Source of the DNA: Shimia sp. R10_1
GTDB lineage: Bacteria; Pseudomonadota; Alphaproteobacteria; Rhodobacterales; Rhodobacteraceae
Assembly: GCF_017744095.1 (NCBI RefSeq)
Contig: NZ_JAGHQX010000002.1
Location: forward strand, 1 to 64,000
Direction: 5' to 3'
Length of the DNA: 64,000 nt
Below the pieces are notes generated by a model, which was not told the DNA's origin, searched no databases, and saw nothing but the letters and a program-made list of their open reading frames with translations. Within the stretch, counting starts at the first letter, position 1. Each line of letters begins with the position of its first letter. Of the stretch, positions 1-64,000 are shown piece by piece. The position numbers and the translations under genes are program-made.

Positions 1-299
1 ATCTTGCGCATCGCCAACAACCGTCAGCTTGAGGCACTCAGGCTGCGCGCTCCGCATGCTGTCTGCCCCCCCCAACCCCCTACGATCCCCGCAGTGGGGC
101 CGCCTTTGTCGGTGGCTTAACCTTTGCGGCCCTCCGAAACGGGCACCTCCGCAAAACCGACGCGATACAGACGCAATACCGACGCTCCAAATCGGGTTAA
201 TTTTGCACTTTCTGCGCAAAACGGAACCCAACTCGACCATTGCGTCTTGGCACCCCTGCCAGTAGCCGTTAACAGGCTCTGTCAAAGAGGTCAGCCAAG
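1..299. other. Intergenic region upstream of argB, with possible 3' end of an upstream gene
   Basis: No complete gene is visible. A + strand frame runs in from the left edge and stops at 30-32 (last residues LAHRQQPSA). It could be the tail of an upstream gene such as engB, which often precedes argB in related genomes, but nine residues cannot prove it. Another frame stays open to 118-120 and has no recognisable content. The stretch also holds a C-rich run near 66-80 and a three-unit array of 11-bp repeats at 153-185, listed separately. Confidence 0.4.
153..185. repeat. Tandem 11-bp repeat array, three units
   Basis: Three abutting 11-mers are visible: AAAACCGACGC (153-163), GATACAGACGC (164-174) and AATACCGACGC (175-185). 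Units 2 and 3 differ at two positions and unit 1 is degenerate at its left end. The array lies about 115 bp upstream of the argB start. A second array with the same unit occurs at 31188-31231. Eleven bases is close to one helical turn, so the units would face the same side of the DNA. A protein-binding role is inference. Confidence 0.7.
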
Positions 300-1163
300 A
301 TGAAGACACAAGATATGAATCGCGATTGGATTGCCACCGCCCGCACCCTGTCCCAGGCTCTGCCCTACCTTCAGCGCTACACCGGCGCGACGGTTGTGAT
401 TAAGCTCGGCGGTCACGCCATGGGCTCTGATGAGGCGATGGATGATTTTGCCCGAGACGTGGTGCTGATGCGTCAGGTCGGCATCAATCCCGTGATCGTG
501 CACGGCGGCGGCCCAATGATCAATGCGATGCTGGAACGGCTTGAAATCAAATCGGAATTTGTGAATGGCAAACGCGTGACGGATGCCGCCACCGTCGAAG
601 TGGTAGAGATGGTGCTTTCCGGTGTTGTGAACAAACGCATCGTCTCCGCGATCAACCGTCAGGGCGGCAAAGCGGTGGGTCTATCGGGCAAAGACGCCAA
701 CCTTATGATCTGCGATCAAACCAACGCCGACCTTGGCTTTGTTGGCACCCCGGCAGAAATGAACCCAACGATTCTGCACGAACTTTTCGCCAATGACACC
801 ATCCCGGTGATTGCCCCTCTGGGCGTTGGTCGCAATGGCGAAACCTTCAACGTGAACGGCGACACCGCCGCCGGCGCCATCGCCGGCGCCCTCGCCGCCG
901 ATCGCCTCCTCCTGCTGACCGACGTAGCTGGGGTGAAAAACGCAGAAGGCGAAGTGCTCACAGAGCTGAAAGCCCAGCAAATTCGGGACCTTGTCGCCAA
1001 AGGCGTGATCGCAGGCGGGATGATCCCCAAAACCGAAACTGCGCTGGATGCCATCGCACGCGGCGTCCGTGCTGCGGTCATTCTAGACGGTCGTGCGCCC
1101 AATGCATGCCTTCTCGAACTCTTCACAGAGCACGGCGCGGGCTCCATCATCCGAGCGGACTGA
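300..1163 (+). CDS. argB: Acetylglutamate kinase
   Basis: Phosphorylates N-acetyl-L-glutamate with ATP, the second step of arginine biosynthesis, in the cytoplasm. The 287-residue length is normal. The amino-acid-kinase fold signatures are present: KLGGHA at residues 35-40 and VHGGGP at 67-72, both forming glycine-rich phosphate-binding loops. The C-terminal half contains [12 protein letters not shown] and the [10 protein letters not shown] strand. The ATG at 300 is chosen because GAGGT lies 9 bp upstream; an in-frame ATG at 315 has no comparable ribosome binding site. The gene stands alone, with 171 bp before the next + strand gene. Identification is firm. Confidence 0.97.
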
Positions 1164-1334
1164 ACCTTTCAAAGGGCGCGCTGACCCGCGCCCCATTTCT
1201 TCGCTTGAGCCAAGCAATCAGCCTGTGCATGCTGATCAGGACCAAACGCCCTGCGCAACGCCGCGCAACGGCAGCAGAACCTGTGGTATTGTCATGCACA
1301 AGCTGAACACACCCCGCCAACACATCACAGCGCC

Positions 1335-1997
1335 ATGAGCTACCGCGCCCTTGAAAAAGCCGCACGGAATGCGGGCCTGATCACAATGGGCGCCGCGCAT
1401 ATTCAAAGCCAGACAGGCGTTGCCGATGATCCTGCTACCGTGGTGCTTGTCGGCACTGGCGCGGACTTCTGGCCCATCTTCTCAACCTCAGAGGAAGGTC
1501 AGGATGGGCATCCCCACCCCGTCGATCGCTGGTCCAAGCGCATCGTCGGCGCGCTGGCAGATCAGTTTGATGCCACAACCGCTTATCCCTCAGATGGGCC
1601 GCCCTACCCGCCCTTCATTTCTTGGGCTCTGAAAACAAATCGCTTTTTCCTCAGCCCCGTGGGCATGATGGTGCATGACACAGTGGGATTGATGATTTCC
1701 ATGCGCGGCGCGCTGCTGTTTGACACAGAAGTCGCCATCCCCACCGCCGATCTCGCCTCCCCATGCACAGCTTGCAAGGCCCCCTGTACCACCGTCTGCC
1801 CCGTGGGCGCACTCTCCGCTGGCGCCGCCTATAACGTTACTGCCTGCCACAGCCACCTTGACACCTCTGAGGGCCAAAGCTGCATGTCTCAAGGCTGCCA
1901 CGCCCGCCGCGCCTGCCCTATCTCCGCAGGAGCCTGTCGCACAGATGCGCAATCGGCCCTCCATATGAAAGCATTCCACCCATGCGCCACACCTTGA
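1335..1997 (+). CDS. 4Fe-4S ferredoxin-domain protein of unknown function
   Basis: A 220-residue protein with an N-terminal alpha/beta part and a cysteine-rich C-terminal part. Cysteines at 144, 147, 151 and 155 make a CX2CX3CX3CP motif typical of a 4Fe-4S ligand set. A second group at 171, 183, 188, 194 and 201 could bind another cluster. The arrangement recalls the ferredoxin part of epoxyqueuosine reductase QueG, but the protein is much shorter and lacks the cobalamin-binding region, so it is not called QueG. No signal peptide is seen and a cytoplasmic redox role is inferred. Its 3' end overlaps the next gene by 16 bp, suggesting co-translation. The start at 1335 has no strong ribosome binding site. 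Confidence 0.75.
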   Translation: MSYRALEKAARNAGLITMGAAHIQSQTGVADDPATVVLVGTGADFWPIFSTSEEGQDGHPHPVDRWSKRIVGALADQFDATTAYPSDGPPYPPFISWALKTNRFFLSPVGMMVHDTVGLMISMRGALLFDTEVAIPTADLASPCTACKAPCTTVCPVGALSAGAAYNVTACHSHLDTSEGQSCMSQGCHARRACPISAGACRTDAQSALHMKAFHPCATP

Positions 1998-2497
1998 TCC
2001 TGATGCGCCACGCCAAATCAAGTTGGGGTGAATTCAATCAACCCGACCACGCACGCCCCCTGAACAAGCGCGGCCGCGCGTCGGCGCATGCCCTTGGCAA
2101 ATGGTTGGCCCAAAAGCACTTATTTCCAGATGAGGTTTTCTGCTCAAGCTCAGAACGCACCCGCGAAACGTTGGATCGGCTGACACTGCCAAGCATCGCA
2201 AAGGTCAGCCATCTAGATTCTCTTTACCTCGCCTCCGCCGACACAATGCTGCATCACCTCCGCGAAGCTGAGCCGCCGACGATACTCATGATCGGCCACA
2301 ACCCCGGCATCGCGCATTTTGCCGAACAGCTTGCCACGCAAACGCCAGATCACCCAAGGTTTCAAGACTACCCCACAGCGGCCACAACCATTTTTCACTT
2401 TGACCTAAACCACTGGAAAGACGCTCAATACGGAGCCGGGCAAGTTGTCGACTTCGTCATTCCTCGCGAGCTTATGGCGCGGGATACCGACCTCTAG
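1982..2497 (+). CDS. SixA-like histidine phosphatase family protein
   Basis: A 171-residue histidine-phosphatase (phosphoglycerate-mutase fold) protein. The catalytic RHAKSS motif is at residues 9-14 with His10 as predicted nucleophile, and the second conserved histidine sits in GHNPG at 105-109. Size and motif match the SixA branch, which removes phosphate from phosphohistidine domains in Escherichia coli. The real substrate here cannot be told from sequence. It overlaps the preceding Fe-S gene by 16 bp and ends in the bidirectional terminator at 2505-2530. Confidence 0.85.
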   Translation: MRHTLILMRHAKSSWGEFNQPDHARPLNKRGRASAHALGKWLAQKHLFPDEVFCSSSERTRETLDRLTLPSIAKVSHLDSLYLASADTMLHHLREAEPPTILMIGHNPGIAHFAEQLATQTPDHPRFQDYPTAATTIFHFDLNHWKDAQYGAGQVVDFVIPRELMARDTDL

Positions 2498-2504
2498 CAA
2501 AAGA

Positions 2505-2530
2505 AAAAGGCGGGGATGACCCCGCCTTTT
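2505..2530. terminator. Bidirectional intrinsic terminator between sixA-like gene and bztD
   Basis: A perfect 11-bp stem, AAAAGGCGGGG (2505-2515) and CCCCGCCTTTT (2520-2530), encloses a 4-base ATGA loop. A/T tracts on both sides let it act in both directions. It sits 8 bp after the phosphatase stop and 21 bp beyond the bztD stop on the other strand. Confidence 0.9.
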
Positions 2531-2551
2531 CGAATTCATGCCGCTCAGAAC

Positions 2552-3343
2552 TCAGTGGCCCAAAATCTGGCTCAGGAACAGCTGAGTCCGCTCGCTCTTC
2601 GGGTTGTTGAAGAACTCTTCCGGCTCGTTTTGCTCCACGATCTGACCTTGGTCCATGAAGATCACACGGTTCGCCACCTGACGGGCAAAGCCCATCTCGT
2701 GGGTCACACAAAGCATTGTCATGCCTTCTTCCGCGAGCTCGATCATGGTGTCGAGCACCTCTTTGATCATCTCAGGGTCAAGCGCAGATGTTGGTTCGTC
2801 AAACAACATGATGCGCGGCTTCATGCAGAGCGAGCGGGCAATTGCCACACGCTGCTGCTGACCACCGGACAGCTGGCCCGGATACTTCAGCGCCTGATCC
2901 GGAATCTTCACCTTCTCAAGGAAGTGCATCGCGATCTCTTCGGCTTCTTTCTTGGGTGTCTTGCGAACCCAGATTGGCGCCAGCGTGCAGTTCTCCAGAA
3001 TGGTCAGATGCGGAAACAGGTTGAAGTGCTGGAAGCACATCCCCACTTCTGAGCGGATTTTGTCAATGTTTTTTAAGTCATTGGTCAGCTCAGTGCCATC
3101 GACAACAATATCGCCCGACTGGTGTTCTTCCAGACGGTTGATACAGCGGATCAGGGTTGATTTGCCGGAGCCCGAAGGCCCCGCAATCACAATCCGCTCG
3201 CCTTCATTGACGGTCAGGTTGATGTCTCTCAACACGTGGAAACTGCCGTACCACTTGTTCATGTTGGAGATTTGGATCGCAACCTGATCGCTCACATGCA
3301 TCTTGGAGCGGTCGATCGCGCGGTCGGTCATAAGTTCAGACAT
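2552..3343 (-). CDS. bztD: General L-amino acid ABC transporter, ATP-binding protein BztD/AapP
   Basis: ATPase subunit of a polar amino-acid importer that uses glutamate, glutamine, aspartate and asparagine in Rhodobacter (Bzt) and a broader set in Rhizobium (Aap). Counting from the chosen start it is 263 residues, with Walker A GPSGSGKS at about 55-62, the signature LSGGQ at 158-162 and Walker B LFDEP at 180-184. The frame extends upstream into bztC, but the ATG at 3343 is preceded by AAGGAG at 7 bp and lies 11 bp after the bztC stop, so it is preferred. It is the last gene of bztABCD and ends at the terminator at 2505-2530. Confidence 0.95.
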
Positions 3344-3354
3344 AGGTGAACTCC

Positions 3355-4653
3355 TTATTTGTGCCCGGTTGCGAGACGACGCTCCAACCACTGTGAGTAT
3401 TGTGAGATGCCGTAGCAGACGACAAAGAACAGGAAGGCCGCAAAGCCCAAGAGCTCCCAATAAACGCCGTTCCACTCTGTGGACGCGAGGACGGGTCCGC
3501 GGATCATGCCAACCAAGTCAAACATCGAAATCACGGAAACCAGCGTGGTGTCCTTGAACAGGCCCACCGCCACGTTCACGATACCTGGGATCGAGATTTT
3601 CAACGCTTGCGGAAGAATGATCAGACGCATCGCTTGCGGATAGTCCAAGCCAAGGCTGTCAGCAGCTTCATACTGCCCTTTGGGCAACGCAGCGAGACCA
3701 CCACGGATCACCTCAGCAATATAGGCTGCCGAGAACATGGTGATCATGATCACCACACGCAGGAACAGGTCCACTGTGCTGTCTGGTGGGAAGAAATATG
3801 CCAGCATCACAGATGCCACAAAGAGCAACGTGATGAGAGGCACGCCCCGCACAAACTCAATAAAGACCACACAGATGCCTTTGATCAACGGCATGTCCGA
3901 CTGACGCCCCAATGCGAGGGCAATGCCCAGCGGAATCGACAGCGACACACAGGTGACACCCAGCATCAGGTTCAACATAAAGCCACCCAGATCGCGGCTC
4001 GGCACCGCGGGCAGCAAGGCGTTCTCAGACGCGCCTTCGGGGATCAACGCCCCACCAATAGCCCAGACAACGAAGGCTGCCAGAATGCCGCCAAAGAAAC
4101 CGACGGCAAAAGTCGACTTGCCAAACTTCTGGAACACGATACCGCCAGCAGCCACACCCAGAAATGCCACGATAGGCGCCATGATGGTGCCGCCCCAGAT
4201 TAACCAAAAGGCAACGAAGGGATAAACGGCCGTGAACATCAGAAGCTTACGCGGCAGATCGAAGAATAGCACCGGTGCAATCGCCACCAGCAAAAGCACA
4301 AACGCGAGGTTTGGACGCCAGTATTCCTCAACCGGATATTTGAAACCATAGATCAACTGGTTCCAACGCTCTGTCAGCACGGAGAAACAAGCACCCGTTT
4401 TGCCCTGCAACACTTCGCGACACTCCGCGAGAGACGAAGTTGTCCAGACACCGTTGAAAATCCACGGCAAAATGGCTGCCAGCACCAGATAGATCACGTA
4501 GAGAGACAAAATGGTCAATATGCCGTTTGGAATGCTTGAAAACAGGTTCTCCCGCATCCATTTCACGACACCGGTTTCGCGCGCCGGGGGCGGGCTTTCC
4601 GGGATCACTTCAGTGGCGACAAAAGCGACAGAGTTGTTTTGAGTATCAGCCAT
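3355..4653 (-). CDS. bztC: General L-amino acid ABC transporter permease BztC/AapM
   Basis: Inner-membrane permease of 432 residues. It has an N-terminal membrane segment, a long extra region with several hydrophobic helices typical of the Bzt/Aap permeases, and a C-terminal HisM-type permease domain. The EAA loop is visible near [20 protein letters not shown]. It pairs with BztB to form the channel. It starts 3 bp after the bztB stop, so the two are almost certainly co-translated. Confidence 0.94.
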
Positions 4654-4656
4654 AAC

Positions 4657-5889
4657 TCAGCGCTCCTTCAGCTTCACAGAGGCGTTGTACACATTCATCG
4701 CCATGGAAATCAGCAACGATGCGGTGAGATAGAACAGCATCAGCAAAAGCACACATTCAATCGCACGCCCGGTTTGGTTCAGTGTGATCCCCCCAAGCGT
4801 CGCTGTGATATCCGCATAGCCAACGGCAATCGCCAGCGATGAGTTCTTGGTGATGTTGAGATACTGAGAAATTAGCGGCGGAATAATCACACGCAGCGCC
4901 TGAGGCAGCACCACAAGGTTCATCACTCGGTTCGGACGCAGACCAAGCGCCGAAGCTGCCTCTGTCTGACCTTTGGAGACAGCCTGAATACCTGCACGCA
5001 CGTTTTCTGCTATGAAAGCGCCGGTGTAAATCGACAACGCAAACCAAAGCGCGATCAACGGCCCACCAATTTTAATGCCACCGGCGAAGTTGAACCCTTT
5101 CAGAGCAGGGACGTCGAATGTCAGCCCCATCAGGAACATCAGCGCCGCGAACGGCACAAACCATATCGCAAGCACTGTCCACAGCGTGTTTGGCCGTTGA
5201 CCGGTTAGCTCTTGCTTCGCGGTCGCAGCCGCATTGACCCGACGTGTCGCAAACCAAGAGCCTGCAAGAACGGCCAGCACCAACACCCAGTTCAGAGACG
5301 TCGCTGCAAAGAAACCGCTCTCAAACACAGGGCGCGGGATATAGATACCTCGGTTTGTGAAGGCGAAGAGATCAAACAACATGCTCGATGTGGCATTGTC
5401 TCCTCGGAAAGCACGTGGTCCCGGCAGTGCCGCCGTCATGATCGTGAAAATGATGATGATCCAGATCAGAACGGGAATGTTGCGGAAAATTTCAACGTAG
5501 AACGCCATCAGCTTTGAGACGAGCCAGTTGTTAGACAGACGCAATACGCCTGCAATGACACCAAAAACCGTAGCGGTGATGCATGCGAGGAACGCTACGA
5601 GCAAGGTATTCAGGATACCAACCAGCGCAGCGCGGGCATGAGTGGATTGGCTGTCATATTCAACCAGGCGCTGGTTGATGTCATATCCAGCAGGGTCGCC
5701 CAAGAATGTCAGTGAAATGTTCAGTCCGGCTGCGCGCAAGTTCTGAATAAGGTTGTTACCTAGATACCAGATCGCAAGGGCAAGCAAGACCGCGGCTATC
5801 GCCTGAAAGGTCAAAGAGCGATACCGGGTGTCGTTGATCAACATCGACAGCCGGAACGACTCCTTGGGGGGGTCGGTCAAAGTGGTCAT
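4657..5889 (-). CDS. bztB: General L-amino acid ABC transporter permease BztB/AapQ
   Basis: A 410-residue inner-membrane permease with an N-terminal transmembrane helix, the enlarged periplasmic-loop region of this subfamily and a C-terminal permease domain. Its EAA loop reads EAASALGLRPNRVMNLVVLP. It lies downstream of bztA across a 128-bp gap that holds a stable hairpin, so it is probably made in smaller amounts than the binding protein from the same transcript. Confidence 0.94.
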   Translation of the reverse strand: MTTLTDPPKESFRLSMLINDTRYRSLTFQAIAAVLLALAIWYLGNNLIQNLRAAGLNISLTFLGDPAGYDINQRLVEYDSQSTHARAALVGILNTLLVAFLACITATVFGVIAGVLRLSNNWLVSKLMAFYVEIFRNIPVLIWIIIIFTIMTAALPGPRAFRGDNATSSMLFDLFAFTNRGIYIPRPVFESGFFAATSLNWVLVLAVLAGSWFATRRVNAAATAKQELTGQRPNTLWTVLAIWFVPFAALMFLMGLTFDVPALKGFNFAGGIKIGGPLIALWFALSIYTGAFIAENVRAGIQAVSKGQTEAASALGLRPNRVMNLVVLPQALRVIIPPLISQYLNITKNSSLAIAVGYADITATLGGITLNQTGRAIECVLLLMLFYLTASLLISMAMNVYNASVKLKER

Positions 5890-5977
5890 ATGGGATCTTC
5901 CCGTTCCTCGGCCGATTGTTTTTTTGGCGTCGCTATGCGCCGTGGCCGATTATTGTTGTTGGTCACATAATGTGAGA

Positions 5978-6003
5978 AGGGCGCGGAATTCCTCCCGCGC
6001 CCT
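5978..6003 (-). terminator. Intercistronic hairpin between bztA and bztB
   Basis: A 9-bp inverted repeat (AGGGCGCGG 5978-5986, CCGCGCCCT 5995-6003) with an 8-base loop lies 15 bp after the bztA stop. No long T tract follows on the minus strand, so it is more likely an attenuator or an mRNA 3'-end stabiliser than a full terminator. Such elements after binding-protein genes are a known way to raise their level over the permeases. Confidence 0.7.
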
Positions 6004-6017
6004 CTTTGTATCAGATC

Positions 6018-7034
6018 TTAGCGGAAGGGCGGGGAGTAGATCAGGCCGCCGTCAGTCCACTGAGCGTTCAGGCCACGGGCCAGACCGATCGGAGTGGCTT
6101 CGCCGATGTTGCCTTCAAACAGCTCACCGTAGTTGCCGCCCGCCATAATGGCGTTCTTGGCCCAGTCAGCGCTCAGACCGAGCATTTCACCCAGAGTGCC
6201 TTCGGACCCCAGCAGACGGTTCACCTCAGGATTGTTGGTGCCTGCCGCCATCTCTGCGATGTTTGCGGAGGTCACGCCCAGCTCTTCTGCAGTGATCAGA
6301 GCGTTCAGGGACCAGCGTACCACGTCACCCCAGTTGTCGTCGCCGTGGCGAACCAGCGGGCCGAGAGGCTCTTTGGAAATGATTTCTGGCAGCAGAACGT
6401 GCGCAGATGGATCTTCAAAGGTCGCACGAGTCGCCGCGAGGCCGGATGCGTCGGTGGTGTACACGTCACATGCGCCAGCCAGATACTGCTGCTGTGCTTC
6501 AGCGTTTGTTTCGATTGGAACCGGCTCGTAGCTGATGTTGTTAGAGCGGAAGAAGTCCGCCAGGTTCAGCTCGGTGGTGGTGCCGGTCTGGATACAAACG
6601 GTTGCGCCGTCCAGTTCCTTCGCAGAGGACACGCCCAGCTCTTTCGGGACCATGAAGCCCTGACCGTCGTAGTAGTTCACACCTACAAAGGTGAACTTCA
6701 GGTCTACGTCACGGCTGAAAGTCCAGGTGGTGTTACGCGCCAGCATGTCGATCTCGCCGGACGCCAGAGCGGTGAAACGGGTTTTGCCGGTGGTTGGCAC
6801 GAATTCAACCGCGGTTGGATCGCCCAGAACAGCGCCAGCAACCGCACGGCATACGCCGACGTCAAAGCCCTTCCACTCACCGTTTGCGTCTGGTGCAGCA
6901 AAGCCAACCAGACCAGTGGTAACGCCACAGTTCAGCTTGCCACGCGCTTTAACATCGTCAAGCGTGCCAGCAGCCGCAGCACCGGCCGCCAGGCCAGCGA
7001 CAGTGAGCGCACCAAAAACTACGGATTTCTTCAT
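6018..7034 (-). CDS. bztA: General L-amino acid ABC transporter, periplasmic substrate-binding protein BztA/AapJ
   Basis: Periplasmic solute receptor that feeds polar amino acids to BztBCD. It has 338 residues with a classical signal peptide (MKKSVVFGALTVAGLAAG, cleavage probably near AAAAG) and a family-3 solute-binding fold beginning LDDVKARGKLNCGV. The ATG at 7034 is preferred over an upstream in-frame start because GAGG lies 6 bp before it and the signal peptide begins there. It is the first gene of the operon. A possible sigma-70 promoter lies about 100 bp upstream. Confidence 0.95.
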   Translation of the reverse strand: MKKSVVFGALTVAGLAAGAAAAGTLDDVKARGKLNCGVTTGLVGFAAPDANGEWKGFDVGVCRAVAGAVLGDPTAVEFVPTTGKTRFTALASGEIDMLARNTTWTFSRDVDLKFTFVGVNYYDGQGFMVPKELGVSSAKELDGATVCIQTGTTTELNLADFFRSNNISYEPVPIETNAEAQQQYLAGACDVYTTDASGLAATRATFEDPSAHVLLPEIISKEPLGPLVRHGDDNWGDVVRWSLNALITAEELGVTSANIAEMAAGTNNPEVNRLLGSEGTLGEMLGLSADWAKNAIMAGGNYGELFEGNIGEATPIGLARGLNAQWTDGGLIYSPPFR

Positions 7035-7132
7035 TTTTACCTCTTCCTGTTTACCCACCCTTCGCAGGTGGTGTTGGCCATTCACGGCCTATAACGATGT
7101 GTTGAGACAACACCCCCCGCACATCTGCGGTC

Positions 7133-7162
7133 AGTGTGGTCGCATTCATCGCCAAACGTCAA
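7133..7162 (-). promoter_or_regulatory. Candidate sigma-70 promoter of bztABCD
   Basis: On the minus strand TTGACG (7157-7162) is followed after 18 bp by CACACT (7133-7138). The -35 is near consensus and the -10 is weak. It would give a leader of roughly 95 bases before bztA. Confidence 0.4.
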
Positions 7163-7232
7163 GAGGCCCATCACGCATTACAATCAATGCTTGCGAGAAT
7201 GTGAAAGCCGCTTCCAGCAAACCCTTGTCTGA

Positions 7233-7943
7233 TTAGGAATTGCTCAGTTTATAAAACCGGTAAGCGTGTTTAAATGCTGCGAGTTTTTTTGCGGCATCGG
7301 CCACCGCTTCTTCGTCTTGGCCCCATTGTTCTTCCTGCCAAATCTCATCGATTCTGGAGAGTTCCCAAAGCGCTTCGATTTCGTGCAAATCATGCGTTGC
7401 GGCGAATCCGAGGATCAGAGATCCAGAGATGCCAACAAGATCGTGAAAGGCCGCAAGTTCAAAGTTGTCAAACCTGTGCACTTCTCTGGCCAAAGACGCC
7501 AGTGCAACAGGATCTTGCGCCTCAAACATCACGCCAGACACTGGCTTCAGCCGCGCACCAAAGGTCTCCGCAGCCCAATCCAGCAGCGGATCCCACTTGC
7601 GGGCCTGCCGATCAATCAATTCCTCTGGCGAGGTGGCGCGGTAACAGAGCAAATCGCTGCCGCCATACTCCGCCAACATATCGGCCACTTCCGCATGCTG
7701 GATTGCGACCTTGTCAATCGCAGCATTCGCAGAGCGGGTCACTGGCATGCTATTGGGATCAATCTCACCCTCCTGCGCCTCCCATTCGACTGCCATCGCC
7801 TGCGCCATAGCTTGGGTCGGCACCACAAGTGCCGCCTTTGCCGGTGTTTTGACGCCGCGCCCGTCCAAAAATACCCCGAAGCCACCGTCCACAGGCGCAA
7901 CTGTTGTCTCTTTCCAGAACCGTTTCTTTGCCCATCCGCTCAT
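7233..7943 (-). CDS. ATP12 family F1-ATPase assembly chaperone
   Basis: A 236-residue member of the ATP12 family, known in mitochondria and alphaproteobacteria, which helps fold the F1 alpha subunit of ATP synthase. Typical stretches are FWKETTV near the N terminus, VKTPAKAALVVPT, and the central SDLLCYRA segment. The start at 7943 is chosen because its ATG overlaps the stop of the upstream HAD gene as ATGA; an upstream in-frame ATG lies inside that gene. Coupled translation with the HAD phosphatase is likely. Confidence 0.9.
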   Translation of the reverse strand: MSGWAKKRFWKETTVAPVDGGFGVFLDGRGVKTPAKAALVVPTQAMAQAMAVEWEAQEGEIDPNSMPVTRSANAAIDKVAIQHAEVADMLAEYGGSDLLCYRATSPEELIDRQARKWDPLLDWAAETFGARLKPVSGVMFEAQDPVALASLAREVHRFDNFELAAFHDLVGISGSLILGFAATHDLHEIEALWELSRIDEIWQEEQWGQDEEAVADAAKKLAAFKHAYRFYKLSNS

Positions 7944-8617
7944 GGCTGAAGTCCCCAAATCTGTTCCAAAGCGCCATCCAGCGCACCAAAATCATCAAGC
8001 ATTGCCTGCGCAGCACCCAGACGCTTTGCGGGGTGATACCCCCACTTCACCGCTATGCCTGTGACACCGGCGGCGGCGGCCATTTCCATATCAAAGCTGG
8101 TGTCGCCGATCATCACCGTTTCGGCTGCCGTGGCACCGGTTTCCAGCATGGCTGTTTCGATCATGGAAGGGTGCGGTTTGGAAGGATGATCATCCGCCAC
8201 TTGCGTTGTGACAAAATAGCCTTCCAGCCCATGGCCCGCGATCAGCTTGTCCAGGCCACGACGCGACTTCCCGGTGGCCACCCCCAACAGCACATCCTCA
8301 CGTGCGCGCAGGCGTGTCAGGGCGTCAAAGGCACCGGGGTAGAAGGGAGATGACTGCGCCGCCCCCTGCGCTGCGCGCAATTGCATATAGGACTGCTTGT
8401 ACCCATCGACCAAACGCGCACGCTGTGTCTGTTCCAGATCCGGCACCAGCTTAAACACCGCGACATCCAGAGACAGGCCAACGATGCCAAGGATCGATTC
8501 TCGCGTAGGCGCTTGCAGCCCCTCTTCTGCAAAGGCAGCGCGCATTGCCGCAAGAATAAGCCCCTGACTGTCAACCAGCGTGCCATCAACGTCAAAAATC
8601 ACAAGTTTCAAACGCAT
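7940..8617 (-). CDS. HAD-IA family hydrolase (phosphoglycolate phosphatase-like)
   Basis: A 225-residue haloacid-dehalogenase hydrolase. Motif I is FDVDGT with the catalytic Asp pair at residues 9 and 11, motif II is in VATGKSRRG, and motif IV includes MIGDTSFD. The helical cap places it in subfamily IA, near Gph-type phosphatases and nucleotidases. Substrate is not predictable. AGGAGG lies just upstream of the ATG. Its stop overlaps the ATP12 gene start, and a nested inverted repeat separates it from rluC upstream. Confidence 0.88.
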   Translation of the reverse strand: MRLKLVIFDVDGTLVDSQGLILAAMRAAFAEEGLQAPTRESILGIVGLSLDVAVFKLVPDLEQTQRARLVDGYKQSYMQLRAAQGAAQSSPFYPGAFDALTRLRAREDVLLGVATGKSRRGLDKLIAGHGLEGYFVTTQVADDHPSKPHPSMIETAMLETGATAAETVMIGDTSFDMEMAAAAGVTGIAVKWGYHPAKRLGAAQAMLDDFGALDGALEQIWGLQP

Positions 8618-8623
8618 CGACCT

Positions 8624-8685
8624 CCTGCGTTGTCATGCTGTTTCAACCCGGACCATTCAGCATGGTCAAGCACCCTCAACGCAGG
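8624..8685. repeat. Nested inverted repeats at the rluC/HAD junction
   Basis: Outer arms CCTGCGTTG (8624-8632) and CAACGCAGG (8677-8685) are perfect complements. They enclose a second perfect pair, CATGCTG (8634-8640) and CAGCATG (8658-8664). The outer right arm covers the rluC stop codon. This may be an attenuator or mRNA processing structure in the short gap before the HAD gene; function is inferred. Confidence 0.6.
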
Positions 8686-9722
8686 CTTTCAAACGGGTCC
8701 TCTGCTGCCAGATCTTCGGACCATCCAAAGGTTTCCCAAGTGTGCATCATGTGCTCTGGAAGTTTGGCCGTCACAGTCACCTCTTTACGGGTGAGGGGAT
8801 GCTCAAATGTCATACTCCGCGCATGCAAATGCAGCTTGTTGGAAATGATCCCGCCAAGCTTTGCCCCCCAGCCATCGCCAAGGTTTTCCTGACCAGAACC
8901 ACCATATTTGCCGTCGCCAATGATCGGGTGGCCAATCTCTGCCATATGTGCCCGCAACTGATGCGTGCGCCCTGTGATCGGCTCCATCGCCACCCAAGCG
9001 GCGCGGCCTGCCACACGGTAAAGCGTGGCATATTGCGTGATCGCCCGTTTGGCCCCCGGTGTCCGCTCCACTTCACGCGGATGCACCGCGATCATTTTTT
9101 CACCTTCGCCGCGCGCACCATGCCCACCCGCTTTCACGAGTCCGTATTTGATCTCACCAAGGTACGGCGTCGGCACACCGGCAACGACAGCCCAATAGAT
9201 CTTTCGGGTCTGCTTGTGGCGTATCGCCTCTGTCAATGCCTGCGCAACCTGCCGCGTCCGCGCCAGCAACAAAACGCCAGAAGTATCTTTGTCCAGACGG
9301 TGCACAAGGCGTGGCTTTTCCTCAAACCCAAACTTCAGCGCCTCTGCCAGACCATCCACATGGCGGGTCTGTTTGCTGCCGCCTTGCGTCGGCAAGCCCG
9401 GGGGTTTGTTCAGGGCAATGATCTGATCATCGCGATAGATCACACAGTTCTGGATCAGCTTTTCATCCGCCGCCGAGACACGTGACTTGGCAGGTGTCGC
9501 CGGTTTCTCACCCGGCGCAGGGAGCGGCGGGACGCGCACGGACTGACCTTCTTCGAGACGGGTGTTGGCCTTCACACGGCCACCATCGACGCGGATTTCG
9601 CCTTTGCGGCACATCTTCTCAATCTGGCCTTGCGCCACATGGGCGAACTTGCGCTTGAACCACCGATCAAGCCGCTGATCGCCTTCGCCTGCTTCCACAA
9701 TTAGTGTCTGTACCCGGCTCAT
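8676..9722 (-). CDS. rluC: RluC-type 23S rRNA pseudouridine synthase
   Basis: A 348-residue RluA-superfamily enzyme with an N-terminal S4 RNA-binding domain (RWFKRKFAHVAQGQIEKM) and a synthase domain carrying the catalytic HRLDKDTSG motif. Its closest characterised relatives isomerise uridines in 23S rRNA (positions 955, 2504 and 2580 in Escherichia coli). The exact sites here are inferred from family membership. Its ATG overlaps the crcB stop by 4 bp. A second, shorter family member without an S4 domain lies at 61288-61941. Confidence 0.88.
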   Translation of the reverse strand: MSRVQTLIVEAGEGDQRLDRWFKRKFAHVAQGQIEKMCRKGEIRVDGGRVKANTRLEEGQSVRVPPLPAPGEKPATPAKSRVSAADEKLIQNCVIYRDDQIIALNKPPGLPTQGGSKQTRHVDGLAEALKFGFEEKPRLVHRLDKDTSGVLLLARTRQVAQALTEAIRHKQTRKIYWAVVAGVPTPYLGEIKYGLVKAGGHGARGEGEKMIAVHPREVERTPGAKRAITQYATLYRVAGRAAWVAMEPITGRTHQLRAHMAEIGHPIIGDGKYGGSGQENLGDGWGAKLGGIISNKLHLHARSMTFEHPLTRKEVTVTAKLPEHMMHTWETFGWSEDLAAEDPFESLR

Positions 9723-10108
9723 GCCAACAGCCCTCTCATCACAATCATCCCCAGCATCAGCGCGCCCACCGCGCCAATCACCGAAACCGTCACATATATG
9801 CCTGCGGCGCCATAGTCACCGCGCTCCATCAGGGTCACCGTTTCCAACGAAAACGCCGAAAACGTCGTGAAACCACCCAAGAAGCCCGTCATCACCAAAG
9901 GCGACAAATGAGTGAGCCCCCGATGCGCCGCCAACACCACAAAGGCCCCCATCAGGAAAGAGCCGATCACATTGACTGTGATAATCGCCACCGGAAAACC
10001 ACTCCAAAGGCCCGGCCCGATCAGCCGCACAACGCTCAATCCAACAAGGTAACGCAGTGCGGCGCCAAGCGCGCCGCCAAAAGCCACATATGTCAGGTTT
10101 AAAATCAT
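9719..10108 (-). CDS. crcB: Fluoride ion channel CrcB/Fluc
   Basis: A small inner-membrane protein of 129 residues with four predicted helices that exports fluoride as a dual-topology dimer. The family signatures are GAALRYL near the N terminus, a central NVIGSFLMG and the pore-lining GGFTTFSAFS. The ATG at 10108 is chosen because the upstream extension of the frame is hydrophilic and not family-like. It lies between rarA and rluC and overlaps rluC as ATGA. I looked for a fluoride riboswitch in the 103-bp gap upstream and did not find one. Confidence 0.93.
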   Translation of the reverse strand: MILNLTYVAFGGALGAALRYLVGLSVVRLIGPGLWSGFPVAIITVNVIGSFLMGAFVVLAAHRGLTHLSPLVMTGFLGGFTTFSAFSLETVTLMERGDYGAAGIYVTVSVIGAVGALMLGMIVMRGLLA

Positions 10109-10211
10109 CCGGCGTCTCTCTGCGCTTCCGCGCCCAATGTCAAGAAAACAGGCCTTTCTCACGCCGCAAATGTGCCGGATAGAAGATTCGAAGTCCCCGA
10201 GGTGCCGCCCC

Positions 10212-11534
10212 TCACCCGCCGCGTTGACTGCGCAACTTGGCAAAGTAATCAAGCCGCCGTTTCAGCTCGCGCTCATATCCCCGCTCAACTGGTGCATAGA
10301 GTACAGGCCGTTTCAGGCCCTCCGGGAAGTAGTTCTGCCCGGAAAATCCATCTTCGGCGTCATGATCATATTGATACCCCGCGCCATAGCCCTGATCCGC
10401 CATCAAAGAGGTTGGTGCATTCAGAATATGCTTGGGGGGTGGCTCTGATCCGGTCTGTTTCGCAAGTGCACGCGCCGCTTTGTAGGCCGCATAGCCTGCG
10501 TTGGTCTTTGGCGCGAGCGCGAGATAGATCACCGCCTGCGCCAATGCGAGCTCGCCTTCCGGGCTGCCCAAACGTTCATAAGTTTCCCAGGCATTCAGGC
10601 AAACACCCTGTGCCTGCGGATCGGCCAGAGCGATGTCTTCGCACGCCATCCGCGTGATACGCCGTGCCAAAAAGCGTGGATCTTCGCCGCCTTCTAGCAT
10701 GCGGGCAAACCAATACAGAGCTGCATCCGGATCTGACCCTCGCACCGATTTATGAAGCGCTGATATGAGGTTATAGTGCTCATCGCCGGATTTGTCGTAT
10801 TTTGCAGCACGCCGCATCAGGCGTGTCGCCAAAGCCTCGCTGTCGAGCTTGCCCTTCACGGTCCACGCCGCCACCTGCTCAATCAGGTTGAGCAACGCAC
10901 GCCCATCGCCATCCGCCATTTCCAAAAGCGCTTCGCGGGCGTGCCCATCCAGAGGCAAGGCTTTGCCCAGCTCTTGTTCGGCACGCTGGGCGAGACGCTC
11001 CAAATCCGCAAGACTCAGGCGCTCAAGCACCAAGACCTGCGACCGGCTCAAAAGCGCAGCGTTGAGTTCAAAGGATGGATTCTCGGTGGTCGCGCCCACC
11101 AGAAGGATGGTGCCATCCTCCATATGTGGCAGAAACCCATCCTGCTGCGCTTTGTTGAAGCGGTGGATCTCATCCACAAACAAGAGCGTCCCCTGCCCGT
11201 TCTGGCGACGGATCTTGGCCGCCTCAAAGACTTTCCGAAGCTCAGGCACTCCGGTAAAAATCGCGCTGATCTGCACAAAATGCAGATCCGTTTCATCCGC
11301 CAAAAGGCGTGCGATTGTGGTTTTGCCGACACCGGGCGGCCCCCAGAACACCAATGAGGACAAAGAGCCGGAGGAGAGCATCACGCCCAATGGCGCCTCA
11401 GCCCCCAGCACCTGTTCCTGCCCAATCACATCAGTCAGCGCACGCGGCCGCAACCGATCCGCCAAGGGGCGCGGTGCCTCGACCACAGATGCTGAAGAAA
11501 TGGTCCCGGCAGGGGAGTCAAAGAGATCGGCCAT
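10212..11534 (-). CDS. rarA: Replication-associated recombination protein A (RarA/MgsA)
   Basis: A 440-residue AAA+ ATPase that acts at stalled replication forks with SSB. Walker A GPPGVGKT is at 65-72 and Walker B LFVDEIHR at 118-125, followed by sensor 1 VGATTENPSF and the C-terminal tetramerisation domain typical of RarA/WRNIP1. Length fits the family. It lies 15 bp after the Deg protease gene in the same direction, so co-transcription is likely. Confidence 0.95.
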   Translation of the reverse strand: MADLFDSPAGTISSASVVEAPRPLADRLRPRALTDVIGQEQVLGAEAPLGVMLSSGSLSSLVFWGPPGVGKTTIARLLADETDLHFVQISAIFTGVPELRKVFEAAKIRRQNGQGTLLFVDEIHRFNKAQQDGFLPHMEDGTILLVGATTENPSFELNAALLSRSQVLVLERLSLADLERLAQRAEQELGKALPLDGHAREALLEMADGDGRALLNLIEQVAAWTVKGKLDSEALATRLMRRAAKYDKSGDEHYNLISALHKSVRGSDPDAALYWFARMLEGGEDPRFLARRITRMACEDIALADPQAQGVCLNAWETYERLGSPEGELALAQAVIYLALAPKTNAGYAAYKAARALAKQTGSEPPPKHILNAPTSLMADQGYGAGYQYDHDAEDGFSGQNYFPEGLKRPVLYAPVERGYERELKRRLDYFAKLRSQRGG

Positions 11535-11549
11535 GGGAGTTTTGTGCCT

Positions 11550-12932
11550 TTACAGTCGGAACCGCATCACCAGCCGCTGAGTGCCGCGCTGCACCTCTAG
11601 CGTAAGCCGATTGCGCGCAGCGCGCAAAGCCTTGTCCGCATCCGCCGTGGTTTCAATGACCTGCCCGTCAATCAAGCGCAATACATCTCCCGCATGCAGG
11701 CCAAGGCGCGCACCGATGTCTCCGGGGTTCTCAACAACCACACCCTCTGCACTCAGCGGCAGGCCGTAACTGCTCAGAATCGCTGGGTTGATGTTTGAAA
11801 TCACAAGATCCGGAATGGCTGCCCGGCGCCCTGTGGTCAGTTGTTCACGAGACGGCTCCTCAGGCGCAATGGTCATCAGAACCATGCGTTCCTCTTCGCG
11901 CCCTTCACGCACCATCTCGACAGCAACTTCGCTGCCAAGCCCGGCCACAGACATGCGAAAAATCATTTCTGCAGGCGTGTTGACCGGCTGCCCATCGAGG
12001 GCAAGGATCACGTCGCCTGGCTCAAAGCCTGCATTCAGAAACGGGCTCACCGCGTGCATTTCAGTGATCACAATGCCGCCTGCGCGATCCAGCCCCAATC
12101 CTTCTGCCATATCGGCATCCACCGGCTGACCAAACATACCGGCCCACGGGCGCTGGAAACTTTCAAACCCCGTGCGCGCCTGGTCAACAAACTGCGCAAC
12201 CAAACGTGCTGGAATGGCAAAGCCAATACCGTTGGAGCCACCGGAACGTGTGAGAATAGAGGTGTTGATCCCAATCAGGTCTCCGTTCACGTCAACCAAC
12301 GCACCACCAGAATTGCCCGGGTTGATTGCCGCATCGGTCTGAATGAAATAGCCCCGCGCATTGCCGGTCGCCACGCCCGAGCGCGCAAGCCCTGACACAA
12401 TGCCACTGGTGACAGTCTGTCCGACACCGAATGGGTTGCCAATCGCCATCACCAGCTCCCCGACATCCACACTGTCACTGTCGCGCAAGGTGAGAAACGG
12501 CAGCCCTTCCGCTTCTTTGAGCTTGAGAATCGCCAGATCACTTTCCTCATCAGCGAGCAAAACGTCGGCCGTGTATTCGCTACGGTCGTTCAGCTGCACG
12601 CGTATGTCGGTCGACATGCCCACAACGTGGTAATTGGACACCACAATGCCGTCTTCCGTCAGGATCACCCCCGATCCCAGCGAGTTCTCTACACGTGGCT
12701 GGGGTGTGCCAAAGTTGCGGAAAAACTGGTCAAAAAACGGATCCCCCGAGAACGGGCTTTGGCGCGCCTGCACCACGCGTTTGGCGAAGATATTCACAAC
12801 AGCGGGGGCAGCCTGCTTCACCAAAGGTGCAAATCCGAAGGCGATGTCACTCTGCGTTTGCGGAATTTTCGTTTCGGCGACTGCGGTGGTTGAGAGACCA
12901 ACTGCAAGCGCGATCAAAGCAGCGCGGATCAT
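11550..12932 (-). CDS. degP: DegP/DegQ-like periplasmic serine protease (Do family)
   Basis: A 460-residue HtrA-type protease-chaperone for misfolded envelope proteins. It has a signal peptide (MIRAALIALAVGLSTTAVA), a trypsin-like domain with catalytic His102 (in NYHVV), Asp132 (in SDLAI) and Ser208 (in GNSGG), then two PDZ domains. The second PDZ region, after about residue 365, is degenerate. AAGGAAG precedes the ATG. A heat-shock-like promoter lies 30 bp upstream. The DegP versus DegQ distinction cannot be made from sequence. Confidence 0.92.
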   Translation of the reverse strand: MIRAALIALAVGLSTTAVAETKIPQTQSDIAFGFAPLVKQAAPAVVNIFAKRVVQARQSPFSGDPFFDQFFRNFGTPQPRVENSLGSGVILTEDGIVVSNYHVVGMSTDIRVQLNDRSEYTADVLLADEESDLAILKLKEAEGLPFLTLRDSDSVDVGELVMAIGNPFGVGQTVTSGIVSGLARSGVATGNARGYFIQTDAAINPGNSGGALVDVNGDLIGINTSILTRSGGSNGIGFAIPARLVAQFVDQARTGFESFQRPWAGMFGQPVDADMAEGLGLDRAGGIVITEMHAVSPFLNAGFEPGDVILALDGQPVNTPAEMIFRMSVAGLGSEVAVEMVREGREEERMVLMTIAPEEPSREQLTTGRRAAIPDLVISNINPAILSSYGLPLSAEGVVVENPGDIGARLGLHAGDVLRLIDGQVIETTADADKALRAARNRLTLEVQRGTQRLVMRFRL

Positions 12933-12961
12933 GCGTCTTCCTTTGTTTGTAATGTGCCCAA

Positions 12962-12991
12962 GATATGGCCAGCGCCTCTTGAAAATGCAAG
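12962..12991 (-). promoter_or_regulatory. Candidate RpoH-like promoter of the Deg protease gene
   Basis: On the minus strand CTTGCAT (12985-12991) is followed after 14 bp by GGCCATAT (12963-12970). The layout equals that of the stronger hsp20 promoter at 51980-52010 but lacks the CCCC of the -10. The same bases also read as sigma-70 TTGCAT, 17 bp, CATATC, so use by either factor is possible. Confidence 0.4.
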
Positions 12992-13043
12992 GCCGGAAGG
13001 TCGCCGCATATGCGACGGCCTAAGCTCCCGAAAGTCCTCGGTC

Positions 13044-14216
13044 TTAAGGGCGAAAATCGCTTTGATATTGCCCAGTTGGTAGCCCCTGACCGGACACCAG
13101 CAAAGCACCAAGGCGCCCAACCTCATCTGCACATTTCGCCCCCGCACCGTTGCCGCCCATCAGGGCAAACACGCGCTCTGTTTGCGGATAGATCAACGGA
13201 GCCCCCTTTGGCGTGAAACAAGTCACACAGCTGCCGTGTGAGACGCTTTCAACCCGCAACCCCGGCATCAAATCTCTCAGCTGATCGGAAAGCAGCGCGG
13301 CAACCTCTGCATCCCCGCCGCTGCGGAACCACGCCTTCATGTCGTCAACAGTGTGAAGCTCATGATCCTCCGGATCTCCCCCAATTTTGAGGTAGGTTTT
13401 ACCATCAGGATAGCGCACCGGTGGCAAAACATAGCTGTCGCGGTCCGTACCCGGCGGGACGTAGACAAAGGATGGCATATCCTGCAGCCGCTGTGCTTCT
13501 TCCGAGCCAAGCTCAAGGAAGGCAACTGTACGCGCATAGACCCGAAGCGGCACCGGGTCTGGCAGCAGGTCCGGTGCCTTGGAAAATGCGCCACAGGCCA
13601 CCACAACTTTCTGCCCCGTGACTTCCATACCATCCGCGCAGTGAACGGTGACCACATCAGCCCTTTCGGAAATACGCAAAGCTTCGCTGCGTATCAGCTG
13701 CGCGCCACTTTGCGTTGCAAGCGCGATTTCTGCCAAAACGTGTTGGCGCGGATTGATCCAGCCGCCGCCATCCTCCTCATAGAGCGCCGAAGTCCCTTCC
13801 GGAAAAGACAAATAGGGAAACCTCTCTGCGAGGGTCCCGCCGGAGAAGGCCTGAAAGGCAAACCCTTCGCTCTGCGCCACCTCCAGCGTTTTGGTCATGA
13901 ACGCCGATCCGAAACCGCTGGTCGCACCAACCATAAGCGCCCCAACGGGGGCATGAAATTTATGCCCGCTGCGCGCTTCCATATCAGCATAGCGCGCCAT
14001 CGACGCCTGCGCCAAACGGGACCAATCCCGATCACTGGCCAACCGCCGCGTAATCCGCGCTTCGTCGTAGTGGCTGGAAAAAACACCCCTATGACCGGAC
14101 GCATCCCTTGGCTCCTCAGGACCCACCAGAACGGTCGACAGCCCCATCTCGCTCAAATGGCGGGCGCAGGCACTGCCCCAAAGCCCAGCACCAACCACAA
14201 TCACGTCCGCATCCAT
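13044..14216 (-). CDS. FAD-dependent oxidoreductase of the DAO family
   Basis: A 390-residue flavoprotein. The N terminus has a Rossmann dinucleotide-binding GAGLWG motif at residues 8-13. The body resembles monomeric sarcosine oxidase and N-methyl-amino-acid oxidases, with MGGNGAGAKCADEVG near the C terminus. It probably oxidises an amine or N-methyl amino acid; the substrate is not determined. GGAGGG precedes the ATG. It is divergent in function from its neighbours, and the 111 bp before the Deg protease gene hold that gene's promoter. Confidence 0.8.
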   Translation of the reverse strand: MDADVIVVGAGLWGSACARHLSEMGLSTVLVGPEEPRDASGHRGVFSSHYDEARITRRLASDRDWSRLAQASMARYADMEARSGHKFHAPVGALMVGATSGFGSAFMTKTLEVAQSEGFAFQAFSGGTLAERFPYLSFPEGTSALYEEDGGGWINPRQHVLAEIALATQSGAQLIRSEALRISERADVVTVHCADGMEVTGQKVVVACGAFSKAPDLLPDPVPLRVYARTVAFLELGSEEAQRLQDMPSFVYVPPGTDRDSYVLPPVRYPDGKTYLKIGGDPEDHELHTVDDMKAWFRSGGDAEVAALLSDQLRDLMPGLRVESVSHGSCVTCFTPKGAPLIYPQTERVFALMGGNGAGAKCADEVGRLGALLVSGQGLPTGQYQSDFRP

Positions 14217-14336
14217 CGCGCCAGCCCTCCTGCGTGTTGCGACCGCAAGACGCGATCACATAGGTTGCGGGCACATTGCCCCGCAGCGACCCGGAACACC
14301 ATCACATAAAGCGCAATTTTAGCCGCGCATTCGCAC

Positions 14337-14370
14337 AAAAAAAGACCCCCACCAAAATGGCGGGGGTCCA
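14337..14370 (-). terminator. Intrinsic terminator of the rpsM-rpsK-rpoA-rplQ operon
   Basis: GACCCCC (14344-14350) pairs with GGGGGTC (14362-14368), with an inner CCA/TGG pair. Seven T residues follow on the minus strand (14337-14343). It lies 25 bp after rplQ. Confidence 0.93.
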
Positions 14371-14395
14371 GTCATTCGGTTGGTCCGAATGTGTA

Positions 14396-14815
14396 TTATT
14401 CTTCGGCGGCTTCTTCAGCTGCCACGCGAGCCTTGTCGGCCGCGCCTTTTGCATCAACGTCACGATCCACGAATTCGATGATCGCCATCGGCGCCATGTC
14501 ACCATAGCGGAAGCCGGCTTTCATGATGCGGATGTAACCACCTTTACGCTCTGCGTAGCGTGGGCCCAGAACGTCGAACAGTTTTGCAACATACTGATCT
14601 TCTTTCAGACGTGCAGCCGCCTGACGACGGGCGTGCAGGTCACCGCGCTTTGCAAGCGTGATCAGCTTTTCAACGATTGGACGCAGTTCTTTTGCCTTTG
14701 GCAGCGTGGTTTTGATCTGTTCGTGTTCGATCAAAGAACCCGCCATGTTGGCAAACAGAGCTTTACGGTGTTCGTGAGTACGGTTCAGGCGGCGATAGCC
14801 ACGAGCATGACGCAT
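14396..14815 (-). CDS. rplQ: 50S ribosomal protein L17
   Basis: Large-subunit protein near the exit tunnel. The 139-residue protein begins with the diagnostic [20 protein letters not shown]. The C-terminal tail is acidic and alanine-rich (AEEAAEE), a common alphaproteobacterial extension. GGAGAAAT precedes the ATG. It is the last gene of the alpha operon, 137 bp after rpoA, and is followed by a strong terminator. Confidence 0.97.
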
Positions 14816-14952
14816 TTTATTTCTCCTAATTCGCGTTTTGCTTTGTCAGACCAGTGATGCGTGTCACCGGTTCACCTTGGGGCCTTTGGCCCAGCTTTCC
14901 CCGGCAGGTCCGGGCATTTGTAAGACGGGCGGGGTCACCCCCGCCCAAAACC

Positions 14953-15969
14953 TTAGAAGTTGTCTTCGAACTTCTTGGCCAGATCTTCGATGTTGTCTGG
15001 TGGCCAGTCCTCGACGTCCATGCCGAGGTGCAGACCCATGCCGGACAGCACTTCTTTGATCTCGTTCAGAGACTTGCGGCCGAAGTTCGGTGTGCGCAGC
15101 ATCTCTGCTTCGGTTTTCTGGATCAGATCGCCGATGTAAACGATGTTGTCGTTCTTCAGGCAGTTTGCCGAACGTACAGACAGTTCCAGTTCGTCTACTT
15201 TCTTCAGCAGAAGTGGGTTGAACTCCAGACCATCATCTTCTTCCTGACGGCCCGCAGATTCTGGCTCGTCAAAGTTCACAAAGATGGACAGCTGATCCTG
15301 CAGAATGCGCGCGGCATAGGCCACAGCATCTTCTGGAGTGATCGAACCGTCGGTGTCGATCTTCATGGTCAGCTTGTCATAGTCCAGAACCTGACCTTCG
15401 CGGGTTGGCTGAACGTCATAGGACACTTTTTTGACCGGGGAGTAGATCGCATCGATCGGCATCAGGCCGATTGGTGCGTCTTCCGGCTTGTTTTTGTCCG
15501 CAGACACATAGCCTTTGCCAGTGTTCACAGTCAGTTCCACGTAAAGGTCTGCACCATCGTCGAGGTGGCAGATCACGTGGTCTTTGTTCAGAACTTCGAT
15601 GCCAGCGCTGTCGCTGATGTCGCCAGCCGTCACAACACCTGGGCCTTTTGCATTGATGGAAAGACGCTTAGGGCCTTCCACTTCCATGCGCAGGGACACG
15701 CCCTTCAGGTTCAGGATGATGTCGGTCACGTCTTCGCGCACACCGGCAACGCTGGAGAACTCATGCAGAACATTGTCGATCTGAACGCTGGTGATGGCCG
15801 CGCCTTGCAGGCTGCTCATCAGAACGCGACGCAGCGCGTTGCCCAGTGTCAGACCAAAACCACGCTCCAGCGGCTCTGCCACAACAGTGGCCTGGCGCGC
15901 AGGGTCGTTGCCCGGCTTCACTTCAAGCTGGGTTGGCTTGATCAATTCTGCCCAATTCTTGTGGATCAT
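14953..15969 (-). CDS. rpoA: DNA-directed RNA polymerase alpha subunit
   Basis: Alpha subunit of 338 residues. The N-terminal domain dimerises and nucleates the enzyme ([18 protein letters not shown]). An acidic linker (about 230-250) leads to the C-terminal domain that touches UP elements and activators ([14 protein letters not shown]). The ATG at 15969 is chosen over an upstream in-frame ATG because GGAGG lies 6 bp before it and [13 protein letters not shown] is the family start. It sits between rpsK and rplQ as in other proteobacteria. Confidence 0.98.
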
Positions 15970-16085
15970 GCGTCCCTCCATTCTTGTCTGGCTCCCATGT
16001 TCCAAGAAGAACCAGACGCCCGAGGTTTAAAAATGACGAAATGGGGCCGTGTAAAACACGCGGCCCCAAAGTAGTGAGATATCGC

Positions 16086-16475
16086 TTAAACGCGGCGACG
16101 CTTTGGAGGGCGGCAGCCGTTGTGTGCGATCGGGGTTACATCACGGATAGAGGTGATGTTGAAACCGATAGCGGCCAGCGCGCGCAGTGCGGATTCACGG
16201 CCAGAACCTGGACCCTGAACTTCCACTTCCAGCGTCTTAACGCCGTGCTCTTGCGCTTTTTTGCCTGCATCTTCCGCAGCCATCTGAGCAGCATAAGGCG
16301 TAGACTTACGGGAGCCCTTGAAGCCCATGGTGCCAGCAGAGGACCAGGAAATCGCGTTGCCCTGAACGTCAGAGATCAGGATCTTGGTGTTGTTGAAAGA
16401 GCTGTTTACGTGCGCAACGCCGGAGGCGATGTTCTTACGCTCTTTTTTCTTCGTACGAGTCTTATCGCGTGCCAT
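16086..16475 (-). CDS. rpsK: 30S ribosomal protein S11
   Basis: Platform protein of the small subunit that shapes the mRNA exit region. The 129-residue length and the C-terminal [18 protein letters not shown] are diagnostic. It follows rpsM by 15 bp and precedes rpoA, the usual alpha-operon order. Confidence 0.98.
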
Positions 16476-16490
16476 TGATCAAACCCTCCC

Positions 16491-16859
16491 TTACTTCTTC
16501 TTGCCGGCAATCGGCTTCGCAGGACCTTTGCGGGTACGTGCGTTGGTGTGGGTACGCTGACCGCGGACCGGGAGGTTACGACGGTGGCGCAGACCGCGGT
16601 AGCAGCCCAGGTCCATCAGACGCTTGATGTTCATCTGCACTTCACGACGCAGGTCACCTTCAACGGTGTAGGTCGCGTCGATGTGCTCGCGGATTGCCAG
16701 AACTTCTGCGTCAGACAGTTCGTTCACACGACGGGTCGCGTCGATGTTCACGGATTCGCAGATTTCTTTGGCGGATGCTGGACCAATGCCAGTGATATAA
16801 GTCAGGGCGATCGGGACCCGTTTGTGGGTCGGGATGTTAACGCCGGCGATACGTGCCAC
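16491..16859 (-). CDS. rpsM: 30S ribosomal protein S13
   Basis: Head protein of the small subunit that contacts tRNA and forms inter-subunit bridges. It has 122 residues, starts [15 protein letters not shown] and ends in the basic [17 protein letters not shown] tail. It is now the first gene of its operon because an ECF sigma factor locus separates it from adk. The 240-bp region upstream supplies its own promoter and leader. Confidence 0.98.
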
Positions 16860-16917
16860 GTGTCACTTTCCTTTTCGTTGCGGTTCCGTGGTTCCAGAAC
16901 CTTTTTTCACAACGTAA

Positions 16918-16941
16918 GCCCGACGCGGTCTGCGATCGGGC
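16918..16941 (-). promoter_or_regulatory. Hairpin in the rpsM leader
   Basis: GCCCGA (16918-16923) pairs with TCGGGC (16936-16941), and CGC (16924-16926) pairs inside with GCG (16932-16934). It would lie midway between the predicted start of transcription and the rpsM start codon. A role as an autoregulatory ribosomal-protein binding site is possible but unproven. Confidence 0.5.
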
Positions 16942-17017
16942 CTCAGCTGATCAGGTGATCTTGCGTATTGGGTGCGACCCAAAAGCAAAGAATTGATTCT
17001 CGGTTAAGAGATGAGGT

Positions 17018-17046
17018 GATGTAGGGGGGAAAGCGCAGGCCGTCAA
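17018..17046 (-). promoter_or_regulatory. Sigma-70-type promoter of the rpsM-rpoA operon
   Basis: TTGACG (17041-17046, minus strand), exactly 17 bp, then TACATC (17018-17023). It lies in the 244-bp gap between the anti-sigma gene and rpsM. The same TACATC -10 with the same spacer is found before rplB. It would give a leader of about 150 bases. Confidence 0.65.
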
Positions 17047-17103
17047 TAGGGGATCTGGCGAAAGACGCGGAGATCCGAACGTCCAGCTCTCAAAGCTTAG
17101 ATC

Positions 17104-17853
17104 CTAGATCTGCATTGACTGCAAGGCCTGCCCCAAACGGCGCACAAGACCATCCTCTGTGCCGCCAATCAAAACATAGTCATACGCGCCATCAGACCAG
17201 ACTGCGGAACTCAACCCTTCCAGTCGCATGGTGGCCAGTGCCTCCTCAGATACGGCCGCCTCTTCGCGGCGCATGATGCAGAGCGCCATCGGCACACCAC
17301 TGGGTGTTGCAAAGGCCAGCTGGATCAAAGGACGCCCCTGAAAACTCAGCACCTGCCCGCGTTTGTATTCCACGTCTGGCAAAGCGGTCAGTTGCGCCAA
17401 CTCTATGTCTTTGCCCACTGCCGCAGACACCCGCGCCAGCTCATTCTGCAACTGCTCTGGCGTCTGCTGAATATGATCCAATGTGGCATGGGTATAAAGC
17501 GCCTGATAAGCCGCCACATAGCCAACCCAGCCACTTCTTTCAGGCCCGGACGTCCAGTTCCCCAAGCCAAATCCGACAGCGAGAGCAACACAAGCCGCCA
17601 TAGCCACGGCGGCCATAGGACGTTTCGCTGGCGCCCTGCCCCTCACAGGCAATGCACCCAGCACATCTCGTGACGGCTGCAACAGCTCAAAACTCTCCTG
17701 CAGCGCGGTCACATCAAACCGCAATGCTTCGAGCCTCTTGGCCAATGCAGGATCTTCCTGGACCGCAGCCTCAATCTGAGCCATTGGTACGAGCTCAGTT
17801 TCACCATCGAGATAGGCCACGAGCTCCTCATCTGAGAAACGTCTATCTTGCAC
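17104..17853 (-). CDS. Probable membrane-anchored anti-sigma factor
   Basis: A 249-residue protein with an N-terminal cytoplasmic part of about 78 residues, one predicted transmembrane helix at about 80-97 (AAVAMAACVALAVGFGLG) and a periplasmic part of about 150 residues. The start FSDEELVAYLDGE is typical of anti-sigma factors. No HXXXCXXC zinc motif is seen. It starts with GTG at 17853, preceded by AGGGGA, and overlaps the ECF sigma gene by 11 bp. Its role as inhibitor of that sigma factor is inferred from architecture and overlap. Confidence 0.8.
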   Translation of the reverse strand: MQDRRFSDEELVAYLDGETELVPMAQIEAAVQEDPALAKRLEALRFDVTALQESFELLQPSRDVLGALPVRGRAPAKRPMAAVAMAACVALAVGFGLGNWTSGPERSGWVGYVAAYQALYTHATLDHIQQTPEQLQNELARVSAAVGKDIELAQLTALPDVEYKRGQVLSFQGRPLIQLAFATPSGVPMALCIMRREEAAVSEEALATMRLEGLSSAVWSDGAYDYVLIGGTEDGLVRRLGQALQSMQI

Positions 17854-18379
17854 GGCTCATTCCCCTCTGATCCCTGAATTTGCGCCCCAAACTGGCGCGT
17901 GCGGTGGCAAGGCGGCTCATCACTGTGGCCAGCGGAATATCAAGTATCTCCGCAGCGGCCTTATAAGAATAGCCCTCAACATACACCAGAACCACAGTCA
18001 CACGCTGTGCCTCCGGCAGATCCAGCACCGATTTCAAAACCTCTTGGCGATCATAGTCCCGCTCTGGATCTTGCTTAGGGTCTGGAATTTCAGCGGCATC
18101 CACCATTGGCATGCCGCCACCTTTACGTACTTTTTCTTTGCGGATCTCACTGATCCAAAGGTTGTGAGTGATCCGAAACATCCACCGGTCCAAGTGGGTG
18201 CCGGGCTGGAACTTGCTGGCCTGCTCTATCGCCCGCAAACAGGCAGCTTGCGCCAGATCATCAGCCCCATCTCTGGATCCTGTGAGCGAAAACGCATAGC
18301 GCCAAATGCGGGGGAAGACCTTTGGCAAGCCTGCTGCCACCTCTTCTTCTGCGCTATATTTTCTCCAACGGCCCAGCAT
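17843..18379 (-). CDS. ECF-type RNA polymerase sigma factor
   Basis: A 178-residue extracytoplasmic-function sigma factor. Region 2 includes GADDLAQAACLRAIEQ and region 4 includes GYSYKAAAEILDIPLATVMS, a helix-turn-helix for -35 recognition. The frame is open further upstream into the cytochrome gene, but the ATG at 18379 gives the usual length and lies 22 bp after that gene's stop. The ribosome binding site (GAGAG) is weak. It is co-directional with a YceI protein, a cytochrome c and an anti-sigma gene. ECF group and trigger are unknown. Confidence 0.9.
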   Translation of the reverse strand: MLGRWRKYSAEEEVAAGLPKVFPRIWRYAFSLTGSRDGADDLAQAACLRAIEQASKFQPGTHLDRWMFRITHNLWISEIRKEKVRKGGGMPMVDAAEIPDPKQDPERDYDRQEVLKSVLDLPEAQRVTVVLVYVEGYSYKAAAEILDIPLATVMSRLATARASLGRKFRDQRGMSRAR

Positions 18380-18401
18380 CAATCTCTCGCGCTCTGATCT
18401 C

Positions 18402-18776
18402 TCATTGATCTGCCAGTTCACTCTGCAAATAGGCCAAAAGGTCGTCAATCTGCTCAGGCTTTCTAAGACCCGCAAATGCCATTGTGGTTCCCGGCACCAG
18501 CGCTCTTGGCTTCGTCAGAAACTCTGTAAGCGTTGCCGCGTCCCAGACAATACCCGCCTGCTGCATCGGACCCGAATAGCGAAAGCCCTCCACAGACCCC
18601 GAGGTGGCGCCAAACACGCCATAGAGCGTCGGTCCAGCACGGTTGTCATCAGGCTTCAAGCTGTGACAGGACTGACATTTGCGAAAGACCTTTTTGCCAG
18701 CTTTCACATCCCCCTCTGAGGCTGCCGCCCCGGCCCATATCGTCAAAGCAACCGCTAAACACGTCAATTGGCGCAT
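18402..18776 (-). CDS. Class I c-type cytochrome
   Basis: A 124-residue periplasmic monohaem cytochrome. It has a signal peptide (MRQLTCLAVALTIWAGAAAS), a haem-binding CQSCH at residues 34-38 and a likely distal ligand Met99 in PGTTMAF. It resembles cytochrome c2/c550 electron carriers of alphaproteobacteria. AAGGAG precedes the ATG. It lies 56 bp after the YceI gene and just before the sigma factor, so it may be a target or sensor component of that regulon; this is inference. Confidence 0.9.
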   Translation of the reverse strand: MRQLTCLAVALTIWAGAAASEGDVKAGKKVFRKCQSCHSLKPDDNRAGPTLYGVFGATSGSVEGFRYSGPMQQAGIVWDAATLTEFLTKPRALVPGTTMAFAGLRKPEQIDDLLAYLQSELADQ

Positions 18777-18832
18777 CTTTATCTCCTTGCTTGATGCACG
18801 GGGCCAAGGCCCCGCACGTCTGGCTCGCGCCG

Positions 18833-19417
18833 TTACTTCTCAAAAATCATCCGCACAGTCACAGGCGTCACACGGGTGATCCCCTCAAGGCTCGCAAGCT
18901 CTTTCAACTTATCGACACCCGCATCAATACCCAGATCATAGGTGGACAGCATGATCATATCCGATGTTGTGACCAAAACACGGTCTTCGCTCAGCCGGGC
19001 AACAAACAATTCCGCCTCAACATCTGCGCTCACCCCGACGAGGCTCAGCGCGCCCTCAAACTCCACAACCGTGGTTGCACCGACTTCCAGATCGTGCACC
19101 GCATCAAAATCCACAGAACCAGTCAGCTCAGCCCGCGCGTCCGCCGCCTTAAAAATATGCGTGATCATGCGCTCATTGCGAATGTCGATGTTGGTTTCCA
19201 CAGAGCCAAGCTCGATAGATACCGCAACCTCACCTTTTTCGTTCACCGACCCAGACAGAGCAGCAAATGTATGAACTTCACCGAACTCATTGCTCTTGAT
19301 CGACCCAAACGCAATTTGGCTGTCTTCATCAACGGTTTTCCAAGTCTCATGCCCGCCGGCTATCGCGGGGCCAGCAAATGCCAAAACAAGTGCAGTGGTT
19401 TTCAACAGTGTCTTCAT
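18833..19417 (-). CDS. YceI family periplasmic protein
   Basis: A 194-residue secreted protein with a signal peptide (MKTLLKTTALVLAFAGPAIA) and the YceI lipocalin-like beta-barrel that binds isoprenoid lipids in characterised members. The N-terminal SQIAFGSIKSNEFGEVHTF is family-typical. The start at 19417 has GGAGG 6 bp upstream and begins the signal peptide. It is the first gene of the sigma/anti-sigma locus. The preceding terminator separates it from adk. Confidence 0.88.
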   Translation of the reverse strand: MKTLLKTTALVLAFAGPAIAGGHETWKTVDEDSQIAFGSIKSNEFGEVHTFAALSGSVNEKGEVAVSIELGSVETNIDIRNERMITHIFKAADARAELTGSVDFDAVHDLEVGATTVVEFEGALSLVGVSADVEAELFVARLSEDRVLVTTSDMIMLSTYDLGIDAGVDKLKELASLEGITRVTPVTVRMIFEK

Positions 19418-19504
19418 CGGTTCCTCCAAGCCAGGCAAAATCGCCCATTCAGAAGATCAACGCGCCAGCTGGCAAAACTATTCAGAAAAAAATTCATCAA
19501 AAAA

Positions 19505-19536
19505 CAAAAAAGCCCCCAGAAACCTGAGGGCTTTCT
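19505..19536 (-). terminator. Intrinsic terminator after adk
   Basis: On the minus strand AAAGCCC and GGGCTTT (19528-19534 and 19509-19515 on +) form a stem with an inner CTG/CAG pair, followed by TTTTGTTTT-type T-rich sequence. It closes the rplO-secY-adk unit and separates it from the inserted YceI gene. Confidence 0.88.
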
Positions 19537-19554
19537 AGAAAGTCTGTGTTTTGC

Positions 19555-20130
19555 TTACCCAAGCACGCCTGCAACAGAGGCTTCCACCTCATCCATCGAC
19601 GCAAGACCGTCGATAGAGGTGAGATTGCCCTTGGCATGGTAGTAGCCGATCAACGGTGACGTCTGTTTGTAATACGCCATCAAGCGCACTTTCAGACTTT
19701 CCTCATTGTCGTCTGCACGCGCTTCGCCGCCTGCAGCCACCGCTTCTTTTGCACGGTTGATGATGCGTTCAACAAGAACCTCATCGTTCACCTGCATCTC
19801 GATCACGGCATCCAGCTTTTCGCCGCAGTCTTCAAGCAAAGCCGCCAGAGCGTCTGCCTGCGCCAGCGTGCGTGGGAAGCCGTCAAAGATGAAGCCGCCC
19901 TTTTTGTCACCCTCGAGTTGTTCACGGATCAAGCCGATCACAATCTCATCCGTCACAAGCTCGCCACGGTCCATGACTTCTGCAACTTTTTTGCCCATCT
20001 CAGTGCCAGAGGTCTTTGCCGCACGCAGCATATCCCCTGTGGAGAGTTGGATCATGTCGCGGCTCTCAACGAGACGACTTGCTTGTGTCCCTTTCCCCGC
20101 ACCTGGCGGGCCAAGCAAAATAATGTTCAT
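19555..20130 (-). CDS. adk: Adenylate kinase
   Basis: Interconverts ATP plus AMP and two ADP. It has 191 residues with P-loop GPPGAGKGT at 7-15, the AMP-binding [14 protein letters not shown] segment and a short LID lacking the insert and zinc cysteines of the long form, as expected for many alphaproteobacteria. It overlaps secY by 4 bp (ATGA) and ends this operon, followed by a terminator. In the standard order rpsM would follow directly. Confidence 0.97.
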
Positions 20131-21491
20131 CGACGAGCAGCTCCCTTACGTGCGCCGCGCTTTTTGCCTTTACCGCGCAGCTGCGATTTTTCGATCAGCC
20201 CTTCATACTGATGGGCCAGCAGATGGTTCTGTACCTGTTGGATGGTGTCCATGGTCACTGACACAACAATAAGAACAGACGTTCCGCCAAAATAGAATGG
20301 GATCGCAAACTGGCCACGCAGAATCTCAGGAAGGAGACAAACTGCCGCAAGGTAGGCTGAGCCAAGCACCAGAATACGGTTCACCACATACTCAAGATAC
20401 TCTGCAGTACGCTTGCCTGGGCGAATACCCGGCACAAACCCGTTCTGGTTTTTCAGATTGTCAGCCACATCATCGGGCTTAAAGCTCACATTGAATGTGT
20501 AGAAATACGCAAAGAACACGATCATGGCGACAAAGAACAGCAGATACAGCGGCTGACCTGGGCCGAAGTAAGCAAGCAGTGTCGACATGATTGGGCCGGT
20601 CTGGCTGCCAGAGAAGGTCGAGATCGTCGTCGGCAACAGAAGCAGAGAGCTTGCAAAGATTGCCGGGATCACGCCTGCTGGGTTTACCTTGACTGGCAGG
20701 TGGCTGGAGCCACCGTCATAGACTTTCATGCCCACCTGACGGCGAGGGTATTGAATGTGGATCTTGCGCAGCGCACGCTCCATGAAGACCACGAAGGCAA
20801 TGGTTGCAATCACCATCACTATGACGCCCACAATCACAGCTTCGCTGATTGCGCCTGTACGGCCAGACACGAAGAACTGCGCCAGTGCGGCTGGGAGCTC
20901 GGCCACAATACCGACAAAGATGATCAAGGATATGCCGTTGCCGATACCGCGTGCGGTGATCTGCTCACCCAGCCACATCAGGAACATGGTGCCACCAACC
21001 AGTGTGATCAAGCAGCTGAAGCGGAAGAACATACCCGGATCGGTCACAAGATCCCCTGCCTCAAGGCTCACCGCAAGACCATAAGCCTGCAATGTGGCAA
21101 GGAACACCGTGCCGTAGCGGGTGTATTGGTTCATCTTTTTGCGGCCCTGCTCACCCTCTTTCTTGAGTTGCTCAAGCGCGGGCACCATCGAACCCAAGAG
21201 CTGGACGATGATCGAGGCCGAAATATAAGGCATGATGCCCAGAGCAAAGATCCCCATACGGCCCAATGCACCGCCGGTGAACATGGACAGGATACCACCA
21301 ATCCCTGCGCCTGCGCTCTCCATGAATTCACGAAGCGCCACACCATCAATGCCCGGAACCGGGATCCAGGTGCCAAGACGATACACAATCAACAATGCCA
21401 GAGTGAACAGGATGCGATTGCGCAGATCGGTCGCTTTGGTCAGCGCGGCCCAGCTTGTGTTGGCCGCCATTTGCTCTGCTGCAGATACCAT
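20127..21491 (-). CDS. secY: Preprotein translocase subunit SecY
   Basis: Channel-forming core of the Sec translocon in the inner membrane. It has 454 residues with ten predicted helices. The start ([20 protein letters not shown]), the plug-proximal helix 2b region, and the conserved C-terminal [12 protein letters not shown] tail are all family-typical. It follows rplO by 107 bp containing a hairpin, and overlaps adk by 4 bp. Confidence 0.98.
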
Positions 21492-21513
21492 TTAGGATCT
21501 CTCTTAGACTAGA

Positions 21514-21549
21514 AACGCCGCCAGAACCGTTTCCCGGTTTGGCGGCGTT
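21514..21549 (-). other. Stable hairpin between rplO and secY
   Basis: AACGCCGCCA and TGGCGGCGTT form the outer stem, with further pairing ACCG/CGGT inside and a TTTC-type loop. Only TTTCT follows on the minus strand, so readthrough into secY is expected. It may limit secY relative to rplO or be an RNase processing site. Confidence 0.7.
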
Positions 21550-21598
21550 GGAAAACTTGTCAGATTATGTAAGCGGGTCCGTCCCCGCTCACAACCTC

Positions 21599-22072
21599 TT
21601 ATTCAGCCGCTGGCGCGGTTTTGACAGTCAGAGAGCCACCTGCTTTTGCAACAGCGTCAACAGCTGCCTTGGAAGCGCCGGTCACTTCGATGTTCAGCTT
21701 GGCGGTGACTTCGCCTTTTGCCAGAACACGGATGCCGTCAAGCTTACGACGGACCAGACCGGATTCGATCAGCGCGTCTTCGGTAATCGCTGCGGATGCG
21801 TCCAGTTTCTTGGAGTCGACGAATTTCTGGATCAGGCCCAGGTTTACAACAGCAAATGCCTTGCGGTTTGGCTTGTTGAAGCCACGCTTAGGCAGACGCT
21901 GGTACAATGGCATCTGGCCACCTTCGTAGCCGTTGATCGCCACACCCGAACGGGATTTCTGACCTTTGATACCACGGCCACCCATTTTACCTTTACCGGA
22001 ACCGGGGCCACGGCCAACGCGCATGCGTTTCTTAGTTGCGCCAGGATTGTCGCGCAGTTCGTGCAGTTTCAT
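21599..22072 (-). CDS. rplO: 50S ribosomal protein L15
   Basis: Large-subunit assembly protein of 157 residues. It begins [20 protein letters not shown] and contains the glycine-rich [18 protein letters not shown] loop. The ATG at 22072 has AAGGAG 7 bp upstream; the longer frame is rejected because its extra 27 residues are not L15-like. In most bacteria rplO follows rpmD directly; here 1.8 kb of other genes intervene and rplO has its own promoter. Confidence 0.97.
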
Positions 22073-22140
22073 ATCGCTTCTCCTTGCCGGAACTGACCCA
22101 CGAAGCGTATCGGGCCAAACTCGGCTTTTCTTGATTTTGA

Positions 22141-22157
22141 TTCTGTGGCGCACAGAA
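22141..22157 (-). promoter_or_regulatory. Hairpin at the start of the rplO leader
   Basis: TTCTGTG (22141-22147) and CACAGAA (22151-22157) are perfect complements with a 3-base loop. The hairpin would begin only a few bases after the predicted transcription start and could protect the 5' end. Confidence 0.5.
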
Positions 22158-22169
22158 CGTCACCGGGCG

Positions 22170-22198
22170 CGTATAGACCCTTGATGCGCAGTTTGCAA
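22170..22198 (-). promoter_or_regulatory. Sigma-70-type promoter of rplO-secY-adk
   Basis: On the minus strand TTGCAA (22193-22198), 17 bp, then TATACG (22170-22175). It is the expected replacement promoter for the rplO unit after its separation from rpmD. Confidence 0.65.
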
Positions 22199-22351
22199 TG
22201 TCCAACCACATCATAGAAGTACATGCCCTGCCGCGGTTGTCACACGCGCCATTGTGGCGTGCCTGCGCTCCAAAGACGCATCTCAAAACCCTATCAATGG
22301 CGCCGCACTTCCAATAGCAACGGCCTGTCGAGATCTCAGGAGCGGCAGGAC

Positions 22352-22912
22352 ATGTCCTATCCGGAAATATATGTTTTGCGGCACGGTGAAACCGAGTGGA
22401 ACGTAACGGGCAAATTTCAGGGCCGGCAGGACTCCCCGCTCACAGCGCGAGGGCGCCAGCACGCACAGCGTCAGCGCGAGCTGTTGCAAACACTGACAAC
22501 GCGGCCTCTGACCGCGTTTTGTAGCCCGCAGGAGCGCGCACGTCACACCGCGCAATTGGCGTTAGGCGGCAGTATGAAACCTGTGTTTGATGATCGCTTG
22601 AAGGAAATAGACTTTGGGGACTGGGAAGGCAAAACGCGCCTTGAAATCAAGACCCTGATCGATTGCCCTTTTGAAAGTCACCAATGGTATTTTCATAGCC
22701 CAAAGGGCGAATCCTACGCAGACATCTCAAAACGCGTCAAAGCGTTCCTGAACGACCTGGTCCAACCTGCTGTCATCGTCACCCATGGTGTCACGTCCAT
22801 TGTGTTGCGCGGCCTCTACTTAGGCCTGTCCAAAGACGCCCTACTCCAGCTTCCGAAAGAACAGGGCTGTATCTACCATCTCTCAGATGGTCAGGAGCGG
22901 GTTCTCAGGTAA
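22352..22912 (+). CDS. Histidine phosphatase family protein (phosphoglycerate-mutase fold)
   Basis: A 186-residue protein with the catalytic RHGE at residues 10-13 (His11 nucleophile), the typical GRQDSPLT loop, and a second histidine in VTHGVTS. It may be a broad phosphatase such as a GpmB/CobC-like enzyme, but the substrate is unknown. The start is the ATG at 22352, with AGGAGCGGCAGG upstream. It is the only + strand gene within the ribosomal cluster interior apart from the lysE and chemoreceptor genes, and lies between rplO and rpmD. Confidence 0.85.
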   Translation: MSYPEIYVLRHGETEWNVTGKFQGRQDSPLTARGRQHAQRQRELLQTLTTRPLTAFCSPQERARHTAQLALGGSMKPVFDDRLKEIDFGDWEGKTRLEIKTLIDCPFESHQWYFHSPKGESYADISKRVKAFLNDLVQPAVIVTHGVTSIVLRGLYLGLSKDALLQLPKEQGCIYHLSDGQERVLR

Positions 22913-22934
22913 ACGCTTCTAAACGCTTCAAACC

Positions 22935-22962
22935 AAAACGCCCTCAACGGATGTGAGGGCGG
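22935..22962 (-). terminator. Terminator after the first DUF1127 gene
   Basis: CGCCCTCA (22939-22946) pairs perfectly with TGAGGGCG (22954-22961). On the minus strand TTTT follows directly. It may also slow transcription leaving the phosphatase gene on the other strand. Confidence 0.75.
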
Positions 22963-22985
22963 TACGGTCGAATTCTCGTGCAGAC

Positions 22986-23198
22986 TTAGCCGTAAACGTG
23001 CTTGGTCGCCAGCTCTTCAATGTCATAGCGACTGATGCCGATGTCTGCGAGGTCGCGATCCGTCATCTCAGAAAGTTCGCGTACGGTTGTATTGTATTTC
23101 GCCCGCAACGCGCGTGCTTCCTTGAACGCTTCCAGTGCAGCTTCGATACGCGCAACCAAGGAAGATCCAGTGGAAAGAGTGATGTTTGCATTCGCCAT
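22986..23198 (-). CDS. DUF1127 family small protein
   Basis: A 70-residue protein whose C-terminal half, RELSEMTDRDLADIGISRYDIE, is the DUF1127 signature. Members are abundant short proteins in alphaproteobacteria; some act in phosphate, carbon or RNA metabolism, and no function can be assigned here. AAAGGAG precedes the ATG. It has its own promoter and terminator, so it is a one-gene unit inside the ribosomal cluster. Confidence 0.9.
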   Translation of the reverse strand: MANANITLSTGSSLVARIEAALEAFKEARALRAKYNTTVRELSEMTDRDLADIGISRYDIEELATKHVYG

Positions 23199-23272
23199 TG
23201 TCGTGGCTCCTTTTGATCTATGCCGAAACGTATTTTCCGGCGGGCTGTTTTGTTTCTTTCTGTTGTGCCCTT

Positions 23273-23301
23273 GATATAGAACGCCCCGTTATCGCTAACA
23301 A
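23273..23301 (-). promoter_or_regulatory. Sigma-70-type promoter of the first DUF1127 gene
   Basis: On the minus strand TTGTTA (23296-23301), 17 bp, then TATATC (23273-23278). It is placed about 75 bp upstream of the start codon. Confidence 0.6.
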
Positions 23302-23364
23302 TTGACGGTTTGAACTGCCCGCTATGCGCCAGAGGCATGCCGCCTTAACAAAGCTCTAAAACGA

Positions 23365-23393
23365 CAAAAGCCCCGGACATGCATCCGAGGCTA
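23365..23393 (-). terminator. Terminator after the second DUF1127 gene
   Basis: AGCCCCGGA (23369-23377) pairs with TCCGAGGCT (23384-23392), with one mismatch, and TTTTGTCGTTTT follows on the minus strand. Confidence 0.75.
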
Positions 23394-23416
23394 AGTCACA
23401 GGGAAGATACTTTAGA

Positions 23417-23632
23417 TCAGAGTGCTTGAGCACCCTGACGCGCCACGCGCTCAATGTCGCCGCGGCTCAGGCCCACATCAGCCAACTCGCGAACTGTCAG
23501 CTTGTTCAGCTCTTTCACGGTCTTCCTATAAGAAGACGCGCGTTTCTGATTCAGGCGCCATGTTTCAACCATGCGGGCGAAACGGCCAACGAAATCAACG
23601 GCTTCAATGTGCAGAGAGGGTGCATGTTGCAT
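23417..23632 (-). CDS. DUF1127 family small protein
   Basis: A 71-residue paralogue of the protein at 22986-23198. The C-terminal part KELNKLTVRELADVGLSRGDIE matches the DUF1127 consensus closely, while the N terminus differs (MQHAPSLHIEAVDFVGRF). AAGGATT lies upstream of the ATG. Its upstream region holds a palindrome and direct repeats at 23748-23776. Function unknown. Confidence 0.88.
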   Translation of the reverse strand: MQHAPSLHIEAVDFVGRFARMVETWRLNQKRASSYRKTVKELNKLTVRELADVGLSRGDIERVARQGAQAL

Positions 23633-23747
23633 GGGATTAATCCTTAAAACTGCCGGTGCGCCACTTCGGCCAATGCGCGTTACATCTCAGTACGCGTTCA
23701 CATAATGCCTTCTTTTTCATCGAGGTAGGGGGAGTACAGCATCTCCG

Positions 23748-23776
23748 TTATGCAGTTTATGCATGACCACAGTCAT
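23748..23776. promoter_or_regulatory. Operator-like palindrome and direct repeats upstream of the second DUF1127 gene
   Basis: TTATGCA occurs twice (23748-23754 and 23757-23763) with a 9-bp period. It is followed by ATGACCACAGTCAT (23763-23776), whose arms ATGAC and GTCAT are perfect complements. The site lies about 115-145 bp upstream of the start codon. Binding by a transcription factor is inference. Confidence 0.4.
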
Positions 23777-23792
23777 AATCTCTTAACACACG

Positions 23793-23828
23793 TAAAAACG
23801 CCCCAAGCGTGAACCCGGGGCGTTTTCA
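23793..23828 (-). terminator. Intrinsic terminator after rpmD
   Basis: AAAACGCCCC (23795-23804) pairs perfectly with GGGGCGTTTT (23817-23826). Five T residues follow on the minus strand. It ends the rpmC-rpmD operon. Confidence 0.93.
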
Positions 23829-23849
23829 AACTTTAAGATCAAAAAGAGC

Positions 23850-24038
23850 TTAGTCGCGCTCTTCGATGATTTCCACCATGTGGGAAACCTTACGGATCAT
23901 GCCGCGCACGGAAGGTGTGTCTTCCAGCTCACGTGTGCGGTTCATCTTGTTCAGACCCAGACCGATCAGCGTGGCACGCTGGTCTTGAGGGCGACGGATC
24001 GGCGAACCGACCTGCTTTACAACGATGGTTTTTGCCAT
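23850..24038 (-). CDS. rpmD: 50S ribosomal protein L30
   Basis: A 62-residue large-subunit protein with the typical start [17 protein letters not shown] and the core [20 protein letters not shown]. It follows rpsE by 13 bp and is the last gene of its unit, followed at once by a strong terminator, whereas in most bacteria rplO comes next. Confidence 0.97.
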
Positions 24039-24051
24039 GTCTCGTTACTCC

Positions 24052-24618
24052 TTACGCGTCTGCGGCTTCGGCAGGTGCTTCATCCTTGCGCAGGATATCA
24101 GCAACTTTCTTGCCACGACGTGCCGCAACCTGACGAGGGCTGGCTTCTTTTTTCAGCCCGTCGATGGTGGCGCGGATCATGTTGTATGGGTTCTGCGAAC
24201 CAATGGATTTCGAAACAACGTCTTTGACGCCGAGCATTTCGAAAACGGCACGCATTGGACCACCGGCGATGATACCAGTACCTTCAGGTGCGGTACGCAT
24301 AACCACTTTACCGGCGCCGTGACGGCCTTCCATGTCGTGGTGCAGAGTACGACCTTCGCGCAGAGGCACGCGGATCATTTGACGCTTGGCTTGCTCGGTG
24401 GCTTTGCGGATGGCCTCAGGGACCTCTTTCGCTTTACCTTTGCCGAAGCCAACGCGGCCTTTTTGATCGCCCACAACTACCAGAGCAGCGAAGCCAAAGT
24501 TCTTACCGCCTTTGGTGGTTTTGGACACGCGGTTGATCGCTACGAGACGATCTGCGAATTCCGGGGTTTCTTCTTCGCGGTTGCGACCGCGGCCCCGACG
24601 ATTTTCACGTTCTGCCAT
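24052..24618 (-). CDS. rpsE: 30S ribosomal protein S5
   Basis: Small-subunit accuracy protein of 188 residues. It has the double-stranded-RNA-binding-like N-terminal domain ([16 protein letters not shown]) and the C-terminal domain with [16 protein letters not shown]. The N terminus is Arg/Glu rich. It is separated from rplR by an unusual 117-bp gap with a strong hairpin. Confidence 0.98.
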
Positions 24619-24707
24619 TTGGCATTCCTTTATCTACTGGCGCGAGGCGCCTGTTACTTCCGATCCCAGTGAACCCTGACGCAAGCGCCAGACCTCCCGG
24701 ATCATCG

Positions 24708-24727
24708 GGGGGACGTTGCCGTCCCCC
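24708..24727 (-). other. Hairpin in the 117-bp rplR-rpsE gap
   Basis: GGGGGAC (24708-24714) and GTCCCCC (24721-24727) are perfect complements around a 6-base loop. No T tract follows on the minus strand, so it is not a terminator. It may be a processing or regulatory element; this gap is larger than any other between neighbouring genes of this operon. Confidence 0.6.
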
Positions 24728-24735
24728 ACAAGTGC

Positions 24736-25098
24736 TTATACTTTCAGGCCACCTTCACGCGCAGCTACGGCCAGAGCCTTCACTTTGCCGTGGAAGAGAC
24801 GACCGCCGCGATCGAAATAAGCTTCGGTCACGCCAGCTTTGACAGCACGCTCTGCAATCGCCGCGCCCACTTTGGTGGCTGCTTCGATGTTGTTTTTGCC
24901 AACCACGCCCAGATCTTTTTCCAGGGAGGAGGCCGCTGCCACGGTCACGCCAGCACGATCGTCGATCAGCTGAACGCTGATGTTCTTGTTGCTGCGGTGA
25001 ACGGACAGGCGCAGTTTGCTGTCGCCATTGACCTTGCGAAGTTTGTTCCGGACGCGCAGGCGGCGCTTTAGGAACAGTTCCCGTTTGCTGTTTGCCAT
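24736..25098 (-). CDS. rplR: 50S ribosomal protein L18
   Basis: A 5S-rRNA-binding protein of 120 residues starting [20 protein letters not shown] and ending in the typical [16 protein letters not shown] region. It follows rplF by 11 bp in the usual spc order. Confidence 0.98.
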
Positions 25099-25109
25099 CT
25101 GTCTGGTCC

Positions 25110-25643
25110 TTACTTCTTCTTACCTTCCTTACGGAAGATATACTCGTCTTTGTACTTGATACCCTTGCCTTTGTAAGGCTCAGGCTTACGCCATTCGCGG
25201 ATGTTCGCCGCAACTTGGCCAACCAGTTGGCTGTCAGTACCTTCAACGATGATTTCAGTCGGCTTCGGCGCAGTCACGGTGATGCCTGCTGGAACCTCGA
25301 AGTTCACCTCGTGGGAGAGACCGAGCGACAGTTTCAGGGTGTTGCCCTGCATCTGCGCACGATAACCAACACCGTTGATTTCGAGTTCTTTTTTGAAGCC
25401 AGTGGTCACACCGGTCACCATGTTGGCAACCATAGTGCGGGACATGCCCCACTGCTGGCGAGCACGCTTGGATTTGCCGCGAGGAGTTACCGAAACGGCG
25501 TTCTCTTCAACTTCAATCGTCACGTCATCGGTCGCAGTGAAAGACTGAGTGTCCTTCGGACCTTTGATTTCGATGGTCTGGCCGGAGACAGAGGCAGTAA
25601 CGCCGCTGGGCAGCTCGACCGGTTTTTTACCAATACGAGACAT
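25110..25643 (-). CDS. rplF: 50S ribosomal protein L6
   Basis: A 177-residue protein near the factor-binding centre, with two repeated alpha/beta domains. It starts [15 protein letters not shown] and carries the C-terminal [11 protein letters not shown] signature. It lies 12 bp after rpsH. Confidence 0.98.
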
Positions 25644-25655
25644 TCTCAGCTCTCC

Positions 25656-26045
25656 TTAGAAGACCGTGCAGAGCACTTCGCCGCCAACATTGTTGGAGCG
25701 TGCGCTTGCGTCAGACATCACACCTTTGGAGGTGGAGACAATCGACACACCCAGGCCCTGACGGACGGTTGGGATGTCATTGACATTCATGTAAACGCGA
25801 CGACCAGGCTTGGAGACCCGCTTCAGTTCGCGAATGACAGGAGTGCCTTCGTAGTACTTCAGGCTGATTTCGAACGCCGGGTGGCCGTTCTCTTCAATTG
25901 CCTCATAGCCGCGGATGTAGCCTTCGTTAGTCAGCACATCCAGAACCCAGCCACGCAACTTGGACGCCGGGGTGGAAACCACGGACTTGCCACGCATCTG
26001 GCCGTTGCGGATACGGGTCAGCATATCACCGATAGGATCGTTCAT
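25656..26045 (-). CDS. rpsH: 30S ribosomal protein S8
   Basis: A 129-residue central-domain 16S rRNA-binding protein, which in Escherichia coli also represses the spc operon by binding its mRNA. The start [16 protein letters not shown] and the C-terminal [13 protein letters not shown] are diagnostic. Whether it autoregulates here is unknown; no S8-like site was recognised. Confidence 0.98.
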
Positions 26046-26057
26046 ATCGTTCTCTCC

Positions 26058-26363
26058 TTACCAGCTGGATTTGACCATGCCGGGGATCTGACCAGCAGAA
26101 CCCAGCTCGCGCAGCGCAATACGGCTGACCTTCAGCTTACGGTAGTAAGCATGTGGACGGCCGGTGAGCTGGCAACGGTTGTGAAGACGGGTCGCCGAGC
26201 TGTTGCGCGGCAGTTTCGCCAGTTTCAGACGCGCTTTGAAACGCTCTTCCATTGGCTTGGACTCATCGTTTGCGATCTCTTTGAGCTCCGCGCGCTTGGC
26301 AGCGTATTTTGCCACCAGACGCTCGCGCTTCTTCTCGCGCTCGATCATTGCTTTTTTAGCCAT
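26058..26363 (-). CDS. rpsN: 30S ribosomal protein S14 (zinc-independent form)
   Basis: A 101-residue S14 of the long form that lacks the CXXC zinc pair. It starts [17 protein letters not shown] and contains [20 protein letters not shown]. It follows rplE by 18 bp in the usual order. Confidence 0.98.
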
Positions 26364-26381
26364 GTCGTAATCCTCTCAGCC

Positions 26382-26942
26382 TTACGCGGTGAACGGCATG
26401 TTGAAATGCTTCAACAGGCTCTGCGCTTCGGCGTCGGTTTCAGCAGTGGTGGCGATGACGATATCCATGCCCCAGTTTTCGTCGACTTTATCGAAGTCGA
26501 TTTCTGGGAACACGATGTGCTCTTTCAGACCGGTGGCGAAGTTGCCACGGCCGTCAAAGCTCGGCTTCACACCACGGAAGTCGCGGATGCGTGGCATCGC
26601 AACGGTGATCAGACGATCGAGGAATTCGTACATACGGTCGCCACGCAGGGTCACCTTGGCGCCCATCGGCATGCCTTCACGAACACGGAAGCCAGCGATG
26701 GAGTTCTTTGCCACGGTGGTCAGCGCTTTCTGGCCCGCGATTGCGGTCAGATCTGCCTGAGCGGACTTGGCTTTCTTGCTGTCTTTCACGGCTGCACGGC
26801 CACAGCCGATGTTCAGCACGATTTTGTCCAGCTTTGGGATCATCATGTCGTTCTTGTAGCCGAACTCTTCTTTCAGAGCGGCGCGGATGGAATCCTTGTA
26901 GAGCGACTTCAGACGTGGGGTGTAGTCTGCGGAATCAAGCAT
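26382..26942 (-). CDS. rplE: 50S ribosomal protein L5
   Basis: A 186-residue 5S-rRNA-binding protein. It contains [17 protein letters not shown] near the N terminus and [19 protein letters not shown] centrally. Its start overlaps the end of rplX by 8 bp, suggesting translational coupling. Confidence 0.98.
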
Positions 26943-27246
26943 CGATCACGTCCCCTGTGGTCTTTGCAAAACGCACCTTCTTGTCGCCTTCCATGCGGAA
27001 GCCAACGCGGGTTGCTTTGCCATTTGCGTCCAGGAATGCCAGGTTGGACAGTTCGATCGGCATCGCCTGAGGGATGCGGCCGCCCTGTGCGGTCTGGCTC
27101 TGTTTGGTGTGGCGGATGGCGATGTTGATGCCTTCCACGACGGCTTTACCGGCTTTGGGGTCAACAGAGGAGATCGTGCCCTCTTTGCCTTTATCCTTAC
27201 CGGCCAGAACGACGACCTTGTCGCCTTTTTTCAGCTTAGCAGCCAT
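26935..27246 (-). CDS. rplX: 50S ribosomal protein L24
   Basis: A 103-residue assembly-initiator protein with the KOW motif in [20 protein letters not shown] at the N terminus. It begins one base after rplN and overlaps rplE by 8 bp. Confidence 0.97.
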
Positions 27247-27247
27247 C

Positions 27248-27616
27248 TTACAGCACCTCCGGCGCGAGCGAGATGATCTTCATGAAGTTCTTGGCGCGCA
27301 GTTCACGAACAACTGGGCCAAAGATACGTGTACCCACCGGCTCGTTGTTGTTGTTCAGAATAACAGCTGCGTTGCGATCGAAACGGATCGCGGTGCCATC
27401 TTCACGACGGACTTCTTTAGCGGTGCGCACGACAACGGCCTTACGGACGTCACCTTTTTTAACGCGACCACGTGGAATGGCTTCCTTAACCGAGACAACG
27501 ATGATGTCGCCTACGGATGCGTATTTACGCTTGGAGCCACCCAGAACCTTGATGCACTGAACTCGGCGAGCGCCGGAGTTGTCAGCAACATCCAGATTGG
27601 TTTGCATCTGGATCAT
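27248..27616 (-). CDS. rplN: 50S ribosomal protein L14
   Basis: A 122-residue protein with the hallmark start [20 protein letters not shown] and the [19 protein letters not shown] end. It lies 100 bp after rpsQ, an unusually long gap with two hairpins. Confidence 0.98.
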
Positions 27617-27670
27617 GTGGTTTCTCCCGACCTATGGGGCAGCGATGCGTGCTGGTATCCCCCAGGGTTT

Positions 27671-27716
27671 CGACTAACTGTAAAGTCTAGTCGCCAGGAG
27701 TCTCGAGGCGAGACTC
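27671..27716 (-). other. Pair of hairpins between rpsQ and rplN
   Basis: Directly after the rpsQ stop, GAGTCTCG (27698-27705) pairs perfectly with CGAGACTC (27709-27716) around a 3-base loop. A second pair, CGACTA (27671-27676) and TAGTCG (27688-27693), follows. No T tract is present, so the structures probably act in mRNA processing or regulation instead of termination. Confidence 0.65.
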
Positions 27717-27947
27717 TTAGGCTTCCAGAACTTCCCAGCGTTTGGTTTTCGAACGCGGCGCGCATTCGATGATGCGAACAGAGTCACCTACTTTGTAGGC
27801 GTTGTTCTCATCGTGAGCCCGGTATTTCTTGGACTTACGAATGGTCTTCTTCAGAACCGGGTGTGTGAAGCGACGCTCAACAGACACGGTAATGGTTTGG
27901 GCATTGGCATCGGAGGTCACGGTGCCAGTCAGGATACGTTTGGGCAT
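27717..27947 (-). CDS. rpsQ: 30S ribosomal protein S17
   Basis: A 76-residue primary 16S rRNA-binding protein starting [18 protein letters not shown] and containing the [20 protein letters not shown] core. It lies 14 bp after rpmC. Confidence 0.97.
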
Positions 27948-27961
27948 CTATCTAGCTCCTC

Positions 27962-28162
27962 TTACTCTGCTGCCGACGCGGCTTTTTCGTTCAGGATCGT
28001 CTTCACACGTGCTGCGTTACGACGCGCGGCACGGATCTGAGCAGAGTTTTCCAGCTGGCCAGTGGCCTGTTGGAAACGCAGGTTGAACGATTCTTTCTTA
28101 AGATTGGCCAGCTCCTCGCGCAGCTGATCCGGCGTCTTATCACGCAGTTCTTTGGCGTTCAT
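27962..28162 (-). CDS. rpmC: 50S ribosomal protein L29
   Basis: A 66-residue protein at the tunnel exit that docks trigger factor and SRP. It contains [20 protein letters not shown]. The ATG at 28162 is preferred to one six codons upstream because AAAGGA lies 8 bp before it. It is now the first gene of its unit, since 5.7 kb of other genes separate it from rplP. Confidence 0.95.
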
Positions 28163-28280
28163 CGCCTTTTCCTTTCTCATACATCAGAGGGCGCCCGAGT
28201 ATGTGCGGGGTGACCCTTTTGTCTGATGGACATATGACAAACACACGAATCCCGCAGTCACGGAATCCATGAGATGGCGC

Positions 28281-28309
28281 TCTATACGGGTGCGTGGTCA
28301 GGTTGGCAA
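28281..28309 (-). promoter_or_regulatory. Sigma-70-type promoter of the rpmC-rpmD operon
   Basis: On the minus strand TTGCCA (28304-28309), 17 bp, then TATAGA (28281-28286). It gives a leader of about 110 bases containing a TTTGTC/GACAAA stem (28218-28241). Confidence 0.65.
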
Positions 28310-28599
28310 GGGAAACTTAGCGCGCAAAGCTGGTCGGTCTCAAAGCGACGTCAAAATCAGATGGGTCAAAGAAACGAGCGCAGCGCCAGACCGCACACTG
28401 CCACCTTGGTACCACCCGTCTTTCCCATTGAGGCGCGATACCCTCGCGCTAGGATAAACGCGAAACGTGCACCTAAGATAGCGTAATCCTCAGAAGCCTT
28501 CGTCCCCCCGCCCCTTCCCTCCCCTTTCCATCTCCCCTACACCTTCTCGACAAACGCGTGCAGCCTTACGGCCACCGCGCACACTTTGGGAGGAGAGAC
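28310..28599. other. Gene-free stretch between the rpmC promoter and lysE
   Basis: No gene is supported here. The stretch holds a possible lysE promoter (28428-28455) and, at about 28503-28538, a strongly pyrimidine-rich + strand tract with only two or three purines. Confidence 0.6.
28428..28455 (+). promoter_or_regulatory. Candidate promoter of the LysE-family gene
   Basis: TTGAGG (28428-28433), 16 bp, then TAGGAT (28450-28455). It would give a leader of about 140 bases that includes the polypyrimidine tract. Confidence 0.35.
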
Positions 28600-29226
28600 A
28601 TGATACCCGTAGACGTAATGATCCTGTTCATGGGCGCCGCTGTCGCCCTCGCGCTGGTACCGGGACCAGACAATATCTTTGTGCTCACGCAATCGGCCCT
28701 ACATGGCCGCTTAGCGGGGCTTACCGTCACATTGGGCCTTGCCAGCGGATTGATTTTTCACACAACAGCCGTGGCGCTCGGCGTGGCCGTAATCTTTCAG
28801 ACCTCTCAAGTGGCTTTCGCCATTCTGAAATACATCGGTGCAGCCTATCTGGCCTATCTGGCGTTCAAAGCCTTCACCGCTGCGAAATCCAATCTTGATG
28901 GCGACGCCCCCGCGCCAGAGACGACCGCCAAACAATATACGCGCGGTCTGATCATGAATATCGCAAACCCAAAGGTGACAATCTTCTTTCTCGCCTTCCT
29001 GCCGCAGTTCGTGGACCCCGCAATCGGGCCTATGGTGGCACAGTTTTATCAACTCGGCTTTCTGATGATCATCGCCACACTCTTGGTGTTTGGCTCCGTC
29101 GCCCTGGCGGCTGGTTGGCTTGGCGATTGGCTCAAGAATTCGCCCACCGCTCAAATCTGGCTCAACCGTATTGCAGGGGTCGTCTTTATTGCTCTCGCAT
29201 TAAAACTGGTGACTGCAGAACGCTGA
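28600..29226 (+). CDS. LysE/RhtB family amino-acid exporter
   Basis: A 208-residue inner-membrane protein with six predicted helices. The N-terminal ALALVPGPDNIFVLTQSALHG and the central GLIMNIANPKVTIFFLAFLP are the family signatures. It probably exports amino acids or related metabolites; the substrate is not determined. The ATG at 28600 has GGGAGGAGA directly upstream. It is convergent with the BCCT gene across a shared terminator and is part of the insert between rplP and rpmC. Confidence 0.9.
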   Translation: MIPVDVMILFMGAAVALALVPGPDNIFVLTQSALHGRLAGLTVTLGLASGLIFHTTAVALGVAVIFQTSQVAFAILKYIGAAYLAYLAFKAFTAAKSNLDGDAPAPETTAKQYTRGLIMNIANPKVTIFFLAFLPQFVDPAIGPMVAQFYQLGFLMIIATLLVFGSVALAAGWLGDWLKNSPTAQIWLNRIAGVVFIALALKLVTAER

Positions 29227-29232
29227 AACGCA

Positions 29233-29263
29233 AACGCCGCCCACAAGGGGCGGCGTTTTTTCT
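29233..29263. terminator. Terminator between the LysE and BCCT genes
   Basis: AACGCCGCCC (29233-29242) pairs perfectly with GGGCGGCGTT (29248-29257). Six T residues continue on the + strand, making it a strong terminator for the LysE gene. It may also serve the convergent BCCT gene. Confidence 0.92.
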
Positions 29264-29278
29264 TTTCTGTCGATCAGA

Positions 29279-30862
29279 TCAGCGACGGCGGCGTTCTCGC
29301 ACGAGGCCAATCATCACCGACACGCACATCAGCATCAGAACGATGGCAAACGGGAAGCCCGTTGCGATAGATGCCGCCTGCAGTGCGCCAAGTCCGCCTC
29401 CCAGAAGCAGCACAATCGCAATCGCGCCTTCCAGAATGCACCAGAACACCCGCTGTGCCGTTGGTGCGTCTGTCTTGCCCCCCGCAGTGATCGTGTCGAT
29501 CACAAGCGAGCCCGAGTCAGAAGATGTCACAAAGAACACAACCACCAGAACAATGCCGATAAACGACAGCAACCCGGTCATTGGGAAAGCTTCAAACATC
29601 TTGAACATCTTCAGCTCCAGCGCCGCATCAGAAAGCGCCTGCGCTGTACCGCTTGCAACTTGCTCCAAAGCCGCCACGCCAAAGACATTCATCCAAAGCG
29701 CGCCAACCAAAGTCGGAATGAAGATCACGCAGATGATGAATTCGCGAATGGTCCGACCCCGTGAAATCCGTGCAATGAACATCCCAACGAAAGGCGACCA
29801 GGAAATCCACCAAGCCCAATAGAAGGCCGTCCAACCCTGCATGAAGTTGGTATCCTCACGACCGACCCAGTTGGACAGGGCAGGCAACGCCACAGCATAG
29901 TCGACAAGCCCAGAGAAAAAGCCGGAGATAATCGCGGCAGTTGGACCCACGATGAGGACCAGTACCAACAAGACAGCCGCCAGGATCATATTGACCTCAG
30001 ACAGACGCTTAACGCCTTTGTCCAACCCTGCAATCACCGATACCAAAGCAAAGGCTGTGATGGCGATAATCAATAGCACGCTCATGCCATCGCTGATTGG
30101 CACATCAAAGAGGTAGTTCAATCCGGCCAGTGCTTGACTTGCCCCCAAACCCAGCGATGTCGCCAGACCAAAGATCGTTGCAAACACAGCAAGAATATCA
30201 ATGATGTGACCCAATGGCCCCCATGTCCGCTCCCCAAGAAGTGGGTAAAACACCGAGCGCATGGTCAGCGGCAGCCCACGGTTGAAGCTAAAGAACGCCA
30301 GCCCCAAAGCCACCACCGCGTAAACCGCCCATGGGTGCAGCCCCCAATGGAAAATGGTTGCGGCCATAGCAAGATCGCGGGCCGCGTCTACGTCGCCAGC
30401 CGCGGCACCAAGTGGCGCCCAGTCGGTACGCAAGCCGTTCTCTCCCACGGCTGTCCCCCCAAGGGACGAGCCATAGTGTGAAATCGGCTCCGCAACGCCC
30501 CAGAAGACCAGACCAATGCCCATACCAGCTGCGAACAGCATCGCAATCCAGCCCCCGTAACTATAATCCGGTTTGGCGTCCTCTCCACCAAGGCGAATCT
30601 TGCCATAAGGCGACACGACCAAGAACAAAGAGAACACAACAAACATGTTGCAAGCGATCATGAAGACCCAGTCGAAATTGCTGGTCAACGTCGGGCGCAG
30701 CCAACCGAAAAATGCGGACGCTTGTTCATGAAACACCAAGGAAAAAAAGACGAAAGCAACGATCGTCAATCCTGAAACTGCAAACACAGGATTGTGTACG
30801 TCCAACCCCATTATCTGCACATTGTCCTGACCAACCTCGTAGTCGGTTTCTTGTTCTGACAT
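29279..30862 (-). CDS. BCCT family transporter (betaine/carnitine/choline type)
   Basis: A 527-residue secondary transporter with about twelve helices. It carries the BCCT signature in TAFYWAWWISWSPFVGMFIA, whose tryptophans line the quaternary-ammonium site, and an early GIGLVFWGVAEPISHY segment. Likely substrates are glycine betaine, choline or similar osmolytes, also including DMSP in marine relatives. The ATG at 30862 has GGGGAG upstream; the longer frame adds 33 residues with no family match. It belongs to the insert between rplP and rpmC. Confidence 0.93.
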   Translation of the reverse strand: MSEQETDYEVGQDNVQIMGLDVHNPVFAVSGLTIVAFVFFSLVFHEQASAFFGWLRPTLTSNFDWVFMIACNMFVVFSLFLVVSPYGKIRLGGEDAKPDYSYGGWIAMLFAAGMGIGLVFWGVAEPISHYGSSLGGTAVGENGLRTDWAPLGAAAGDVDAARDLAMAATIFHWGLHPWAVYAVVALGLAFFSFNRGLPLTMRSVFYPLLGERTWGPLGHIIDILAVFATIFGLATSLGLGASQALAGLNYLFDVPISDGMSVLLIIAITAFALVSVIAGLDKGVKRLSEVNMILAAVLLVLVLIVGPTAAIISGFFSGLVDYAVALPALSNWVGREDTNFMQGWTAFYWAWWISWSPFVGMFIARISRGRTIREFIICVIFIPTLVGALWMNVFGVAALEQVASGTAQALSDAALELKMFKMFEAFPMTGLLSFIGIVLVVVFFVTSSDSGSLVIDTITAGGKTDAPTAQRVFWCILEGAIAIVLLLGGGLGALQAASIATGFPFAIVLMLMCVSVMIGLVRERRRR

Positions 30863-31248
30863 AAAACTCCCCTTTTTGGATGTCACTGCCCAGAGACTCC
30901 GCACACACAGCAAAACAAACCCTTGAAAACCGACCATTCGACAGGATGAATCGGCGCACATGCCTGAAACATGCGGCCGGTTCTTCGGCTCTCACACACG
31001 CAGTGCAGGGTTATGGGTCTCACCGGAATGCAATCGGGCGCGCTTGTTACACAGATGATGCCGATGCGCCAGCGGAGTCTGCGCGTGGCATCATATGGCT
31101 CTGTGCGCGCAAATACCCTGGTGCCTTTCACCTCAAACAGTTCGAGGCGAAAGGCGATATCGCGAAAGACCGACGATCCACTGCCGCGATACAGCTGCAA
31201 TACCGACATATTACCGACGCAATACCGCAGCCCTTTCTCGGATGAGCG
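30863..31248. other. Gene-free region between the oxygenase and BCCT genes
   Basis: This 386-bp stretch has no convincing gene. A + strand frame at 30971-31264 has no recognisable domain and no good ribosome binding site, and its end overlaps the oxygenase gene. The stretch contains the second 11-bp repeat array (31188-31231). It must also hold the promoter of the BCCT gene, but I could not pick one out with confidence. Confidence 0.5.
31188..31231. repeat. Tandem 11-bp repeat array, four units
   Basis: Four abutting 11-mers occupy 44 bp: GATACAGCTGC, AATACCGACAT, ATTACCGACGC and AATACCGCAGC. They share the unit of the array at 153-185; the first 22 bases here match units 2 and 3 of that array at all but four positions. 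The array lies 17 bp beyond the oxygenase stop and about 330 bp upstream of the BCCT start. Confidence 0.7.
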
Positions 31249-31869
31249 TCATTCCCAAATGTAGTTGAAGCTCACGCTAACCCGTTCTTCTTCCGACATA
31301 TTCATCGGCACTTCATGGCGCAGCCAGCTTTCCCAAAGAAGCACATCCCCCACATCAGGCTTCACATAAATAAAAGGTCGCAACTCCCGCCGCGCCTCTT
31401 TTTCGCGCACGGGGGCCGCCATCATGCGACCTGACCTTGGATCTTCCAACTTCAGCGCGCTCGCGCCTTCTGGCATGGACACATAGGTCGTGCCGCTGAT
31501 GACTGAGTGGGGATGGATATGAGACGCATGCATTCCGCCCTCTGGCAGAATGTTTATCCAGATATCTTCTAGCTTAAGAGCCCGGCCATCCAAATTAAAT
31601 TCCAAGTCTTTTGCAAAGGCCGCAACGTGCTGATCAAGCGCTTCAACCACATCCGCAAATATTGGAAACCGCCAAGGCAAATCAGTAAGCGAAGCGTAAG
31701 ACGTATAACCGGGGTAGGCATTGGCTTCACACCAGTCTTGTCCCGCTTCATCATCTTCAGCGATAGAAAAACAAGAGCTCTCCAACTCATCCGTGTCTAT
31801 TGGCTTCCCAAACTCTGCGAGACGCGCGCGGTAAAGCCGCGTCACAAACAAAGATTCAATTGTAGACAT
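31249..31869 (-). CDS. Putative 2OG-Fe(II) oxygenase family protein (TIGR02466-like)
   Basis: A 206-residue protein. A metal-binding HIHPHS at residues 117-122 and a distal histidine in WLRHEVPMN, followed by RVSVSFNYIW, match the jelly-roll Fe(II)/2-oxoglutarate oxygenases of the TIGR02466 type. The substrate is unknown. The start at 31869 has AAGGAAAGAG upstream. It is divergent from the chemoreceptor gene across 146 bp. Many family members occur in marine bacteria and phages. Confidence 0.8.
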   Translation of the reverse strand: MSTIESLFVTRLYRARLAEFGKPIDTDELESSCFSIAEDDEAGQDWCEANAYPGYTSYASLTDLPWRFPIFADVVEALDQHVAAFAKDLEFNLDGRALKLEDIWINILPEGGMHASHIHPHSVISGTTYVSMPEGASALKLEDPRSGRMMAAPVREKEARRELRPFIYVKPDVGDVLLWESWLRHEVPMNMSEEERVSVSFNYIWE

Positions 31870-32015
31870 ATTCTCTTTCCTTCTCTGAGTGCACAACCCG
31901 CTGGTTTGATTGCACTATCTGAGGCAGCGCGTTGTGGGCTCGCGCTTGGGTACCTTCTGTTAACCAGACATGCCTAATTCTCGCATGGAAACACAAACAA
32001 GTAGGCCGCGAACCA

Positions 32016-34175
32016 ATGAAACCTAAAATAACGATCACCGCTGCTATCATTTCGATCATCGTGCTCGCATTGGGCGTTATGGGTGGGCTTGGTGCCACCT
32101 CTTACTACTCTCACATCATGCGCGACAAGATGCAGAGCGACTTGGAAGACATTGAAGAGCTCAATATCGCCACTGCCAATCTTCAAGTCGAATTTCTAAT
32201 GGCAAGGCGCTCCGAAAAAGATCTGCTCCTGCGTGAAGCTGAGAAATATATAGACCGCCACGCGCAAACGATGTTTGCGCTGAAGTCTGACTTCGAGATG
32301 ATCGAGCAGATTGTGCCTGAAATCCCGGAAATGGCGGAGTTTGCCACCCTTGTTCCTCTGCTTGGCAATGCGATCTCTGCGTATGAACAGTCTTTCCTTG
32401 AAATGGTCAGCTTGAAGCAGAAGCTCGGATTGAGTGAAAAAGAAGGCATTCGCAAAACGCTCGCAGATGCAATTGCGGCAGTAGAGGCAGAGGTTGCTGG
32501 CGTATCTATCCCAATTTTGCATGCAAAACTGCTTACGATTCAATTGCATGCGCAGCGGTTTAGACTGGAACCGGACGCCGCTGAACTGGCTACAATCAAA
32601 CAGCTCATCCAAGAGTTCAAAGGATTCCCGGAGTTTTTCTATGACGATCCAGCCGTCATTCCGGACCTACACGAGAAACTTGATATCTATCTGACAAGCT
32701 TCACAGAATACGTGAACACGCGCTTGATGGAATCTGAAAAACGTCTCGAAATGTCCGCTCGCTTCGCCGACGCCGAGCCCGTTATGGCGCAATTCAAAGC
32801 TGCGGCACACAATGAACTCACCAAAAAGCTGGCCGAGAGTGAGCGCATTAGCGCCTTGGCCCAGCAGGTGACACAATTGGCAGGCATTATCGGCTCTATT
32901 GTCTTTGTACTTTTCGCAGTTTTCCTGGCGCGTGCAATCTCTCGCCCACTTAAAAAAACCGATGCAGTACTGAAGAAAATGATGGAAGGGGACTTCACCG
33001 CTGAACCTCCAAGGTCATTCATCCGAGAAATCGGTGCGATCGCAAAAGCCGTCACCAATTTCCAAAATGAAGAACGGATCAAACATGACATCACACAGCA
33101 GATGTCTCGTGTGATTGACGCCTGCGCAGAAGGTGATTTTTCCGACCGTATTGATATTGGCGACGCTACGGGCACATTTGCGGAACTCGGCAGAGGCGTC
33201 AACGCAATTGGCGAAGTAGCGGAGAACGGCCTGGGCGATGTAAAAGACGCGCTGGAAATCCTGTCGACGGGCGATCTGACCCATGAGATGCCTCAAGGTC
33301 AGAAAGGCGTGTTCAAGGACATTTCTGAGACGCTCTCCCATCTCACATCAAGCTTGGATGGCATGGTTCGCCAGCTGTCCTCTTCTTCCAACGTCCTGAA
33401 TCGAACTTCCAAGGAGATCTCTCACTCCGTTGATGATGCATCTCGCCGTGGTGAAATTTCAGCCGCGTCTTTGGAAGAGACGTCTTCGTCACTGCAAACC
33501 GTTGCAGAAACCGTCAACAGCACAGCACAAAGCGCTCAAGAAGCGCGTAACCATGTAAACAATGCTCAGAAGAAGGCAGAGGCCACTCGGTCCGTTGCAG
33601 ATCAAACTGTGGAAGCCATTCAACGTATCAAAGAAAGCTCTGACGCGATTTCACAAATCTCGGGGCTGATTGAAGACGTGGCCTTCCAAACCAACTTGCT
33701 GGCGCTTAACGCCGGTGTGGAAGCAGCCCGTGCAGGAGATGCAGGACGTGGCTTTGCAGTGGTGGCTTCTGAGGTGCGCGCCTTGGCACAACGGTCATCT
33801 GAAGCGGCCCATGAGATCAACACCCTGATTTCCAGCTCTCAAAGCGAGGTTGTTAACGGCGTAGACCTAATGGATGATACAGGGAAATCGCTTGGTGAAA
33901 TCCTTCAAGCTGTCGAACAGGTGGTTGGTAAGGTCAATGAGATTGCAGAGAACGCGGTTGATCAGTCCACAGGACTCGCCGAGGTAAACGCTGCCGTCGA
34001 AAACTTGGACCGTGACAGCCAAAAGAGCGCGGCCATGCTTGAGGAAACGGCGGCCTCTGGTCAAGTGTTGCTCGGTGAAGCTGAGAACTTGGTGAGAGCA
34101 GTGTCCGGGTTCAAGCTAAAAACAGAAACACTTGCGGATGAAGACACACTCGACGCGGAATGGGACGCGGCCTAA
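32016..34175 (+). CDS. Methyl-accepting chemotaxis protein
   Basis: A 719-residue chemoreceptor. A first membrane helix at about 5-25 is followed by a long periplasmic helical sensor region to about 280, a second helix (IIGSIVFVLFAVFLARAI), a HAMP domain, a second HAMP-like segment, and the signalling domain with FQTNLLALNAGVEAARAGDA as the hairpin tip that binds CheA/CheW. The C terminus EWDAA is not a classic CheR-binding pentapeptide. The ATG at 32016 begins the first helix; its ribosome binding site is weak. No other chemotaxis genes are nearby. Confidence 0.94.
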   Translation: MKPKITITAAIISIIVLALGVMGGLGATSYYSHIMRDKMQSDLEDIEELNIATANLQVEFLMARRSEKDLLLREAEKYIDRHAQTMFALKSDFEMIEQIVPEIPEMAEFATLVPLLGNAISAYEQSFLEMVSLKQKLGLSEKEGIRKTLADAIAAVEAEVAGVSIPILHAKLLTIQLHAQRFRLEPDAAELATIKQLIQEFKGFPEFFYDDPAVIPDLHEKLDIYLTSFTEYVNTRLMESEKRLEMSARFADAEPVMAQFKAAAHNELTKKLAESERISALAQQVTQLAGIIGSIVFVLFAVFLARAISRPLKKTDAVLKKMMEGDFTAEPPRSFIREIGAIAKAVTNFQNEERIKHDITQQMSRVIDACAEGDFSDRIDIGDATGTFAELGRGVNAIGEVAENGLGDVKDALEILSTGDLTHEMPQGQKGVFKDISETLSHLTSSLDGMVRQLSSSSNVLNRTSKEISHSVDDASRRGEISAASLEETSSSLQTVAETVNSTAQSAQEARNHVNNAQKKAEATRSVADQTVEAIQRIKESSDAISQISGLIEDVAFQTNLLALNAGVEAARAGDAGRGFAVVASEVRALAQRSSEAAHEINTLISSSQSEVVNGVDLMDDTGKSLGEILQAVEQVVGKVNEIAENAVDQSTGLAEVNAAVENLDRDSQKSAAMLEETAASGQVLLGEAENLVRAVSGFKLKTETLADEDTLDAEWDAA

Positions 34176-34177
34176 AA

Positions 34178-34217
34178 AGCGCGCTGCAGGGTGGCCATAA
34201 CGGCCGCGTTGCGCGCT
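34178..34217 (+). other. Palindrome directly after the chemoreceptor stop
   Basis: AGCGCGC (34178-34184) and GCGCGCT (34211-34217) are perfect complements, enclosing a GGCC/GGCC pair. It precedes the real terminator at 34263 by about 45 bp and may stabilise the mRNA end. Confidence 0.55.
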
Positions 34218-34262
34218 CTCCGTTTGCTTCGCCGCCCCTAGCTCCAAGACGACTTACTGAAC

Positions 34263-34292
34263 AAAGCCCTGCGCACTGCGCGGGGCTTTTTT
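34263..34292 (+). terminator. Terminator of the chemoreceptor gene
   Basis: AAAGCCC (34263-34269) pairs with GGGCTTT (34283-34289), with further GCGC pairing inside, and T residues follow. Confidence 0.85.
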
Positions 34293-34375
34293 GATGGTGC
34301 AGAGTAAGATTGCTGAAATTTGGAGACCGTTTTTGAAGTCTCTGTGGGGCTCGCAATCGAAAACGAAACCGCACA

Positions 34376-34410
34376 AAAAGAAACCCCCCGCTGTTTCCAG
34401 CGAGGGGTCA
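34376..34410 (-). terminator. Terminator after rplP
   Basis: On the minus strand a stem formed by CCCCTCGCTG-type and CAGCGGGGGG-type arms around a short loop is followed by TTTCTTTTTG. It ends the rplB-rplP unit, where rpmC would normally continue. Confidence 0.85.
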
Positions 34411-34447
34411 ATTTAGTGAAGGAGGTGAGCGTCAGCTCACCAATCTC

Positions 34448-34861
34448 TTACCAGTCTTCGCGAACGACAACGCGGGTTTTGACAGGAAGTTTCATCGCTG
34501 CGAGGCGCAGAGCCTCACGTGCGATGTCTTCGTCAACACCGTCGATTTCGAACATCACGCGGCCCGGCTTCACTTTGCAGGCCCAATAGTCCACGGAACC
34601 TTTACCTTTACCCATACGGACTTCGGTTGGTTTCGAGGTCACTGGGGTGTCTGGGAAGATACGGATCCAAACACGGCCCTGACGTTTCATGTGACGGGTC
34701 ATTGCACGACGTGCTGCCTCGATTTGGCGAGCTGTCACGCGTTCCGGTGTGGTTGCCTTCAGGCCGAAAGAGCCGAAGTTCAGGGTGGAGCCACCCTTGG
34801 CTTCGCCTTTGATGCGGCCTTTGTGCATCTTGCGGAATTTAGTACGCTTTGGTTGAAGCAT
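34448..34861 (-). CDS. rplP: 50S ribosomal protein L16
   Basis: A 137-residue protein of the A-site/peptidyl-transferase region. It starts [19 protein letters not shown] and contains [20 protein letters not shown]. It lies 13 bp after rpsC. It is the last gene of its unit and is followed by a terminator instead of rpmC. Confidence 0.98.
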
Positions 34862-34874
34862 TGATCAGTCTCCC

Positions 34875-35582
34875 TTAGCGACGACCACCGGCACCACGTG
34901 GTGCAGGGCCATCCTGGACTTCTTGTGCACGGCGGTCACGCGCCTGTGGATCATGCTCCATGATCTCGCCTTTGAAGATCCAGGTTTTGATACCAATGAT
35001 CCCGTAAGCGGTGGTCGCTTCCACATGTGCGTAATCGATGTCAGCACGCAGGGTGTGCAGAGGCACACGGCCTTCGCGGTACCATTCGGTACGTGCGATT
35101 TCGGCACCACCCAGACGACCTGCGACGTTCACCCGGATACCCAGGGCGCCCATGCGCATTGCGTTCTGAACGGCACGCTTCATCGCGCGACGGAAAGACA
35201 CACGGCGTTCCAGCTGCTGAGCGATGGACTCGCCAACCAGCTGAGCGTCGAGTTCCGGCTTGCGCACTTCAACGATGTTGAGGTGCAGCTCGGAGTCAGT
35301 CATCGTTGCGATCTTCTTACGAAGGGTCTCGATGTCTGCGCCTTTTTTACCGATGATCACGCCAGGACGTGCGGTGTGAACGGTCACGCGGCACTTCTTG
35401 TGCGGACGCTCGATGATCACACGTGCAACACCAGCTTGCTTGCACTCTTTTTTGATGAACTCACGGATCTTAATGTCTTCCAGAAGAAGATCACCGTAGT
35501 CCTTGGTGTCAGCATACCAGCGGCTGTCCCAGGTGCGGTTCACCTGAAGGCGCATGCCAATCGGATTGACTTTGTTACCCAT
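34875..35582 (-). CDS. rpsC: 30S ribosomal protein S3
   Basis: A 235-residue protein at the mRNA entry channel with a KH domain ([18 protein letters not shown]) and a C-terminal domain. The C-terminal tail is basic and glycine-rich. The rplV stop and its ATG overlap by one base (TAATG). Confidence 0.98.
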
Positions 35583-35962
35583 TAGGCTTGCTCCTCAACT
35601 TGACGCACCTTGATGGTGAGCTCAGAGAACGGCTTGATGATCTTGCCGAAACGACCACGGGCGCGCGGACGACCGCGTTTCATGGTCAGGTTCTTGCCCA
35701 CATAGGCTTCGGCAACGATCAGGCTGTCGACGTCCAGGTTGTGGTTGTTTTCGGCGTTGGCAATTGCGGACTGAAGGCATTTCTTCACGTCTGCTGCAAT
35801 CCGCTTGTTGGAGAAAGTCAGGTCGGTCAGAGCCTTCTCAACTTTCTTGCCGCGGATCATGCCGGCTACCAGGTTCAGTTTCTGCGGGCTGGTGCGAAGC
35901 ATGCGAGTTTTCGCCATTGCTTCGTTTTCAGCCACGCGGCGGGGGTTCTTTGCCTTGCCCAT
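35582..35962 (-). CDS. rplV: 50S ribosomal protein L22
   Basis: A 126-residue exit-tunnel protein. It contains [20 protein letters not shown] and the tunnel-loop region [15 protein letters not shown], where macrolide-resistance changes occur in other species. It lies 3 bp after rpsS. Confidence 0.98.
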
Positions 35963-35965
35963 GAC

Positions 35966-36244
35966 TTACTTCCGTTTCGCTTTTTTGTCGGCCGCGTGCC
36001 CGTAGTAGGTACGGGTAGGCGAATATTCACCGAATTTCTGACCGATCATGTCTTCGGTTACCAGCACAGGAACGTGCTTTTTGCCGTTGTACACACCAAA
36101 GGTCAAACCCACGAACTGGGGCAGGATGGTGGAACGACGGGACCAAATCTTGATCACTTCATTACGACCGGATTCGCGAACTGCTTCGGCTTTTTTAAGC
36201 ACGTAAGCATCCACAAAAGGGCCTTTCCATACAGAGCGAGACAT
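35966..36244 (-). CDS. rpsS: 30S ribosomal protein S19
   Basis: A 92-residue head protein starting [18 protein letters not shown] and containing [17 protein letters not shown] near the C terminus. It lies 3 bp after rplB. Confidence 0.98.
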
Positions 36245-36247
36245 CTA

Positions 36248-37090
36248 TTAACGCCCCTTCTTCTTGGCGTGACGCGAGCGGATGATAAGCTTTTGCGACG
36301 CTTTGTTTTTGTTGCGGGTACGCGCACCCTTGGTCGGCTTACCCCATGGTGTCACTGGGTGACGACCACCGGAGGTACGACCTTCACCACCACCGTGAGG
36401 GTGATCGATCGGGTTCATCACCACACCACGAACGCTCGGACGCTTGCCTTTGTGGCGCATACGGCCGGCTTTACCGAAGTTCTGGTTAGAGTTGTCAGGG
36501 TTAGACACGGCACCAACGGTGGCCATGCATTCCTGACGTACGAGGCGCAGTTCGCCCGAGGACAGGCGGATCTGAGCGTAACCACCGTCACGACCAACAA
36601 ACTGAGCGTAGGTACCAGCTGCACGGGCGATCTGGCCGCCTTTGCCTGGTTTCAGTTCGATGTTGTGAACGATCGTACCGATCGGCATGCCCGAGAACGG
36701 CATTGCGTTGCCCGGCTTGATGTCGGCCTTTGCAGACGCGATCACCTGATCGCCAACTGCCAGACGCTGAGGCGCGAGGATATATGCCTGCTCGCCGTCG
36801 TCATATTTGACCAATGCGATGAATGCGGTCCGGTTCGGGTCGTATTCGATCCGCTCAACGGTTGCCGCTACATCAAATTTGTTCCGTTTGAAGTCAACGA
36901 TCCGGTAAAGGCGTTTCGCCCCACCACCACGACGACGCGAGGTGATCCGTCCGGTGTTGTTCCGGCCGCCCGATTTTGTCAGACCCTCAGTGAGGGCTTT
37001 GACAGGACGTCCTTTCCAAAGCTCCGAACGGTCGATCAGCACCAGCCCACGCTGGCCCGGCGTCGTCGGCTTGTACGACTTGAGTGCCAT
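36248..37090 (-). CDS. rplB: 50S ribosomal protein L2
   Basis: A 280-residue protein needed for subunit association and peptidyl transfer. It contains the essential [18 protein letters not shown] motif with the conserved histidine. It is the first gene of its unit. In the standard S10 operon rplW precedes it; here rsmD lies upstream, and rplW, rplD, rplC and rpsJ are not in the window. Confidence 0.98.
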
Positions 37091-37277
37091 GCTTTCTGTC
37101 TTCCGTATAGCGCGCCAGACCTTAGGTTCTTGTCTTTGGTCCAGCTATGTTAAAGCCCCCCGCCCGAAAGTTTCATCAGAAACCCCTACTAGGGTGGCCA
37201 AGTTTATAGGGCCCCGAAGGTCCCCGGTTCAAAAACGGTGCAGCCCCAGAACGAATCTGAGGCCACACGACTGGCGC
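37091..37277 (-). promoter_or_regulatory. Long leader of the rplB operon
   Basis: About 180 bases separate the predicted transcription start from rplB. A small hairpin at 37209-37224 closes a C(TTCG)G tetraloop, with GGG/CCC outer pairs and one internal mismatch. No leader peptide is evident. A ribosomal-protein feedback site is possible but not shown. Confidence 0.4.
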
Positions 37278-37306
37278 GATGTAACAGGGATCGGAAAGGC
37301 TGTCTA
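37278..37306 (-). promoter_or_regulatory. Sigma-70-type promoter of the rplB-rplP operon
   Basis: On the minus strand TAGACA (37301-37306), 17 bp, then TACATC (37278-37283). The -10 and spacer length equal those of the rpsM promoter at 17018-17046. Confidence 0.65.
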
Positions 37307-37375
37307 TAGCAACGGCAGGATTTATTGGGGTTTGCCGCCTGCCCTCAAATCAGATTTCTCCCAAGGAGACTGCGC

Positions 37376-37945
37376 TTACGAGACGCCTGTCCAACGCAGC
37401 ATGGTGACATGCGTATCGCCGTACTTTCGCGCATCCAGCATTTCGAAGCCCTCAGGCGCAAGCTGCGGCGCGTTTTCTTCCCACACGATCAGCGCATCCT
37501 CCGCCAGCCATCCCTGCTGGGCCGCCTCAGCAAGTGCCCTCTGTCCGAGCGCCTTTCCGTATGGCGGATCCAGAAACACCAATTCACAGGGCGGGGCCTC
37601 ATTTTTGCGCAGCCGCGTGGCATCCATTTTCAAAAGTTGCGTATCAGCCTTGGCATTCAACCTCTGAATATTGCTTTTAATAAGCTGCCCGGAGACGCGC
37701 CCATCATCAACAAACGTCACATACTCGGCGCCACGTGAAAGTGCTTCCAGTCCAAGCGCGCCCGTTCCCGCAAATAGATCAAGCACGCGTGCGCCAGAGA
37801 TGGGATCGCCAAATTTGCCCCCTTGCAGGACATTGAAAAGACTTTCGCGCACGCGATCCGTTGTGGGGCGCAGATGTTTGCCCGCGTCCCCTTTGCCTAC
37901 CGCCGCCAGCGCCGTGCCGCGCCATGTCCCCGCAATAATCCTCAC
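37376..37945 (-). CDS. rsmD: 16S rRNA (guanine(966)-N2)-methyltransferase
   Basis: A 189-residue AdoMet-dependent methyltransferase that modifies G966 in the 30S head. Motif I is LDLFAGTG at residues 55-62 and the catalytic DPPY is at 126-129. The start is GTG at 37945, which overlaps the stop of the flavoprotein gene (GTGA), so translation is probably coupled. Its place directly upstream of rplB fits a ribosome-related role. Confidence 0.94.
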   Translation of the reverse strand: MRIIAGTWRGTALAAVGKGDAGKHLRPTTDRVRESLFNVLQGGKFGDPISGARVLDLFAGTGALGLEALSRGAEYVTFVDDGRVSGQLIKSNIQRLNAKADTQLLKMDATRLRKNEAPPCELVFLDPPYGKALGQRALAEAAQQGWLAEDALIVWEENAPQLAPEGFEMLDARKYGDTHVTMLRWTGVS

Positions 37946-39150
37946 AGGCGCATCAGATCCTTGATCTCGACCGCCATGTCCGCAACCATTTCTGCGCTTG
38001 GCGATTTGCCACCTTCGATCAGACGTTTGCCAACCATATAGTCCCGCGCAGAATTCATCGCGTCGACAGCCAGCAGCGTCTCACCTCGATAGTACCAGAA
38101 CGATTTGGCACCATCGCCATTGTCGCGTGTCACCACATGATCAAAGCCCGTGTTCAGACCCGCAATCTGCAACTTAACGTCATATTGATCTGACCAGAAC
38201 CAAGGTTTGGCAACGTAGGACTTTTCTGCGCCCAGAATGTTTTCAGCGACAACTTCGGCCTGATCAATCGCATTGGGCACGCTCTCAAGACGGATCCGCT
38301 CCCCTTTGTAGGGGAACGAGGCACAGTCACCTGCAGACCAAACCCCGGCGACGTCCGTGCGCCCAAACGCATCCGTTTTGATACCATTATCGACAGCGAC
38401 ACCGGCGGCCTTCGCCAAGCCAACGTTCGGCGTCACACCCACGCCAACGATCACAAAATCCACATCTAGCGTAGTCCCGTCAGTCAGTTCCGCACCGGTA
38501 ACACGATCTTCGCCACTCAAACGCTTGAGACCAACGCTTTCCAAAATCTCGACACCGCGAGACCTGTGTAAGTCGCGAAAGAAATCAGAGGTCTCCGGCG
38601 CGGCGACACGCTGAAGAATGCGGTCTGACATCTCCACCAACGTGACAGACAAACCCCTAGACGCTGCAACAGCTGCGGCCTCCAAGCCGATGTAGCCACC
38701 GCCGACAATCAATACGCGGCGCCCCTCGACAAACTCCGGTGCCATAGCGTCCACATCCTTAAGATCGCGCACAACATAAACACCATCCATGTCGCCCCCA
38801 ATCGCAGCAGGCAGCCTATTTGGCGCAGCCCCCGTTGCAAGCACCAGATGATCATAGGACAGGACCTCAGCATCTGCTGTGACAGTTTGCGCCTGCGTGT
38901 CGATTGCGCTCACCTGCGTGCCTAGGCGTAAATCAATGTTTTGCTCCGCATAGTAGCTTTCTGGACGCAAATAGAGCCGCTCCAATGTCATCTCGCCGAG
39001 CAGATATTTTTTTGAAAGTGGTGGGCGCTGATATGGTGGCACGTTCTCGGCACCAACCAATGTGATTTGCCCTTCAAATCCAAGCGCGCGCAGCTTTGCC
39101 ACACAGGCCGCACCGGCCTGACCAGCGCCTATCACAACAACGTGCGTCAC
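37942..39150 (-). CDS. FAD-dependent NAD(P)H:ferredoxin/rubredoxin reductase-like protein
   Basis: A 402-residue flavoprotein of the ferredoxin-reductase type in the pyridine-nucleotide-disulfide oxidoreductase superfamily. GAGQAG near the N terminus binds FAD, GGGYIGLEAA binds NAD(P)H, and the third motif VWSAGDCASF is present. The C-terminal domain (VKLQIAGL) is of the reductase type. The GTG at 39150 with GAGGGGAG 7 bp upstream is preferred to an in-frame ATG 36 bp earlier. No ferredoxin partner is adjacent, so the electron acceptor is unknown. Confidence 0.87.
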   Translation of the reverse strand: MTHVVVIGAGQAGAACVAKLRALGFEGQITLVGAENVPPYQRPPLSKKYLLGEMTLERLYLRPESYYAEQNIDLRLGTQVSAIDTQAQTVTADAEVLSYDHLVLATGAAPNRLPAAIGGDMDGVYVVRDLKDVDAMAPEFVEGRRVLIVGGGYIGLEAAAVAASRGLSVTLVEMSDRILQRVAAPETSDFFRDLHRSRGVEILESVGLKRLSGEDRVTGAELTDGTTLDVDFVIVGVGVTPNVGLAKAAGVAVDNGIKTDAFGRTDVAGVWSAGDCASFPYKGERIRLESVPNAIDQAEVVAENILGAEKSYVAKPWFWSDQYDVKLQIAGLNTGFDHVVTRDNGDGAKSFWYYRGETLLAVDAMNSARDYMVGKRLIEGGKSPSAEMVADMAVEIKDLMRL

Positions 39151-39234
39151 GTTACACTCCCCTCGCGGCCATTGCGTCCATCGCATGGGAGCCTATATCC
39201 GCATTTCAGGGAAACGCAACGAAGAGTATAAGCA

Positions 39235-39723
39235 ATGACAATTTCAGTTGGTGACAAAATTCCAGAAGGCACATTGATGAAGGTTGGGGCTGAGGGTCCG
39301 GAACCTGTCGGTGTTGAAGCCCTGACCGCTGGTCGCAAGGTTATTCTGTTTGGCCTGCCCGGTGCATTCACGTCCACATGTTCTTCGGCGCATCTGCCTA
39401 GCTTCATGCGCAACATGGACGCGTTCAAAGAGAAAGGCGTCGACGAAGTGATTTGCCTTTCCGTCAACGACCCGTTCGTGATGGACGCATGGGACAAAAA
39501 CACCCAAGCCGCCGAAGCTGGCGTCACACTGCTCGCCGATCCAAGCGGTGCACTCACAGTGGCTATGGGCCTTGATTTCTCTGTCCCAGAAATTGGCTTC
39601 GTCAACCGCTCCAAACGCTACGCCGCGCTTCTCGAAGATGGCATTGTGAAGGTGCTGAATGTGGAAGAGTCCCCCGGCACCTGTGACATCAGCGCAGGTG
39701 AAACCATGCTGTCCGCGCTTTAA
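39235..39723 (+). CDS. Peroxiredoxin (Prx5-like)
   Basis: A 162-residue thiol peroxidase of the AhpC/TSA superfamily. The peroxidatic Cys49 lies in PGAFTSTCSSAHLPS, the Prx5 subfamily signature. It reduces hydrogen and alkyl peroxides, probably with glutathione or thioredoxin as donor. It is divergent from the flavoprotein gene and has its own terminator downstream. Confidence 0.93.
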   Translation: MTISVGDKIPEGTLMKVGAEGPEPVGVEALTAGRKVILFGLPGAFTSTCSSAHLPSFMRNMDAFKEKGVDEVICLSVNDPFVMDAWDKNTQAAEAGVTLLADPSGALTVAMGLDFSVPEIGFVNRSKRYAALLEDGIVKVLNVEESPGTCDISAGETMLSAL

Positions 39724-39736
39724 GCCAAGGACGTTC

Positions 39737-39771
39737 AAACGGCTCAATCGTTCCTGATTGGGCCGTTTTAT
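39737..39771. terminator. Bidirectional terminator between peroxiredoxin and phhB
   Basis: AAACGGC (39737-39743) pairs with GCCGTTT (39762-39768), extended by CAATC/GATTG inside. T tracts lie on both sides. The phhB stop is at its edge. Confidence 0.88.
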
Positions 39772-40061
39772 TAGAGCGTGTCCATTTTCCGCGCGAGCTT
39801 GGCATCCAGCGCTGAAATCCCGCCGACGTCATGGGTCGTCAAAACCACCTCGACACGATTGTAGACATTGAACCATTCTGGATGATGGTTCCACTTCTCT
39901 GCCCAAATCGCAGCCCGCGTCATCCAGCCGAATGCCTCGACAAAATTTGTGAATTTGAACGTCTTTTTCAGGGCATCTCGCTCCGCATCAAGCGCCCATC
40001 CACTCTCTAGAAGTGGCTCCAACACGGCATCTCTCGCCGCATCGCTCAATCGCTCTGTCAT
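39771..40061 (-). CDS. phhB: 4a-hydroxytetrahydrobiopterin dehydratase (pterin-4a-carbinolamine dehydratase)
   Basis: A 96-residue PCD/DCoH protein that recycles the pterin cofactor after aromatic amino-acid hydroxylation, with some members acting in molybdopterin-related steps. The [20 protein letters not shown] stretch carries the active-site histidines. No phenylalanine hydroxylase gene is nearby. The start overlaps the stop of the upstream gene as ATGA. Confidence 0.92.
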
Positions 40062-41245
40062 TGGTGATCCTCCTCCGTTGTCTTCTTAAACGGACCCCAG
40101 GCGGTCAAAACCTCTACGTCCTGCGATACCGCCTCACGTTCAGCTTCCAGAAACCTGTCAACCGCGTCCCGAAATCCTGCATCTCTAATCCAGTGCAGCG
40201 AGTGGGTCGTGACAGGCAAATAGCCTCGCGCCAATTTATGCTCTCCTTGCGCACCAGCCTCCACCGAAGCTAGGCCATTTGAAATCGCCCAGTCCATCGC
40301 TTGATAGTAGCACAGCTCAAAGTGCAAACAGGGATGATCCTCCACACAGCCCCAATACCGCCCAAACAGCGCATCACGGCCAATGAAATTCATCGCACCA
40401 GCAACAGGCAGCCCGTCGCGGATTGCCAGAACGAGCAAAACATCGTCGCGCATTGTGTCATGCACGACATCAAAAAACGCGCGCGTCAAATACGGCGTGC
40501 CCCATTTGCGCGCGCCTGTGTCCTGATAGAACTGCCACATCGCATCCCAATGCTGCGGCTGAATATCGTCGCCAGTTAGAGCGACAATGTCTCCACCAAA
40601 TTGTTGAGCACGTGCGCGTTCTTTTCTGATGTTCTTGCGTTTGCGGGATGACAACTTGGCGAGAAAATCATCAAAGTCGCCATAATGCTCGTTCAGCCAG
40701 TGAAACTGCTGCCCCGTGCGATGCGAAAGGCCCAACTGCTTGCCGGTTTCAGCCTCTTCAGCTGTGCAGAACGTGATATGCGCACTGCTCAGGCCGTTGT
40801 CATCTGCGATTTGGACCATAGCCTGTGTCAAGGCGGCCTGTGCATTGCCCTGCCAATCTTTGCGCCCCAAAAAGCGCGGCCCGGTCACGGGGGTAAACGG
40901 CACTGCGGACTGAAGCTTGGGGTAATAGCGCCCCCCAGCTTGCTCATAGGCATGTGCCCAGTTGTGATCGAACACATATTCGCCCTGCGAATGCTCTTTC
41001 ACATAGATTGGCGCGGCAGCTGCGATGCCATCCTCTCCGCGCACTGTCAGATATCTCGGATGCCATCCGGTTCCAGGCCCCACGGATCCGCTCTCCTCCA
41101 GCGCAGAAAGGAATCTATGAGTCACAAAGGGATTGGCATTGCGCGCACCGAAGGTGTGTTCCGGATCGGCACAGGCATCCCATTCTTCAGCAGATACATC
41201 ACGCAGTGTGCTGTGTACTTCAATTTCGACCTGCTTGCTGTCCAC
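40058..41245 (-). CDS. GNAT-like acyltransferase family protein (COG3146/DUF482 type)
   Basis: A 395-residue protein of the COG3146 family, related to FemAB/GNAT aminoacyl- or acyltransferases. The start [15 protein letters not shown], the central [16 protein letters not shown] and the C-terminal [19 protein letters not shown] are family-typical. Its substrate is unknown. The GTG at 41245 with GGAG upstream is chosen; a TTG 27 bp earlier has no ribosome binding site. Translation is coupled to phhB by an ATGA overlap. Confidence 0.82.
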
Positions 41246-41423
41246 GATCAATCTCCGAGATGCTCTCAACAATGGTCACTTAGTAAGCCGGGGCAACGTT
41301 CGCCATCTTTGCCAACAATACGAGGCAAGTGTCACCTTCGGGCGTCACTTTTTTCTGATCAGCACCTGCCCAACAAGAAACGCGGCGCATTTACCCTGCG
41401 CCGCGCCATAGATTGAGTATTGC

Positions 41424-41885
41424 TTATGCGATCTGGAAAATCGCCTCGATTTCAACCGCAACGCCAAGTGGCAATGCGCCCGCAGACACTGCAGAGCGCG
41501 CGTGGCGCCCTTTGTCACCCAGAGCTTCTACCAAGAAATCAGACGCCCCGTTGATGACTTTTGGCTGTTCCGTGTAGTCCGCTGTGGAATTCACAAAACC
41601 CACCAGCTTCACGACACGCACCAAACGATCGATATCCCCACCACATGCAGATTTCAGAGCAGCCAGCAGCCCAATAGCGCAGGTTTTTGCTGCTGCGGCG
41701 CCTGCTTCAGTGTCTAAGTCGGCGCCAACTTTGCCCAAAATTAAGCCTTCGGCGTTTTGCGAAATCTGGCCAGACACATACACCATGTCTCCCACGACCA
41801 CATACGGCACATAGTTTGCAGCAGGCGCCGCAACATCAGGCAATGTGACACCAAGTTCGCTGAGTTTCGCTTCGATCTCGCTCAT
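41424..41885 (-). CDS. RidA family protein (YjgF/YER057c/UK114)
   Basis: A 153-residue member of the RidA superfamily, which hydrolyses reactive enamine/imine intermediates. The GRHARSAVSAGALPLGVAVEIE region contains the conserved arginine of the active site. It belongs to the longer branch (COG0251, about 150 residues), so deaminase activity is likely but not certain. It is a single gene between the acyltransferase and the type I secretion genes. Confidence 0.88.
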   Translation of the reverse strand: MSEIEAKLSELGVTLPDVAAPAANYVPYVVVGDMVYVSGQISQNAEGLILGKVGADLDTEAGAAAAKTCAIGLLAALKSACGGDIDRLVRVVKLVGFVNSTADYTEQPKVINGASDFLVEALGDKGRHARSAVSAGALPLGVAVEIEAIFQIA

Positions 41886-41957
41886 TATTTTGCTCCCTAA
41901 AGGCCAAGATGGCGCGACGCTAACTTCAACAATCTGATTTGGAAAGCGGCTTTCAGA

Positions 41958-43262
41958 TCAGCTCTCGCGGAAGGCTTTCACGAAATAGTCGGTCAGCGGT
42001 TTTGTAAGGTATGTCAGAGGCGAACGATCTGATGTTCGCAAAAAAGCATCGACTGGCATCCCCGGAAGCAAAGAAACATCTGAAGGCAGCTTTTCGACTT
42101 CACCTTCGGCCAACTCAATCTCCGCTTTATAAAATGACTCACCAGTTTGTTCATTTTGAAATGCATCAGGAGACAGGTGGACAACAAACCCCTCAAGCTC
42201 CGGTGTTGTACGCTGGTCAAATGCAGAAAACCGCAACGCCACATCCTGCCCCGGGAAAACCTGATCCACGTGAATGGTGGGCACCTGAACCGCAGCAACC
42301 AACGGGCGGTCTTGCGGCACGATAAACATGAGCGGATCCGCAGGTCGGATCACTGACTGCAACGCATAAACACTCAGCCCGTAAACCACGCCAGACACAG
42401 GCGCCCGTATCGCAAGCCGATCCAGCTTTTGCTGCAATTGCCTGCGCCGTTCAGCCAGTTCCAGCTCACGGTAACGCAGATCACGCAGCGTCGCGATCGA
42501 CTCTTCACGGCGCTGTGTCTCCAACTTGATCCGTTCAATCTCGATCTCGGTGATACGGCCTTCGGATTGCGCGCGCTGCGCCAAGAGTTCTCCGACTTCC
42601 CCGGCAAGCGATGCCTCTTCCCTTTGCAGCGCCAAGACACGTGTCGCCTGCGCCAAACCCTTTTCCAAGAGCTGTTGCTGATCCGCCAGTTCCACTCTGA
42701 TCAATTCAAGTTGGCGTCCCAATGCTGTGCTTTGTGCGGAAACACCCTCAATCTGGCTTTCGATCTGCGCGATCCTGCGCCCAAGCTGCTCTAGGTTTTT
42801 GTTCAAAGAGTCCGTTCGGGCATGAAACAAGCGCTCCTGCCCTTTCATAAAACCCAGAACATCACCGGATTGCGCCCCCGCATCCATCAACAGAGGATCG
42901 AAAATGATTTCACTCGCGCTGTCACGCTCCGCTTCCAGCCGCCCCCGGCGCGCCATGACTTCCCAGAGTTCGCCTTCGGTCACAACCAACTCAGAAAGGA
43001 GGTCCGCATCATCAAGGCGCAGGAGCAGCTGACCCTGCTCAACACGGTCGCCTTCATCCACTGCGATCTCGGTGATCACGCCGCCGTCAATGTGTTGTAC
43101 AACTTGTCGGTTGCGATCTACCTCGACTCTTCCGGAGGCGACGATTGCCCCCGCGAGTTCTGATCCAACGGCCCACGCACCGAAGCCTCCAACCAACACA
43201 AGAAGGGCGATACATCCATAGGTCAGAGGCTTACGTGCTGTCCAGCGCGATTGATTTGTCAT
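41958..43262 (-). CDS. HlyD/PrtE-type periplasmic adaptor of a type I secretion system
   Basis: A 434-residue membrane-fusion protein. One N-terminal helix (YGCIALLVLVGGFGAWAVG) anchors it. Two lipoyl half-motifs flank a long coiled coil (about 95-280, rich in Glu/Arg/Leu/Gln), and beta-barrel sequence follows. It bridges the inner-membrane ABC exporter and a TolC-like channel. Its ATG overlaps the ABC gene stop by 4 bp. No TolC or secreted substrate gene is near. Confidence 0.92.
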   Translation of the reverse strand: MTNQSRWTARKPLTYGCIALLVLVGGFGAWAVGSELAGAIVASGRVEVDRNRQVVQHIDGGVITEIAVDEGDRVEQGQLLLRLDDADLLSELVVTEGELWEVMARRGRLEAERDSASEIIFDPLLMDAGAQSGDVLGFMKGQERLFHARTDSLNKNLEQLGRRIAQIESQIEGVSAQSTALGRQLELIRVELADQQQLLEKGLAQATRVLALQREEASLAGEVGELLAQRAQSEGRITEIEIERIKLETQRREESIATLRDLRYRELELAERRRQLQQKLDRLAIRAPVSGVVYGLSVYALQSVIRPADPLMFIVPQDRPLVAAVQVPTIHVDQVFPGQDVALRFSAFDQRTTPELEGFVVHLSPDAFQNEQTGESFYKAEIELAEGEVEKLPSDVSLLPGMPVDAFLRTSDRSPLTYLTKPLTDYFVKAFRES

Positions 43263-44992
43263 CTGACACCTCCTGGCGAGCTCACGCCTTTCACGTCCGA
43301 ATAGTTTTTCAAAACGTCTTTCAGAACTTCATCGCGCGGCCCAAAGGCGCGGCGCGCTCCATGCTCAAGCACCAGCAGCTTATTACACTCCTGAATAGCT
43401 GCGGGCCTGTGCGCCATAATCAAAACAGCCTTGCCTGCGGCCTTTGTGTTGCGGATGGCCGTGTTCAGCGCGTTAGAGCCTTCGTTGTCTAGATTGGAGT
43501 TTGGTTCATCCAATACAAGCAATACCGGGTCATCATACATTGCGCGCGCAAGCCCGATACGTTGAATTTGACCGCCAGACAAACGTCCCCCATGAGACGC
43601 GACCTGCGTATCATATCCATCCGGCAGCTTCAAAATCATGTCGTGGGCATCCGCTTTCTGCGCGGCCTCAACAACTTTCTTTGGATCTGGTGTTTCGGCC
43701 AATCGCGCGATGTTGTCAGCAATCGTTCCATCAAAGAGCTCCACGCGTTGCGGCAAGTACCCAATATAGCGTCCAAGATCTGTCGGATCATATTGATCCA
43801 GCGCCGCCCCATCGAGGCGCACTTTGCCACCTGCGGTTTTCCAAACGCCCGTAATGGCTTTCGCCAATGTAGATTTTCCCGCACCCGATGATCCAATCAC
43901 CCCAACTGCTTCGCCTGGGGCAACGTCAAAGGTGATCATACGCAATGAGGCTTGGCTTTCACCGGGCGGCACAACTGTCACCTGCTGCAAACGCAACCGG
44001 GCAGCGGGAACAGGCAACTTGGTACGCGGCGCTTCTGCCGGCACTTCGCCAAGCAGCAAAGCAAGATTGTTCCAGCCGTTACGTGCCCGTTGCACAACAG
44101 CCCATTGGTTTATCGCCATCTCAATCGGCGCCAGGGCACGGCCAAGCAAGATCGACCCAGCAATCATAGCCCCGGGAGACACCAGCCCCTTGAGCGCAAG
44201 ATACGCCCCAAGACCCAGCATCGCGGATTGCAGAAACAGTCGAAACGTCTTGGTGCTGACTGAAAAGAAACCACCGACATCCGCAGCTGCCACCGTCGCT
44301 TCGAGCGAGTCGCTGCGCGCCTTGCGCCAACGCCGAAATGCCGCTTCCCGCATGCCAAGGGCGCTGACCATCTCCGCTTCGGCCTGAAGCTGCGTCGACA
44401 TTTGGGATGCCGCATGTGTCGCCATGTTCACGCGCGCCAGCGGTCGCTTTGACGACCATTGGTTCAAAATCGCCGCTGTGATTAGAATTGCGCCGCCGCC
44501 AATCGCCAACATTCCCAGCCATGGATGAAACAACGTGATCCCAATCAAAAACACCGGCGTCCATGGCATATCAAAGAAAGCAGTAAGAACGGGCGAAATG
44601 AGGAATCTCTGCACGGACTCCAGATCTGCAAGCGCAGTTTGTGACTCTGGCGACTTCTTGAGCGTTGAACGGCGCAAAGCCGCATCAAAAACCCTTTGAT
44701 CCAAGTCTTCCTGAAACCGAGCGCCCACGCGCCCCATCACTCGGCCGCGCACATAGTCCAAAACCCCCATCAAAGCGAATAAGAAGGCAACCAGCAATGA
44801 AAGTGCCAAAAGGGTTTCTTCAGAACCGCTCCCAAGCACCCGATCATAGACCTGAAGCATATACAGCGGGCCAGTCAGCATCAGCAGGTTCACAAAGAAG
44901 CTAAACACCCCTACGGCCCAATACAGCGAACGACTGCGCCGACGGATGCTTCTGAGTTCTTCGTCGCCTTGTTTTTCAGCAGGTGTTCGCAT
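43259..44992 (-). CDS. Type I secretion ABC exporter (permease/ATPase, PrtD-like)
   Basis: A 577-residue fused exporter. Five to six membrane helices (about 25-300) are followed by an ATPase domain with Walker A GSSGAGKS, signature RLSGGQIQR and Walker B LLVLDEPNSNLD. It lacks the N-terminal C39 or C39-like domain, so it fits the PrtD group that exports proteins with C-terminal signals such as RTX proteins. The ATG at 44992 is preferred to a TTG one codon earlier. Confidence 0.93.
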   Translation of the reverse strand: MRTPAEKQGDEELRSIRRRSRSLYWAVGVFSFFVNLLMLTGPLYMLQVYDRVLGSGSEETLLALSLLVAFLFALMGVLDYVRGRVMGRVGARFQEDLDQRVFDAALRRSTLKKSPESQTALADLESVQRFLISPVLTAFFDMPWTPVFLIGITLFHPWLGMLAIGGGAILITAAILNQWSSKRPLARVNMATHAASQMSTQLQAEAEMVSALGMREAAFRRWRKARSDSLEATVAAADVGGFFSVSTKTFRLFLQSAMLGLGAYLALKGLVSPGAMIAGSILLGRALAPIEMAINQWAVVQRARNGWNNLALLLGEVPAEAPRTKLPVPAARLRLQQVTVVPPGESQASLRMITFDVAPGEAVGVIGSSGAGKSTLAKAITGVWKTAGGKVRLDGAALDQYDPTDLGRYIGYLPQRVELFDGTIADNIARLAETPDPKKVVEAAQKADAHDMILKLPDGYDTQVASHGGRLSGGQIQRIGLARAMYDDPVLLVLDEPNSNLDNEGSNALNTAIRNTKAAGKAVLIMAHRPAAIQECNKLLVLEHGARRAFGPRDEVLKDVLKNYSDVKGVSSPGGVR

Positions 44993-45180
44993 CAACTTAA
45001 CTCATGTCTTTTTGTCTTTGGGTCGAAGTCCAAACATGTTTCATGTAAGGACGCTTTCAGAATCATCCTGCACGCGACAATTCATACCGTCGATCCGTTG
45101 ATGAGGCATGGTATGTCTGACGCGTGGACTATATCTTAATGTAAATGTGCCATTGTCGGTAAATAGAAGAGAAAATACAC

Positions 45181-45960
45181 GTGATCCTCCTGCCACAATT
45201 CCTTCTTAAAAAACAGCGCAAACTTCTTTGTGTCGCTCTGGCACTGTTGGTGAGCGCTTGCGCAAGCACCTCCAGCCAGCCTCCATCGGCCATTCATGAC
45301 CCCAACGAAGCCGCCAATCGGCGCATGCACAGCTTCAACAAATCGGTCGACAAAGTGCTGCTGTCACCAGCTTCGACTGGTTATGGCACGATTGTTCCCA
45401 AAGGGCTGCGCCGAGGTTTTTCTAACTTTGCGGATCACCTCTCTCTGCCGAACGACTTCATCAACAACTCCCTTCAAGGTGAAGTGGGCAATGCCAGCAA
45501 CAATGTCGCGCGCTTTGCCGTGAACACTCTGTTTGGGCTCTTTGGATTTATCGACGTTGCCAGCGCAGGCGGCATGGAACGCCATGATACGGACTTCGGT
45601 GAAACCTTGCACGTCTGGGGCACCGGCGAAGGTGCGTACACAGAGCTGCCATTCTTTGGGCCATCAACAACCCGTGACGCCTATGGCTTACTCGTTGATA
45701 TTATTCTCGATCCTTTCTTCGTAGTGACGAGAGAGCCCACACGTTACATCGGCGCCGGCGCGTATGTTGTAAATGTGATGGGCAATCGCTACGACTATGA
45801 CGAAACGATCGACTCCATTCTTTACGACAGCGCAGACAGCTATGCGCAAGCACGTATTCTTTATCTACAGAACCGCCGCTTCGAACTTGGAAACAAAGAT
45901 GGAAGCACATATGTCGACCCAGACTTCGACCCGTATGAGGATCCGTATGCCGATTTCTAA
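45181..45960 (+). CDS. mlaA: MlaA family lipoprotein (VacJ)
   Basis: A 259-residue outer-membrane lipoprotein of the Mla pathway, which moves mislocalised phospholipids from the outer membrane inward. The signal peptide ends in the lipobox LVSAC with Cys27 as the lipidated residue. The body begins DPNEAANRRMHSFNKSVDK, the family start. The start codon is GTG at 45181. It overlaps the MlaC-like gene by 14 bp. Confidence 0.93.
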   Translation: MILLPQFLLKKQRKLLCVALALLVSACASTSSQPPSAIHDPNEAANRRMHSFNKSVDKVLLSPASTGYGTIVPKGLRRGFSNFADHLSLPNDFINNSLQGEVGNASNNVARFAVNTLFGLFGFIDVASAGGMERHDTDFGETLHVWGTGEGAYTELPFFGPSTTRDAYGLLVDIILDPFFVVTREPTRYIGAGAYVVNVMGNRYDYDETIDSILYDSADSYAQARILYLQNRRFELGNKDGSTYVDPDFDPYEDPYADF

Positions 45961-46555
45961 GCTTTCCCGTCGCGCGTTTGTTTCACTTGCAGGCGCATCC
46001 GTCTTCGCAGGCGCATTCAGCACATCTGCCCTCGCCGTAAATGAGGCGCAGGCCACTGCTCTGATTGAGAAAGCGGTGGCAGACATCAACAAGGTGATTT
46101 CGTCTGGGAAGCCCGTAAACGCGATGATCAAAGACTTCGAACGGATCTTTGCGAAATATGCGGACGTGAACATTCTGGCACGATCGGCTTTGGGACCAGA
46201 TGCGCGCACGGCAAGCAAGAGCCAACTTCGCAACTACACCAAGGCATTTCAGGGCTACATTGCGCGCAAATACGGAAAGCGCTTCAAGGAATTTGAGGGC
46301 GGCAAAGTCGACGTGATCGGTGGCCGCGCTGTCAAAAGTTTCTATGAAGTGAAAACACGCGTCACTCTGCGCGGCCAGGCTCCGTTTGAAGTGAATTTTC
46401 TTGTCTCCGATAAGTCAGGTCAAAACCGGTTTTTTGACATGATTATCGAAGGCATCAGCTTACGACTTTCGGAGAAAGCTGAAATTGGCGCGATGCTTGA
46501 TCGCCGCAACGGCAACATCGACCAACTGGCGCAGGATCTAAGCCGAGCTGGCTAA
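45947..46555 (+). CDS. mlaC: MlaC/Ttg2D family phospholipid-binding protein
   Basis: A 202-residue periplasmic carrier of the Mla pathway, with the MlaC fold (tamavidin-like helical and NTF2-like sheet parts). The N terminus SRRAFVSLAGASVFAG looks like a Tat signal with twin arginines. The ATG at 45947 has GAGGA upstream and lies inside mlaA; an ATG four codons earlier lacks a ribosome binding site. mlaA and mlaC are linked here, while the inner-membrane mlaFEDB genes are not in the window. Confidence 0.9.
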   Translation: MPISKLSRRAFVSLAGASVFAGAFSTSALAVNEAQATALIEKAVADINKVISSGKPVNAMIKDFERIFAKYADVNILARSALGPDARTASKSQLRNYTKAFQGYIARKYGKRFKEFEGGKVDVIGGRAVKSFYEVKTRVTLRGQAPFEVNFLVSDKSGQNRFFDMIIEGISLRLSEKAEIGAMLDRRNGNIDQLAQDLSRAG

Positions 46556-46674
46556 CACCGCACGCACGTTTGTTCATCCAGGTGGCACTATTGGTAGCCA
46601 ACTTTCATTGTCAGCCCTGTAGGTTGGGCTGACAAAAACCAAAAAATGGCAACATCGACGGCCCTGCCCTTACG

Positions 46675-48837
46675 TCAATTGCCGCCAAAAATATCCCTCA
46701 AGATACCATTCACAACGCCCTCAATGCCCGTACGATTTTGGCGCGGGCCGGGGTTAGGGACTGCCTTGGGCTTTGGCACAAATGCCGGCAACGGCGTGGG
46801 TGTGATCCCCTCATGGATGCGGGCCATCGCCTCACGCCATATCTCGGCTGGCAAACCTCCGCCAGTAACTCCTGTCAGCGGGGTATTGTCGTCATAGCCC
46901 ATCCAAACACCTGCAACATATTCGTTGGTGAACCCAATGAACCAAGCGTCGCGTGCTGCTTGTGTTGTTCCCGTTTTACCCGCGACCTGCCAACCCGGAA
47001 GCTGCGCACGCGCGCCGGTACCTTCGCTTACAACTTTCTCCATCATCCAAATGAGTTCGCGCGCTGCAGCGTCAGAAATCACCCGTTCTCCTATGCCACC
47101 GCCCGATCCCATAAGGGCGTTATCATCGCCTAAGAGCCTCAGTTCCACCAACCCATATGGCGTTACAGACGAGCCACCGTTCAAAATACCCGCGTAAGCA
47201 CCCGTCATTTCCAGCAGGCTGCTTTCAGAGGCGCCCAATGCCAGAGCAGGCCCAGACGCAAGATCGCTTTCAATCCCAAACATGCTTGCCACGGTTCGCA
47301 CGTTTTCCCGCCCCGCTTTCTCAGAGACCTTCACGGCTGGAATATTCAACGAGTTCTGCAGAGCAAAAGTAAGCGAGACATCGCCGTAATATTTGCCCGT
47401 ATAGTTTTTTGGGCACCATTGGCCGGAACCCGGGATGTTCTGGCAATAGGGCTCATCGACGACTGTATCGTCGTAGTGGCCGCCCCGCTCGAGAGCCGTG
47501 GCGTAAACAAACGGCTTGAAAGCACTGCCCGTTTGCCGCTTGGCTTGTGTCGCCCGATTGAACGCACCCGAAACCTGTGTTTGGCGGCCACCTACCATAG
47601 CGCGCACGGCACCATCTGCGGACATCACCACAATCGCGGCCTGCGCCTTAGACCCTTCACGTACTTTGTTTTCGAAAACCCACTTCAACCCGACTTCTGC
47701 GGCGTCCTGTATTCTTGGGTCGAGCGTCGTCTTCAAAATCACGTCTTCGGTCGTATTGCGTGTAAAGAACTCCGGACCAGACGCCATAACCCAATCCGCG
47801 AAATACCCTCCGGCTTTAGCTTTGGCCGCTTCAGATAGTGTCGCAGGGTTCGACTGATAAAATGCGGTGTCTTTATCGGAGAGGTAGCCTTGCTCATTCA
47901 TGAGCCGCAAGATGGTGGCGGATCGATCTTGGGAGCGCTGTAGATTGGCCGTCGGCGCCAGCGAAGATGGTGCTGTCAGAAGCCCCGCCAGCATAGCACC
48001 CTCAGCAGGCGTCAGATTGGCCGCAGGTTTTCCAAAATAACGCTGTGAGGCCGCTTCTGCGCCGTAAGCCCCACCTCCCATATAGGCTCGATTGAGATAC
48101 ACTGAGAGGATCTCGTTCTTTGTGTATTTCACCTCCATCGCCATGGCATAAATCGCTTCTTTGACTTTTCGCCCCAGCGACCCACGGCGACAGTCTTGCA
48201 CGTAGGCGGCCTCGCTGTCCCAATCGGCAGGATTATAGGCGACGCCGAGACAAAGCAATTTGGCGGTCTGCTGTGTCAGCGTAGAACCACCGTGCCCAGA
48301 CAAAGGCCCACGGCCCTCTCTCAGGTTGATGCGAACAGCACTCGCAACCCCGCGCGGGCTAACACCGAAGTGGCGATAGAACCGCTTGTCTTCAGTGGCC
48401 ACAACAGCGTTTTTGAGATGCTTGGATACCGTGTCCGCCGTAACAACGCCGCCAAACTGATCTCCGCGCCAGGCAAAGACCTTGTCGTCACGATCAAGCA
48501 GCGTCACCGAACCACGCGCGCGCCCATCCAACAAATCATCCACTTCAGGCAGCGTCAGGTAAACATATCCGACGGCAAGAGACACCATGAGAGCACTCAC
48601 AAAGGAAGTGCGCCAAATAAGCGACCAGACCAAACTTAAGATCCACCCAACGACGCGACGGAAAAATGCCACTATAGGGTTCTGCTTGCGCGATGGCTTT
48701 CTCTTCCGGGTCGGTTTTCGTTTAGACGCACCCGGCTTTGGTTTTGCTTTTGCAGCTTTGCGAACAGGTGTCTTGGCAACACGGCCGTAGCGTTTCTCTG
48801 CCACCAATGGCGGCTTCTTTCGTCTTGAATCACTCAT
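46675..48837 (-). CDS. Class A penicillin-binding protein (PBP1A-type)
   Basis: A 720-residue bifunctional peptidoglycan synthase. It has a long basic cytoplasmic N terminus (about 1-55, rich in Lys/Arg/Pro), one membrane helix, a glycosyltransferase domain with ATEDKRFYRHFG (catalytic Glu) and GGSTLTQQ, and a transpeptidase domain with SAFK, SLN and KTGTT. The C terminus contains a glycine- and asparagine-bearing tail. It is convergent with mlaC. Paralogue identity (1A versus 1C) cannot be fixed. Confidence 0.93.
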   Translation of the reverse strand: MSDSRRKKPPLVAEKRYGRVAKTPVRKAAKAKPKPGASKRKPTRKRKPSRKQNPIVAFFRRVVGWILSLVWSLIWRTSFVSALMVSLAVGYVYLTLPEVDDLLDGRARGSVTLLDRDDKVFAWRGDQFGGVVTADTVSKHLKNAVVATEDKRFYRHFGVSPRGVASAVRINLREGRGPLSGHGGSTLTQQTAKLLCLGVAYNPADWDSEAAYVQDCRRGSLGRKVKEAIYAMAMEVKYTKNEILSVYLNRAYMGGGAYGAEAASQRYFGKPAANLTPAEGAMLAGLLTAPSSLAPTANLQRSQDRSATILRLMNEQGYLSDKDTAFYQSNPATLSEAAKAKAGGYFADWVMASGPEFFTRNTTEDVILKTTLDPRIQDAAEVGLKWVFENKVREGSKAQAAIVVMSADGAVRAMVGGRQTQVSGAFNRATQAKRQTGSAFKPFVYATALERGGHYDDTVVDEPYCQNIPGSGQWCPKNYTGKYYGDVSLTFALQNSLNIPAVKVSEKAGRENVRTVASMFGIESDLASGPALALGASESSLLEMTGAYAGILNGGSSVTPYGLVELRLLGDDNALMGSGGGIGERVISDAAARELIWMMEKVVSEGTGARAQLPGWQVAGKTGTTQAARDAWFIGFTNEYVAGVWMGYDDNTPLTGVTGGGLPAEIWREAMARIHEGITPTPLPAFVPKPKAVPNPGPRQNRTGIEGVVNGILRDIFGGN

Positions 48838-49433
<596 letters not shown>

Positions 49434-49458
49434 GGCGTCGCAAGGAAGGAATACACCC

Positions 49459-50775
49459 ATGAAAACTCTGACGAAAATTGCTCTGACCGGTGCGCTGACA
49501 GCGCTTCCGACTCTGAGCTTTGCTCAGGAAGCCGCTGCGGCTCCGGGCTTTGACGAAATTGGCCCATACATCATGACCACTTTGCTGTTCTTGGTGGGGG
49601 GCTTCCTTGTTTTCTGGATGGCAGCCGGTTTTGCGATGCTTGAAGCGGGCCTAGTACGCTCCAAGAACGTGACCATGCAGCTGACCAAAAACATGGCGCT
49701 CTTTTCGATCGCCGCCATCATGTATTGGCTGGTTGGTTTCAACCTGATGTATCCCGGCGACTTTAACGGCTACTTCGCATTCAACTTTGTCCCAACCTCT
49801 CTGGAACCTGTCGGCCTCGACGCGGCTGATGCGGCGCTTGACTATGCGTCCGTTGGTTCGGACTTCTTCTTCCAGCTGATGTTTGTTGCGGCAACCGCGT
49901 CCATCGTGTCCGGTGCGCTGGCAGAACGCATCAAGCTGTGGCCCTTCCTTGCTTTTGTTGTCGTTCTGACAGGCATTCTGTACCCAATCTCTGGCTCCTG
50001 GCAGTGGGGCGGTGGCTGGTTGTCTGAACTCGGCTTCTCCGACTTCGCAGGCTCCACCATCGTGCACTCCGTGGGCGGCTGGGCTGCTCTCGCCGGTGCC
50101 ATCGTCCTTGGCCCACGTATCGGTAAATACAAAGACGGCCGCACGGTTCCTATGCCGGGCTCAAACCTTGCCCTGGCTACTCTGGGCACATTCATCCTAT
50201 GGCTCGGCTGGTTCGGCTTTAACGGCGGCTCCCAGCTGGCGATGGGCACCGTGGGTGATGTCACCGACGTATCGCGCATCTTTGCCAACACCAATATGGC
50301 TGCTGCTGCCGGTGCTGTTGCCGCACTGATCCTGACACAGATCCTGTACAAAAAGCCGGACCTGACCATGATCTTGAACGGCGCACTGGCGGGCCTCGTG
50401 TCCATCACCGCCGAGCCTCTCGCACCTTCTCTGGCAGGCTCTCTGCTGATCGGTGCTGTGGGTGGTGTGATCGTTGTTCTCACAGTGCCACTGCTGGACA
50501 AATTCAAAATCGACGACGTTGTTGGCGCGATCCCTGTCCACCTGTTTGCGGGCATCTGGGGCACCATCGCAGTGGTCTTCTCCGGATCCGCAAGCCTCGG
50601 CGCTCAGCTGACGGGTATCGTGGCCTACGGTGTCTTCACATTCGTGGCCTCCCTGATCTTGTGGGTCATCCTGAAGGCTGTCATGGGCATCCGCGTCAGC
50701 GAAGAAGATGAAATCAACGGTCTCGACATGTCTGAACTGGGCATGGAAGCCTACCCTGACTTCTCCAAGGGCTAA
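49459..50775 (+). CDS. amtB: Ammonium transporter
   Basis: A 438-residue trimeric channel with eleven helices after a cleavable signal peptide (MKTLTKIALTGALTALPTLSFAQ). The pore region includes FWMAAGFAMLEAGLVRSKN, and the conserved pore histidines fall in VHSVGGWAAL and PVHLFAGIWG. The ATG at 49459 is chosen because it starts the signal peptide and has AAGGAAGGA upstream. GlnK from the gene before it would block the channel when nitrogen is sufficient. Confidence 0.97.
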   Translation: MKTLTKIALTGALTALPTLSFAQEAAAAPGFDEIGPYIMTTLLFLVGGFLVFWMAAGFAMLEAGLVRSKNVTMQLTKNMALFSIAAIMYWLVGFNLMYPGDFNGYFAFNFVPTSLEPVGLDAADAALDYASVGSDFFFQLMFVAATASIVSGALAERIKLWPFLAFVVVLTGILYPISGSWQWGGGWLSELGFSDFAGSTIVHSVGGWAALAGAIVLGPRIGKYKDGRTVPMPGSNLALATLGTFILWLGWFGFNGGSQLAMGTVGDVTDVSRIFANTNMAAAAGAVAALILTQILYKKPDLTMILNGALAGLVSITAEPLAPSLAGSLLIGAVGGVIVVLTVPLLDKFKIDDVVGAIPVHLFAGIWGTIAVVFSGSASLGAQLTGIVAYGVFTFVASLILWVILKAVMGIRVSEEDEINGLDMSELGMEAYPDFSKG

Positions 50776-50797
50776 ACGCTCAACAAACGAAAACGTG

Positions 50798-50825
50798 AAG
50801 CCCGGGCAAGTGCTCGGGCTTTTTC
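50798..50825 (+). terminator. Terminator after amtB
   Basis: AAGCCCG (50798-50804) pairs with CGGGCTT (50815-50821), with GCA/TGC inside, and TTTTT follows. Confidence 0.9.
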
Positions 50826-50866
50826 ATTTGCAAGACAACACGCTTGCGTTGTGCTAGGCAAAACTC

Positions 50867-51220
50867 ATGCGATATTTTATTCTCTTTATGACTCTAGTTT
50901 TGCCGACATCAGTGTTCGCTGATCCCCCTGAAATTACGAATGTCACAGCAGCATCCGGTGCAAACGGCTGGCGGTTTGATGTGACCATCGCGCATCCTGA
51001 TACCGGATGGGATCATTATGCAGACGGCTGGCGCATTGAAACCGAAGACGGTCAGGTGCTCGGGACACGAATATTGGCGCATCCTCACGTCAATGAGCAG
51101 CCCTTCACCCGCAGTCTCGCAAACGTCTGGATCCCCCCGGAAATCACGACCATTTATCTGCGCAGCAAAGACAACATTGACGGATGGTCAAAAACCGCTG
51201 TCGCGTTTGAGCTGCCATAA
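50867..51220 (+). CDS. Hypothetical periplasmic protein
   Basis: A 117-residue protein with a signal peptide (MRYFILFMTLVLPTSVFA) and a mature part of about 98 residues rich in beta-strand and aromatic residues (GWDHYADGWRIETEDG). I do not recognise a named family. The start at 50867 begins the signal peptide. It follows the amtB terminator and is convergent with the heat-shock pair. Confidence 0.75.
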   Translation: MRYFILFMTLVLPTSVFADPPEITNVTAASGANGWRFDVTIAHPDTGWDHYADGWRIETEDGQVLGTRILAHPHVNEQPFTRSLANVWIPPEITTIYLRSKDNIDGWSKTAVAFELP

Positions 51221-51225
51221 AACAC

Positions 51226-51250
51226 AAAAAGCGCGCCCAAGGGCGCGCCA
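51226..51250 (-). terminator. Terminator of the hsp20-DUF1150 operon
   Basis: GCGCGCCC (51231-51238) pairs perfectly with GGGCGCGC (51241-51248) around a 2-base loop, and TTTTT follows on the minus strand. The T tract is on this side only, so it mainly serves the minus-strand genes. Confidence 0.88.
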
Positions 51251-51272
51251 GGATTGCTTCATTCTAGTGGCT

Positions 51273-51497
51273 TCAATGCACAGTGACTGGTGAATAGTTG
51301 TGCTGGCGCGCCAGAATAAACGCCAGATTGCGTTCTTTCACCAGTGCCAGCCGTTCGCCGTCGGTGGTGTGGACTGCAAAGAGCGTTTCAGCGCCCTCGG
51401 CTTGCTCTTGCACTTCTTCAGGCAATTCCGCGACCAGTACTTCTCGAACGTACACAATGCGGTCATCCATCGACGCGCTGTCAAATTCTGCCTGCAT
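51273..51497 (-). CDS. DUF1150 family protein
   Basis: A 74-residue protein of the DUF1150 family, which in Rhodobacterales is commonly linked to small heat-shock genes. The core AEGAETLFAVHTTDGERLALV and the C-terminal LAFILARQH are typical. It starts 4 bp after the hsp20 stop, with AAAGGA upstream. Function unknown; a role with Hsp20 is inferred from linkage. Confidence 0.85.
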   Translation of the reverse strand: MQAEFDSASMDDRIVYVREVLVAELPEEVQEQAEGAETLFAVHTTDGERLALVKERNLAFILARQHNYSPVTVH

Positions 51498-51501
51498 ATC
51501 G

Positions 51502-51915
51502 TTATCCTTTCTTGATCTGGATAGTTTGCACAATCGTCTCAGGGCGGGCCTGTGTCAGATCCACATGCAGCAAACCATTTTCCATAACGGCCTCCCCCAC
51601 TTCCACGCCATCCGCGAGCACAAAGCTGCGCTGGAACTGACGCGCGGCGATCCCGCGGTGTAGGAAGATACGCTCACCGCTGTCTTCAGCCTGTCGCCCA
51701 CGCACGACAAGCTGGCGATCCTCAACCGTAATACTGAGATCTTGTTCACGGAAACCTGCGACAGCAAGCGTAATGCGATAAGAATAGTCGGAAGTCTGCT
51801 CAATGTTGAAGGGCGGATAGCCCTCTCCACCAGACTTTGTTGTCCTCTCCAAGAGGCGCTCGAGCTGCTCAAAGCCCAGAAGATGGGGATATGACCCCAA
51901 AGTTAGTTTGGTCAT
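51502..51915 (-). CDS. Small heat-shock protein Hsp20 (IbpA-like)
   Basis: A 137-residue ATP-independent holdase. The alpha-crystallin domain runs from about residue 34 (YPPFNIEQTSDYSYRITLAV) to the conserved ENGLLHVDL of the last strand. The start at 51915 has AAGGA upstream; the longer frame adds 37 unrelated residues. It is driven by a heat-shock-type promoter 65 bp upstream and is followed by DUF1150. Confidence 0.93.
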   Translation of the reverse strand: MTKLTLGSYPHLLGFEQLERLLERTTKSGGEGYPPFNIEQTSDYSYRITLAVAGFREQDLSITVEDRQLVVRGRQAEDSGERIFLHRGIAARQFQRSFVLADGVEVGEAVMENGLLHVDLTQARPETIVQTIQIKKG

Positions 51916-51979
51916 TGACACGTCCTTTTCAAAGCGACCGTCTGCATGTCGATCCCATACTGGCAACCGACTACCACCC

Positions 51980-52010
51980 AAATATGGGGCAGCACCTGCC
52001 CACTCGCAAG
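51980..52010 (-). promoter_or_regulatory. RpoH (sigma-32)-type promoter of hsp20-DUF1150
   Basis: On the minus strand CTTGCGA (52004-52010), 14 bp, then CCCCATATTT (51980-51989). This fits the CTTGAAA / CCCCATNTA heat-shock consensus with two mismatches in the -35 and almost none in the -10. Confidence 0.75.
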
Positions 52011-52114
52011 TCACGAACCTGTTCAACTGTCATTAATTCCGCACAGCAGGCATACTTTTCAGCCGTTCACAAAGAAGCTATTGTGAGGCTCCGAACCAGA
52101 TCGAGGACGACCCA

Positions 52115-52339
52115 ATGAATGCGACAACCGATTTGTCCATGAAAACAGATGATGTTCTGCGCGTGGAACTGGAGGTTTTCAAGCAGGAGCACCGCGATCT
52201 TGATGAGGCAATCAATGCCCTCGTAGACCGCGGCACGGGGGATCAGTTGACCATTCAACGCTTCAAGAAACAGAAACTGCGCCTCAAAGATATGATCGCC
52301 CGCATAGAAGACAGGCTAACCCCTGACATTATCGCCTAA
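52115..52339 (+). CDS. YdcH family (DUF465) small protein
   Basis: A 74-residue helical protein with the DUF465 pattern: FKQEHRDLDEAINALV followed by the basic RFKKQKLRLKDMIARIED. It is probably a small coiled-coil protein of unknown function. GAGGA lies 8 bp before the ATG at 52115. It is a single gene, convergent with lolA across a 15-bp gap. Confidence 0.88.
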   Translation: MNATTDLSMKTDDVLRVELEVFKQEHRDLDEAINALVDRGTGDQLTIQRFKKQKLRLKDMIARIEDRLTPDIIA

Positions 52340-52354
52340 GGGCGCATCGCACAT

Positions 52355-52957
52355 TTAACGCTTCCGCTTGCCTCGCTCGGTTTCAATGTCAAACAGGGTG
52401 CGCGGAAAGCTCATGCCGGTGACCACCTCATCCAAGCGCACAGTTGTTTCACCGCCACCAGCATCAAGGATCACCCATTCTGTCAAAGCCACGGGTGCGT
52501 CGGAGAACTTCAACTGAATTTGGCCATATTCAGGGTTCTTTGGATCCTGCGCTGTCACGATGGTGTGGGTGCCATCAAAACCATGGCCAACAACCATGTT
52601 TGCTGCCGCCAAGTTTACGTTACGCGCCAAAATCAGAGACAAAGGCGTGCGACGCAGCGGATAGGTCTCCGGCGGACCACTGGCACGATCGTCAAAAATG
52701 GCCACTGCGTTGTTGCTGGCCAAAACCAGAGCTTTTTGCGGCGGCGCGTATTCAAAGCGCATTTTGCCGGGGCGCTGAATGAACAAACGGCCCTTTTGAA
52801 CGGACCCATCATCGGATGTTTGCACAAAAGCCGCCTCAGCGGTTTTTAGGTTGTTTAAGTAGGCGCTCAGCGCATTGAGCGAAAGCTTTTCTGCATATGC
52901 GGGAATAGCAGAGGCCGCTGTTATCAGCGCTGCAAGTGTGTATTTAAGCATTGTCAT
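52355..52957 (-). CDS. lolA: Outer-membrane lipoprotein carrier protein LolA
   Basis: A 200-residue periplasmic chaperone that takes lipoproteins from LolCDE to the outer membrane. A signal peptide (MLKYTLAALITAASAIPAYA) is followed by AFVQTSDDGSVQKGRLFIQRPGK, the typical LolA start. The ATG at 52957 or one two codons later may be used. It follows ftsK, as in many proteobacteria, with a 73-bp gap. Confidence 0.9.
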   Translation of the reverse strand: MTMLKYTLAALITAASAIPAYAEKLSLNALSAYLNNLKTAEAAFVQTSDDGSVQKGRLFIQRPGKMRFEYAPPQKALVLASNNAVAIFDDRASGPPETYPLRRTPLSLILARNVNLAAANMVVGHGFDGTHTIVTAQDPKNPEYGQIQLKFSDAPVALTEWVILDAGGGETTVRLDEVVTGMSFPRTLFDIETERGKRKR

Positions 52958-53030
52958 GCATCCAATATAGGGGCGCGCGCCAACGATGCGCAGAGGTTGA
53001 GCGCAGTTTCGCCTGCACCCAACCGATTTG

Positions 53031-55952
53031 TCATTGCTCCGGGATCAGTATCTCGCGCTTGCCAACATGATTGGCCGGGCTCACCAGCCCCTCTTCTTCC
53101 ATCTGTTCAACAAGACGCGCGGCTTTGTTGTAACCAATCGCCAGCTTTCTCTGAATGTAAGAGGTGGAACACTTGCGATCTTGGATCACAATCGCCACTG
53201 CAGAATCATAAAGCGCATCTTCGCCATTTGTGTTCCCGCCTGTGTTCAGCCCAAGAACCGCGTCAATATCATCCGCTTTTCCCTCATCGGGGCCTTCAAC
53301 GACGCCGCCAATGTAATCAGGTGGGCCAAAGCTCTTGAGGTGGTTCACGATCTCCTCGACTTCTTCGTCACTGACAAACGGGCCGTGACACCGGGTGATC
53401 TTTGCACCGCCCGCCATATAGAGCATGTCCCCCATGCCCAAAAGCTGCTCAGCACCCATTTCACCAAGGATCGTGCGGCTGTCGACTTTTGACGTCACCT
53501 GGAATGAAATCCGTGTCGGGAAGTTCGCTTTGATCGTGCCAGTAATCACATCCACCGATGGGCGCTGCGTGGCCATGATCAGGTGAATACCTGAGGCACG
53601 CGCCATCTGTGCCAGACGTTGAATACAGGCCTCAATCTCCTTGCCCGCCACCATCATCAGGTCAGCCATCTCATCGACGATGACCACGATATAGGGCATT
53701 TTCTCCGGCACTATTTCTTCGGTTTCAAACACGGGTTCGCCGGTCTCATCGTCAAATCCAGTTTGGACCGTCCGGCTGAATGTCTCATCTTTGGAAAGTG
53801 CATCGCTTACACGGCTGTTGTAGCCATCAATATTGCGCACGCCCATTTTTGACATCTTGCGGTAGCGATCTTCCATCTCGCCCACGACCCACTTAAGCGC
53901 CACCACCGCCTTTTTAGGATCGGTCACAACAGGGGAGAGCAAATGCGGGATGCCATCATAGACGGATAGTTCGAGCATCTTTGGGTCGATCATGATCAAT
54001 CGACAATCTTCCGGTGTCAGACGGTAAAGCAACGATAAGATCATCGTATTGATTGCCACCGATTTCCCGGAACCTGTGGTCCCTGCGATCAACAAGTGCG
54101 GCATCTTTGCAAGATTGGCGACGACAGGATCCCCACCAATGTCTTTGCCCAGCGCAAGTGGCAGCTTCATGTTGCTGTCGCCAAAATCACGCGCTGCAAG
54201 GATCTCTCGCAACACCACCTTCTCGCGGTTCTCATTAGGCAGTTCGATGCCGATCACACTGCGGCCGGGAACTGTTGAAACACGCGCCGACAACGCAGAC
54301 ATCGAGCGCGCGATATCATCAGCCAAACCAATCACACGGCTCGCTTTCAAGCCCGGCGCAGGCTCAAGCTCATACATCGTCACAACCGGACCAGGCCGCA
54401 CACTGACGATCTCACCTTTGACGCCGTAGTCATCCAACACTGTTTCCAACATCCGCGCATTTTCTTCGAGCGCTTCATCACTCAAATGATGGCGCTTGAT
54501 GTCCAACGGGTTCTCCAACAGTCCAAGCGGTGGCAACTCGTATTGCGAATGCTGCTCTTCAAACGCCAAGGACGGCTGCGCCTCAGCCTGTGCACGGCTG
54601 GAAGGATGCATCACTTTGTTCTGTCGTGGTTGCACAACTTTCTTCGGTTCCGCGACCGGAATTGGGGCGATTGGCGCAGCAGCCGGCTGGGGCGGCATCT
54701 CCGGTTCTGGCTCGATTTCGAACTCAGATAGGGCAGGGTCATCCAATTCTTCGGCCACCACATCAAGTGCCGGTTCTGGCTGCGGCGCAATAGGCTGACC
54801 GCTGGACAGTGGAGGCTCCGCACGCAAACCGGCAATTGCCACCGCCACTTCTGGCTCCGGTGGTGCAACAAAGGTCGGCTGTTCGACATCCAGAACCAAA
54901 GGATCAGGCCCGCAACCGCGTCCCTTGGTCAATGGCTTGTCTTTGTGCAATTCAGGCGGCGCAACAGGCGCACCGCGTCGCGCACGAGAGCGCATAACAT
55001 CAGCGATTTTTGCACTAATCCGCGCCTCTTCCGGACGCTCATCGAAATCCTCAGCGAAAAGGTTCTCGACCAACTCCGGTTCTGGCATCTCTTCATGCGC
55101 TGGTTCCGCCCGCTTGATCAATGTCGGCAAACGCAGGCGAGGCTTTGGCTTTTCTGCCACAAGCTCTTCATTGAAGGCTTCAGTGTCATCGAGAACAGCG
55201 TCCTGCCAATCCGGTTCTGCGGCAAATGCGTCAGACTGTGCGGCCAGCTCGCGGCGTTCGTTCCGACGCTCTTGCGCAGCTTTGGCGGCCTGTACAGCAC
55301 CCGTTGCGCTGCGCCCGAGCAAGCGCATGAACGCATCGTAGGCAAGCACCAGACCAACCACCAGAGCGCGCGCCAGCCGGTTGAGTTCTGATCGTGTGAA
55401 ACCCAGCACAAACCCACCGACAAAAACAAATGCGAGCCCAGTCAAAAGTGACATGAATTTGACGCCAGCCTGCGCTCCGATCGGCAAAATTGTCAGAAGA
55501 GCACCCATGACCGTGTCGCCAAACAAACCACCAAGCCCGAAGGCATGGATCCAATTGCTCCCTGGCGTCAGAGTCGAAGCATAGATTGCGCCCAGCGCAA
55601 GCATGATGGGTGCAAAGATAGCGCGGCTTTGCACCCGTTCTTCGCCAATGTGCAATGCAAAACGCACACCCCATGCGCCAAAGATCAAAGACAGCCCCAG
55701 ACTTCCCCAGCCCACAATGATGAACAACGGTGCCGCAACAGAAGCACCCATGCGGCCAAGCATGTTTTGAACAGGGGCGTCCGTAACAGACAACCAACTT
55801 GGATCTGAGGGAGAGTAAGACAGGATCATCGCAGCTGACATCACCGCCAGTCCCAACAAAACGATCCCAATCAGTTCCTTACCGCGCTTTTCAACCGCCG
55901 CCTGAGTGTTGCTATCCAACAAAGGTCCGCGTCCTCTTGCCTGATATGCCAT
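53031..55952 (-). CDS. ftsK: DNA translocase FtsK
   Basis: A 973-residue septal DNA pump that clears chromosome ends during division. The N terminus has four membrane helices (about 25-195). A Pro/Glu-rich linker of about 250 residues (220-490) follows. The motor has Walker A GTTGSGKS at about 622-630 and Walker [13 protein letters not shown]. The C-terminal winged-helix gamma domain ([20 protein letters not shown]) reads the KOPS sequence. It starts 11 bp after the aminotransferase gene. The linker is the only poorly conserved part. Confidence 0.96.
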
Positions 55953-55963
55953 ACTCCACCTCT

Positions 55964-57151
55964 TTACGCTTGTCCGTAGATGCAGCTGCGCAGCTTCGTC
56001 AGCGCCTCTGCCACTTCAGACTTTGGAGCCACCAACGCAGCTCTGATATACCCTTTACCCGGATTTAGCCCGTCAACATCGCGACTGAGATATGCTCCCG
56101 GCAACACACGTACCCCGGTTTCTGTCCAGAGTTTTATTGCAGCCTCTTCCCCATCGTCGACGGGCAACCACAGAAAAAAGCCTGCATCTGGGCTTTGATA
56201 GCCTTCGATGTCTGCGAAAATTTTATCAGCAAGGTCGAACTTTTCGCTGTAAAGACGACGATTTTCGATCACATGCGCTTCATCCTGCCAGACTTTGATC
56301 GACGCCATTTGCAGAGGTAGCGGCAGCGGCGCTCCAGAGTAGGAACGCAACTGTTTGATCCTGCGAATGCTCTCAGCGCCTCCGGCAACAAACCCGGAGC
56401 GCAGCCCAGCAAGGTTGCTGCGCTTGCTCAACGAATGGAAAATCAAAGCCCGGTCAGGATCCGCACCCATTTCTGTGGCGACCTGAAGCGCACCAGTTGG
56501 CGCTGCGTTGCGGTAGATTTCGGAATAGCATTCATCTGCAAAGATCTTGAAATCGTACTTTTCGGCCAGGCCAATCAGGTGTTTCCAATAGGCGCGGTCA
56601 GCAACGGCGCCTTGCGGGTTCGCGGGGGAACAGATGTAGGCAATGGCCACGCGCTCAAGCTGAGCTTCCGACAACTTCGAGAAATCAGGCAGGTGCCCAC
56701 TCTCTTCTGTCGCAGGCACAAACAAGGCTTCTGCACCAACAGCTTGTGCGGCGACGGCATACACTTGGTAAAACGGATTTGGCGTCAAGATTAGAGGCTG
56801 TGCACCGTTTTTGGTTTCCGGGCAAAGCGCCATTGCAGCGTTGTAAAGCCCTTCACGCGTCCCATTCAACGCCATCACCTGAGTTTCGGCATCCACTCTC
56901 ACCTCGTAACGACGCTCAATCCACTCGGCGATCGCGGCAAGTAGCTCTGGTGCGCCTTCATTTGGCGGATAGCGATTGAACGTCGCAGAATGTGCAACAA
57001 TTTCATCGGTGACCCAATCTGGGAACGCGTGTTTGGGTTCGCCAATCGTCATATGAACCACGGGGCCACCTGGCTCGAGATGGTCCAATAGCGCACGCAG
57101 ACGCGGGAATGCATAAGCCGGAAGGTTCGAAAACCGCTCGGGGAAAATCAT
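55964..57151 (-). CDS. dapC: Pyridoxal-phosphate aminotransferase, class I/II (DapC-like)
   Basis: A 395-residue fold-type I aminotransferase. The PLP lysine lies in [19 protein letters not shown] and the substrate-binding arginine is expected near the C terminus. It most resembles DapC-type N-succinyldiaminopimelate aminotransferases of the lysine pathway, but other amino-acid substrates are possible. The ATG at 57151 with GAGG upstream is preferred to one nine codons earlier. It is the first gene of an operon with ftsK and lolA. Confidence 0.82.
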
Positions 57152-57335
57152 ATTCAACTGCCTCAAGTTCGGGATCATTGCGCCCCGTTTGGGCCCAAAC
57201 TAGCCAAAGCCTGACGGTGCGTCCACTAAAATGCCGGAGACATTCCCCCTTGTGACCTTCGCGCAACCCCGCGCTTAGACCCACGTGTCCGACAGGATGG
57301 ACACTGCCACAAAGCCGCGCTATGCCACGCGTGTT

Positions 57336-57815
57336 ATGGCCAAAAAGCAAAAGAACTCTGATCCGAACTACAAGGTGATCGCCGAGAATCGGCGGGCACG
57401 TTTTGACTACGCCATCGATGATGACATCGAGGTTGGCATTGTCTTGTCAGGATCTGAGGTGAAATCCCTGCGTAAAAAATCCGGCAACATCGCAGAAAGC
57501 TATGCTGCGGTGGAAGATGGCGAACTGTGGTTGGTGAACTCCTATATCGCACCGTATGAACGCGCTATGTTCCCACACCTAGAGCGGCGCAAGCGCAAGC
57601 TTCTGGTCAGCAAGAAACAGCTTTCTGACCTGTGGAGCGCGACCCAGCGCAAAGGTATGACCTTGGTTCCAATGGTGATGTACTTCAATCACAAAGGCTT
57701 TGTGAAAATGAAGATCGGCATCGCCAAAGGTAAGAAAAACCACGACAAACGGGCAACAGAAGCAAAACGTGACTGGGGCCGGCAGAAACAACGCCTGCTG
57801 CGTCACGGCGATTGA
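57336..57815 (+). CDS. smpB: SsrA-binding protein SmpB
   Basis: A 159-residue partner of tmRNA in trans-translation. The OB-fold core [19 protein letters not shown] and the C-terminal [20 protein letters not shown] that enters the mRNA channel are present. The ATG at 57336 fits the family start; the ribosome binding site is weak. Its end overlaps the opposing gene by 13 bp. No tmRNA gene was recognised in the window. Confidence 0.95.
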
Positions 57816-58525
57816 GTCCGCCTGAAGAGCTCCAGCCAACGCCTGTCTATTGCGGCAAGCTCTTTGGGATCGATCTGATCTAGAATTTCCCAATACCGCC
57901 CACTAGGCGCGCTGTACCCAAGGGCTGTTTCGGCATCTCGCAGCGCCTCGACATCGGATTGTGCCGCTGCAATGTTCACGCGTGTCTCTCCCAGATCCTT
58001 GACGTCTGCCCGTGGAAATACCAATCGGCTCTCCGCTGATGACAGGTTCACACAGGCACAGCCTACTTGCGCCGCCAGCAGGGCTAGGCGCGCGGATTTT
58101 CCTTCCAGATTTTGCAAAGACACATCATCGCGCAGAGGGTCCGCCGCCCCTGTTCCATAAAAATGGGTGTGCCCCTGTTTTGGATAGACCATGTCACAGC
58201 CAATGAACGCCAAAACGTCAGGCTGCAGTGCGCCAAGCGCCCAATACCCAGCCGTAAATGCCATTGTACCGCCAGCGAACAGAACGCCCCCAAAAGCATT
58301 GTTTTGCGGCACATACTCTGTATAGCGGATCACAGACTGCCCAGATGTCATTACCGGCGGATGCCGATCTTCGGGGAAATCCTCAGGGTAAATCACATGG
58401 CTCCAGTCGGGGCGAACCCGCCATGCATTGTTGATCACAACAATGTGGTCAAACAGCTTGGCGTCCCAATCCTTCGCCACTGGGGCGTTCGGACCACTAC
58501 CGATCACCAGAACAGTACCCGCCAT
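57803..58525 (-). CDS. Hypothetical protein with nucleotide-binding-like N terminus
   Basis: A 240-residue protein of no family I can name. The N terminus, [12 protein letters not shown], looks like a Rossmann-type glycine-rich loop. The middle has [12 protein letters not shown] followed by a HTHFYGTG segment. The layout recalls some glycosyltransferase-29-like or DUF115-like proteins, but this is only resemblance. The ATG at 58525 with GGGAG upstream begins the glycine loop; the longer frame adds 27 residues. It overlaps smpB tail to tail. Confidence 0.7.
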
Positions 58526-58724
58526 TTTGCAACGCTCCCAAGCTGACTTTTGTTTCAAGATAAACCGAGGACAGATACGACATTCAACCAAAAGTGGTTC
58601 ACTCATCGAATTTAGATTTGCGACCGACTTTTAGACGCCGGTATGGCCCAACGTTGCCCCGCCACTTGCCTCTTGCGGATGCGAGATGTAGGCAGTGTTT
58701 CTAGTGTTACTGGAAAGGGATGAG

Positions 58725-59579
58725 ATGAGCGACGATCCCAAGACATTGGTGTCCACGGAATGGCTGGCCGCCCACCTGAAAGACCCAGATCTCCGCATAC
58801 TGGACGGATCCATGTCACCGATTGGCATGGAAAACACCGCAGGCGCTGAATATCTGGAGCGCCACATCCCGGGCGCGCGCTATTTTGATATCGACGATAT
58901 CTCGGACGGGCGCAGCAACCTCCCTCACATGGTACCGCCTGTCGAAAAATTCATGTCACGTCTGCGCGCTATGGGGGTCGGAGACGGTCACCAAGTGGTG
59001 GTCTATGACAGCGCTGGCCTATTCTCGGCAGCACGCGTTTGGTGGCTTTTCAAACTAATGGGCCAAAACAACATCGCGGTGCTGGACGGCGGGCTTCCAA
59101 AATGGATCGCCGAGGGCCGCCCCACAGAAGACCTGCCACCGATCATTCGCGATCGACACATGACTGTGCGCCGTCAAAACCACATGGTGCGCGACGTAAC
59201 CCAAGTGTCACATGCCGCAAAACTTGGCGACCACGAAATCATTGACGCACGCGCCGCGGCACGCTTCCGTGGAGAGGCACCCGAACCGCGCGAGGGTCTG
59301 CGATCAGGTCATATTCCCGGTTCAAAGAACGTGCCTTTCACGTCGCTCCTCAATGAAAATGGCACGCTCAAAACTCCTGAAACGCTGCAATCCGTCTTCG
59401 AAAACGCAGGCGTCGATCTGAGCAAACCAGCCATTACAACCTGCGGCTCTGGCGTCACTGCAGCTGTCCTGTGCCTTGCAATGGAACGGTTCGGGAAAAC
59501 CGATCACTCCCTTTATGATGGATCATGGGCCGAATGGGGGGCGTTCCCCACAGTGCCCGTAGCAACCGGAGAAGCCTGA
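58725..59579 (+). CDS. sseA: Rhodanese-type sulfurtransferase (3-mercaptopyruvate sulfurtransferase-like)
   Basis: A 284-residue protein of two rhodanese domains. The catalytic cysteine lies in TTCGSGVTAAVL of the second domain; the CGSGVT loop is of the mercaptopyruvate-sulfurtransferase type. It moves sulfur from 3-mercaptopyruvate or thiosulfate to an acceptor. AAAGGG lies upstream of the ATG at 58725. Its stop overlaps the tyrB start by one base (TGATG). Confidence 0.9.
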   Translation: MSDDPKTLVSTEWLAAHLKDPDLRILDGSMSPIGMENTAGAEYLERHIPGARYFDIDDISDGRSNLPHMVPPVEKFMSRLRAMGVGDGHQVVVYDSAGLFSAARVWWLFKLMGQNNIAVLDGGLPKWIAEGRPTEDLPPIIRDRHMTVRRQNHMVRDVTQVSHAAKLGDHEIIDARAAARFRGEAPEPREGLRSGHIPGSKNVPFTSLLNENGTLKTPETLQSVFENAGVDLSKPAITTCGSGVTAAVLCLAMERFGKTDHSLYDGSWAEWGAFPTVPVATGEA

Positions 59580-60763
59580 TGCTCACCAATCTGAAAGAGC
59601 AGCCCAAAGACAAAATTCTCGGCCTCATGGCCATGTATCGCGAAGACCCAAGACCCACCAAAGTGGATCTGGGTGTTGGCGTGTACAAAAACGCCGAGGG
59701 GGTGACCCCCGTGATGCGCGCCGTGAAAGCAGCGGAGCGTAAGATTGTCGAAGAGCAGATCACCAAGGCGTATACCGGCTTGGCGGGGGATCCAGCTTAT
59801 GCGGACGCGATGATTGACATGCTGCTGGCTGGCAGCGTGGAACGCGACCGACTGGCGGCTGTGGCAACCCCAGGCGGCACTGGCGCCATTCGCCAAGCGT
59901 TCGAATTGATCAAGGTCGCCAACCCCAAGGCCCGTGTCTTTGTCTCTGATCCTACATGGCCCAACCATGTGAGCATCCTGAACTACCTCGGCATCGAAAT
60001 GGTGAAGTACCGCTATTTTGACGCGGAGACCCGTGGGGTGAATTTTGACGGCATGATGGAAGATCTGGCAGATGTGACCAGCAACGATGTCGTGTTGCTC
60101 CATGGCTGCTGTCACAACCCAACCGGCGCCAACCTCAATCTGACGCAATGGCAAACAGTGATCGACCTGATCACCGAAAAAGGCTGCACGCCGATGATCG
60201 ACATTGCCTATCAAGGCTTTGGCGATGGTCTGGAAGAAGATGCCGCCGCCACCCGCCTTGTGGCGCAGTCGGTGCCAGAGCTGCTGATCGCAGCGTCGTG
60301 CTCCAAGAACTTCGGCATCTATCGCGAACGCACCGGTCTGCTGATCGCAATGAGCGAAAAAGCCGAACAAACTGCCGTCGCGCAGGGCAACCTGAACCAC
60401 CTCAACCGCCAGAATTTCTCCTTCCCGCCCGACCATGGCGCACGGGTTGTGACCACGATTCTGACGGATCCGGAGCTCAAAGCAGACTGGATGGCAGAGC
60501 TGGAAGAAACCCGCCTCGGCATGCTCGCATTGCGCGAACAACTGGCAAGCGAACTGCAGCGCCTTTCAGGTTCCGATCGCTTCGGTTTCCTTGCGCAGCA
60601 CCGCGGCATGTTCAGTCAGGTGGGTACAACGCCGGACATGGTTGAAAAACTACGCGTCGACAACGCCATCTATATGGTTGGCGACAGCCGCATGAATATC
60701 GCTGGCCTGAACACCAATTCTGTTCCGGTTCTGGCCAAAGCCATCATCGACGCCGGCATCTAA
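59579..60763 (+). CDS. tyrB: Aromatic amino acid aminotransferase
   Basis: A 394-residue class I aspartate/aromatic aminotransferase (subgroup Ia). The PLP lysine lies in AASCSKNFGIYRERTG, and the start LGVGVYKNAEGVTPVM is typical of TyrB/AspC. It converts aromatic 2-oxo acids and aspartate. Its ATG overlaps the sulfurtransferase stop, so the two are co-translated. A strong terminator follows. Confidence 0.92.
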   Translation: MLTNLKEQPKDKILGLMAMYREDPRPTKVDLGVGVYKNAEGVTPVMRAVKAAERKIVEEQITKAYTGLAGDPAYADAMIDMLLAGSVERDRLAAVATPGGTGAIRQAFELIKVANPKARVFVSDPTWPNHVSILNYLGIEMVKYRYFDAETRGVNFDGMMEDLADVTSNDVVLLHGCCHNPTGANLNLTQWQTVIDLITEKGCTPMIDIAYQGFGDGLEEDAAATRLVAQSVPELLIAASCSKNFGIYRERTGLLIAMSEKAEQTAVAQGNLNHLNRQNFSFPPDHGARVVTTILTDPELKADWMAELEETRLGMLALREQLASELQRLSGSDRFGFLAQHRGMFSQVGTTPDMVEKLRVDNAIYMVGDSRMNIAGLNTNSVPVLAKAIIDAGI

Positions 60764-60774
60764 AATCACACCAC

Positions 60775-60815
60775 AACCGCGCCTTGGCATATCGCACAGG
60801 CGCGGTTTCTTTTTG
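60775..60815 (+). terminator. Terminator after tyrB
   Basis: AACCGCGCCT (60775-60784) pairs perfectly with AGGCGCGGTT (60798-60807), and TCTTTTT follows. Confidence 0.92.
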
Positions 60816-60825
60816 GAAAACACCC

Positions 60826-61284
60826 ATGTCTATCGACCACACATCACTCGCAGCCACCATCGCTTCACTGACTGAGGGGGAAACCGACACCGTATCACTG
60901 ATGGCCACAGTGACATGCGAAGTCCACCACGCAGACGATCGCTTTGACTGGACAGGTTTCTACCGCGTCGTCGCACCCGAACTTCTGAAAATCGGCCCCT
61001 ATCAGGGCGGACACGGCTGTCTGGTGATCCCTTTCTCGCGTGGCGTCTGCGGCGCGGCGGCGCGTACCGGCGAAACCCAACTTGTCCCAGACGTGGATGC
61101 CTTCCCCGGCCACATCGCATGCGCAAGCAGCACGCGCTCTGAGTTGGTCTTGCCCGTTTGGAATGGCAAAGGCGATCTGCTCGGGGTGTTTGACATCGAC
61201 AGCAATCAACCCGACGCCTTCACTCAGGAAGACGCGGATCAGCTGACGGCCATTCTCGCTGCCGCGTTTAAGAACGCAGCCTAA
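60826..61284 (+). CDS. GAF-domain free methionine-(R)-sulfoxide reductase-like protein
   Basis: A 152-residue single GAF domain of the fRMsr type (YebR in Escherichia coli). The catalytic region RGVCGAAARTGETQ and the later GHIACASSTRSELVLP keep two of the three family cysteines; the middle one is replaced. It would reduce free Met-R-O in oxidative stress. The start at 60826 matches the usual length. It is convergent with the RluA-family gene. Confidence 0.85.
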   Translation: MSIDHTSLAATIASLTEGETDTVSLMATVTCEVHHADDRFDWTGFYRVVAPELLKIGPYQGGHGCLVIPFSRGVCGAAARTGETQLVPDVDAFPGHIACASSTRSELVLPVWNGKGDLLGVFDIDSNQPDAFTQEDADQLTAILAAAFKNAA

Positions 61285-61287
61285 GTT

Positions 61288-61941
61288 TCAGAAGGGCGCT
61301 TTGGCGCGAAACGCCATGCCTTTCCCACTCTCAGGATGGCTGATCCGCAGCTCTTCTGAGTGCAGCATCAGTCGGGGGAACGCCAAGGCCTCCCCCTCCG
61401 CATAGAGCGGATCTCCCAGGATCACATGTCCAAGCGCCAGCATATGTACCCGCAACTGATGGCTGCGTCCGGTTTTGGGGCTCAGCCGCACGCGCGTCTC
61501 GCTCTCGCTCACCTTGAGGGCCCGCCAATCGGTGATCGCAGGTTTACCGTTCTCATGGTCCACCATCTGTCGCGGGCGATTGGGCCAGTCCACGATCAGC
61601 GGCAAGTCCACCGTGCCTGACTTCTCCGCCATCTTTCCCCAGACCCGCGCCACATAAGTCTTCTTGGTTTTGCGCTTTTCAAACTGCATAGACAGATTCC
61701 GCTGCGCGTGCGGCGTCAGCGCAAACACCATCACACCGGATGTATCTCGATCCAAACGATGCACAAGCAAGGCAGTCGGAAACGCCGCCTGCACCCGGCT
61801 GATCAGGCAATCAGAAAGATGATCCCCGCGCCCTGGCACCGACAGCAAGCCAGAGGGTTTATCGACCACAAGGATATCGCTGTCCTCATGTAAGATCACC
61901 AGAGGGTCTTGGGGCGGATCGTATGGCGTAATTTCTGTCAT
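61288..61941 (-). CDS. RluA family pseudouridine synthase without S4 domain
   Basis: A 217-residue RNA pseudouridine synthase. The catalytic LVHRLDRDTSGVMVFA and the KTYVARVWG strand are present, and there is no S4 domain. This is the layout of RluA, which modifies 23S rRNA U746 and some tRNA U32. The start could be 61941 or 61953; neither has a strong ribosome binding site. It is distinct from the RluC-type enzyme at 8676-9722. Confidence 0.87.
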   Translation of the reverse strand: MTEITPYDPPQDPLVILHEDSDILVVDKPSGLLSVPGRGDHLSDCLISRVQAAFPTALLVHRLDRDTSGVMVFALTPHAQRNLSMQFEKRKTKKTYVARVWGKMAEKSGTVDLPLIVDWPNRPRQMVDHENGKPAITDWRALKVSESETRVRLSPKTGRSHQLRVHMLALGHVILGDPLYAEGEALAFPRLMLHSEELRISHPESGKGMAFRAKAPF

Positions 61942-62047
61942 AGCGCCGGACATAGGGGTTTGACGCAACGTGGGCAACCCAACGTCAGCCTTGAGTTGCC
62001 CTGACAGATGCGCAGGCTACACGGGAAAGAGTAAGGGAGGACCACAA

Positions 62048-62458
62048 ATGCACCCCACAATCACCCGCATGCAAGAGGTTGTCGCCAAGGGCCATGAAGA
62101 GGACATAAAGGCGCTTTTGGCTGAAGATGTCACATTTCAGCCCCCCACATATTGGGCCACTTGGACTGGGCGCGACGCCGTCGCCGCCGTGCTTGGGCAC
62201 GTGGGGCAGGTGTTTGGCGCGTTTCGATATCGTCGCGTTATGGGAAATGAAAATGACTGGGCCTTGGAATTCCAGTGCAAAGTTGGCGACTTGGACTGTG
62301 TCGGCGTTGATCTGATCACACTTAATGAAGCAGGCGAAATTCAACATTTTGAAGTGGTGATGCGCCCATATAAGACCATCGGCGCCCTACGTGACGCTAT
62401 GAACAAACGCGTGATGACCGATGCACGCTTTCTAAAATTCAAAGACGCGTTGAGCTGA
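62048..62458 (+). CDS. NTF2/SnoaL-like fold protein
   Basis: A 136-residue protein with an NTF2-like cone: ITRMQEVVAKGHEEDIKALL at the start, then TFQPPTYWATWTGRDAV and IQHFEVVMRP. This fold serves small-molecule binding and some isomerases, and no function can be assigned. GGGAGGA precedes the ATG at 62048. It lies 4 bp before the SGNH hydrolase gene, so the two are probably co-transcribed. Confidence 0.8.
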   Translation: MHPTITRMQEVVAKGHEEDIKALLAEDVTFQPPTYWATWTGRDAVAAVLGHVGQVFGAFRYRRVMGNENDWALEFQCKVGDLDCVGVDLITLNEAGEIQHFEVVMRPYKTIGALRDAMNKRVMTDARFLKFKDALS

Positions 62459-62462
62459 CCGC

Positions 62463-63182
62463 ATGCGACCTGCCGCCGACCAGATCTTGCGGATCCCCTT
62501 AGCCCCGCTGCTTGCAGCGCAAGGATTGGGCGTGCGTCGACGCGCAAACACACTGCCCGAACCGCCCGGTGCTCGGCAGGGGCAAGCGGGCAAAGGCGCA
62601 CCATTGCGTTTGTTGATTGTTGGCGACAGCTCCGCTGCTGGCGTTGGCGCGCGCTCCCAAGACACGGCCTTGTCTGGCCAAGTTGTAAAAAACCTCGCAC
62701 AAGACTTTGATGTATCCTGGAAACTGATTGGCGAGAGCAGCATCACGACAACCGGCATGCTCAAACGCTTGGCGACTGTCCCACCAAGCGCGTTTGATGT
62801 GGCGATCACTGCGCTTGGTGTGAACGACGTGACCCGCGCGAGCAGCCGTGCCAAATGGGTGAAACGCCAGACCGAACTTGCAGAAGTGCTTTCTTCAAAA
62901 TTCGCAGTGCAAACGATTGTCGCCTCTGGGCTGCCCCCAATGGGCGCTTACCCGGAACTCCCTCAACCGCTGCGGTGGGTCTTGGGCGCGCACGCCAAAC
63001 GTCTTGACGATGCGTTGGCTGACCTTGCGGCGACGCATCGCCAGCTCACCCACCTCCCGCTGAACTTGCCATTCGAACCACGGTACCAGGCATCAGATGG
63101 CTATCACCCTTCAGAGGAAGCCTATACCATTTGGGCGGCAATGTTTGCAGATCACATCCGCGCACAACTGCCCCTTTCTTAG
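62463..63182 (+). CDS. SGNH/GDSL-type hydrolase
   Basis: A 239-residue protein with the block I motif LLIVGDSSAAGVG (catalytic Ser), block III AITALGVNDVT and block V DGYHPSEEAY with the catalytic Asp-His pair, as in the SGNH esterase/lipase superfamily. It may act on lipids or acylated sugars. No clear signal peptide is present. It begins 4 bp after the NTF2-like gene; its stop overlaps the rarD stop by 4 bp. Confidence 0.87.
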   Translation: MRPAADQILRIPLAPLLAAQGLGVRRRANTLPEPPGARQGQAGKGAPLRLLIVGDSSAAGVGARSQDTALSGQVVKNLAQDFDVSWKLIGESSITTTGMLKRLATVPPSAFDVAITALGVNDVTRASSRAKWVKRQTELAEVLSSKFAVQTIVASGLPPMGAYPELPQPLRWVLGAHAKRLDDALADLAATHRQLTHLPLNLPFEPRYQASDGYHPSEEAYTIWAAMFADHIRAQLPLS

Positions 63183-64000
63183 CCACGCTTACCTCTCAGA
63201 TCACGCAGCATTGGAATAGAGTACACAATCAGCGCCAACCAGATCATCGGGAATGCGATCATCCGCGCCTGACCAAAAGGCTCTCCAAACAGGAACACCG
63301 CCACCAAGAAAATCATCGTTGGCGCGATGTACTGCATGATCCCAATTGTCGAAAGACGCATGAGTTTTGCACCATTGGCGTAAAACAGCAACGGCACCGC
63401 TGTCACAATCCCGCAACCCAGAAGAAGCCACGTGTCTTGTGCCGACATCGCAAAGTGCCCCTGCCCCGTCGCCGTAAGCCAGCCCAGAAACCCAATGGCT
63501 GGCACTGAGAGGATCAAAACCTCAAGCAAGAAACCTTGATTTGGTCCGACAGGAAGTGACTTTTTGAAAAAGGCGTAAAACCCCCAGGATACGGTCAGCG
63601 CCAACGCGGGCCATGGCAGCGTACCAGCATCCGCCCAAAGCACCACAACAGCCCCAGCAGCCAGAGCCACGGCAATCCATTGCAGCCGTGACAAACGTTC
63701 GCCAAGTAAAAGGGCCGCGAGACCAACGCTGAAGAGTGGATTGATGTAGTACCCAAGTGCCGCATCCAACGCGCGATCATTGGCAATCGACCAGACGTAA
63801 ATGCCCCAATTGACGGTAATCAGCGCCGCCGTGAGACACCCCATCGCCAAGGTACGCGGGTTGCGCAGTGCCGCAACAAGATCACTGGTGCGCCTGAGAA
63901 GGATCAACACCAAGCCAGCAACGGGAACGGACCAAATGACCCGATGGGCCACAATCTCAAGCGCGGGCATATGCGCAAGCAGCTTCATGTAAAGCGGCAG
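63179..64000 (-). CDS. rarD: RarD/EamA family transporter, N terminus beyond the window
   Basis: The last 273 codons of an inner-membrane RarD protein with ten predicted helices in the full form. The frame stays open through the right edge as LPLYMKLLAHMPALEIVAHR, so the first ten to thirty residues lie outside the window. Central GYYINPLFSVGLAALLLGER and IGIMQYIAPTMIFLVAVF are typical of RarD, a permease of unsettled substrate. It is convergent with the SGNH gene. Confidence 0.92.
   Translation of the reverse strand: MPLYMKLLAHMPALEIVAHRVIWSVPVAGLVLILLRRTSDLVAALRNPRTLAMGCLTAALITVNWGIYVWSIANDRALDAALGYYINPLFSVGLAALLLGERLSRLQWIAVALAAGAVVVLWADAGTLPWPALALTVSWGFYAFFKKSLPVGPNQGFLLEVLILSVPAIGFLGWLTATGQGHFAMSAQDTWLLLGCGIVTAVPLLFYANGAKLMRLSTIGIMQYIAPTMIFLVAVFLFGEPFGQARMIAFPMIWLALIVYSIPMLRDLRGKRG

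Follow-up and report, generated by a model that had tools for sequence, protein, structure and literature searches.

The S10-spc-alpha ribosomal protein cluster of Rhodobacteraceae is probably split at fixed borders into units that each have their own promoter and feedback leader

Our data indicate that the S10-spc-alpha cluster of Rhodobacteraceae is probably broken at constant positions into units that have their own promoters and would each carry a feedback leader. The proposed units are rplB-rplP, rpmC-rpmD, rplO-secY-adk, and rpsM-rplQ, with rplC-rplD-rplW standing apart. Borders, promoter boxes, terminator hairpins, and leader structures can all be recognized in the DNA itself. We furthermore put forward, tentatively and with somewhat less than even confidence, the broader idea that feedback through a few operons has been replaced by a fully distributed system, in which every unit combines a promoter of a shared class with a dedicated leader; three of these leaders (rpmC, rplO, and rpsM) would represent undescribed families, restricted to Rhodobacteraceae, that arose as the cluster broke up.

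The window analyzed here, a stretch of 64,000 nucleotides from Shimia sp. R10_1 (contig NZ_JAGHQX010000002.1), contains all four units on the minus strand. Open reading frames, tblastn, and Pfam bore out the initial annotation with respect to the gene order and to the unrelated genes parting the units. Unit 1, rplB-rpsS-rplV-rpsC-rplP, spans positions 34448 to 37090 (open reading frames and tblastn of its proteins against relatives); unit 2, rpmC-rpsQ-rplN-rplX-rplE-rpsN-rpsH-rplF-rplR-rpsE-rpmD, spans 23850 to 28162; unit 3, rplO-secY-adk, spans 19555 to 22072; and unit 4, rpsM-rpsK-rpoA-rplQ, spans 14396 to 16859 (open reading frames). The rpmC start at 28162 was chosen by eye from its Shine-Dalgarno sequence, while the in-frame ATG at 28180 served for the gap size. 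The gaps measure 6267 nt (rplP to rpmC), 1777 nt (rpmD to rplO), and 2695 nt (adk to rpsM), and the remaining 19 junctions in the window range from -8 to 137 nt. According to Pfam, the first gap (28181 to 34447) holds genes for an MCP (plus strand), a 2OG-Fe(II) oxygenase (minus), a BCCT transporter (minus), and a LysE exporter (plus), and the second (22073 to 23849) holds two DUF1127 genes (minus) and a histidine phosphatase gene (plus). The third (16860 to 19554) encodes, on the minus strand, a YceI-like protein, a cytochrome c, an ECF sigma factor, and, in an overlapping gene without a Pfam match, what is probably the anti-sigma factor of that ECF sigma, judging from its position. The low ends of the three gaps contain the promoter and leader of rpmC, rplO, and rpsM, respectively. 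Since rplW, together with open reading frames reading as rplD and rplC, sits on a different contig from the window, the cluster is in at least five pieces.

This split layout is a trait of the Rhodobacteraceae as a whole, not of one strain. Of 22 junctions compared across 80 named loci (34 to 80 for each junction), just three are ever longer than 300 nt, the same three as in the window: rplP-rpmC in 50/60 loci, rpmD-rplO in 46/55, and adk-rpsM in 17/44, against none at the other 19 (n = 34 to 80). One or a few rows per junction had been removed before counting for reasons of strand, coverage, or order; two loci (L002 and L134) appear to be one record, so the sources are not all independent. 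In one further locus (L023), rplO-secY is inverted and lies at another place. Beyond the family, the two genes of the L16-S17 pair adjoin tightly in 101 of 103 cases, and the outgroups within the class have tight rplW-rplB (14 loci), rplP-rpmC (14), and rpmD-rplO (15) junctions, with adk-rpsM tight in 13/15. Misassembly, which the initial annotation had raised as a way in which the layout might prove spurious, has in our judgment practically no chance of being correct: although the genome assembly comprises 39 contigs, the window lies inside a contig of 520 kb, the same borders recur in other genomes of the genus, and a second genome of that genus (L132) has a 2699-nt adk-rpsM insert with the same four genes.

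All four hairpin terminators claimed for the unit ends (at 34376, 23793, 19505, and 14337) held up as strong folds, with energies of -23.9, -24.1, -19.5, and -23.3 kcal/mol and z scores of -4.6 to -5.7, and none of 200 shuffles folded as well. On the minus strand, these elements lie at 34382 to 34409 after rplP (scan and folding; terminator-like in 49/60 relatives), 23793 to 23828 after rpmD (folding; 56/75), 19507 to 19536 after adk (scan and folding; present in 9/48 named relatives), and 14343 to 14369 after rplQ (scan and folding; 26/30). Other genes in family loci have such hairpins in 0 to 3 cases, apart from rpsK (14/44) and rplO (6/54), and the class outgroups have them after rplP in 0/14 and after rpmD in 1/15. 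The first two units would thus close at conserved intrinsic terminators, presumably functional as such. The terminator between adk and rpsM is sporadic across relatives (10 of 40 gaps of up to 500 nt, 13 of 27 longer ones), and this border is weak; as it mostly lacks a terminator, transcription probably continues into rpsM in many relatives. Frequent read-through joining all units into common transcripts, with the internal promoters playing a minor part, would be permitted by the small gaps and agrees with the 39/48 named relatives without a terminator-like hairpin at adk-rpsM. Nevertheless, we regard it as improbable, given the strong terminators after rplP, rpmD, and adk, the opposite-strand genes in the first two window gaps, and the distances of 1.8 to 6.3 kb that such transcripts would have to cross.

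With respect to initiation, family alignments reveal a conserved pair of -35 and -10 boxes ahead of all four units, in line with the candidate promoters of the initial annotation. All boxes are on the minus strand with a 17-nt spacer: TAGACA-17-TACATC ahead of rplB (37278 to 37306), the weakest of the four (52 of 56 aligned rows ungapped, all with this spacer); TTGCCA-17-TATAGA ahead of rpmC (28281 to 28309; 17-nt spacer in 77/77 rows); TTGCAA-17-TATACG ahead of rplO (22170 to 22198; 54/56 rows ungapped, spacer identical); and TTGACG-17-TACATC ahead of rpsM (17018 to 17046; 45/47 rows ungapped, spacer again identical). The last -10 base is T in 0 of the 228 ungapped rows pooled over the four promoters. 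A simple sigma-70 consensus scan gave no hit at the start of any of the units because it requires exactly that T; its calls were in any case near shuffle level (6 versus 9.7; 12 versus 9.6), and the family alignments were used instead. Promoters of Rhodobacter sphaeroides without T at -7 have been described as activated by CarD (PMC10232725). Under half of the promoters of that species have T at -7 in any case, so that this feature is not specific. Each unit would thus begin at a conserved promoter without T as the last -10 base, and these promoters, if they function as such, may be transcribed in step as members of a CarD class.

Following its promoter, each unit would carry a structured leader close to where its first gene begins. 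The leader of rplB (37093 to 37225, minus strand) matches the L2-Alphaproteobacteria ribosomal leader RF03142 with 45 bits (gathering score 37.8), the only Rfam 15 family above gathering, which was found in the window and in 5/7 other loci, but not in L081 or the outgroup L115. Among 115 genomes of the class, only the two from Rhodobacteraceae, both of the same genus, were matched, and in the structured-leader test, run on a shortened sequence, this leader reached a z score of only -1.6.

In Rhodobacteraceae, and not in the other families sampled, a covarying RNA hairpin precedes the start codon of each of the other three genes that open a unit (rpmC, rplO, and rpsM), and none of the three leaders matched an Rfam 15 family at gathering score. 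These hairpins lie on the minus strand at 28182 to 28228 (rpmC; model R2, 25.4 bits in the window, E = 0.006), 22086 to 22125 (rplO; within an R3 match at 22067 to 22173, 90.3 bits), and 16877 to 16913 (rpsM; within an R1 match at 16854 to 16935, 89.5 bits), the window row being part of the model in the latter two. For all three, the percentage paired, the number of cells changed on both sides, and the covariation score were reached by 0/500 shuffles and by no slid version. The number of pairs changed on both sides was matched by 21 (rpmC), 82 (rpsM), and 29 (rplO) of 500 shuffles, one slid version equaled it for rplO, and further pair types in the rpsM leader were reached by 192/500. As for invariant leader bases, GUUGUGAAAAAAGG is the same in 45/45 rows. 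All three leaders show one mark of ribosomal protein leaders, a covarying structure ahead of ribosomal protein genes, with the weaker measures just given.

The rpmC hairpin was delimited by a complementarity search, two short motifs (72/79 rows passed), and single-sequence folds. A first, misaligned alignment (A1) gave no pairs with RNAalifold. Because the 23 seed loci of R2 were picked by eye for well-formed hairpins, the rpmC covariation (alignment A4) is biased toward the chosen structure; a structure test independent of the seed choice gave a z score of -8.1. At E up to 1, R2 detected the leader in 77 of the 81 other sources from the family and in none of the 15 outgroups, the non-seed loci lying outside the model but having been inspected beforehand; the four misses are sources without rpmC. 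Outside the window, 75 of 76 matches end 19 to 26 nt ahead of the start codon. R2 is weak, with E values up to 0.8 at true sites and one off-target match (L017), and its whole-genome scan, which returned nothing, is uninformative on other families since the source genome was also blank. Irrespective of gene context, R1 was found in 86 and R3 in 83 of the 100 genomes from the family (among the 91 most complete, 12 and 14 were missed), and among the 115 class genomes both matched the two Rhodobacteraceae. An additional weak R1 match (G053) falls within an unrelated gene, not ahead of rpsM, and was dismissed.

The leaders could also be general hairpins for translation or mRNA stability, not binding sites for ribosomal proteins. 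We consider this rather unlikely, though it deserves more weight than the other alternatives: structured inner operon spacers suggest that such spacers are common in Rhodobacteraceae. Nevertheless, the distinct fold of each leader beside a start site and the invariant bases would seem to exceed what stability needs, and Rfam already lists the rplB leader among its curated ribosomal leaders. The inner spacers with conserved structure in this family are rplR-rpsE, rplO-secY, rpsK-rpoA, and rpoA-rplQ.

Unrelated genes pile up at the borders because, we propose, insertion there interrupts no transcript; their identity shifts between species. The comparison across relatives that the initial annotation had suggested for dating each insertion found the borders fixed, while the inserted genes vary by species and much of the content is recent. 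Foreign genes may instead have entered an intact operon first, with promoters, terminators, and leaders evolving later as a rescue. Parsimony reconstructs a family ancestor in which rpmD-rplO and adk-rpsM were already enlarged (rplP-rpmC being ambiguous), the first branch of the tree (L066) has gaps of 4666 and 3782 nt at these two junctions, and compact rpmD-rplO gaps have a terminator in just 3/9 cases, all of which speaks for that order of events. We still find it unlikely, since rplP-rpmC gaps of up to 300 nt already have the terminator in 8/10 cases, nearly every aligned row has the promoter boxes irrespective of gap size, and no inserted gene of the window occurs in every relative, the 2OG oxygenase coming closest (42/60).

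Returning to our preferred reading, in which the fixed cuts delimit self-contained units, the conserved promoter boxes and terminators at family-wide borders support the earlier proposal of separately set transcription, with read-through possible chiefly at adk-rpsM. The accompanying suggestion that operon-wide coupling is lost appears right only insofar as one long transcript is unlikely; because a conserved structured leader accompanies every one of the four units, and one of these is a curated ribosomal leader, control seems redistributed rather than lost. Most likely, every unit is governed by a promoter and a post-transcriptional control of its own. A ribosomal protein of each unit would repress translation via the leader, and feedback would then be kept unit by unit.

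What would be new here are the rpmC, rplO, and rpsM leaders; the rplB leader was already known. A limited literature search found no account of this split or of the three leaders, and a study by Coenye and Vandamme from 2005 is said to have dealt with this ribosomal cluster. An abundant marine family with fixed cuts and a leader per unit offers a natural test of whether feedback or co-transcription is under selection. Being compact and strongly conserved, the three leaders lend themselves to binding and reporter assays, and the fixed borders look like harmless entry sites for foreign genes in an essential region.

Several known systems resemble parts of this arrangement. With the CarD-activated promoters of Rhodobacter, all four unit promoters share the absence of T at -7, a link drawn from sequence. 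We equate RF03142 with the L2 motif described by Eckert and Weinberg in 2020 (PMC7247131), a paper whose text lacks the Rfam name; it gives rplB, rpsS, rplV, and rpsC as the genes regulated by the motif in Alphaproteobacteria, corresponding to unit 1, and rates the motif "?", the ligand being assigned by closest gene only. The rpsM leader shares its place ahead of rpsM with the Alpha operon ribosome binding site RF00140, the S4 leader of Gammaproteobacteria. However, the match of 29.5 bits is weak, below gathering (38), and stems mostly from the conserved coding start of rpsM, and unit 4 lacks rpsD; we rejected the identification. The leader might still mimic the S4 site in 16S rRNA, a weak lead; a search of the source assembly for 16S found none, the same search being positive in only 9/14 control genomes.

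The S10-spc-alpha cluster is among the most conserved gene clusters of bacteria, for which the textbook reason is operon-wide feedback. The gene succession typical of bacteria is kept here, both within and across units. The typical contiguity is not: it is broken by the three cuts in the window, which span 1.8 to 6.3 kb, hold genes on the opposite strand in the first two cases, and come with terminators, and it is broken once more between rplW and rplB.

Read from its sequence, the S10-spc-alpha ribosomal cluster of Shimia sp. R10_1 is split at fixed borders into units. Each unit has a predicted promoter and its own structured leader, and at the borders unrelated genes are gained and lost. All four units lie on the minus strand of the window: rplB-rpsS-rplV-rpsC-rplP (unit 1), rpmC-rpsQ-rplN-rplX-rplE-rpsN-rpsH-rplF-rplR-rpsE-rpmD (unit 2), rplO-secY-adk (unit 3), and rpsM-rpsK-rpoA-rplQ (unit 4). 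The identities of adk, rpsH, rplP, and rpsQ are based on Pfam; the remaining ribosomal genes are named from gene order. Four genes separate rplP from rpmC (gap of 6267 nt), encoding a chemotaxis receptor, a 2OG-Fe(II) oxygenase, a BCCT transporter, and a LysE exporter. Between rpmD and rplO (1777 nt) lie two genes of the DUF1127 family together with one for a histidine phosphatase. The adk-rpsM gap (2695 nt) contains genes for a YceI-like protein, a cytochrome c, and an ECF sigma factor; the last overlaps a gene that has no Pfam match and probably encodes its anti-sigma factor. Gene order and gap contents bear out the initial annotation, which had described four units with unrelated genes between them.

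The layout also held up across Rhodobacteraceae, where the same three borders exceed 300 nt and the inserts vary by genome. Our sample of named loci comprised the best 80 of at least 593 matches, mostly Rhodobacteraceae by title, each covering rplE and up to 10 kb of flank on either side; the closest named relative by rplE among these 80 is an uncultured Shimia sp. (92%). After some rows were dropped, only 3 of 22 junctions exceeded 300 nt, namely rplP-rpmC in 50/60 loci, rpmD-rplO in 46/55, and adk-rpsM in 17/44, with no locus above this length at the remaining 19 (n = 34 to 80). In 15 outgroup loci from the class, the same junctions span -16 to 36 nt (14 measured), -1 to 93 nt, and 60 to 333 nt, respectively, though at the last junction two loci lie outside this range, at 793 and 1051 nt. 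A Pfam search of 115 class genomes placed 101 of 103 L16-S17 pairs outside Rhodobacteraceae within 450 nt (exceptions, 632 and 46,665 nt). The split borders are a trait of the family Rhodobacteraceae. Upstream of rplB, the distance from the end of rplW is 96 to 3158 nt in 46 family loci versus 6 to 35 nt in 14 measured outgroups, and rplW was not found in the DNA around 13 further family loci. It is absent from this position in the window's genome and lies on a separate contig (L150, G000:C35), adjoining apparent rplD and rplC ORFs; an unrelated opposite-strand gene sits next to its end. A Ruegeria locus (L023) has rplO and secY in inverted orientation some 12 kb ahead of rpmD; unit 3 apparently moved there as a whole.

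The inserted genes turn over between genomes while the borders persist. Among 23 same-genus genomes, the adk-rpsM gap ranges from 201 to 4407 nt, and the window's YceI-cytochrome-ECF set recurs there in 1/23 (0/44 named loci). The ECF sigma factor and its overlapping partner (17104-18475), directly before the rpsM promoter, occupy the same site in 1/23 genus genomes, L132 only. The tandem DUF1127 pair (22986-23632), with a terminator-like hairpin after each gene, has relatives within the rpmD-rplO gap in 12/22 and 10/22 genus genomes. The most widely kept insert after rplP is the 2OG oxygenase (31249-31896), found in 42/60 named and 13/13 genus loci with both gap ends present; it might conceivably be connected with the hydroxylation of ribosomal proteins. 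Since 8/10 compact rplP-rpmC gaps (300 nt or less) carry a terminator, the sequences suggest that the split preceded insertion at this border. Only 3/9 compact rpmD-rplO gaps do, so this order is not supported there. By Fitch parsimony on a ribosomal protein tree, the ancestral state is ambiguous at rplP-rpmC and enlarged at the other two borders.

The four terminators proposed at the unit ends fold strongly (-19.5 to -24.1 kcal/mol; z -4.6 to -5.7). In named loci, terminator-like hairpins follow rplP in 49/60 (1/180 shuffles), rpmD in 56/75 (4/225), rplQ in 26/30 (1/90), and adk in 9/48 (3/144); within the genus, 13/22 genomes have one after adk. They also follow rpsK (14/44) and rplO (6/54), with 0 to 3 after other genes. 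The rpsK-rpoA hairpin (about 16042-16068, minus strand), GC-rich, followed by a U-rich stretch and just before rpoA, may be a partial terminator.

No Rfam family reached its gathering score at the starts of rpmC, rplO, or rpsM in the window and six family loci, the match of Alpha_RBS at rpsM being weak. Against column shuffles (up to 40 rows each), run prior to the choice of any structure, RNAalifold gave z values of -8.1 (rpmC), -5.7 (rpsM), and -3.7 (rplO). The rpsM leader, with 12 pairs and an invariant GUUGUGAAAAAAGG, is 100% paired (45 rows), the rplO leader 98% (55 rows), and the rpmC leader 96% (23 selected rows). Cells changed on both sides numbered 15 versus 3.2 in shuffles for rpsM (confined to two pairs), 59 versus 17.6 for rplO (five pairs), and 33 versus 9.7 for rpmC (seven pairs); the count of pairs so changed is less exceptional, being reached by 82, 29, and 21 of 500 shuffles, respectively. 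A covariance model built from the 23 rpmC rows matched this leader, several times weakly, in 77/81 other family sources, the four others containing no rpmC. Outside the window, the distance from the end of the match to the start codon is 19 to 26 nt in 75/76 cases and 68 nt in locus L077; a further match (L017) was off target, and none of 15 outgroups matched at E up to 1. The rpsM and rplO models matched the window and every genus locus containing the gene (23 and 22), with a few stray matches (E 0.02 to 0.8) elsewhere within genus loci and none among outgroup loci. Counted whatever the gene context, they matched 86/100 and 83/100 family genomes once apiece; among 115 class genomes, they matched only the two same-genus genomes, plus one rpsM-model match in an unrelated gene. 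Upstream of rplB, RF03142, the L2-Alphaproteobacteria leader, scored 45 bits (gathering score, 37.8); in the RNAalifold shuffle test, a shortened form of this leader gave z -1.6 (up to 40 rows). Eckert and Weinberg 2020 (PMC7247131) describe an L2 leader, taken to be the same motif, that goes with rplB, rpsS, rplV, and rpsC in Alphaproteobacteria, and they grade it as uncertain. The possible loss of operon-wide coupling raised earlier is better read as coupling relocated to individual units, each with its own putative regulatory leader.

Other spacers are structured as well. The rplO-secY spacer (21492-21598, minus strand) forms two stable hairpins and is structured family-wide (alifold z -13.3; z below -3 in 44/54 single spacers); just before the non-ribosomal secY, these may set its expression relative to rplO. 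The rplR-rpsE (24619-24735, minus strand) and rpoA-rplQ (14816-14952) spacers are also structured, with family medians of 113 and 135 nt versus 11 nt (15 loci) and 18 nt (6 loci) in class outgroups.

Among the papers listed in searches of a mainly open-access literature, none fitted the cluster split or such leaders in Rhodobacteraceae. In family alignments, -35 and -10 boxes 17 nt apart stand out from variable DNA upstream of rpmC, rplO, rpsM, and rplB (ungapped in 77/77, 54/56, 45/47, and 52/56 rows, all with the 17-nt spacer). Separate transcription of the units, as first proposed, is probably right, given these predicted boxes and the terminator hairpins conserved at fixed borders. At rpmC, rplO, and rpsM, almost every row has a -35 box starting with TTG, but at rplB the second position of the box is T in just 23/52 rows. 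T is found at the last -10 base in 0/228 rows. In Rhodobacter sphaeroides, this T is frequently missing from promoters, and those without it are activated by CarD in vitro (PMC10232725). A shared class of predicted promoters could coordinate transcription of the separate units.
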